Shown: positions 1 to 26,098 of the stretch, piece after piece
Position numbering within the stretch: position 1 is the stretch's first letter
Layout: every line of letters begins with the position of its first letter
IMG/VR virus record: IMGVR_UViG_3300017773_002300
Span: 1-26,098 of that record
DNA length: 26,098 nucleotides
Direction: 5' to 3' (one strand)
Origin: a virus
Program-made: the position numbers and the translations under genes
Notes under the pieces: model-generated
The model's input: only the letters and a program-made list of their open reading frames with translations
Told to the model about the DNA's origin: nothing
Database searches by the model: none

Positions 1-830
1 ACTCCTGTTCTTTTCTTATAATCTTGAATCCAATTATCAAGTTCTGCCTCGTAATCCCCATAGTCTGTGTGTTTGATAGCGAGTTGTTTTAGCCCGTGTG
101 TTCCTGGGTTTTCATCAAACATATAGTGCATAAGCATGGTATCTTCAAAGTTCGGAAACTCGAAGTTAAAATGATATTCAAACCATTGTAAATCAAACTT
201 AGCATTATGAAAGACTACTCTTTTCTTGTCAAATAACTCTTGCATGAGTTTCTCTGCCGTATTATCTATACACTCGCAGTCTACATAGACTCCATGTTCT
301 TTTTTGTATGACATAGAAAAACCAAGCATATAACCATCTCTACAGTATAATGCTGATGTCTCAGAGTCAAGTGCTATGAAATTGTTGTCATGTTCTAGCG
401 CATCTTGTAAATACTTATGTAATTGTTCTGTATCTTGTATGCCAAAGCATCTGTCTTTTCCTAGTGACTTTTGTACTAAATCTCCGCTTACATATCCCGT
501 TATACTCTCAACAGCTTCCTCGAACGACTTCTTTGCCTCTGGTCTGAACTTAATCATTGCAGGGTTTATCAAAGCCAAAAATCTATCATCAATTATTTTT
601 CCATTGTACTCTGTTATTGATGTCTTTCTCGTAAACTGTTTGAAAGGCTCAGAACCTACTAGAATGAGCCAATCGTACGCATCGATATCGATTTCGATAT
701 CAACATCTCTTTTCAAAATTTTCTGTTTTGAACTATCTGAGCATAACGCAAATCTGTCATGCTTGAAGTCAAAGTACTTATCATAGTTAGTACTTGACAT
801 TGTCTTTTCTATTATTGCTACATTAGCCAT
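1..830 (-). CDS. polA: DNA polymerase I family (family A), N-terminal 276 residues, runs off the window
   Basis: Replicative phage DNA polymerase; only the N-terminal part with the 3'-5' proofreading exonuclease is inside the window. Residues 151-157 (FIALDSE) are exonuclease motif I with metal-binding D155 and E157. HNAKFD (208-213) is motif II, followed by the typical LMHYMFDEN and HGLKQLA segments. Residues about 50-112 (LILVGSEPF, then a LINPAMIKFRP segment) look like the C-terminal half of a family 4 uracil-DNA glycosylase, a domain known at the N-terminus of SPO1-type phage polymerases; that part is inference. The ATG lies inside the end of the primase gene (ATGGCTAA overlap), so the two are translationally coupled. 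The polymerase domain is not visible. Confidence 0.88.
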   Translation of the reverse strand, partial: MANVAIIEKTMSSTNYDKYFDFKHDRFALCSDSSKQKILKRDVDIEIDIDAYDWLILVGSEPFKQFTRKTSITEYNGKIIDDRFLALINPAMIKFRPEAKKSFEEAVESITGYVSGDLVQKSLGKDRCFGIQDTEQLHKYLQDALEHDNNFIALDSETSALYCRDGYMLGFSMSYKKEHGVYVDCECIDNTAEKLMQELFDKKRVVFHNAKFDLQWFEYHFNFEFPNFEDTMLMHYMFDENPGTHGLKQLAIKHTDYGDYEAELDNWIQDYKKRTG

Positions 831-1662
831 ATAATTTTCCCTTTAATCTTTCTATTTCTGGTTTTGTTAAGTTGCCTGGGTCTACATTATCCCTTAGTTT
901 TACTACTCTTGCACTTAACTCTAGTTTCTCAGCCAAGTCTTTTGCTTGCTCAGCTGCTCTTATGCCCGCCTCATCCCCGTCAAACATAATATCTATACCT
1001 TGAACACCTTGTAGTTTCAGTAGACTTAGTTTAACCCAATTCACTTGCTGTGTGCCAAATGTACACACAGTATTTTTGAGACCTTTGTCCCAAAGGTTAA
1101 GAGCATCAAATATGCCCTCTACCAATATAACTCTATTCTGTATTGGTTTTATTTTAGCTGGACAGAATGGCATTTCTGCACCATTCGGATAAATATAATA
1201 CTTATTCATAGATAAGTCGTCCAAGCTTCTACCAATCAGAGCCACTGTCTTTCCTCGAATGTCACGAATTGGAAAGATGATACGATTCTCAAATTGGGGA
1301 ACATTCCATGTGAATGCATCCCATATGTCGAGAGTCTCCTCAGATATATTTCTGAGTCCACCACCTTTCCATTTCACTCTATCCTTTGGGAGTTGGATAC
1401 CGACAGTTTCGCTTTTAACTTTATTGATTGATTCTTTAATACGATGCATACGAACTTCCATTGGGGAAGAAGGTGCACCAAAATAGGTAAACAAGTTACC
1501 TTTATAGCCACATGAAAAGCAATGAAATATACCTGTAATTCTATCCACTCTCATAGAGGGATTAGTGTCATCATGCTCAGGGCTCAGACAAGAGATAATA
1601 GCGTCTTTACCTGAAAGACGATATTGAATTTTCTTTTCTTGTAAGAGTTCTTCAGCTATCAT
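823..1662 (-). CDS. DnaG-type DNA primase
   Basis: Makes RNA primers for phage replication with the helicase encoded further upstream in the neighbouring operon. The CHC2-type zinc finger is C25-x4-H30-x17-C48-x2-C51. The TOPRIM domain shows the catalytic glutamate in LVEG (E182) and the metal-binding DGD (228-230) in FDGDEAG. At 279 aa it is shorter than bacterial DnaG (about 580 aa) and has no C-terminal helicase-binding domain, as is common in phages. The ATG lies 10 bases after the -10 box of its own promoter (1673-1711) and has no Shine-Dalgarno, so it is probably translated from a nearly leaderless mRNA. First gene of the primase-polymerase operon. Confidence 0.93.
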   Translation of the reverse strand: MIAEELLQEKKIQYRLSGKDAIISCLSPEHDDTNPSMRVDRITGIFHCFSCGYKGNLFTYFGAPSSPMEVRMHRIKESINKVKSETVGIQLPKDRVKWKGGGLRNISEETLDIWDAFTWNVPQFENRIIFPIRDIRGKTVALIGRSLDDLSMNKYYIYPNGAEMPFCPAKIKPIQNRVILVEGIFDALNLWDKGLKNTVCTFGTQQVNWVKLSLLKLQGVQGIDIMFDGDEAGIRAAEQAKDLAEKLELSARVVKLRDNVDPGNLTKPEIERLKGKLYG

Positions 1663-1672
1663 AATTACATAT

Positions 1673-1711
1673 ATTATAACAAAATTTTAAGGATTTGTCA
1701 AGAATTATTTT
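1673..1711 (-). promoter_or_regulatory. Sigma-70-type promoter P1 for primase-polymerase
   Basis: Reading the minus strand, a box AAAATAATTC (1711-1702) is followed by TTGACA (1701-1696), 17 bases, and TATAAT (1678-1673). The primase ATG begins 10 bases after the -10 hexamer. The -35 hexamer contains the TGA stop of the upstream DapF-like gene. Member of a family of nine similar promoters in the window. Confidence 0.85.
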
Positions 1712-2192
1712 CCGCCTCCATAGTCCATCTGTAATAATCTTTTTCTATTTTATACTTTCCGCCTCTGCAATATACATCCACGATGGTACTATCAGTAAAC
1801 AGAGCCGCACTAGCAGCTCCTGTTCCACAGCTAGGTACATATCCTACGCCTTTTTCCCATATGTCTACAAATATACTGCCATCATATAAGTCATGTACCA
1901 TAATTTGATTTTCATCTAACTGAGTGTCTATTGTTTCTACCCAGTTATGTTGTATTATTTTTGTATCTCTAGTTATTTCTATTGTGTTTGGTTTATTTAT
2001 TATTGGAGCTAGAAAAGTAATCTTACCATGTTCTGCTAACTCAGCATTAAAACATACTTCTGCAGTACTACCATCGATATTCCATATCTGACCTGTATTT
2101 ATATTTTTCCATTGACAATAATCTATTTGATGTAAAGGATTAGTGTCTGCTAGAATTATAACTTGCCCGTTAACTTTGACTTGTGTTTCCAC
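1698..2192 (-). CDS. Miniature diaminopimelate epimerase (DapF)-like protein
   Basis: 164 aa. Two segments resemble the active site of DapF, which interconverts LL- and meso-diaminopimelate with two cysteines. Residues 39-47 (IDGSTAEVC, C47) match the NADGSxxxxC region, and 110-127 (DIWEKGVGYVPSCGTGAA, C122) match the WERGaGeTxaCGTGA motif. The C-terminal YCRGGKYKI and WTMEAE match the end of DapF. Normal DapF is about 275 aa, so the region between the cysteines is cut from about 144 to 75 residues, and the GNG after the first cysteine is lost (CFNA). Activity and substrate are unknown; binding without catalysis, or action on another amino acid, is possible. GTG start with GGAG ten bases upstream; overlaps the ParB-like gene by 37 bp. 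Its TGA stop lies in the -35 box of P1. Confidence 0.6.
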   Translation of the reverse strand: METQVKVNGQVIILADTNPLHQIDYCQWKNINTGQIWNIDGSTAEVCFNAELAEHGKITFLAPIINKPNTIEITRDTKIIQHNWVETIDTQLDENQIMVHDLYDGSIFVDIWEKGVGYVPSCGTGAASAALFTDSTIVDVYCRGGKYKIEKDYYRWTMEAENNS

Positions 2193-2638
2193 TCTAGTTC
2201 ATCTCCTAATGCTTCATGTTCTAAAAATGTTGGGTCGTCTTCATAATACATTGACTTCCATACTAATTCTGCCATTTGAAACCAAACAGCAATTGCTTTG
2301 TTTCTAAAATCTTCATCACCCCATAAGTAATATAGTAGCCAGTACTCTTTATCAAATCTACATATTCTTATTTCTCTATCATGTAGTTCAGGAACTTCAG
2401 TCAATGCCCTTAGTCTTTGACTACCTGCTATGGGGTACCAGTTTGGCATACATAAAAAAGGAGACCGTATGCCTTCTTTTTTCAATGCTTCTTTTAGTGG
2501 TTCATTTATTGGTACATCTTTAATATTCTCTTGTACTTTTGGTTGCTCCAACATCCAACCCACTGTTCTCACATACCAAGTATGTGGCGGAAGTGGTACT
2601 AGTTCTGCTGTTTCTCTACTTACTCTGTCATTTGCCAT
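2156..2638 (-). CDS. ParB/sulfiredoxin-fold-like protein
   Basis: 160 aa. Residues about 40-82 carry the pattern of a ParB-like N-terminal domain: a VPINEPLKEALKKEG segment, IRSPFL, then IAGSQRLRAL, which resembles the GxHRrLRA nucleotide-binding motif. The C-terminal half has no recognisable domain and is rich in Trp and Tyr. No helix-turn-helix as in partition ParB is seen, so a role in plasmid-like partition is unlikely. Phage ParB-like domains may be nucleases or nucleotide-binding enzymes. The start ATG lies inside the end of the sulfotransferase gene (19-bp overlap). Confidence 0.5.
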   Translation of the reverse strand: MANDRVSRETAELVPLPPHTWYVRTVGWMLEQPKVQENIKDVPINEPLKEALKKEGIRSPFLCMPNWYPIAGSQRLRALTEVPELHDREIRICRFDKEYWLLYYLWGDEDFRNKAIAVWFQMAELVWKSMYYEDDPTFLEHEALGDELEWKHKSKLTGKL

Positions 2639-3300
2639 CTTTCAAAATCCTTTTTATAAAATTCATATATTAACTCCGTTACATAATTTTCATCATACGG
2701 AGGTATTGTTCTATTAGAGTTATGCAAATGTCTTACTGGAAAACCCATTGCTTTCATGCATCCACCTTCCTCTAGTTTGTAAACTTTTACTTCGGGTTCT
2801 CTATAATAAACCCATGCTGGTAGATACATTATGTGATAACTACCTAATCTTACTTCACTTTTTTCGAAGTAATCTAAATTTTGTACTGTTCCATAGTAAG
2901 CGCCGTTCATTAATGAACTAATAGCTTTCTCACTCCATGTTACAAAATCCCAATCAATTATAAAATTATAATTATAATTGTGCTTGTAAAGACTCTCCCA
3001 TCTTTTTAGTGGGTGTCTTATCTGTGTAAAGTACTCATAGTCTGGGTACTGTACTGCGAGTTGGTCATAAGTTGCGTGTATATTATTGTAAGAAAACTTA
3101 CGAATAGGATATCCTGCTACTTTAGGATAGTCTTCTCTAACAAAATCTGCATTTAATCTGCCTTGCCAACTCCTATGTAACATTTGTCTTTTTGGATTAT
3201 TTTCCAAACTATAGTAATGTTCTGCAATAGTTTTACTTACAGATATGCCCCCGCACTTGGGAATATGTATAAACCCTTTATTCTCCTGATGTATGAGCAT
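2620..3300 (-). CDS. Sulfotransferase-like protein
   Basis: 226 aa, normal for small phage and bacterial sulfotransferases, which move sulfate from PAPS to a carbohydrate or other acceptor. The 5'-phosphosulfate loop is HIPKCGGISVSKT near residues 12-24. The 3'-phosphate motif is IRHPLKRWESLYKHNY near residues 93-108. The acceptor cannot be predicted; surface glycans of host or virion are plausible. The ATG overlaps the end of a 58-aa gene by 23 bp, and its 3' end overlaps the ParB-like gene, so it sits inside one long operon running from P2. Confidence 0.75.
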   Translation of the reverse strand: MLIHQENKGFIHIPKCGGISVSKTIAEHYYSLENNPKRQMLHRSWQGRLNADFVREDYPKVAGYPIRKFSYNNIHATYDQLAVQYPDYEYFTQIRHPLKRWESLYKHNYNYNFIIDWDFVTWSEKAISSLMNGAYYGTVQNLDYFEKSEVRLGSYHIMYLPAWVYYREPEVKVYKLEEGGCMKAMGFPVRHLHNSNRTIPPYDENYVTELIYEFYKKDFERWQMTE

Positions 3301-3454
3301 CTAATAAATCCTCCATAGCTTCCTCATAAATAGGTCTAAAATCTTCTAGTGTAGGAAACTCTATTTTTATTGCGCTTTCTACATTACTGTAGGCAAGTTC
3401 GGCACAGTGTATATGCCATGCTTCTTCTAATTGTTTTTCTGTGTATAGTATCAT
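3278..3454 (-). CDS. Small acidic hypothetical protein (58 aa)
   Basis: Short frame starting MILYTEKQLEEAWHIH and ending LLDAHTSGE. It is acidic and probably helical, with no recognised domain. It is supported by context: its ATG overlaps the stop of the 56-aa gene upstream (ATGA) and its end overlaps the sulfotransferase start by 23 bp, which fills a stretch that would otherwise be an unexplained gap in a compact operon. Function unknown. Confidence 0.65.
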   Translation of the reverse strand: MILYTEKQLEEAWHIHCAELAYSNVESAIKIEFPTLEDFRPIYEEAMEDLLDAHTSGE

Positions 3455-3621
3455 GTTATGTCCTTAAATATTTGTAATACTTTTTTTCTATTATACCAAA
3501 GACCATTTAATATTATTTCATCTCTAGTCTTTGAATTTTCTATTATCCATCTAGGTAAACCTACTACATTCTTATCTTTAAATAGTCTCCAACCTTCTTT
3601 TGCTGCAATGATTACTCTCAT
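3451..3621 (-). CDS. Small basic hypothetical protein (56 aa)
   Basis: Starts MRVIIAAKEGWRLF and ends KKVLQIFKDIT. It is basic and Trp-rich, with no recognised domain. The ATG overlaps the stop of the 2OG-oxygenase-like gene (ATGA) and its own stop overlaps the start of the 58-aa gene (ATGA). Both junctions are the stop-start couplings used throughout this operon, which supports a real gene. Function unknown. Confidence 0.65.
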   Translation of the reverse strand: MRVIIAAKEGWRLFKDKNVVGLPRWIIENSKTRDEIILNGLWYNRKKVLQIFKDIT

Positions 3622-4124
3622 TTTCTTTTCCTAAAATTCATAGATATAGCTATTCTTCTGCCTTTTGTTTTAGGAACTTTATGTTCTAAAACTCCTTGCC
3701 AAATAACTAACATCCCATTGTAAGGGTGTATTTCTAACTGCTCTTCAAAGATAATTGGACTAGCATTTGTGTCTACATCTACATAATAAACACTAGAAAA
3801 ATCACAAGGAAAATGATTATGAGGTTGAGCATACTCCTCTTTTTCATATATCATAGCCCATAGATTAACAGGAAAATATTTTATTGGTCTAGGGTTAAAA
3901 TGTTCTTGACTTATTGATTCAACATATCTTGTTACTTCATTTGCAAAAGGCATAAATTCAGGGTTGTCTTTATGTGTAGACCATCCACTTCTCCATGCTT
4001 TAACATTAGTTACCATTTCTTTTCCATCTAATAGTCGTTGCTTTTCAACTATTGTTTTTAAGTTCCACTTATCTTTAAGGATAGTAGTAAATACAGGCAT
4101 TGATTTGTTAACATTATAAATCAT
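3618..4124 (-). CDS. 2OG-Fe(II) oxygenase-like protein (PF13759 type)
   Basis: 168 aa. The C-terminal half has the pattern of the putative 2OG-Fe(II) oxygenase family common in marine phages: YAQPHNHFPCDFSSVYYVD (iron ligands H102 or H104), a PIIFEEQ strand, IWQGVLEHKVP (distal H148), and RRIAISMNF, where R156/R157 would bind 2-oxoglutarate. The substrate (protein or nucleic acid) is unknown. The start overlaps the helicase end by 11 bp. Confidence 0.75.
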   Translation of the reverse strand: MIYNVNKSMPVFTTILKDKWNLKTIVEKQRLLDGKEMVTNVKAWRSGWSTHKDNPEFMPFANEVTRYVESISQEHFNPRPIKYFPVNLWAMIYEKEEYAQPHNHFPCDFSSVYYVDVDTNASPIIFEEQLEIHPYNGMLVIWQGVLEHKVPKTKGRRIAISMNFRKRK

Positions 4125-5472
4125 AAGTATCTTCGCCTGTTGTCATAGTTTCTTTTAGTTCTGTTCGTTCATCTGGGTCTAAGGCACTATGAGGCCCAAT
4201 CTTTAGTGTTTCCCAGTTCATTTCTGATGTAAAGTTTTTTACTGAACCACTTCTCATCTTATCACATTTGAACTTAATCGTAGGCTCTTCGTCTCCCCAA
4301 TGCTGTATGCTATAAGCTGCATCTACAGCATCCAAGATTCCTTTCGCGAATCTTGCCTCTCCTTTCTCATTAGTCTGGAAAGCGGAGAGAACCAGAACTT
4401 TGCTCTCCTGCGCGAGAGCTTTGAGACCTTTTGAAATCTCAATTTGCTCAGTCCAATCATACTGACCTGAACGACCTGGTGCGTTGTGGCGTCTCACTTG
4501 GTTTAGATAATCTACTATTACTACACCCAAGTTTGGTAACTGGGCTTGTTTCTGTCTAACTACACTAATAATTTTTGCTAGTGTAAGTGACGGGTCATAA
4601 TGAACATCAATTTGAGGGATATCTGCCAGCTTGTTTCTAGTAAGCTCGTAATGGAACTTATCGAAATCTTGGTGGTCTTTCCACTCAGCTAGCGCCTCTT
4701 CGCCATTGTTAAACCTAGCAGCCCACCAAACAGCAACTTTGTCCCACTCCATAGGAGTAAGATTTTTTGCTTTGATACGACCACTATTTATTCCACATTG
4801 TATGCCACAAATTCTTTGTAACATTTGTCTTGTGTCCATCTCTATAGTAAAGTATAATGCTGATGCGCCTCTATCTTGGGCTGCTGCAGCAATGTTACAA
4901 CAAGTAAACGACTTACCACCACCACGGTGTCCGCCAAAAACTACCAAATCTTTGGGAGAGAATGTGTAGTCCAAGTCATAGTCTTGATTAAGACCGAGCG
5001 GCAAATATTTTGCTAAATCCTCATCTGAATCGAACAAAGGTACAGTTTCCATGTTATCTGCATCTTCATTAGTATCTACTGCGTCTTCCACATGGACGAC
5101 TATTTCTTGCAGTAAATCAATATTTTCTCTAGCGTCAGAGATTGCGACTTGTGTGTCAACATAGTGTTCGATTTTATTTAGAATTTCGGATTGTGTAAAC
5201 TGATTTTTTAGATAGTCTAATAGAATTATAGACGGAACATCTGTTTCTACACTTTCGATTGCATAGATTTTTTCCTGCAAGTCCCTTGAACGAACTTCCA
5301 GTTTTAAATCTTCAAATGTTGGCAAGTCATGATACTTATGAACATGCTTATCTACTACTCGCCATATTTTTCGGTACTCACCTTCTGGAAAATAGTGTTC
5401 CTTAAGACCATTCCAAGTCTCAAAGTCGCTGTTCGCAAGTAATTGCTTGAGTAATGCACTCTCTAGTGTCAA
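4114..5472 (-). CDS. DnaB-type replicative DNA helicase
   Basis: 452 aa hexameric 5'-3' helicase of the phage fork. The RecA-like core has Walker A GGHRGGGKS (180-188, K187), the H1a glutamate in YFTIEM (E211), Walker B VVIVDYLNQV (D321) and LSAFQ (362-366) at the sensor position. Residues 1-130 are an N-terminal helical domain. It starts with TTG, preceded by GGGAGAG; no ATG occurs in frame for more than 130 codons, so TTG is the only start that keeps the N-terminal domain. An intrinsic terminator (5503-5538) lies just upstream with no promoter between, so expression depends on read-through from P2. Confidence 0.93.
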   Translation of the reverse strand: MTLESALLKQLLANSDFETWNGLKEHYFPEGEYRKIWRVVDKHVHKYHDLPTFEDLKLEVRSRDLQEKIYAIESVETDVPSIILLDYLKNQFTQSEILNKIEHYVDTQVAISDARENIDLLQEIVVHVEDAVDTNEDADNMETVPLFDSDEDLAKYLPLGLNQDYDLDYTFSPKDLVVFGGHRGGGKSFTCCNIAAAAQDRGASALYFTIEMDTRQMLQRICGIQCGINSGRIKAKNLTPMEWDKVAVWWAARFNNGEEALAEWKDHQDFDKFHYELTRNKLADIPQIDVHYDPSLTLAKIISVVRQKQAQLPNLGVVIVDYLNQVRRHNAPGRSGQYDWTEQIEISKGLKALAQESKVLVLSAFQTNEKGEARFAKGILDAVDAAYSIQHWGDEEPTIKFKCDKMRSGSVKNFTSEMNWETLKIGPHSALDPDERTELKETMTTGEDTYDL

Positions 5473-5502
5473 ATTGTCTCTCCCAAAACAAAGTTAATTT
5501 AC

Positions 5503-5538
5503 AAAAAAGGCGAGGCAATCCTAAGGGACTGCTCGCCT
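5503..5538 (-). terminator. Intrinsic terminator after the HTH-repeat gene
   Basis: On the minus strand AGGCGAGCA and TGCCTCGCCT form a 9-bp GC-rich stem with one bulged base around a 12-base loop, followed directly by TTTTTT. It lies 16 bases after the stop of the HTH-repeat gene and 31 bases before the helicase start. No promoter is visible between it and the helicase, so it probably terminates only partly. Confidence 0.85.
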
Positions 5539-5553
5539 GAGTTAGAAATAAGA

Positions 5554-6270
5554 TTAACCTATTTCTTTTTTAGCAGCGCCGTTATAGTCCGCGCATTGTA
5601 GACCTCTTCTAGTAAGCATTGTTTTCACGCCTCTTACAGTTTTGCCGATATTATCAGCAATTTCTTCAACAGTCATGCCGTCAATGTCGACACCTGCTAA
5701 TGGGTCAGCTTTGCTTGAACCTTTAGTTTCTTTCTGCTTTGGAATAGCATTGATTTCGCCTGCTCTAAGTAGGGATAATGCTTTTCCTCTGATTGAGTTA
5801 ACGCTTCTGCCTAAGCCTTCTGCGATATCCTCAATGAAAGCTCCATCGTTTACCATTGAAACGAATTGGCTTTCTTCTTCCTCGTTATAAGACTTAACAG
5901 TCTCAACTTTAGGAGCAGGTTTAACATGCTCTGTAAGTTGCATAGAAAGAATTTTACCTTGAATAGATTTAGCACTGAAGTGCCCACCTTCAAAGTTTGA
6001 AGCGATTTCTGCGTATGTGTAGACACCGCTATTGTCTTGCACGAATGTGCTAAGAGTTGCTTCTTGCTCATCTGAGAAAGATTTAGTTGCTGAAGCTGAA
6101 GCTAATTCAACCTCAAAACCCATCTTTCTTAATTTTGAACTAACACTTCTTACTGAAGTTTCTAGTTGCTCTGCAGCAGAAGCTACAGTTGCCTGTGATA
6201 CAGGGCTTTCGTCACCAACGAAAGAAGTCAATTCTGCTGTTCTTTCGTCTGTCCATTTTGGTAATGCCAT
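5554..6270 (-). CDS. DNA-binding protein with four HTH/SANT-like repeats
   Basis: 238 aa, no named family recognised. Four related modules are visible: residues 6-53 (starting WTDERTAEL), 64-115 (SFSDEQEATL), 127-172 (SYNEEEESQF) and about 198-226 (MTVEEIADNIGKTVRGVKTML). Each ends in a helix-turn-helix pattern such as IAEGLGRSVNSIRGKALSL. Similar modules occur in the proteins at 14568-15008 and 25578-25745. Role inferred as a double-stranded DNA-binding regulator or genome-coating protein. ATG with GAGGA upstream, one base after the ligase fragment stop. The terminator just downstream would make it more abundant than the later genes of the operon. Confidence 0.7.
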   Translation of the reverse strand: MALPKWTDERTAELTSFVGDESPVSQATVASAAEQLETSVRSVSSKLRKMGFEVELASASATKSFSDEQEATLSTFVQDNSGVYTYAEIASNFEGGHFSAKSIQGKILSMQLTEHVKPAPKVETVKSYNEEEESQFVSMVNDGAFIEDIAEGLGRSVNSIRGKALSLLRAGEINAIPKQKETKGSSKADPLAGVDIDGMTVEEIADNIGKTVRGVKTMLTRRGLQCADYNGAAKKEIG

Positions 6271-6271
6271 T

Positions 6272-7030
6272 TTAATTTTCCTCTAATAATTGCTTTACAT
6301 TTGTTATAATAATAACACCTCGGTCACGAGCTGTTTGTGTTTTAGCTGACTCAATTCCCGACTCATTTATAAGATGAGTACAGTCTTTTGTTAGCGAGGA
6401 CTTGACTACAAATCCATATTGATTTAGAACTTTTTCAGCAAATGCTTTAGTCGGATATGACTTCAACTTGCCTGTAATACAAACAACTCCTGTGACCGCT
6501 TTCTTCTCATTAATTTCATTATTCCAGTTGAACGGTAGTGTTGTCTTATAGTTGTTAGGATAATACTCAGTTTCTAACCACTGAATTAAGTTAGCTGATG
6601 CCTTTGGTCCGATACCTGCCTCAGTACAACTTTTCTCGCTAATATCTTCGATGTTTGATATTCTATCGCATAATTTTTGAGAAGCCGACCGACCAATAAG
6701 GGGTATGCTGAAAGCTGGTATTATATTGACCAACTCACTCTCTTTTGATTTTTCAATCTCTAAAAAGAGTTTCTCAGCTAACTTCGTACTTCCTAACCTA
6801 ACCTGTATATCATCTACAGTAAGTTGATAAAGTTCTGTGTAGTCTTCGATTTGCAACTTGTTAAGAGTTGCTGGACCGAGTCCTTTAATTTTAAGAGTCG
6901 AGGCAAAGTGTTCTACTTTCTTATACCACTGAGCTGAGCACTGTGTATTCCTACAAAATAGTTGGTCATTAACCAATTCTAATTCACTGTTACATGCAGG
7001 GCAGTCAGTTGGTGGTATAATCTGTCTCAC
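6272..7030 (-). CDS. NAD-dependent DNA ligase, C-terminal part (zinc finger, HhH, BRCT)
   Basis: 252 aa matching the C-terminal third of bacterial LigA. It has a C4 zinc finger C10-x2-C13-x12-C26-x4-C31 ending CSAQ, the HFAS and IKGLGPATL helix-hairpin-helix region, a second HhH stretch (about 107-150), and a BRCT domain from about 180 to the end (VTGVVCITGKL, then THLI and the ARDRGV segment). The adenylation and OB domains are absent here but are encoded at 12894-13835, starting about 5.9 kb upstream in the reading direction. The two proteins probably form one ligase. GTG start with GGAGAGAGAG upstream and about 25 bases of leader from P2. Confidence 0.88.
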   Translation of the reverse strand: MRQIIPPTDCPACNSELELVNDQLFCRNTQCSAQWYKKVEHFASTLKIKGLGPATLNKLQIEDYTELYQLTVDDIQVRLGSTKLAEKLFLEIEKSKESELVNIIPAFSIPLIGRSASQKLCDRISNIEDISEKSCTEAGIGPKASANLIQWLETEYYPNNYKTTLPFNWNNEINEKKAVTGVVCITGKLKSYPTKAFAEKVLNQYGFVVKSSLTKDCTHLINESGIESAKTQTARDRGVIIITNVKQLLEEN

Positions 7031-7060
7031 TTATAGTCTCTCTCTCCAAAATATACATAT

Positions 7061-7099
7061 ATTATATCCAATTTTTAAGCTCGTGTCAAGAACTATTTT
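7061..7099 (-). promoter_or_regulatory. Sigma-70-type promoter P2 for ligase C-part and helicase operon
   Basis: Minus strand: AAAATAGTTC (7099-7090), TTGACA (7089-7084), 17 bases, TATAAT (7066-7061). The expected start site gives a leader of about 25 bases containing GGAGAGAGAG before the GTG of the ligase C-terminal part. It would drive the 5.3-kb operon down to 1698. Confidence 0.88.
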
Positions 7100-7132
7100 T
7101 GACATGGTATATCAAAGAAAAAATAACCAATA

Positions 7133-7246
7133 TTAATTATCCTCCCCTTCATAGATATGGGTGTCCTCAACCATATTTCTGTTTTCCCATTGAAATCTAA
7201 GTGCTTGCCACTTCTTAACTAAAAATTTTATCCAATTCTTTATCAT
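7133..7246 (-). CDS. Small basic hypothetical protein (37 aa)
   Basis: Begins MIKNWIKFLVKKWQALRF and ends HIYEGEDN: a basic, amphipathic N-terminal helix with an acidic tail. The ATG lies inside the end of the SGNH gene, with AAGGA five bases upstream, and the frame ends just before promoter P2. No known domain. It is supported only by the ribosome binding site and the tight packing. Last gene of the long operon that starts at P3. Confidence 0.5.
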   Translation of the reverse strand: MIKNWIKFLVKKWQALRFQWENRNMVEDTHIYEGEDN

Positions 7247-7964
7247 ATATGTCCTTCATTATTCTATTTGCCATTAACTCATGTCCTTCCTCTAGAGGAT
7301 GGTCTTTCGGTCCGAATGGCACCTTGGCTCTCTTACACATAGTATAAAAGCTTTCATCCATTATGAAAGGTAATTCTCTTTCATAGTCATTTCTTCTCAT
7401 ATGTGGTACTTGCCATAAATTATTTGCTCCTTCCCATCTATTTTCATCTAGGATTTTCATTGAAGGGCCGAGCTGCCCATCTGACATAAGATAAAATAAG
7501 TAAGGTATCTTTTGAGATTCCAAAAAATACTTTGTACTTAACATATAGTGTAAACTATAAATTATATTATATCTCATTGTTCTTGTTTGTGTGGAATGTC
7601 CTTGTATTGCTTCCCACTGTTTTAATCTCATTCTAGGGTGAAAATGTGTTTCACTCTTATCACTAATTTCTAAAGTATTTTTATTAAAAGCATATCTTAT
7701 CCATACTGCACTTCTCCATGCCCCTAAGTCATCTAAGAACTCCCATCTATTTAGGTTAGACCATACAATAATTGCTAGGTCTGGTTTCTCTCTTAAACAA
7801 TCATCTAGAGTTGTTCTCCATATTCTATCATTACTTCCTCCAACCTTAGAGTTATCTCTGTAATCTGCATCTAAATTTTTAGATACTTTATATGCAAAAG
7901 AGTCCTCTGGTCTATTCTTTAGTTCCATTCCTCTAACAAAGCTACAACCATTCCAATAAATCAA
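7215..7964 (-). CDS. SGNH/GDSL-like hydrolase
   Basis: 249 aa. Block I is NGCSFVRG with S8 as likely nucleophile, block II/III is VGGSNDR (G42, N45), and block V is KDHPLEEGHE with D221 and H222. This order fits SGNH hydrolases such as esterases and glycan O-acetylesterases; phage members of this kind are mostly uncharacterised. It follows a carbamoyltransferase, so removing or shaping acyl groups on a glycan or modified base is plausible. TTG start overlapping the carbamoyltransferase stop (TTGA), with GGAG ten bases upstream. Confidence 0.7.
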   Translation of the reverse strand: MIYWNGCSFVRGMELKNRPEDSFAYKVSKNLDADYRDNSKVGGSNDRIWRTTLDDCLREKPDLAIIVWSNLNRWEFLDDLGAWRSAVWIRYAFNKNTLEISDKSETHFHPRMRLKQWEAIQGHSTQTRTMRYNIIYSLHYMLSTKYFLESQKIPYLFYLMSDGQLGPSMKILDENRWEGANNLWQVPHMRRNDYERELPFIMDESFYTMCKRAKVPFGPKDHPLEEGHELMANRIMKDIYDKELDKIFS

Positions 7965-9307
7965 AATACTCTTACTCCATACATATCTTGAAAGTTAGCC
8001 GCATCGTCTAATGTATTTACCATTGGCTTTCCTTTTATATTTAAACTTGTATTTAACAACATAGGTACTTTAGTTCTCTCATAATATTCTTCTAGTATTG
8101 GTCGTAGTATAGAACTACTATTTTTCTTTACCACTTGCACTCTTGCACTTCCATCAACATGACTCACTGAACTGTAATCATGCTTGGCTTGTGAGACAAA
8201 CTGCATATACTCATTAGTATATCCGTCAAAATATTCATCTACAAACTCTTCAAGTATCGCGGGGGCAAAAGGGCGAAATTTTTGTCTTCGCTTAATGGTA
8301 TTGACTGTATCTTTAATATCGTAGCGAACATCACCAAGCAAAGAACGATTACCGAGCGCACGAGGCCCATATTCTGCTTTTCCATTTGCAACTCCTACTA
8401 CTTTTCTTTTAAGTAGTGTATCGACTACTAACTTAGGATTACAACTTCTTGTTATATCATGTCCTAAGAAAGTATCTTTAAATTTAATTCTTTCTTTTGT
8501 ATGGGCTAACACACAACCTAGTGCGCTCCCTGCATCCCCAGGATTTGGGAATATCCACATATCATCAAACAGTTTGTGGATTTTACTATTTGCTACACAA
8601 TTAAGTGCAACTCCACCAGCATATGCAACTTTTGGTCCATACTTTCTTGCTTTACCAAAAATCTTTAGAAGTTCTACTTCTAGGTGTGCTTGTGCCGATG
8701 CGGCTATATCTTCAGGTGTATGCCAAAACCACTTTCTTAGTGGTATACCTTTGTGATGATTTTCATGTATAAAAGTAAGCATATCAATACATGGTTTCCC
8801 ATATGCTGCCATACCCATTGTTATGTACTCATCTTCATTTGGTTTTAGTCCTATTCGTTTCGTGATTGCACTATAGAATAATCCTAGTGACCATGGATAT
8901 TGTTTACTCCATACTTTCTTGCCGTCTACCCATATAGTTGCTGTATCAAACTCTCCGATAGCATCAATTACTACTGTGCTGTCAGGAATGAAAGGAGCAG
9001 TATAAGTAGCAGCGGCAGCGTGAGCTTCATGATGAAAAATACCTCGTATATCATAAGGTCTGCACGCCTTTCTTTTTGCCATTCCGTGAGTCTCTCGTCT
9101 GACATTCTTGATATCAGTATGTTCATAAAAAACCGTTTTATCATAGTCATATGTATCTTTTAATTCCTTCATATACTTATCAGGTATATGTCTATCATTC
9201 TTTTTGCCTGTTACTCTTTCTATATTAGTAGCAAACAATATTTGTTTATCTTCCACTACTGCTACTGCAGCATCGTGAAAGCCCTCGCTAATTCCTAAAT
9301 ATATCAT
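7961..9307 (-). CDS. Carbamoyltransferase (NodU/CmcH/TobZ family)
   Basis: 448 aa O-carbamoyltransferase that uses carbamoyl phosphate and ATP on a hydroxyl group. The Kae1-like N-domain starts MIYLGISEGFHDAAVAVV and has HHEAHAAAA (H92, H93, H96), DAIGEFDT and EYITMGMAAYGKP. Then come YAGGVALNCVANSKI and the YrdC-like C-domain with EYGPRALGNRSLLGD. The frame stays open to 9496, but family similarity starts at this ATG and the upstream 63 codons overlap the GIY-YIG gene, so 9307 is preferred. The acceptor is unknown: a nucleotide, DNA base or sugar is possible. Part of the radical SAM/PP-loop cassette. Confidence 0.85.
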   Translation of the reverse strand: MIYLGISEGFHDAAVAVVEDKQILFATNIERVTGKKNDRHIPDKYMKELKDTYDYDKTVFYEHTDIKNVRRETHGMAKRKACRPYDIRGIFHHEAHAAAATYTAPFIPDSTVVIDAIGEFDTATIWVDGKKVWSKQYPWSLGLFYSAITKRIGLKPNEDEYITMGMAAYGKPCIDMLTFIHENHHKGIPLRKWFWHTPEDIAASAQAHLEVELLKIFGKARKYGPKVAYAGGVALNCVANSKIHKLFDDMWIFPNPGDAGSALGCVLAHTKERIKFKDTFLGHDITRSCNPKLVVDTLLKRKVVGVANGKAEYGPRALGNRSLLGDVRYDIKDTVNTIKRRQKFRPFAPAILEEFVDEYFDGYTNEYMQFVSQAKHDYSSVSHVDGSARVQVVKKNSSSILRPILEEYYERTKVPMLLNTSLNIKGKPMVNTLDDAANFQDMYGVRVF

Positions 9308-9668
9308 TCTTTTTTGGAAATTCCTCCAGTATCTTCGAGGTAATCGTAAAACACTCCGTGTGACCCCCGAACTTATGCGCTGTCTTGTGCCTGTCATTTT
9401 TATAAATCTCGTGTAGTTTTTGTTCCCATCTCCAGCAATCGTATAGATTCCCCTTCCAAATTCTCTGTATTCTGATGTCGTAGTTTGTAAAGCCACGCCC
9501 TCTTCGCACTACGTCTTTGAAGGTTCTTCCTTTTGCGATGCCTACTTTTATAGTTTCTCGTTCCCATGTTTTCATGTTTACCAACACAATGCCATACAGC
9601 ACGCCTTCCTGCTCTCGTTCTTCAGGATAGTTATTAAAATATGTCTGATTGTATATTCCGCCAGCCAT
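9288..9668 (-). CDS. GIY-YIG-like nuclease domain protein
   Basis: 126 aa. The segment LYGIVLVN followed by ETIKVGIAKGR fits the first two strands of a GIY-YIG domain of the Mug113/T5orf172 type. RRGRGF supplies the conserved arginine helix and WEQKLHEIY a likely metal-binding glutamate. HKFGGHTECF is like the end of these domains. It may be a nuclease or a degenerate DNA-binding version. The start overlaps the cytidylyltransferase stop (TAATG), and the end overlaps the carbamoyltransferase start by 20 bp. Confidence 0.6.
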   Translation of the reverse strand: MAGGIYNQTYFNNYPEEREQEGVLYGIVLVNMKTWERETIKVGIAKGRTFKDVVRRGRGFTNYDIRIQRIWKGNLYDCWRWEQKLHEIYKNDRHKTAHKFGGHTECFTITSKILEEFPKKNDIFRN

Positions 9669-10060
9669 TATTTTAGTTTGTTTCTAAGTTGTGTTGTGGA
9701 GAAAGAATGTGCTCTACTCGTATAGTAGATTTCATGTAATCCTTTTCCTGTAAAATGTTTATCTACCCAATCTTCTCCAACGAATCTTAAATCTATAGGT
9801 GTAGCTTCTAGTAAGTCTAGTAAGCTTTGTTCTGTGTCGTAAGGTATGATTTCATCTACATACTTTACTGCTGATAATTGGACATATCTTTCAAATACTG
9901 ACTGAATAGGTTGATTCTTCTCTTGTCTGTCTATGCTAGGGTCTGTTTGCAATCCCACTATTAAATGGTCGCACTCACTCTTTGCCTCTTTTAGCATAAC
10001 GATATGTCCTGCGTGAAGCAAATCAAATGCTCCACAAGTAAATCCTATTCGTCTATCCAT
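9668..10060 (-). CDS. Cytidylyltransferase-like nucleotidyltransferase (TagD/RfaE-C type)
   Basis: 130 aa, the usual size of single-domain enzymes that join CTP or ATP to a phosphorylated alcohol or sugar, such as glycerol-3-phosphate cytidylyltransferase. The nucleotide-binding HxGH motif is in GAFDLLHAGHI (H16-A-G-H19). The RYVQLSAVKYVDEIIPY segment and the C-terminal SFSTTQLRNKL, equivalent to the ISSTxIR motif, are present. It probably activates an alcohol or sugar in the same pathway as the neighbouring PP-loop and carbamoyltransferase genes. Overlaps the PP-loop gene by 16 bp. Confidence 0.82.
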   Translation of the reverse strand: MDRRIGFTCGAFDLLHAGHIVMLKEAKSECDHLIVGLQTDPSIDRQEKNQPIQSVFERYVQLSAVKYVDEIIPYDTEQSLLDLLEATPIDLRFVGEDWVDKHFTGKGLHEIYYTSRAHSFSTTQLRNKLK

Positions 10061-10899
10061 TCCTGTTTTGGTTTCCTTCTATGAAATGTTCCTTCTTGTT
10101 GTTTGTAGTAGGATTTATTAGCTGTTTGTTTTGCGTTGTCAAACTCTTTACACTTAGGGCATTCTCCACATTTTTCATATCCTACTATCTCTTTTCCGAC
10201 TTTTAATGTTTTTATTTTTTCTACTAAATGTGGTCTATCTTTTAAACTTGGATAACAATACCAAGTATTTTTATTAGCAAACTCCCACAGCTTTCCATTC
10301 TTTGCAATCATTGATAATACTTCTGACTTCGTAAGCATTTCAAATGGAAATAATTGTAGAGGTGCTTTCATAAATTTATGGGCAGCTATCCCATGTAAAT
10401 CTAACTGAAAGGAGTGCTCTGCTAAATAAGCTCTTGTTGGGTATCGTAGTTGTAATCTTTGTAGTAAAGAATCTTCACTATTACCACCCCAAACCATGTA
10501 TTTCCAATCTCTTGTATTTCCTAACAATAGCATTGTACAGGCAGATACATACATATTTACCATTAATGCTAGTGAGTTTTCTGCAGGTAAGTGAGAATAT
10601 TCTACTACCAATGGAAACCCAAAGAAGTCTGCTTGTTTCTTTGCATAAAATAATTGTGCGTCTTTAGCTGGGTGGTTGTTTGGATTGTTGTATAGGTGAA
10701 GTGCGATAGGGTTTAATCCATTTTCTTTTGCCCACCATAAACTAGCGAAACATTCTAGTCCGCCACTAACATTTACAATACTGTCCGCGTCTTTAGGAAC
10801 TGGCGGATTTTTGTAATAACCTTCCAAACTTTCTCCTCTCTTTGTCTGATACTTTTCTATTACAGTGTGTGCATATTGGGTTTGCACTTCTGTTTCCAT
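10045..10899 (-). CDS. QueC-like PP-loop ATPase
   Basis: 284 aa. The PP-loop is VNVSGGLEC (S45-G46-G47-L48-E49) with Glu where QueC has Asp. The C-terminus has a likely zinc site C215, C244, C247, C250 (TWYCYPS, then KCGECPKC), as in 7-cyano-7-deazaguanine synthase. The family activates a carboxylate by adenylation. It lies next to a radical SAM gene, as queC does next to queE, but that enzyme is not a typical QueE, so preQ0 synthesis is not certain. The ATG gives a 107-bp overlap with the radical SAM gene and has no clear ribosome site. A TTG at 10827 with GAGGAG upstream may be the real start. Confidence 0.75.
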   Translation of the reverse strand: METEVQTQYAHTVIEKYQTKRGESLEGYYKNPPVPKDADSIVNVSGGLECFASLWWAKENGLNPIALHLYNNPNNHPAKDAQLFYAKKQADFFGFPLVVEYSHLPAENSLALMVNMYVSACTMLLLGNTRDWKYMVWGGNSEDSLLQRLQLRYPTRAYLAEHSFQLDLHGIAAHKFMKAPLQLFPFEMLTKSEVLSMIAKNGKLWEFANKNTWYCYPSLKDRPHLVEKIKTLKVGKEIVGYEKCGECPKCKEFDNAKQTANKSYYKQQEGTFHRRKPKQEWIDE

Positions 10900-11569
10900 T
10901 TATCAATTCTTGTCTAAGTATTTTTAGTTCCTCGTTGTCTCTCCATATGTCTATCCAAGGTTTGTCTGCAAAATTGCCATATACATTTGTATCTGTCCAA
11001 TCATTACAACATAACTCAACATCTCCATTATGATGAATCCAACATCTATAATATGGAAGAAAGCAAGGTGTATTTATTTCTGACCTATCTGTTGCTATTC
11101 TCTCATATAACTCTGTTCTGTTTTGCACTTGAACTGGAGTTTCTCCCCAATCCTCTGGTTCTAAACTTTGGTCCCAATACCTGTGCTTAGCTCGTGGAAG
11201 TATCTTTTTCCTTTCTTCCATCTCTTCTTTACTCGAATAACAATTCATTATTATCGAATCAAACTGGTCAAACCAATAGAATTTGTCCTTTAGTTTATAA
11301 CCATTAGTCAAAATTCTAGTCTTATAGGTTCTATTCTCGTGATGTAAAATTTCCACAAGTTGTTTGAATTTTGGGTGTAAACTGTTTTCGCCTCTGCCTG
11401 TAAAACAAATAAACCCAGTATAGCCCTGTGAATCATCTACAAATTTTTGAAATAGGTCTACACTCATATACTCTTTTTTATTTGGATATGAAGCTGACCT
11501 TGGACAATAATTACACGATTCATTACAGATGCCACAAACATCTATATTGACTACAAAAGGTTGTTTCAT
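10793..11569 (-). CDS. Radical SAM protein with SPASM-like C-terminus
   Basis: 258 aa. The [4Fe-4S]-binding motif is C15-x3-C19-x2-C22 (CNESCNYC). FTGRGENSLHPKF resembles the GGEP region, followed by TRILTNG. The C-terminal part has C-rich segments CFLPYYRCWIHHNGDVELCCND and PICTHC typical of SPASM auxiliary-cluster domains, plus the usual YGNF and WIDIWRD signature. These enzymes modify peptides, nucleosides or sugars by radical chemistry. The substrate is unknown. Start overlaps the membrane protein stop (ATGA). Confidence 0.85.
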   Translation of the reverse strand: MKQPFVVNIDVCGICNESCNYCPRSASYPNKKEYMSVDLFQKFVDDSQGYTGFICFTGRGENSLHPKFKQLVEILHHENRTYKTRILTNGYKLKDKFYWFDQFDSIIMNCYSSKEEMEERKKILPRAKHRYWDQSLEPEDWGETPVQVQNRTELYERIATDRSEINTPCFLPYYRCWIHHNGDVELCCNDWTDTNVYGNFADKPWIDIWRDNEELKILRQELINGNRSANPICTHCNRKVSDKERRKFGRLLQKSASS

Positions 11570-11859
11570 GATAATACTTTAGAGAATATTCCTGTAAGTA
11601 ATATAAAACACGCTATTCCATTTAAAAGTATTAAAGCTCTATCCTTCCAGATAAATGCTACAAATAACCAACCTAAACAGCCGATAAACGATAGTATTGT
11701 ATCAGCAAGATTTGATATTCCTGCTGACCTAATAACCATAGCTGTAAGCAAAATACCACTAGCAGTCCACTTGATATACCAATCAGTAGTCTGTTTCGGT
11801 GTAGCACTTTTATAAATTCTTTTGCTGTTTTCCAGCTCTTTCTTTGCATATTTAGTCAT
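11566..11859 (-). CDS. Small membrane protein, about three TM segments
   Basis: 97 aa from the chosen ATG (MTKYAKKELE). A charged N-terminal helix is followed by three hydrophobic stretches: ASGILLTAMVIRSAGI, TILSFIGCLGWLFVAFIW and RALILLNGIACFILLTGIF. No signature of a known holin or transporter. An in-frame ATG six codons earlier (11877) exists, but the later one has AAGGA five bases upstream and overlaps the preceding stop by 8 bp (ATGACTAA), as at other junctions here. It may anchor the neighbouring enzymes at the membrane; function unknown. Confidence 0.65.
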   Translation of the reverse strand: MTKYAKKELENSKRIYKSATPKQTTDWYIKWTASGILLTAMVIRSAGISNLADTILSFIGCLGWLFVAFIWKDRALILLNGIACFILLTGIFSKVLS

Positions 11860-12382
11860 TGTTCCTTTGCCAGTCAATCATAAGATGGACTCTGTCATTA
11901 TCTCCGTTATTCCTTGTACCATGCAATTTGTCATGGTTACATATTTCCCACATCTCTCCAACTTTCATATTCTTAGTTTCTTGTCCTACTCTAAAAATAC
12001 ATTTATCATTAGTTGTAACTGGTATGTGAATTCTATTTGTGTTTTGAAAGAACTTGCCTTTATCTTTGTGCAAGTCTATCTGTGTTCCTGCTGGTAATTT
12101 AGTAAGAACTATTGTTCTTGAACTTCCTTTACCAAGTATACCCGCTAGGACTTGTTCAATCTTTGCCAGTTCTGTTTTTAGTAATTGGTAAGAAGGCCAC
12201 TTTAGTGCCTGCTCTAATTTCATATCCCATATCAAAGGTATAGTAAAGGTATCTTGCATACCAAACCTTTGCTCTTGGCGTTCTGTATAATCATTCCAAT
12301 TTAAAGTATCTATTACTTTACTAAAGAACTCAGTATCTACTGTGCCTAAGAATCTAAAATTGTTTGTATTATCTGCCAACAT
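11852..12382 (-). CDS. Aspartyl/asparaginyl beta-hydroxylase-like dioxygenase
   Basis: 176 aa with the double-stranded beta-helix pattern of PF05118. LPAGTQIDLHKDKGKF gives the iron-binding H105-x-D107, NRIHIPVTT (117-124) is the conserved RxHiP strand, GEMWEICNHDKLHGTRN gives distal H154, and RVHLMIDW (R164) gives the 2-oxoglutarate-binding arginine. It probably hydroxylates a protein or peptide side chain. The start is inside the end of the cupin-like gene (37-bp overlap). Confidence 0.82.
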   Translation of the reverse strand: MLADNTNNFRFLGTVDTEFFSKVIDTLNWNDYTERQEQRFGMQDTFTIPLIWDMKLEQALKWPSYQLLKTELAKIEQVLAGILGKGSSRTIVLTKLPAGTQIDLHKDKGKFFQNTNRIHIPVTTNDKCIFRVGQETKNMKVGEMWEICNHDKLHGTRNNGDNDRVHLMIDWQRNND

Positions 12383-12897
12383 AATTCTTCATCTGCATGA
12401 AAATCTGCTATAGGACATAACATTTCGTCCTCTTTATTATACACTCCAAGTCCTTCTACTTCATCATCGTTTTCCTGCATTGTCATTTTTGTAATGGCAG
12501 GTGTTAAAGCATAAGCAATATGAAACTCACTAGCGCGAATCCCATAGGACTCTCTTTCATAATAAGTTTCTACAGTTCTTTTATCAAGTCCTATATTCTT
12601 TTGAATTTCTTTTATCCCTTCTCCACCTTGTGATTTGGAACCTTTTCCAACACAAGTTATACTTCTAAGAACCATATCCCCAGGGTGAACAATTACTGCT
12701 CTCTGGTTACAGAATGTGCCTTTCATAATCTTAGACACAAAACTATCTCTATGGTTATGGAATTGATTTACTACTACTGGAGTAAGCTCTGGATGGTAAA
12801 AGTTCCATCTCACTTTCTTACTTTCCATAATCCAAATAAATCCAAGTCCATTCATTCTTGGAGCTGTAGGCATATTTTTAAAGTATTCTAAATTCAT
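12346..12897 (-). CDS. Cupin-like conserved phage protein
   Basis: 183 aa, no certain family. FHNHRDSFVSKIMKGTFCNQ (from about residue 46) resembles the first cupin motif, with two histidines and a strand-glycine-strand. FHIAYALTPAITKMTM would be a later strand. This suggests a metal-binding cupin fold, possibly another oxygenase, but no clear second motif could be placed. Start overlaps the ligase N-terminal part stop (ATGA). First accessory gene after the ligase fragment. Confidence 0.5.
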   Translation of the reverse strand: MNLEYFKNMPTAPRMNGLGFIWIMESKKVRWNFYHPELTPVVVNQFHNHRDSFVSKIMKGTFCNQRAVIVHPGDMVLRSITCVGKGSKSQGGEGIKEIQKNIGLDKRTVETYYERESYGIRASEFHIAYALTPAITKMTMQENDDEVEGLGVYNKEDEMLCPIADFHADEELCWQIIQTILDS

Positions 12898-13835
12898 ACT
12901 CGTCTTACTACTCTAGGTATTATTTCTCCACTTCTTATCACTTCAACATTACAGCCAATCTCTAAATCTAGCATTTCAATATATGCTTGATTATGTAGAG
13001 TTGCTCGACTAATAATTGCATCGCCTATAATACAAGGAGATAGAATTGCAACTGGAGAAACTGCACCAGACTTACCGACATTCCATTCAACATCTAATAG
13101 TTCAGTAACAACTCCTGCCTGTCTAGTCTTTAGAGCGAAGCTACCTCTAGGGTGGTGTGATGTGTGGCCTAACGATTCAAAATATTTGTTAGAGTCGACC
13201 CTTACAACTTTACCGTCCTGAGGAAACATGCTGTAATCACTTTGTGTGACAGTTGAAAATCCATTATCTACAAGCTCTCTCATATCTTTTACCCAACTAT
13301 CTGTTAGATATGGTTGAACACCATACGCTATGAAAGTTAGATTTCTGGATTTAAATTCTTCTACATCTTTGAGATTCAAAGCACCACTCGCATAGTTTCT
13401 AGCGTTAGGAATACTTTTGGGAGCAACTACTTCTCCAGTAATTTGTCTTACTCCATAAAGATTATCCAATCGTTCTGGCACTATACATCTCATTTTATCA
13501 GTAATAACTAGACCTTCCTTACCATCTCCACGAGTGAGCGCCCCTTTTAGGTCGCCATCTATGTAAGTTAAAGACACAGCAGCGCCGTCCAGTTTGGCAG
13601 TCATTATGTGTGGTTGATTGGTGTCCCAGCTTGGTTCTTTATCTTCGCCTACAAATACTTTCTGTAGGGAGAACATTGGGTAGATGTGTTTGTAACGATG
13701 CTCGGTAGACGAAAATCCAACTTTGTTTTCAAGAGCAGTATTTTCTACTAATCTGTCATACACATCGTCAGGTATTATAGGTGTACCTTTCGCATACATT
13801 TCATTACAATATTCTAGGTATTCTGATTTATTCAT
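12894..13835 (-). CDS. NAD-dependent DNA ligase, N-terminal part (adenylation and OB domains)
   Basis: 313 aa. The catalytic lysine is K81 in TAKLDG. Other ligase motifs are RGDG (102-105), GEVV (E135), DGKVVRVDS (usual motif DGvVvKv, here R for K) and FALK (K236). The OB domain follows (WNVGKSGAVSPVA, ATLHNQ, EVIRSGEIIPRVV), and the protein stops exactly at its end. Domain Ia is shortened to about 35 residues (PIIPDDVYDRLVE kept), so NAD binding may differ. The missing zinc finger, HhH and BRCT are at 6272-7030. The ATG is 6 bases after the -10 box of P3 and has no ribosome site, so it is predicted leaderless. Confidence 0.9.
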   Translation of the reverse strand: MNKSEYLEYCNEMYAKGTPIIPDDVYDRLVENTALENKVGFSSTEHRYKHIYPMFSLQKVFVGEDKEPSWDTNQPHIMTAKLDGAAVSLTYIDGDLKGALTRGDGKEGLVITDKMRCIVPERLDNLYGVRQITGEVVAPKSIPNARNYASGALNLKDVEEFKSRNLTFIAYGVQPYLTDSWVKDMRELVDNGFSTVTQSDYSMFPQDGKVVRVDSNKYFESLGHTSHHPRGSFALKTRQAGVVTELLDVEWNVGKSGAVSPVAILSPCIIGDAIISRATLHNQAYIEMLDLEIGCNVEVIRSGEIIPRVVRRV

Positions 13836-13841
13836 AAGAAT

Positions 13842-13880
13842 ATTATACAGAATTTTTAAGGATTTGTCAAGTACTATTTT
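13842..13880 (-). promoter_or_regulatory. Sigma-70-type promoter P3 for ligase N-part and accessory cassette
   Basis: Minus strand: AAAATAGTAC (13880-13871), TTGACA (13870-13865), 17 bases, TATAAT (13847-13842). Six bases (ATTCTT) separate TATAAT from the ATG of the ligase fragment, so transcription should begin at or within a base or two of the start codon. The spacer begins with the same AATCCTTAAAA as P1. Confidence 0.88.
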
Positions 13881-13886
13881 TTGGAG

Positions 13887-14189
13887 CTACGGATATATCT
13901 TATCGAGAACTTCTTTGAAATGAGTTTCTAGTACTCCTTTTACCTCACTAATAGAGAGTATCTCCACTAATGCGTCAAAGAGTTCTCTGGTATTATCTAA
14001 ATCAATAGGTATGGCGATACCATCCCTCGTGGGCTTCCATTCTTCATCAAAGTCCTGATAATACTTTCTAATATGTAAGTATTCGGTGTTCCGAAAAGTG
14101 TTCACCATAACATAAATCTTTTCTCCTTTCTCTATATTATGGTGTATTACTTTTTCGTACACCGCTGGTGCTTCATGTATTTCTATCAT
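13887..14189 (-). CDS. PC4-like single-stranded DNA-binding protein
   Basis: 100 aa. Residues 31-75 follow the PC4/p15 coactivator DNA-binding domain: NTFRNTEYLHIRKYY, DEEWKPTRDGIAIP, then a helix with LFDALVEIL. PC4-like proteins bind ssDNA as dimers. In this replication region it is a good candidate for the phage single-stranded DNA-binding protein; a transcription role is also possible. It is last in a short operon with the HTH protein, and its stop is just upstream of the box of P3. The start overlaps the upstream gene by 17 bp. Confidence 0.7.
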   Translation of the reverse strand: MIEIHEAPAVYEKVIHHNIEKGEKIYVMVNTFRNTEYLHIRKYYQDFDEEWKPTRDGIAIPIDLDNTRELFDALVEILSISEVKGVLETHFKEVLDKIYP

Positions 14190-14445
14190 TTTTCAATATC
14201 GCTGCTAAAGGAACAATAGAAGTAACATTATCAGGCATCAGTAGTCTGTAAGAGTCGGTATCCCAACAAAACAATAGAACTTGTCTTTGATTGGGCTTAG
14301 CTCGATTCCTTTTTGTTTGTATGTGCTTATTATCAAAATCCATAGTACATACATTGTACTTCAATCTGCGACTGTTTTGGCTTCGATAAGTAACGATTGC
14401 ATCGCCAGCATCATGTAATTTCTTTACAAAATCGTCTTTCTTCAT
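14173..14445 (-). CDS. Conserved hypothetical phage protein (90 aa)
   Basis: Starts MKKDDFVKKLHDAGDAIVTY. The middle is basic (RSQNSRRLKYNV, TKRNRAKPNQRQ) and is followed by strands VLLFCWDTDSYRLL and VTSIVPLAAIL. The pattern suggests a small beta-barrel that may bind nucleic acid, but no family is recognised. ATG with AAGGA upstream. A terminator (14523-14554) lies between this gene and the HTH gene before it, with no promoter seen between, so it depends on read-through. Confidence 0.6.
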   Translation of the reverse strand: MKKDDFVKKLHDAGDAIVTYRSQNSRRLKYNVCTMDFDNKHIQTKRNRAKPNQRQVLLFCWDTDSYRLLMPDNVTSIVPLAAILKNDRNT

Positions 14446-14522
14446 CCGTATCCTTGTGGGTGGTTAATATCTATTAGCGTCCCAACAATGGTATCGTCTT
14501 ACAAGGTCTTTTCTAAAGATGT

Positions 14523-14554
14523 AAAAAATTGCAGAGGGCGTTGCCACCCTCCAC
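14523..14554 (-). terminator. Intrinsic terminator after the HTH gene
   Basis: On the minus strand GTGGAGGGT pairs with GCCCTCTGC (nine pairs including three G-T wobbles) around a six-base loop, followed by AATTTTTT. It lies 13 bases after the stop of the HTH gene at 14568. No promoter is visible in the 77 bases between it and the next gene, so read-through is expected. Confidence 0.78.
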
Positions 14555-14567
14555 AGTTCAGGGGTAA

Positions 14568-15008
14568 TTAATCGTTAAGTTCGTTAATTAGTGTTGTGAA
14601 ATACATAGCAGCCTTACCTGTTAGCTTGCTTATGATTGTCATATCAGCTTCTTTGCCCATATCACTTATCGCACTTGCTAGTGATTCTTGTGCAGCTGCA
14701 ACATTTACTCTGCCACCGCCAGTGCCACCACTAGACTTAACTGCTGGAGTTTTCTTTACATATACGCCAGCTTTGGTAAGAATCATTCTGACACCATTTG
14801 GGCTCTCGCCTAATTCTTCAGCAATCATCTTAACAATCTCCATACTATTGTCTGGAGTTGGTTCTTCTGCAGTATACATCTCTACTGCCTGAGCTTTGCT
14901 TTCGTCTGTCCAATTTGACATTCGTTTTCTCCTTTGTTTGTAAAACTCAGGCAGACCTGGAGCCCAACCTGTAGCTTCACGCATTTGTGTATAAAATCTG
15001 TCACTCAT
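14568..15008 (-). CDS. HTH/SANT-like DNA-binding protein
   Basis: 146 aa from the first ATG. The core MSNWTDESKAQAVEMY at residue 30 and IAEELGESPNGVRMILTKAG resemble modules of the 5554-6270 protein, followed by a Gly-rich linker (SSGGTGGG) and a helical C-terminus. Two starts are possible. The ATG at 15008 adds FYTQMREATGWAPG. The ATG at 14921 has AAAGGAG eight bases upstream and matches the WTDE start of the related protein. Both may be used. It follows P4 directly and is followed by a terminator. Role inferred as an abundant regulator or DNA-coating protein. Confidence 0.7.
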   Translation of the reverse strand: MSDRFYTQMREATGWAPGLPEFYKQRRKRMSNWTDESKAQAVEMYTAEEPTPDNSMEIVKMIAEELGESPNGVRMILTKAGVYVKKTPAVKSSGGTGGGRVNVAAAQESLASAISDMGKEADMTIISKLTGKAAMYFTTLINELND

Positions 15009-15036
15009 ATTGACTTCTTTCCATTAATATAAATAT

Positions 15037-15075
15037 ATTATATCCGAATTTTGAGTTCGAGTCAAGAACTATTTT
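15037..15075 (-). promoter_or_regulatory. Sigma-70-type promoter P4 for the HTH/PC4 operon
   Basis: Minus strand: AAAATAGTTC (15075-15066), TTGACT (15065-15060), 17 bases, TATAAT (15042-15037). The box follows directly after the TAA of the upstream sulfotransferase-like gene. This promoter leaves a normal leader of about 22 bases before the ATG at 15008, so it is not of the leaderless type. Confidence 0.88.
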
Positions 15076-15420
15076 TTAGAGTCTATAGCCGTAGGTTTCT
15101 ATATCTTTGTGATACATTAGGTATACTAAACTTTTAGTCTTTAATGTATACCATCTATCCCACATGGGAGTGATTTCTATAGATGACAAAATGGATGTAT
15201 CTTTTGGATGTAGGTTTTTGAATTTTAATTCTTCTTCCCATGCTTCCAATCTGACCAAGTGGTCACACTCTTGATACATTTCTGTTTGTAACTGTAAGGG
15301 ATTTTCTTTTACCCAAACATCTAAACCTATGTAATTTAAACTTAAAAAGTATTCTGAAACAACTCTTTCATAAGGATTTCTTATAATACCTATAGTTTCA
15401 TTTTCGTAGTTTAGTATCAT
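15076..15420 (-). CDS. Truncated sulfotransferase-like protein
   Basis: 114 aa. IGIIRNPYERVVSEYF near residues 11-26 is the 3'-phosphate-binding motif of sulfotransferases, and LVYLMYHKDIETYGYRL fits their C-terminal end. The N-terminal PAPS loop (as HIPKCGG in the 2620-3300 gene) is missing: the ATG is only 10 codons before the second motif. It may be a remnant, or part of a two-chain enzyme. Its ATG overlaps the stop of the 41-aa coiled-coil gene. Last gene of the P5 operon. Confidence 0.6.
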   Translation of the reverse strand: MILNYENETIGIIRNPYERVVSEYFLSLNYIGLDVWVKENPLQLQTEMYQECDHLVRLEAWEEELKFKNLHPKDTSILSSIEITPMWDRWYTLKTKSLVYLMYHKDIETYGYRL

Positions 15421-15523
15421 TTAGTTCCTTATTTAGTTTTTCTACTTGTTTATACAACTCATATAACTGTTTAGTTTGTTCAGCTACCATTTCTTTTAGT
15501 ATTTCTACTTCAGTCTTTTTCAT
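15398..15523 (-). CDS. Small coiled-coil protein (41 aa)
   Basis: Starts MKKTEVEILKEMVAEQ, with heptad-like spacing of Ile, Leu, Met and Val through QLYELYKQVEKLNKEL. Probably one long helix. The ATG overlaps the stop of the 69-aa gene (ATGA), and its end overlaps the truncated sulfotransferase start by 23 bp. Function unknown. Confidence 0.6.
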   Translation of the reverse strand: MKKTEVEILKEMVAEQTKQLYELYKQVEKLNKELNDTKLRK

Positions 15524-15729
15524 TTGAAATTTCTTTTTAGAGTTTCTAACTTATCTTCTACATCAGTTAGTCTACCAATCTCTGCATCTAAAGTTTCTAT
15601 AATATCTCCGTGTTCTGCTAGTCCTACATGAGAACCTAATAACACTTCAATATTCATTTTATGAGCTTCAATAGCTCCCTCATAAAACTTAATCATTGCT
15701 TTAACTAATTTTTCTCTATAATTATTCAT
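15520..15729 (-). CDS. Small helical hypothetical protein (69 aa)
   Basis: Starts MNNYREKLVKAMIKFYEG and ends VEDKLETLKRNFK. Predicted to be two helices with coiled-coil character around a HVGLAEHGD turn. No domain recognised. Start overlaps the membrane protein stop (ATGA) and its stop overlaps the next ATG (ATGA). Confidence 0.65.
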   Translation of the reverse strand: MNNYREKLVKAMIKFYEGAIEAHKMNIEVLLGSHVGLAEHGDIIETLDAEIGRLTDVEDKLETLKRNFK

Positions 15730-15989
15730 TGTTTATCCCCCATATATGCTGGTATAAATGCTTTTAAAAATCTTTCTTGATGTCTTTCTAGTAATATAAT
15801 GTGAACTAAGAAAGGCAGGCATAGTGCTGAAAAGAAGGCGAAAACAAGTCCGCCTAACCAAGCGTATCTATATCCTAAATTCTTTTTATCTATCAATCCG
15901 ATAATTTTTATTGCTGGTATGTAAAGGGTGTATATTGCCATCCCCACTCCAGCAACCCAAAACGATGCCACAATATGTATTGTGTCCAT
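15726..15989 (-). CDS. Small membrane protein, two to three TM segments
   Basis: 87 aa. Hydrophobic stretches are HIVASFWVAGVGMAIYTLYI (5-24) and AWLGGLVFAFFSALCLPFLV (43-62), followed by HIILLE and a charged tail. AAGGA lies seven bases upstream of the ATG. No family recognised. It is too far from the lysozyme gene to call a holin from context. Confidence 0.65.
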   Translation of the reverse strand: MDTIHIVASFWVAGVGMAIYTLYIPAIKIIGLIDKKNLGYRYAWLGGLVFAFFSALCLPFLVHIILLERHQERFLKAFIPAYMGDKQ

Positions 15990-16019
15990 GTGTTTTCCTT
16001 TTTTTACTTTCGTACTTGA

Positions 16020-16685
16020 CTAGTCTAAGTATTCTTGGATATGCCTAAGACTTCCTAAATCGTAAGCAAGAGCACTGCCATAAAAGCCTGCTCTATCTCC
16101 ATCCATCCATGGAAAGTATGTATTACTTAAATCACAGGGGTCTAATACCCACAACTTGTAACACTTACATCCATACTTGGCTTCGTAGTCCATATTGTTA
16201 TGTTCTGCTAGTACTTCTGCCATTCTATTTCTTTTGGCAAACCATACTTTTTCCCCGATATTAAAATTTTCTCTAACACACTGCTCAGGAACCATTGCAT
16301 TTCTCATTCCTTCATAGTCGCTGTCTGCTAGTTTTTGAGGTATTCCTAGTCTTTCAATGATAGCTTTTATAAATGCTGGAGACCTGTATAAATCTCCTGC
16401 TATTTCTGATACATTTGAGCCATCAATGTAAGCTCTTACTACTGCCCTTATTTCATCGGGAGTGGCAGCTTTACCTTTGTTTTGTGCTTTTCTTCTAGCA
16501 CGGAACTCAATCATTTCCTTATGTTCGTCAATGATTTTTTGTAACCTACTTGTATTGTAAGTTATATTTAGTATACCACAAGCTTCTTTCTTAGTTATTG
16601 GCTTACTATCACCTGCTGGTTCTAGTAAACTAATTACCTTGGTTATATTCGCTTGTGTTAGATTCTCGTGTTTCTTGATTCTCAA
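16020..16685 (-). CDS. HTH-containing phage protein (221 aa)
   Basis: No named family. Two helix-turn-helix-like stretches are visible: ITKKEACGILNITYNTSRLQ (30-49) and the EIRAVVRAYIDGSNVSEIAG region (77-96) followed by SPAFIKAIIERLG. The C-terminal half (GEKVWFAKRNRMAEVL, then KLWVLDPCDLSN) looks like a small beta domain. Likely DNA-binding. TTG start with AGGGG seven bases upstream; it overlaps the DUF3310 gene by 56 bp, the longest overlap of this operon, so the start is somewhat uncertain. Confidence 0.6.
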   Translation of the reverse strand: MRIKKHENLTQANITKVISLLEPAGDSKPITKKEACGILNITYNTSRLQKIIDEHKEMIEFRARRKAQNKGKAATPDEIRAVVRAYIDGSNVSEIAGDLYRSPAFIKAIIERLGIPQKLADSDYEGMRNAMVPEQCVRENFNIGEKVWFAKRNRMAEVLAEHNNMDYEAKYGCKCYKLWVLDPCDLSNTYFPWMDGDRAGFYGSALAYDLGSLRHIQEYLD

Positions 16686-16947
16686 CTTCTACCCCTAGTA
16701 ACATTATTGCGTAATGCAGAATCTTAAGTAAATCCTGCGTATTTTTTCCATCTTTCTTTCCATATCTTTGGGCATACTTTATGATATTTCCTAAGCAAAA
16801 CCCTTCTCCATGACCAGCATCAAAGATGAACTCGGTTGACTGGATTTTATTCATACTGTAGTGGCTACTGTATGTTTGTCTAATATGATTTTGTAGCATA
16901 TTTAGTGCTACATCTTCATTAAATTTATTGTCTTTGTATTCACTCAT
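16630..16947 (-). CDS. DUF3310 family protein
   Basis: 105 aa. The sequence FCLGNIIKYAQRYGKKDG followed by DLLKILHYAIML is the signature of DUF3310 (SaV-like), found alone or in phage nucleotide-kinase proteins such as T7 gp1.7. A link to nucleotide metabolism is suggested by those relatives, not shown here. The ATG overlaps the stop of the gene upstream (ATGA). Confidence 0.78.
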   Translation of the reverse strand: MSEYKDNKFNEDVALNMLQNHIRQTYSSHYSMNKIQSTEFIFDAGHGEGFCLGNIIKYAQRYGKKDGKNTQDLLKILHYAIMLLGVEVENQETRESNTSEYNQGN

Positions 16948-17570
16948 TTTTTGTTTATAGTAAAAAAGCCGACTTGCACAAGTCTGCCTGTTCGTTTATC
17001 GTGTCCAAATCCTGCACAGAATGGAGCATGCCAATAATCTGCAGGGTATAAGATACACCTGTTATACAGATTTCCAACATAAGTATGAAGATTAAACTGG
17101 TCATCTTCTTCCCATATCTGTTTAAACCCGTGCATAGGTTTCTTTAATTTTTTATCTTTATGCAGTTTGCCTGTTTCTTTCGATTGAAATAACCCTGTTC
17201 CTCTAGTTAGGTCATCAGTCTTACTCAAATAAATGACTGCTGCATATGCTTGACCCCCCATTTGATTACTTGTATTTTCTAAATAACCTGAACAGTCATG
17301 ATGCACCCAGTTATAATCTGCATCATCTTCTAATGATAAAGTAAATGCTGTATTACTATTCTTTGTTGGAAAGTATTGCATTTTTGCATTTAATAAATTT
17401 TCCCATCTATTTCTACAATATATGAAGTTTTCATCAGAAAAACTACTTTTTGTTCTACGACCTGGAAAGTTCGTAGTAACTTCTCTACGACCTGGTCTAA
17501 AAAACATAGACAAGGCACTATCCCTGACTTCATCAGGATTAGGATAGAAGTTATCTTCTATTACAATCAC
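16944..17570 (-). CDS. 2OG-Fe(II) oxygenase-like protein (DUF6445-like)
   Basis: 208 aa. The N-terminal FYPNPDEVRDSAL is typical of this family. The beta-helix core has WVHHDC (H90/H91 and D92 as iron ligands), YAAVIYLS, GTGLFQSK, LYPADYWHAP (distal H181) and GRLVQVGFF (R196). Substrate unknown. GTG start overlapping the upstream stop (GTGA). Confidence 0.7.
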   Translation of the reverse strand: MIVIEDNFYPNPDEVRDSALSMFFRPGRREVTTNFPGRRTKSSFSDENFIYCRNRWENLLNAKMQYFPTKNSNTAFTLSLEDDADYNWVHHDCSGYLENTSNQMGGQAYAAVIYLSKTDDLTRGTGLFQSKETGKLHKDKKLKKPMHGFKQIWEEDDQFNLHTYVGNLYNRCILYPADYWHAPFCAGFGHDKRTGRLVQVGFFTINKK

Positions 17571-17782
17571 TTGTTTAGTTCATCTAAAACATCAAGTCCA
17601 CCTTCGATTTTTGCTAAATATTCTTTTTTAGCCGACAGTTGTCCTTCTAATAAGGCAATCTGTTCTTCGGTCTGAACTCTTTGTGTATTTAAATTCTGAC
17701 GCAACATATCTCTATGTTCCATAGTATCTAAAGGCTCTTTCTTAATTCCTAATAATACATCAAGAGGTGTGTCTTTTGCCAT
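17567..17782 (-). CDS. Small coiled-coil protein (71 aa)
   Basis: Starts MAKDTPLDVLLGIKKEP. Residues 30-70 (RVQTEEQIALLEGQLSAKKE and onward) form a clear coiled coil. No known domain. Overlaps the upstream gene by 23 bp and the downstream gene by GTGA. Function unknown. Confidence 0.6.
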   Translation of the reverse strand: MAKDTPLDVLLGIKKEPLDTMEHRDMLRQNLNTQRVQTEEQIALLEGQLSAKKEYLAKIEGGLDVLDELNK

Positions 17783-17954
17783 GTTTTCTTACTCCATTTC
17801 CTAGATGAACGCTTTTGCCATCTGATTTTCGCATAACAATCGGTCTAAACCATCTACTTTTAGCAAGATGTTTTTTGATTGCAGCTTGTTGTTCTTCTTC
17901 TGTAGTTCCTTCATTAAATGTGAATGTAAATCCATTCTGTTCTACTTTTATCAT
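17760..17954 (-). CDS. Small basic hypothetical protein (64 aa)
   Basis: Starts MIKVEQNGFTFTFNEGTT and has a basic C-terminal half (KSRWFRPIVMRKSDGK, GVRKHGKRH). No domain recognised. The ATG overlaps the stop of the 198-aa gene (ATGA). The sequence looks like a beta-hairpin followed by a basic tail that could bind nucleic acid, which is inference. Confidence 0.55.
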   Translation of the reverse strand: MIKVEQNGFTFTFNEGTTEEEQQAAIKKHLAKSRWFRPIVMRKSDGKSVHLGNGVRKHGKRHTS

Positions 17955-18547
17955 CTTGTTATCCGTTGGTCATACCATGCAAGACCTTCATCCCACCAAT
18001 GGGGTTTGTCTCGGTGTGACCACTTGGCGAATGTCGCCTTGTCTGTGTGATAGTATAGTCGATAACTGCCCACAACATCATCTTCGTCTTTCAACTCATC
18101 TGGCATTGCCATACCAAAAGGTGTCTGCCCTACGCGAGGGAGGTTTTTGGTATCGGGCAGTTTATTTACTACTTCTACTACCGACTTGTGTTGCTTACCA
18201 TAACGATAGTGGTATTCATCGTTTAGTGCATTTGCATAGCAATGTGTCCACTCATAGTTATCTAGTGATGACCTTGTCCATATCGTGCAAGGATGATTGT
18301 ACATCATTGGTAGATAAGGTGTTAATGGTCGTTCTTCCATTGGTAAGTCTTTTATCTTTGCCTTTTCCTCATTGAGGATTTTACTTTCTTCTTTGTTCAA
18401 GGCACGGGGAACAAAGCCAAGTACATGGTCTACCCAAATAGCTGTGCACAAAAGCTGTGCAGCTTCAAGGGGCATCTTTACTATGTGTTTATCCACATGG
18501 TATTCTGCACACTTGTCCATATCTTCATCTAGGTAAAATAAGTTCAT
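17951..18547 (-). CDS. Conserved phage protein, MNxFyLDeD...DKHvvKM type
   Basis: 198 aa. The N-terminus MNLFYLDEDMDKCAEYHVDK followed by HIVKMPLEAAQLLCTA is a pattern I recognise from many phage hypothetical proteins of unknown function. Conserved-looking residues are D8/D10, H17, K20-H21 and the later HPCTIWTRSSLDNYEW. The clustered His, Asp and Lys could be an active site. The ATG follows the stop of the 50-aa Cys-rich gene directly (TAAATG). Confidence 0.65.
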   Translation of the reverse strand: MNLFYLDEDMDKCAEYHVDKHIVKMPLEAAQLLCTAIWVDHVLGFVPRALNKEESKILNEEKAKIKDLPMEERPLTPYLPMMYNHPCTIWTRSSLDNYEWTHCYANALNDEYHYRYGKQHKSVVEVVNKLPDTKNLPRVGQTPFGMAMPDELKDEDDVVGSYRLYYHTDKATFAKWSHRDKPHWWDEGLAWYDQRITR

Positions 18548-18700
18548 TTATCTCCAGCACTTATATTCATTACACTCGCCTGTTTTGTAGTCTACCATCT
18601 CACCACAAAACTCGCAGTCATCCCAATACCAAGTCTCGAAGGACTTTGTTTCTGAGTTCCACATTTGACAAGTCTTTTTGTTTGTTGTATTTTCATTCAT
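18548..18700 (-). CDS. Cys-rich zinc-ribbon-like small protein (50 aa)
   Basis: Starts MNENTTNKKTCQMWNSE. Cysteines at 11, 29, 32, 43 and 48, with C29-EF-C32, suggest a zinc ribbon. The ATG lies 6 bases after TATAAT of P5, without a Shine-Dalgarno, so a leaderless mRNA is predicted. It is the first gene of the P5 operon and ends directly at the ATG of the 198-aa gene. Function unknown, perhaps regulatory. Confidence 0.7.
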   Translation of the reverse strand: MNENTTNKKTCQMWNSETKSFETWYWDDCEFCGEMVDYKTGECNEYKCWR

Positions 18701-18706
18701 ATGTAT

Positions 18707-18745
18707 ATTATACTAAAAATTATCACTGCTGTCAAGAACTATTTT
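18707..18745 (-). promoter_or_regulatory. Sigma-70-type promoter P5 for the small-protein operon
   Basis: Minus strand: AAAATAGTTC (18745-18736), TTGACA (18735-18730), 17 bases, TATAAT (18712-18707), then six bases (ATACAT) to the ATG of the 50-aa gene. The -35 hexamer contains the TGA stop of the 42-aa gene. Confidence 0.9.
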
Positions 18746-18860
18746 TTGATTCATGGCAATACGGACATTTCTGCCCAAGAGCAACGAAAACAGTTTGCTT
18801 TCTAACCTTGCAGAAATGCTTCCACATGGTTTCGCCCCAGGACAGATATATCTTTATCAT
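18732..18860 (-). CDS. Small basic CxxC protein (42 aa)
   Basis: Starts MIKIYLSWGETMWKHFCKVR and ends CPYCHESKNSS. A C32-PY-C35 pair with H36 suggests metal binding, perhaps with C17. The ATG overlaps the stop of the membrane protein (ATGA). Its last codons AAT AGT TCT TGA are the conserved upstream box and -35 element of P5. An internal ATG at residue 12 is also possible. Function unknown. Confidence 0.55.
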   Translation of the reverse strand: MIKIYLSWGETMWKHFCKVRKQTVFVALGQKCPYCHESKNSS

Positions 18861-19225
18861 TTTCCAAATGCTCTTCCTGCCTCGCTGATTCCAAATGCTC
18901 CTAGTGTAATCACTACAAGACTGGTAAATATGGTATCACTAATAACTAAATCCTGTCCCCAGAACGCTGTTACTAAATCACACCCAGCAAAAACAATAAG
19001 CATAAAGAAAGAAATGAATCCAATGATGGCTTTTTCATTAACATCATTGTCATCTAGAAACAAATCCATAAACTTTCTTTTTGGTGGTGCAAGCCTTTTT
19101 CTTGCCATTTCGGCTTCCATCTTCATTTCTTTGATAGTATCTTCGGACTTATCGAGTTTTTCAATAAGAGCCATATACTTATCTAAGTCTATTTCGACTT
19201 CATTTCTGTCATTATCCTTTGCCAT
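18857..19225 (-). CDS. Membrane protein with N-terminal coiled coil
   Basis: 122 aa. Residues 8-50 are a charged coiled coil (IDLDKYMALIEKLDK and onward). Two TM segments follow: AIIGFISFFMLIVFAGCDLV and the TIFTSLVVITLGAFGISE stretch. TAGGAGAAAACTATG gives a good ribosome site. The topology could fit a holin or another phage membrane protein. It is about 5 kb from the lysozyme gene but in the same operon, so a holin role is possible, not shown. Confidence 0.65.
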   Translation of the reverse strand: MAKDNDRNEVEIDLDKYMALIEKLDKSEDTIKEMKMEAEMARKRLAPPKRKFMDLFLDDNDVNEKAIIGFISFFMLIVFAGCDLVTAFWGQDLVISDTIFTSLVVITLGAFGISEAGRAFGK

Positions 19226-19234
19226 AGTTTTCTC

Positions 19235-19927
19235 CTATGGTTTCCAGTCATACCAACTACTCCTTTTATATGGTTTCCCAGGAGTTGCCTCATGGAAATG
19301 AAAGCTAATTGATATTCGTGGACTTAGGGTATCAACCTTATGGTATTTACCCTTTGGAATATAAAGCAAATCACCGTCATTTAGGTCTACTACTTCTTCC
19401 AAAGTAGCATCATTGGGGCGATAATTCCCTTTAGTTGCAAACTCTTTATAAATGTACCAGCGTATATTTCCTCGCACATGAAATAAAAAGTTGTCCGTAG
19501 AATCAGCGTGAATTGGAAAACACTTAGCATCTTCTTGTTTGCTACAATAAATGTTAGCTTGTCCTATACCATAATGTTTTTCAAACTCTTGACATTGCTT
19601 CCACATTGTTTCGTTTAGGAACTCACTCAATGTCAGTATAAAACTACAACCTTGATTCCATAGATTGTATATTTCTTCTCTACTTTTCTTTTCTGATGAT
19701 TTCTTTTTACACCATTTATTACCATCAGGTAATACTATTTGTAGTTGGGGCGCTCTGTCCCACTGTCCTATTTTTATTTGATTCAAATAGTTATCTAATT
19801 CTGTCCAACTAAAATGATTTTCAAACTTAGGTTTATTTGATTTAATGTAAAAATGTCTTTTACCTTTATACTTATCATAAAAGTTATCTATACCCACAGG
19901 GGCTATAAGTTCGGTAAAAGGAATCAC
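19235..19927 (-). CDS. JmjC/Cupin_4-like oxygenase
   Basis: 230 aa. The core matches ribosomal-oxygenase-type JmjC proteins: ANIYCSKQEDAKCFPIHADS with iron ligands H140-x-D142, NFLFHVRGNIRWYIY, then GDLLYIPKGKYHKV with distal H196, and RISISFHF. Bacterial relatives hydroxylate ribosomal proteins, so a translation target is imaginable, especially in a phage that also carries bS21; that link is inference. GTG start with AGGAGG six bases upstream; overlaps the glycosyltransferase stop (GTGA). Confidence 0.75.
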   Translation of the reverse strand: MIPFTELIAPVGIDNFYDKYKGKRHFYIKSNKPKFENHFSWTELDNYLNQIKIGQWDRAPQLQIVLPDGNKWCKKKSSEKKSREEIYNLWNQGCSFILTLSEFLNETMWKQCQEFEKHYGIGQANIYCSKQEDAKCFPIHADSTDNFLFHVRGNIRWYIYKEFATKGNYRPNDATLEEVVDLNDGDLLYIPKGKYHKVDTLSPRISISFHFHEATPGKPYKRSSWYDWKP

Positions 19928-20772
19928 TTGATTCCTCCTATCATTTTTACTATTTTATTATACCTCCAATACACTTCCATAATATCTTGTCTGTTATGGG
20001 AGGCTTTAGCATGGGGGTTATACTTTGGGTGCCAAGGTTGATAACTTAACGCTGTAAGATGCACCTGCCATATTTCATCTAATGGTAACTGTACTTTCTT
20101 AAAATTTGTTGTTCTTTTCTTATGTCCTTTTACTTCTGGTTCGTAAAAAGCAGAAGTATCCGAGCCATCAAAACTATTCCATCTACAGTCTAATTCTTGA
20201 ACTATTTTTGATGATTCTTTTCTATGTGGCGACCCTATCTTCTCCATAAAATACCATTTGTAAGTTCCATTCCATTGTGCTTGCACACTTATTGGGTCAA
20301 TCCAGTCTTTTGCTTTTTCACAGTCTATTAACATAACACTATCACACCACCAACCTCTTGCGTGTTCTGTATCCTGCCACTTTTTATCATTCATTTGTAA
20401 ACTATCCCAAACCATGCCAAAAGGTTTGCCTTTTAAATTAGTTTTCCATAGATGGTAAATATCTCTAAAATTTATCATATCTACATCTGTGTAAATTGCT
20501 CTGCCTTTAAACCCACATAGTTCTGGTATTGCATATCTAAAGCAAGTAAATGGTGTTCCCCATCCTTTTCTTTTCCAGTCAGGAAACATACTAGGTCTTA
20601 GAAATGTAACTTCTACTGGATGGTCTGTATTCTTAAATATACTATACAAATAGATTGATTCTATTGTCGGTTCTTCATGTTCACTTGTTCCTATAAACAG
20701 TCTTATAGGTTCCTCATCGCTAGGTCTTCTGCTTAGACCTTTCTTAAAGATACCTGTTTCTTCATTACTCAT
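19924..20772 (-). CDS. Glycosyltransferase, family 8-like (GT-A)
   Basis: 282 aa from the chosen ATG. The N-terminal RLFIGTSEHEEP, then FTCFRYAIPEL, and RAIYTDVDM with a DxD motif (D96, D98) show a GT-A fold like family 8 enzymes. W-rich segments (ARGWWCDSVMLIDC, then IWQVHLTALSY) fit the acceptor region. It probably adds a sugar to a host or virion glycan. An ATG five codons earlier (20787) is less likely: the chosen one overlaps the upstream stop as ATGAGTAA, as at other junctions. Confidence 0.7.
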   Translation of the reverse strand: MSNEETGIFKKGLSRRPSDEEPIRLFIGTSEHEEPTIESIYLYSIFKNTDHPVEVTFLRPSMFPDWKRKGWGTPFTCFRYAIPELCGFKGRAIYTDVDMINFRDIYHLWKTNLKGKPFGMVWDSLQMNDKKWQDTEHARGWWCDSVMLIDCEKAKDWIDPISVQAQWNGTYKWYFMEKIGSPHRKESSKIVQELDCRWNSFDGSDTSAFYEPEVKGHKKRTTNFKKVQLPLDEIWQVHLTALSYQPWHPKYNPHAKASHNRQDIMEVYWRYNKIVKMIGGIK

Positions 20773-21295
20773 CGTGATGCCTGACATAAGCTATCAAATC
20801 TCCTTTTACTAAATGGGCGTTCATATTCCAGATATTACCTGTGCTAATATGTTCGCCCTCAAATCTCATATTAAGTGTGTTCTTTTTAAAATCATATAAA
20901 CCATACTCAGTTACTTCTAGCATTTGAGTTAATGTTGTATAATCTTTACCTACAATTATTGGAATCTTTCCCTTTTCTGCTCTTAAAACATAAATTTGGT
21001 CTCTCTTTTTAATTATGTTTGGTAGCATAAAACCTTTTTCTGTGGGTCTTACTATCACTAGCTTTTCTATCTGCTCTTTGAATGAACCATGTATACTAAT
21101 ATCTTCTAATACTGTGCGTCCATGCTCTCTCCAATAAGGAAAAGTACAGTTATATGTTTCCATTCTTTTTTCAGGTGTAAACTCATGCCACATTAAAAAA
21201 GTATCACACCAAGGAAACTGACTATCTCGTTGTCCATCCATCCATTTATCTACTTCTGCCCCTAGTTTTGCTAAACTTTTTGGTAACTCTACCAT
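20765..21295 (-). CDS. Hypothetical protein (176 aa)
   Basis: Starts MVELPKSLAKLGAEVDKWMD. No domain recognised; the C-terminal half is predicted beta-rich (EKLVIVRPTEKGFMLPNI, then KGKIPIIVGKDY). The frame stays open upstream to a GTG at 21346, but the ATG at 21295 has GAGGAG upstream and overlaps the previous stop (ATGGTAG). It lies between a 2OG oxygenase and a glycosyltransferase gene. Function unknown. Confidence 0.6.
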   Translation of the reverse strand: MVELPKSLAKLGAEVDKWMDGQRDSQFPWCDTFLMWHEFTPEKRMETYNCTFPYWREHGRTVLEDISIHGSFKEQIEKLVIVRPTEKGFMLPNIIKKRDQIYVLRAEKGKIPIIVGKDYTTLTQMLEVTEYGLYDFKKNTLNMRFEGEHISTGNIWNMNAHLVKGDLIAYVRHHDE

Positions 21296-21960
21296 ACTTG
21301 TGATTCTCCTCGTATAAACCCTACTAATACATCTCTCTTGCCCCACTCTAACGGTGTGCTTTCATGCAAGTGAAAAGATGTGAATATTATTAAACTTCCT
21401 TTGTCTTTCATTGTTTTAAATTTGTGTCTAAATTCCGATTGAGGCATATCACTTATTAGTCCTTCAAACTTGGGGTTACTTAAAATATCAGGTCTACTAT
21501 ATGTTTCTGCTACTTCTAAGTTACCACCCCCATAATCTAAAGGGCTACTCAATTGTATACTTAAACTTATCTTTCGCATAGATACTCTATTCTTTATCAT
21601 ATCTAGCGTTGGTCTGCAATCTCTGTGTGCAGTAAAAAATTGTCCTTTCTTTTTGTATCTTATAAAGTTAAACTCATGCTGTGGTCTTAAATGGTATAAC
21701 TTAAAATTATATGTTTTATTATTATAAAACTCTACAGCTTTGTATATCTTTTCATACAAACTTTGTGTTATATCACATTGCCATATTCTATCACAATCTC
21801 GTAAGTCAAGGTCAATACCTCGATATCGAGTTCCAGCTGGTTTAAATTGTTTTGTTTGGATTCGGTAAAATTCATCTATCTCTTTGTTTGATAGGAAATT
21901 AGGTATGTGACCACATATGTCTGAGGGATTATTTTTGTCCTGACTGATTTCTAATCTCAT
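21289..21960 (-). CDS. 2OG-Fe(II) oxygenase, prolyl 4-hydroxylase/PKHD-like
   Basis: 223 aa. FNFIRYKKKGQFFTAHRDC holds iron ligands H112-x-D114. RKISLSIQLSSPLDYGGGNL is the typical strand with the YxGGxL motif. IIFTSFHLHESTPLEWGKRD provides the distal histidine (H197 or H199) and R209 for 2-oxoglutarate. All key residues are present, so an active hydroxylase is likely. Substrate unknown. The ATG overlaps the end of the 87-aa gene by 32 bp. Confidence 0.85.
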   Translation of the reverse strand: MRLEISQDKNNPSDICGHIPNFLSNKEIDEFYRIQTKQFKPAGTRYRGIDLDLRDCDRIWQCDITQSLYEKIYKAVEFYNNKTYNFKLYHLRPQHEFNFIRYKKKGQFFTAHRDCRPTLDMIKNRVSMRKISLSIQLSSPLDYGGGNLEVAETYSRPDILSNPKFEGLISDMPQSEFRHKFKTMKDKGSLIIFTSFHLHESTPLEWGKRDVLVGFIRGESQVW

Positions 21961-22192
21961 CTTTTACCATTTGTTTGATTGTTTCTAATAATCTGGGGTA
22001 GCTTTCAAATTCTTCTATATCTTTTGAAGGGTGTGCTATATTTTCTAAAGCTACCACCCTATCTTCAAGTTCTTCCAACCACTCTTCGTTTTCTTCAAAT
22101 CTTGCTTGTGCTGGTTCGTGGTTGTCAAACCAATCAGCGTGTTTTTGCATATCCCTTTTCCAGAATAGCATTTGAAGAAACTGTTTAAACAT
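21929..22192 (-). CDS. Small charged helical protein (87 aa)
   Basis: Starts MFKQFLQMLFWKRDMQKHAD. A hydrophobic N-terminal helix is followed by an acidic coiled coil (ENEEWLEELEDRVVALENIA). No domain recognised. The ATG at 22192 overlaps the upstream stop by 8 bp (ATGTTTAA), which fits the other junctions; a TTG six codons earlier is less likely. Function unknown. Confidence 0.6.
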   Translation of the reverse strand: MFKQFLQMLFWKRDMQKHADWFDNHEPAQARFEENEEWLEELEDRVVALENIAHPSKDIEEFESYPRLLETIKQMVKDEIRNQSGQK

Positions 22193-22805
22193 TTTTAATG
22201 AATTGTTCAAGGTTTTCGAACGCTTCGTTGTATGTATTTTTTATTGATATGTCCATTACAAATCTAGGAGTATCTCCCATGTTTCTATCACTCATCCAAG
22301 TAGTAGAGCCGTCAAGCTCTCCTATTAAGCAAGTCCAGTCTTTTGTATCTGCTGGTCTATGCCTATCGGTAATCTTTGTTCTTTTACCATCTTTAATATA
22401 ATTTGTAAATCCATGTCCACTATTGTGTATAAATTTTACAAATTTTCTTGGTTTATCACCACCATTATGCCAACCTGTCCACCCTGTTGCTGGGGGTTGA
22501 AATAATATTGTATCGTAATAGAACTTACCTAACACTTCTCCCATTGCCATATCGTTTATAGCTCCAATCAAAGCTCCTGTTAATTGCTTATATCTAGCTG
22601 TTGCTGTTCTACCTACCCAATCTACACTATTACTTACTTCAGGATGTCCACTAAAATTAGGGTTATCTAAATACTGTCGTAAATCTTCTACTGATGTTTT
22701 TGGTAATGGGTGGTGTTTCCACTTATGAGGTAGTCTATAAAACTCCTCAGCTATACTATCTAATCTAGTTATTAATGCTCTTTTCTTTATCGGAATTGCT
22801 TTCAT
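22185..22805 (-). CDS. Conserved phage protein, possible cupin/2OG-like fold
   Basis: 206 aa. GWTGWHNGGDKPRKFVKFIH, then GELDGSTTWMSD and RFVMDISI give a pattern like a double-stranded beta-helix with W-H-N-G-G-D as first metal site. The distal histidine is not clear, so an oxygenase is only a possibility. The N-terminal 80 residues are helical. The ATG overlaps the end of the o-spanin-like gene by 41 bp. Lies just after the lysis genes. Confidence 0.5.
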   Translation of the reverse strand: MKAIPIKKRALITRLDSIAEEFYRLPHKWKHHPLPKTSVEDLRQYLDNPNFSGHPEVSNSVDWVGRTATARYKQLTGALIGAINDMAMGEVLGKFYYDTILFQPPATGWTGWHNGGDKPRKFVKFIHNSGHGFTNYIKDGKRTKITDRHRPADTKDWTCLIGELDGSTTWMSDRNMGDTPRFVMDISIKNTYNEAFENLEQFIKNV

Positions 22806-23172
22806 CGGTCGTAACCTCTCTGTAGTAAACTACTACATCTTTGAGTTCGGTAATATACCTTTTTAACTCTTGCATATTATATGCCATTGTTTCATAATCA
22901 GGAATAGTCATAGCAAGGAATACTAGCTCTCCCTCTTGTTCTTCTATAACTGCAAACTGTTCTTCGAAGTTTTCTGGTGTAATAGTTAACCACATGACTT
23001 CTTTTAAGTCTATCTCACGAGGCATGATAGGTTGAACTATCGTTCTCTCGATTGGTTTTGCTACTACCTCTATTTGTTTAGTTGGTATTAGGCTGCAGTT
23101 GGAGACCATCGTCAAGGTCATCAACAATAACGCTGAGTGCTTCGATGTCTTCCATAATGTGTTTTGTTCCAT
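22765..23172 (-). CDS. Outer-membrane spanin subunit-like lipoprotein (o-spanin)
   Basis: 135 aa. A basic N-terminus is followed by the hydrophobic segment SALLLMTLTMVSNC and a probable lipobox cysteine C26 (Asn at -1 is unusual), then a Pro-containing stretch typical of Rz1-like proteins. The gene overlaps the inner-membrane partner by 95 bp in another frame, the classic Rz/Rz1 arrangement. It would join the outer membrane to the i-spanin and fuse the membranes at lysis. At 135 aa it is longer than most Rz1 proteins. Confidence 0.6.
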   Translation of the reverse strand: MEQNTLWKTSKHSALLLMTLTMVSNCSLIPTKQIEVVAKPIERTIVQPIMPREIDLKEVMWLTITPENFEEQFAVIEEQEGELVFLAMTIPDYETMAYNMQELKRYITELKDVVVYYREVTTDESNSDKEKSINN

Positions 23173-23473
23173 TGTTTATCTTCCTTTGCATATCAACTGG
23201 GTCGCCTATTATTTTGGCAGTCAGTTCATAATTTCTTATAAATTCTGAATATCTATTCAGTTCTCTTTGAGCAGCTTGACTTTTTATAGTCATTTCTTGT
23301 AGTTGCTCTGTCTGTAATTTAAAGTCATTAGTCATTACATCTAATGCTTCTTGTTGGGTAGCTACTGCTCCCTCTAGTGCCATGTTATTTGCTTTTAAGG
23401 TTATATTTTCTTGGTATAACCAATATCCACCTAGTCCTAGCACTATAATTATTCCTATTAAAAATTGGTTCAT
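23078..23473 (-). CDS. Inner-membrane spanin subunit-like protein (i-spanin)
   Basis: 131 aa. An N-terminal TM segment (FLIGIIIVLGLGGYWLY, residues 4-20) is followed by a long periplasmic coiled coil (NITLKANNMALEGAVATQQE and onward), the topology of Rz. It lies downstream of the lysozyme gene and overlaps the o-spanin-like gene. The ATG overlaps the stop of the 86-aa gene (ATGA). The assignment rests on topology and position, not on sequence similarity. Confidence 0.65.
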   Translation of the reverse strand: MNQFLIGIIIVLGLGGYWLYQENITLKANNMALEGAVATQQEALDVMTNDFKLQTEQLQEMTIKSQAAQRELNRYSEFIRNYELTAKIIGDPVDMQRKINNGTKHIMEDIEALSVIVDDLDDGLQLQPNTN

Positions 23474-23730
23474 AATTGTGTTATCCTGTAGTTAAGTCCT
23501 TCTGCTCCTCGTATTTCTACTAACTCATCATCATCTGTCGTAAAGGATATAAACTTATCTTGTTTCTTGTGGAATTTTTTTACTACATATTCCTTATCAT
23601 CTGAATCTCCCCATATTTGATTATAACTTATTTTTAAGCTATATCTAGGAAAGAAATAATACTTTACACTTAAGTAAGTATCTATGAAGAATTCTTTTAC
23701 TATTACTAAGAATTGTTTTACTCTGTCCAT
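23470..23730 (-). CDS. Conserved hypothetical phage protein (86 aa)
   Basis: Starts MDRVKQFLVIVKEFFIDTYL. A hydrophobic N-terminal helix is followed by a basic, Tyr-rich stretch (KYYFFPRYSLKISYN), then a beta-rich domain (DKFISFTTDDDELVEIRGAE). It sits between lysozyme and the spanin pair and may be membrane-associated. Overlaps the end of the lysozyme gene by 13 bp. A lysis role is suggested only by position. Confidence 0.6.
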   Translation of the reverse strand: MDRVKQFLVIVKEFFIDTYLSVKYYFFPRYSLKISYNQIWGDSDDKEYVVKKFHKKQDKFISFTTDDDELVEIRGAEGLNYRITQL

Positions 23731-24158
23731 TCTCCACCTTCAAACATTATTGCTTCAGCTTCTCGTCTACGAGTTAATCCCTCTAAGACTTTTCCACCTG
23801 CTTTGTTCCATCTTTTGATTTGATTAGGCACATCAGGATAATCTCCTGCATTTAACCTTTTTAGTAATGTAGATGCTTCTAAATTTGCTGAGCCGAGATT
23901 GTATACCCATGAAACTAAGGCATCAAACTGGTTTTGTGATAATGGGCAAGTGACTAAATTATTAATGTAACCTTCATACTCGTGTAATTCTACTTCTAGC
24001 ATATGGTCAGCATGGTCTTCACTCCATTCATCTCCAGGTTGCACATCTTTTGTGTGTCCATACCCGATTGTCCATACTCCTGCAGGACATTTATATGCTT
24101 TTAGCACACAGCCCTCAAAGTGTTTAATTAAGTCTATTCCATATTGTGATGTTTTCAT
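23718..24158 (-). CDS. Phage lysozyme/endolysin (GH24, T4-lysozyme family)
   Basis: 146 aa muramidase that cuts peptidoglycan at lysis. Catalytic E15 is in HFEG, C24 stands where T4 lysozyme has D20, and T30 in WTIGYGHT completes an E-C-T triad; Cys at this position is common in phage endolysins. The rest fits the family (LSQNQFDALVSWVYNLGSA, then RRREAEAIMF). No signal peptide. The frame stays open to 24197, but the ATG at 24158 follows TTAGGAG by five bases, while the earlier ATG lies within a hairpin stem, so 24158 is chosen. Confidence 0.92.
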   Translation of the reverse strand: MKTSQYGIDLIKHFEGCVLKAYKCPAGVWTIGYGHTKDVQPGDEWSEDHADHMLEVELHEYEGYINNLVTCPLSQNQFDALVSWVYNLGSANLEASTLLKRLNAGDYPDVPNQIKRWNKAGGKVLEGLTRRREAEAIMFEGGEWTE

Positions 24159-24172
24159 ACTTGCTCCTAAGC

Positions 24173-24198
24173 AATGGGGTGGCTTGAACCACCCCATT
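24173..24198 (-). repeat. Perfect 10-bp hairpin upstream of lysozyme
   Basis: AATGGGGTGG and CCACCCCATT flank a six-base loop. In the minus-strand RNA the hairpin ends four bases before the AGGAG ribosome site of lysozyme. No T-run follows on either strand, so it is not a standard terminator. It may protect or process the mRNA, or act on lysozyme translation. Confidence 0.75.
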
Positions 24199-24210
24199 AT
24201 CGTTGACAGT

Positions 24211-24342
24211 CTATGTAAGATAAGAAATGTTTATTCCGATTATGCTAGCACCAAAACTTAATAAAAAGATTTGATTGACAGCTTCGCAGAACTCTCCATT
24301 CTCACATATTGTATCACGAACTTTGATAGCGATTGCTTTCAT
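24211..24342 (-). CDS. Small membrane-like peptide (43 aa)
   Basis: Starts MKAIAIKVRDTICENGEFCE, followed by a hydrophobic segment (IFLLSFGASIIGINISYL) that could cross the membrane once. The ATG lies one base after the Hsp20 stop (TAAAATG), so translation is coupled. Directly before lysozyme, it could be a small holin or antiholin, but one TM and no family similarity make this weak. Confidence 0.5.
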   Translation of the reverse strand: MKAIAIKVRDTICENGEFCEAVNQIFLLSFGASIIGINISYLT

Positions 24343-24343
24343 T

Positions 24344-24724
24344 TTAGTTTATCTCCAAGATTTTCCTCTTAGAATCTGGAGTTCGTGATAAGTTGATTGT
24401 CAGTAATCCGTCTTGTAGATTTACTTTGTCTACTAATAGGTCGGCATTTAGAATAAATCTTCGTTCAAAAGATTTTAGACTAAGACCCTGATGAATAAAC
24501 TCTTCATCATCACCTAGTTTGTGTTCTTTTTTACCCTTGATTTGGAGTTCTTTGTTATCAAAAACTATCTCCAATTCTTCTTTTTTCCAACCTGGCACTG
24601 CGATTTCTATACGATAACCATCGCGCCCTGTTATTAAGTTATATCTCGGATATGCTGTGTCCGTATAAGACGGCAATGTAGGCATATCCAATCCAAGCCA
24701 AAATTTACTTAAATCTATACTCAT
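24344..24724 (-). CDS. Small heat shock protein Hsp20 (alpha-crystallin domain, IbpA-like)
   Basis: 126 aa ATP-independent chaperone that holds unfolded proteins. The alpha-crystallin domain spans about residues 27-115: YPRYNLITGRDGYRIEIAVP, then ELEIVFDNKELQIKGKK, GLSLKSFERRFIL and DGLLTINLSR. The C-terminal ILEI is the I-x-I type motif. Phage Hsp20 genes are known in marine cyanophages and pelagiphages, where a role in virion assembly has been suggested. GGAG lies nine bases before the ATG. It is the first gene after P6, with an 86-base structured leader. Confidence 0.92.
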   Translation of the reverse strand: MSIDLSKFWLGLDMPTLPSYTDTAYPRYNLITGRDGYRIEIAVPGWKKEELEIVFDNKELQIKGKKEHKLGDDEEFIHQGLSLKSFERRFILNADLLVDKVNLQDGLLTINLSRTPDSKRKILEIN

Positions 24725-24810
24725 TTTTTATCTCCATAATTCCTTTTCAGTAAATATTTACATCTCCTTTCGGTAGATGCACCAATACGCAAGTGAAACC
24801 TATCACTTAC
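24725..24810 (-). promoter_or_regulatory. Structured 5' leader of hsp20
   Basis: In the predicted minus-strand RNA the leader starts with a hairpin AAGTGA/TCACTT (24808-24791). It continues with CATCT-A-CC-GAAA-GG-AGATG (24779-24761), a stem closed by a GAAA tetraloop that covers an AGGAG, and the palindrome GTAAATATTTAC (24761-24750). A possible 10-codon leader ORF starts at ATGGAG just before the hsp20 ATG. A temperature-sensing role is only a guess. Confidence 0.45.
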
Positions 24811-24816
24811 AAAATA

Positions 24817-24855
24817 ATTATATCAAATTTTTAACTTGAAGTCAAGAACTATTTT
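24817..24855 (-). promoter_or_regulatory. Sigma-70-type promoter P6 for hsp20/lysis operon
   Basis: Minus strand: AAAATAGTTC (24855-24846), TTGACT (24845-24840), 17 bases, TATAAT (24822-24817). The stop TAG of the 48-aa gene lies in the upstream box. Unlike most of its family it precedes a long leader (about 86 bases). Confidence 0.9.
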
Positions 24856-24995
24856 TCGGAGTCATCGAAAGTAAGTAATCCTTCTTCTTCCAAATAGTCT
24901 ATCGTGCCTCGTATTCCTATTTGCTTTCCACCAAAATAGCAGAACGCACAGGATAAAATTAAAAATATTAAATAGCTTATGTCATTTTCATTCAT
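24849..24995 (-). CDS. Small single-TM membrane peptide (48 aa)
   Basis: Starts MNENDISYLIFLILSCAFCY, giving one TM segment (residues 7-22), then an acidic cytoplasmic-type tail (TIDYLEEEGLLTFDDSEK). The ATG is 6 bases after TATAAT of P7, with no ribosome site, so it is predicted leaderless. Its first bases ATGAATGAAAAT match those of the 50-aa gene at 18700. It could act on the host membrane early in infection; function unknown. Confidence 0.65.
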   Translation of the reverse strand: MNENDISYLIFLILSCAFCYFGGKQIGIRGTIDYLEEEGLLTFDDSEK

Positions 24996-25001
24996 ATACA
25001 T

Positions 25002-25030
25002 ATTATAGCAACTTTATAACCTGAAGTCAA
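25002..25030 (-). promoter_or_regulatory. Sigma-70-type promoter P7 (divergent, minus strand)
   Basis: Minus strand: TTGACT (25030-25025), 17 bases, TATAAT (25007-25002), six bases to the ATG. It lacks the AAATAGTTC box of the other eight; instead GGTATAAATTTACC (25044-25031), with GGTA/TACC ends, lies directly upstream. Divergent from P8, whose -35 starts 32 bp away. Confidence 0.82.
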
Positions 25031-25051
25031 GGTAAATTTATACCGTAACTT

Positions 25052-25090
25052 AAAATAGTTCTTGACAGTTCCTTAAAATCTTGATATACT
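25052..25090 (+). promoter_or_regulatory. Sigma-70-type promoter P8 (plus strand)
   Basis: AAAATAGTTC (25052-25061), TTGACA (25062-25067), 17 bases, TATACT (25085-25090), then six bases to the ATG at 25097. Same box and spacer core (CCTTAAAA) as P1 and P3. The short gap predicts a leaderless mRNA. Confidence 0.88.
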
Positions 25091-25096
25091 ATATGT

Positions 25097-25546
25097 ATGA
25101 AATATAAAAGAGCAGTAGAATTATTAGAAAAAGTATTTGATGAACTTCCAGACAATATCGAACTAACTAAAGGTGGTCTGGGAGAGTTAGCGTTAGCACA
25201 TCATTTAGAACACAATCTTGTGGATGGGGACAAAGGTGCTGATGCAGAATACAATGGTAAACTCTTTGAGTATAAAGTATCTACGACTAACACTTTTAAT
25301 TTTCATTTTGGAACTAGAAAGAAAGTAGAAGGCACATGGCAAGATACTATTCTTAACAAGTTCTCAAATGTTGCAGGGGCTTACTGTGCAAATAGAGTCG
25401 GTATGAAAATTACAGAAGTAGCATATTGTCCCTGCGACATACTTGTGCCGTATCTTATACAGCACTTCGAAAGAACCACAGGTCAACAACTTAACAAGTC
25501 TTTTAGCATGAACACTTTCAGAAAGCTAATAGAAAATAGTTCTTGA
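25097..25546 (+). CDS. PD-(D/E)XK nuclease-like protein
   Basis: 149 aa. The pattern GGLGELALAHHL (E30), GADAEYNGKLFEYK with D49, E58 and K60 is that of a PD-(D/E)XK endonuclease core: helix with Glu, then D-x8-E-x-K. CPCDILVPYL may be a later core strand. It may degrade host DNA or act in recombination; a named restriction family could not be assigned. Predicted leaderless from P8. Its last codons (AAT AGT TCT TGA) are the box and -35 of P9. Confidence 0.6.
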   Translation: MKYKRAVELLEKVFDELPDNIELTKGGLGELALAHHLEHNLVDGDKGADAEYNGKLFEYKVSTTNTFNFHFGTRKKVEGTWQDTILNKFSNVAGAYCANRVGMKITEVAYCPCDILVPYLIQHFERTTGQQLNKSFSMNTFRKLIENSS

Positions 25547-25571
25547 CTTTTAACTCAAATTCGATTATAAT
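25533..25571 (+). promoter_or_regulatory. Sigma-70-type promoter P9 for HTH protein and bS21
   Basis: AAAATAGTTC (25533-25542), TTGACT (25543-25548), 17 bases, TATAAT (25566-25571), six bases (ATACCT) to the ATG at 25578. The TGA stop of the upstream gene (25544-25546) is inside the -35 hexamer. Confidence 0.9.
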
Positions 25572-25577
25572 ATACCT

Positions 25578-25745
25578 ATGACAAAATGGACAATGACAGA
25601 AAAAGATTTTCTTAAACGGCATTACAATATTATGCCAACAGAAGATATTGCGAAAAAACTGCGTAGAACTCCGTCTCAAATCGCCTCACAGATATACTAT
25701 TTGAGAAAACGAGGATGGACTTTTCACAGGAGGTCAGATGCCTAG
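25578..25745 (+). CDS. Small HTH/SANT-like DNA-binding protein (55 aa)
   Basis: Starts MTKWTMTEKDFLKRHYNIMP, then IAKKLRRTPSQIASQIYYLR, a single Myb/SANT-like three-helix module similar to the modules at 5554-6270 and 14568-15008. Probably a DNA-binding regulator; it could act on the repeated promoter box, which is inference. Predicted leaderless from P9. Its stop overlaps the bS21 ATG (ATGCCTAG). Confidence 0.72.
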   Translation: MTKWTMTEKDFLKRHYNIMPTEDIAKKLRRTPSQIASQIYYLRKRGWTFHRRSDA

Positions 25746-25962
25746 TGTGAATTTAAGAGGAATGAGTTTTGAGAAAGGACTTCGAATTTTCCGTAAAAAA
25801 TGTCAAAGAGCAGAGATAAAGGAAAGATGTCGTGAACTTCAGTATTATGAAAAACCGAATACAAAGAAGAATCAAAGAAATAACTATCTAAAACGCACTA
25901 AAATTATAGAAGCAAAAAAGCAACAATCTATTGAGCTACGGAGAAAGCAGAGTCATAGATAA
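25738..25962 (+). CDS. rpsU: Ribosomal protein bS21
   Basis: 74 aa, about the size of bacterial S21. MPSVNLRGMSFEKGLRIFRK, then EIKERCRELQYYEKPNTKK and a Lys/Arg-rich tail are typical of bS21: a short N-terminal strand and two basic helices. S21 sits on the 30S subunit near the anti-Shine-Dalgarno site and helps mRNA selection. Phage S21 is known in marine phages and is thought to change host translation. AGGAGG five bases before the ATG gives the strongest ribosome site seen here; translation is also coupled to the HTH gene. Confidence 0.85.
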   Translation: MPSVNLRGMSFEKGLRIFRKKCQRAEIKERCRELQYYEKPNTKKNQRNNYLKRTKIIEAKKQQSIELRRKQSHR

Positions 25963-25975
25963 TAATTTTATGACT
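25951..25975 (+). repeat. Inverted repeat at the end of bS21
   Basis: AGTCATA and TATGACT (7 bp, perfect) flank an 11-base spacer that contains the bS21 stop. No clear T-run follows, so it may be a weak terminator or a mRNA 3'-end hairpin. Confidence 0.4.
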
Positions 25976-26098
25976 ATTCCATACCTCCCTTTACAAGCAA
26001 GTATAAAATATCGTTTCATAACTCAACTAATCGTAACTGTGTAATATATTTTATCATCAACTCAAGCAACAAAATCCCACAAAATCATACCCCTGAGA
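25976..26098. other. AT-rich end of window, no gene seen
   Basis: No convincing frame on either strand. A 28-codon minus-strand frame (starting MKRYFILACKG) overlaps the end of bS21 and has no good ribosome site. No family-type promoter was found here. Confidence 0.5.

Follow-up and report, generated by a model that had tools for sequence, protein, structure and literature searches.

Gene content of the window

The window, by which we mean the whole stretch of DNA analysed, is an entire IMG/VR virus record of 26,098 bases; relatives were used for searches beyond it. Comparison with PHROGs and with phage T5 identified a split NAD ligase (subunits A and B), a D5-like regulator, a DnaB-like helicase and a primase, along with D3, D2, Hsp20 and a partial DNA polymerase. 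T5 gene order is kept for D6, primase, polymerase, D2, D3, D5 and the split NAD ligase and, with promoters (P) included, reads D2-P-D3-P-ligA-P-ligB-D5-D6-P-primase-pol-D10-P-D11. Three long related contigs continue this order to D10-D15 on one side and carry terminase, portal, capsid, and tail genes in the other half. The shared gene order, together with the structural genes in the other half of these contigs, shows the window to be that half of a marine T5-like phage in which the early and replication genes lie. Isolate phages gave no megablast match to the window, and the best isolate identity in LigA and D5 was ~45-50%. Downstream of the last promoter, at 25578-25962 on the plus strand, lie two overlapping short open reading frames (ORFs) of 55 and 74 aa, the first of them D5-like, which are possibly a single gene broken by a frameshift.

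Table 1. Predicted promoters and the D5-like gene in the window
Feature	Coordinates	Strand	Details
T5-type promoter, box AAAATAATTC, TTGACA, 17, TATAAT	1673..1712	-	Predicted +1 1666; 4-nt leader; primase ATG 1662
D5-like multi-HTH DNA-binding regulator	5554..6270	-	phrog_323; 49% identical to T5 D5
T5-type promoter with AAAAATAGTTC	7061..7100	-	Shine-Dalgarno-led, 24-nt leader; GTG 7030; ligase subunit B, then D5-like regulator
T5-type promoter with AAAAATAGTAC	13842..13881	-	Ligase subunit A, ATG at predicted +1 (13835); predicted leaderless
T5-type promoter with AAAAATAGTTC	15037..15076	-	22-nt leader; D3 homologue ATG 15008
T5-type promoter with AAAAATAGTTC	18707..18746	-	Small ORF 18548-18700, ATG at predicted +1; predicted leaderless
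Promoter with AAAAATAGTTC, T-type discriminator TATTTT	24817..24856	-	86-nt structured leader, then Hsp20 gene ATG 24724
Promoter with partial box AAATTTACC	25002..25041	-	ATG 24995 at predicted +1; predicted leaderless; divergent from 25062
Promoter with AAAATAGTTC, -10 TATACT	25051..25090	+	ORF 25097-25546, ATG at predicted +1; predicted leaderless
T5-type promoter with AAAATAGTTC	25532..25571	+	D5-like HTH ORF 25578-25745, ATG at predicted +1; predicted leaderless

Nine sites form a single promoter family

The pattern TTGACW-N17-TATAMT matches the window exactly nine times—at 1673, 7061, 13842, 15037, 18707, 24817, and 25002 on the minus strand and at 25062 and 25543 on the plus strand—against a mean of 0.02 matches in shuffled sequence, where 0/100 shuffles reached nine. 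The -35 element is TTGACA in five sites and TTGACT in four, and the -10 element is TATACT once, at 25062. In eight of the nine, a box of the form AAATARTWC abuts the -35 on its upstream side (AAATAGTTC in six sites, AAATAATTC at 1673, and AAATAGTAC at 13842); the ninth, at 25002, has only the partial box AAATTTACC. A CTTAAAA-like centre is found in the spacer of seven sites and is weak at 18707 and 25543. An initial annotation of this sequence had described all of these components, namely nine promoters, a box directly upstream of the -35 in eight, and a common spacer centre in most, and its proposal of a shared element of ~40 bp holds as a single promoter family across the phage, far above chance.

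Taken alone, the box is mildly enriched in the window (20 matches with at most one mismatch, against 12.7 expected), and the rarity resides in the joined element. Exact copies nonetheless cluster at promoters, where six of the seven in the window are found (0.62 expected overall under a second-order Markov model), and the box is not equally common at random positions; equal frequency there would have spoken against the initial annotation.

The element marks a clade of uncultured relatives

To describe the element beyond the window, we used a clade set comprising 80 loci selected by LigA protein similarity alone, long stretches of three of their records, and the window itself, and built a logo from 95 non-redundant TTGAC-N18-TATAAT sites without requiring the box. 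Upstream of the -35, this logo shows AAAA at -45 to -42 (84-95%) followed by T at -41 (93%), A at -40, R at -39, T at -38, T at -37 (78%), and C at -36 (95%); further downstream it reads TTGACA, an AAAATTT block in the spacer at -22 to -16, TATAAT, ATAYNT, and A at +1. Of the 63 sites in four sequences (the window and the three contigs), 55 have the box immediately against the -35.

The search of related phage genomes that the initial annotation had suggested recovered the composite element in 18/18 related records, with none for the reversed control. When a viral collection was scanned with the element alone, at least 120 stretches were found, T5- or window-like proteins being present in 102 of 119, and a scrambled box returned no stretches; the element alone can thus pick out contigs of an uncultured marine T5-like clade. 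A scan of a genome collection returned 100 stretches, mostly from Firmicutes and in unrelated contexts, although several marine proteobacterial stretches encode T5-like phage proteins. Some stretches carry an AAATAG...CTATTT dyad: AAATAG and CTATTTA flank mostly Firmicutes promoters (L102, L111, L135, L143, L147, L148, L157, L173, L176, and L195) as a dyad that looks like a separate operator. Finally, TTGACA-17-TATAAT is rare in 77 genomes from the order of one MAG that carries such a phage contig, with only eight sites, of which two lie on this phage contig and one on another of its contigs.

Kinship with the early promoters of T5

Comparing the logo of the 95 clade sites with that of 35 T5 sites (AY543070), we found agreement at -45 to -42, -22 to -16, -6, and +1/+2. 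Both families combine an A-tract at -45 to -42, a 17-bp spacer with an AT block, TATAAT, an AT-rich discriminator, and A followed by T from +1, and the window sites have the consensus -10 and spacer length of T5 early promoters. They also precede the same early genes as in annotated T5: the promoter at 15037 is the equivalent of N26 before D3, that at 7061 has the location of K28a before ligB, ligA has an upstream promoter in T5 as it does at 13842, and a promoter before the D11 region corresponds to P31. A site matching the 1673 promoter precedes the primase in three relatives as well. The two families differ in that T5 mostly has TTGCTT at -35 (its commonest form, not a universal one, with A at -32 in 17% of sites) and wTKYA at -41 to -37, whereas the clade has TTGACA and TARTTC. 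Because TTGACA/T stands in place of TTGCTT, we class these promoters as a variant of the T5 family; by the logos, only -41 to -36 (TARTTC) and the -35 hexamer are lineage-specific.

A blastn search with the 56-nt element consensus returned 364 phage records, mostly T5-kind Salmonella and Escherichia phages. Early promoters of Vibrio T5-like phages (VCPH, D386) are intermediate between the clade and T5, sharing an A-rich upstream block, C at -36 in most, and an AT-type discriminator, but with lower conservation, mostly TTGCNN at -35, and spacers of 17 or 18; no leaderless starts were seen in the stretches of these phages that were read. Most likely, the nine sites are the early promoters of this marine phage and homologues of N25, N26, H207, ligA, K28a, and others of T5. 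A promoter family with decades of study behind it is thereby connected to a large uncultured marine T5-like clade. T5 promoters are read by the host sigma70 RNA polymerase, and 19 of them were first identified through in vitro transcription (PMC7472727). A separate observation concerns T5.125 (AY543070 ~75647; L098 30647), which, from similarity to its marine homologue, may begin at an ATT start behind GAGGAG instead of at the annotated 75724.

The discriminator separates early-half from late-half promoters

In the three long contigs, where the 'late' half was assigned from neighbouring structural genes, the sequence after TATAAT starts with AT in 28 of 33 early-half sites versus none of 11 late-half sites, with the same box in both (Fisher 5.7e-7, a value that overstates independence given partly orthologous sites on related contigs). 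AT-rich, ATATT-like discriminators with an AT start are likewise found in eight of the nine window sites, the exception being 24817. T5 early and late promoters are reported to differ mainly in the discriminator, with ATATT in the early ones (PMC7472727). In the clade, too, timing would probably be set by the AT-rich discriminator. Neither the window nor the three related contigs yielded a homologue of gpT5.026, which in T5 is the protein associated with the discriminator effect. The comparison separates a shared feature, the upstream box, from a possible timing feature, the discriminator.

Start codons at the predicted transcription start

From the alignment with T5 promoters, we placed the predicted +1 at the seventh base after TATAAT. 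Independent support for this register comes from ten leaders of the Hsp20 kind, in which a 5' hairpin starts exactly 6 nt after TATAAT, at the same +1. An ATG falls exactly on this base at five window sites out of nine (13842, 18707, 25002, 25062, and 25543); 7061, 15037, and 24817 have leaders, and at 1673 the leader is 4 nt. Of the 95 clade sites, 36 have their ATG at the predicted +1, with 0 to 3 at adjacent offsets, in contrast to 0/34 in T5, where transcripts have Shine-Dalgarno leaders. In the case of LigA, no start codon stands between an in-frame stop and this ATG, and the alignment of the two N-termini begins at residue 1 of T5 LigA, making a translation start elsewhere unlikely.

An mRNA beginning at such an ATG would be leaderless; that is, at many genes the promoter would be fused to the start codon, with +1 as the A of ATG. 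Whereas the promoter family itself is already known from T5, this fusion is the new part, and our literature search found nothing on leaderless T5-like phages. The comparable leaderless genes of Deinococcus-Thermus also have a -10 hexamer a few bases before the ATG and no ribosome-binding site, but belong to a cellular phylum and show weak sequence dependence beyond the -10, unlike the full -35 and upstream box of this phage clade (PMC12340547). The clade offers a phage test case for a fused promoter and start codon. We offer only tentatively, as a conjecture more doubtful than the promoter assignment, that this clade, an abundant one, has fused its standard early promoter to the ATG of many early genes, including those for the ligase and the D5-like regulator, and that the resulting leaderless mRNAs may be open to 70S translation independent of a Shine-Dalgarno sequence under altered host initiation. 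Such genes might also be translated from longer transcripts that begin upstream. A different arrangement occurs in relatives at a conserved gene that precedes the D11 region and begins MLLF[DN]WN, where the ATG follows the -10 hexamer directly (plus strand; G003:96219-96247, G005:63618-63646, and G012:35235-35263). Since this ATG lies upstream of the predicted +1, the promoter could not yield an mRNA that includes it.

What the upstream box may do

We regard the box as most likely the place where the host's own RNA polymerase docks, and not as a switch. The consensus letters for the proximal subsite of UP elements reportedly go back to Estrem 1999. Scored against AAAAAARNR at -45 to -37, clade sites average 6.66 of 9, T5 sites 6.41, and background 3.89, and 79 of 95 clade sites reach at least 6 of 9, as against 14% of background. 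This proximal subsite extends from -45 to -37, and it is the C-terminal domain of the alpha subunit that binds UP subsites (PMC2613000); the clade box has the same location, is A-rich, and typically agrees with the consensus at seven of nine positions. For N25 of T5, both the A-rich sequence upstream and the spacer, which is AT-rich, have been described as UP elements (PMC12464699). On this basis, a host sigma70-type polymerase would read the promoters directly: sigma would contact the consensus TTGACA and TATAAT, the A-rich box (-45 to -37) would hold one alpha C-terminal domain, and the AAAATTT block of the spacer would assist, as in N25. The clade's TARTTC beside TTGACA would be its own version of this upstream contact region. 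Shared upstream contacts and consensus elements would make all promoters strong through one strength module, with timing set elsewhere, probably in the AT-rich discriminator; the box looks like such a shared strength element in that, unlike the discriminator, it does not differ between the halves. We put at roughly 0.78 the probability of the explanation as a whole, comprising T5-homologous early promoters, host sigma70 polymerase, a UP-type box, discriminator timing, and promoter-ATG fusion. Part of the box fits less well, as the UP consensus wants A and R where the clade has T at -41 and T at -37, and has no fixed TTC beside the -35, where C-36 reaches 95%. Conservation from -41 to -36 exceeds what a generic A/T-rich UP site needs; the strict TARTTC is left unexplained by a UP element, and a phage reader of these six bases is possible.

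The initial annotation had instead taken the box for an operator or activator site through which a phage protein, with the encoded HTH proteins as candidates, would switch the operons together; its single phage-wide family stands, but this reading of the box finds no support. Recruitment of the host polymerase by a phage activator is very improbable. Class II activators bind near -41, and the fixed, mostly gapless position of the box, centred near -41, would suit one; they are expected, however, at promoters with a poor or missing -35, and here TTGACA/T is present at all sites, with spacer and -10 already at consensus. Activators positioned near -41/-43, such as Mor, substitute for the -35 (PMC4390567), and some T5 counterparts of these promoters were identified by in vitro transcription (PMC7472727). 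Further, the A-tract and the AAAATTT spacer are features of T5 promoters, and early-half and late-half promoters carry an identical box and are separated by the discriminator.

A phage protein of the repressor or shut-off kind, such as one of the D5-like HTH proteins, that silences early promoters at the onset of replication by covering the box and the -35 would, unlike an activator, fit a consensus promoter, and could account for conservation of -41 to -36 beyond a UP element; the annotation of T5 D5 mentions both DNA binding and a part in shut-off, and the window encodes D5-like HTH proteins. We nevertheless consider it unlikely. Late-half promoters, which should escape early shut-off, have the same box; the box sequence lacks dyad symmetry; and T5 has D5 yet differs at -41 to -36. 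The D5-like regulator at 5554..6270 is the kind of candidate that the initial annotation had in mind, but nothing in the analysis indicates that it reads the box. Nor are exact copies in excess away from promoters, as dispersed (stoperator-like) operators would require: the four sequences hold 1, 2, 2, and 4 against 0.6, 2.5, 2.0, and 2.3 expected. That the ~40-bp similarity among sites reflects only shared ancestry or recent duplication of a promoter cassette, the box having no function, is hardly credible, given that there is free variation in the flanks and in some of the spacer, whereas most box positions stand at 78-95% and that the A-tract is maintained in T5 and other T5-like phages.

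A probable structured leader ahead of Hsp20

The Hsp20 mRNA leader (24724-24810, minus strand) can form a hairpin from +1 (GUAAGUG..CACUUGC) and a second hairpin capped by CCGAAAGG. It had no match in Rfam and looks like a structured RNA, to judge by a fold z-score of -4.05 and double changes in 6 of 16 pairs across ten sequences. At loci L234 and L272, a leader of the Hsp20 type precedes a different gene.
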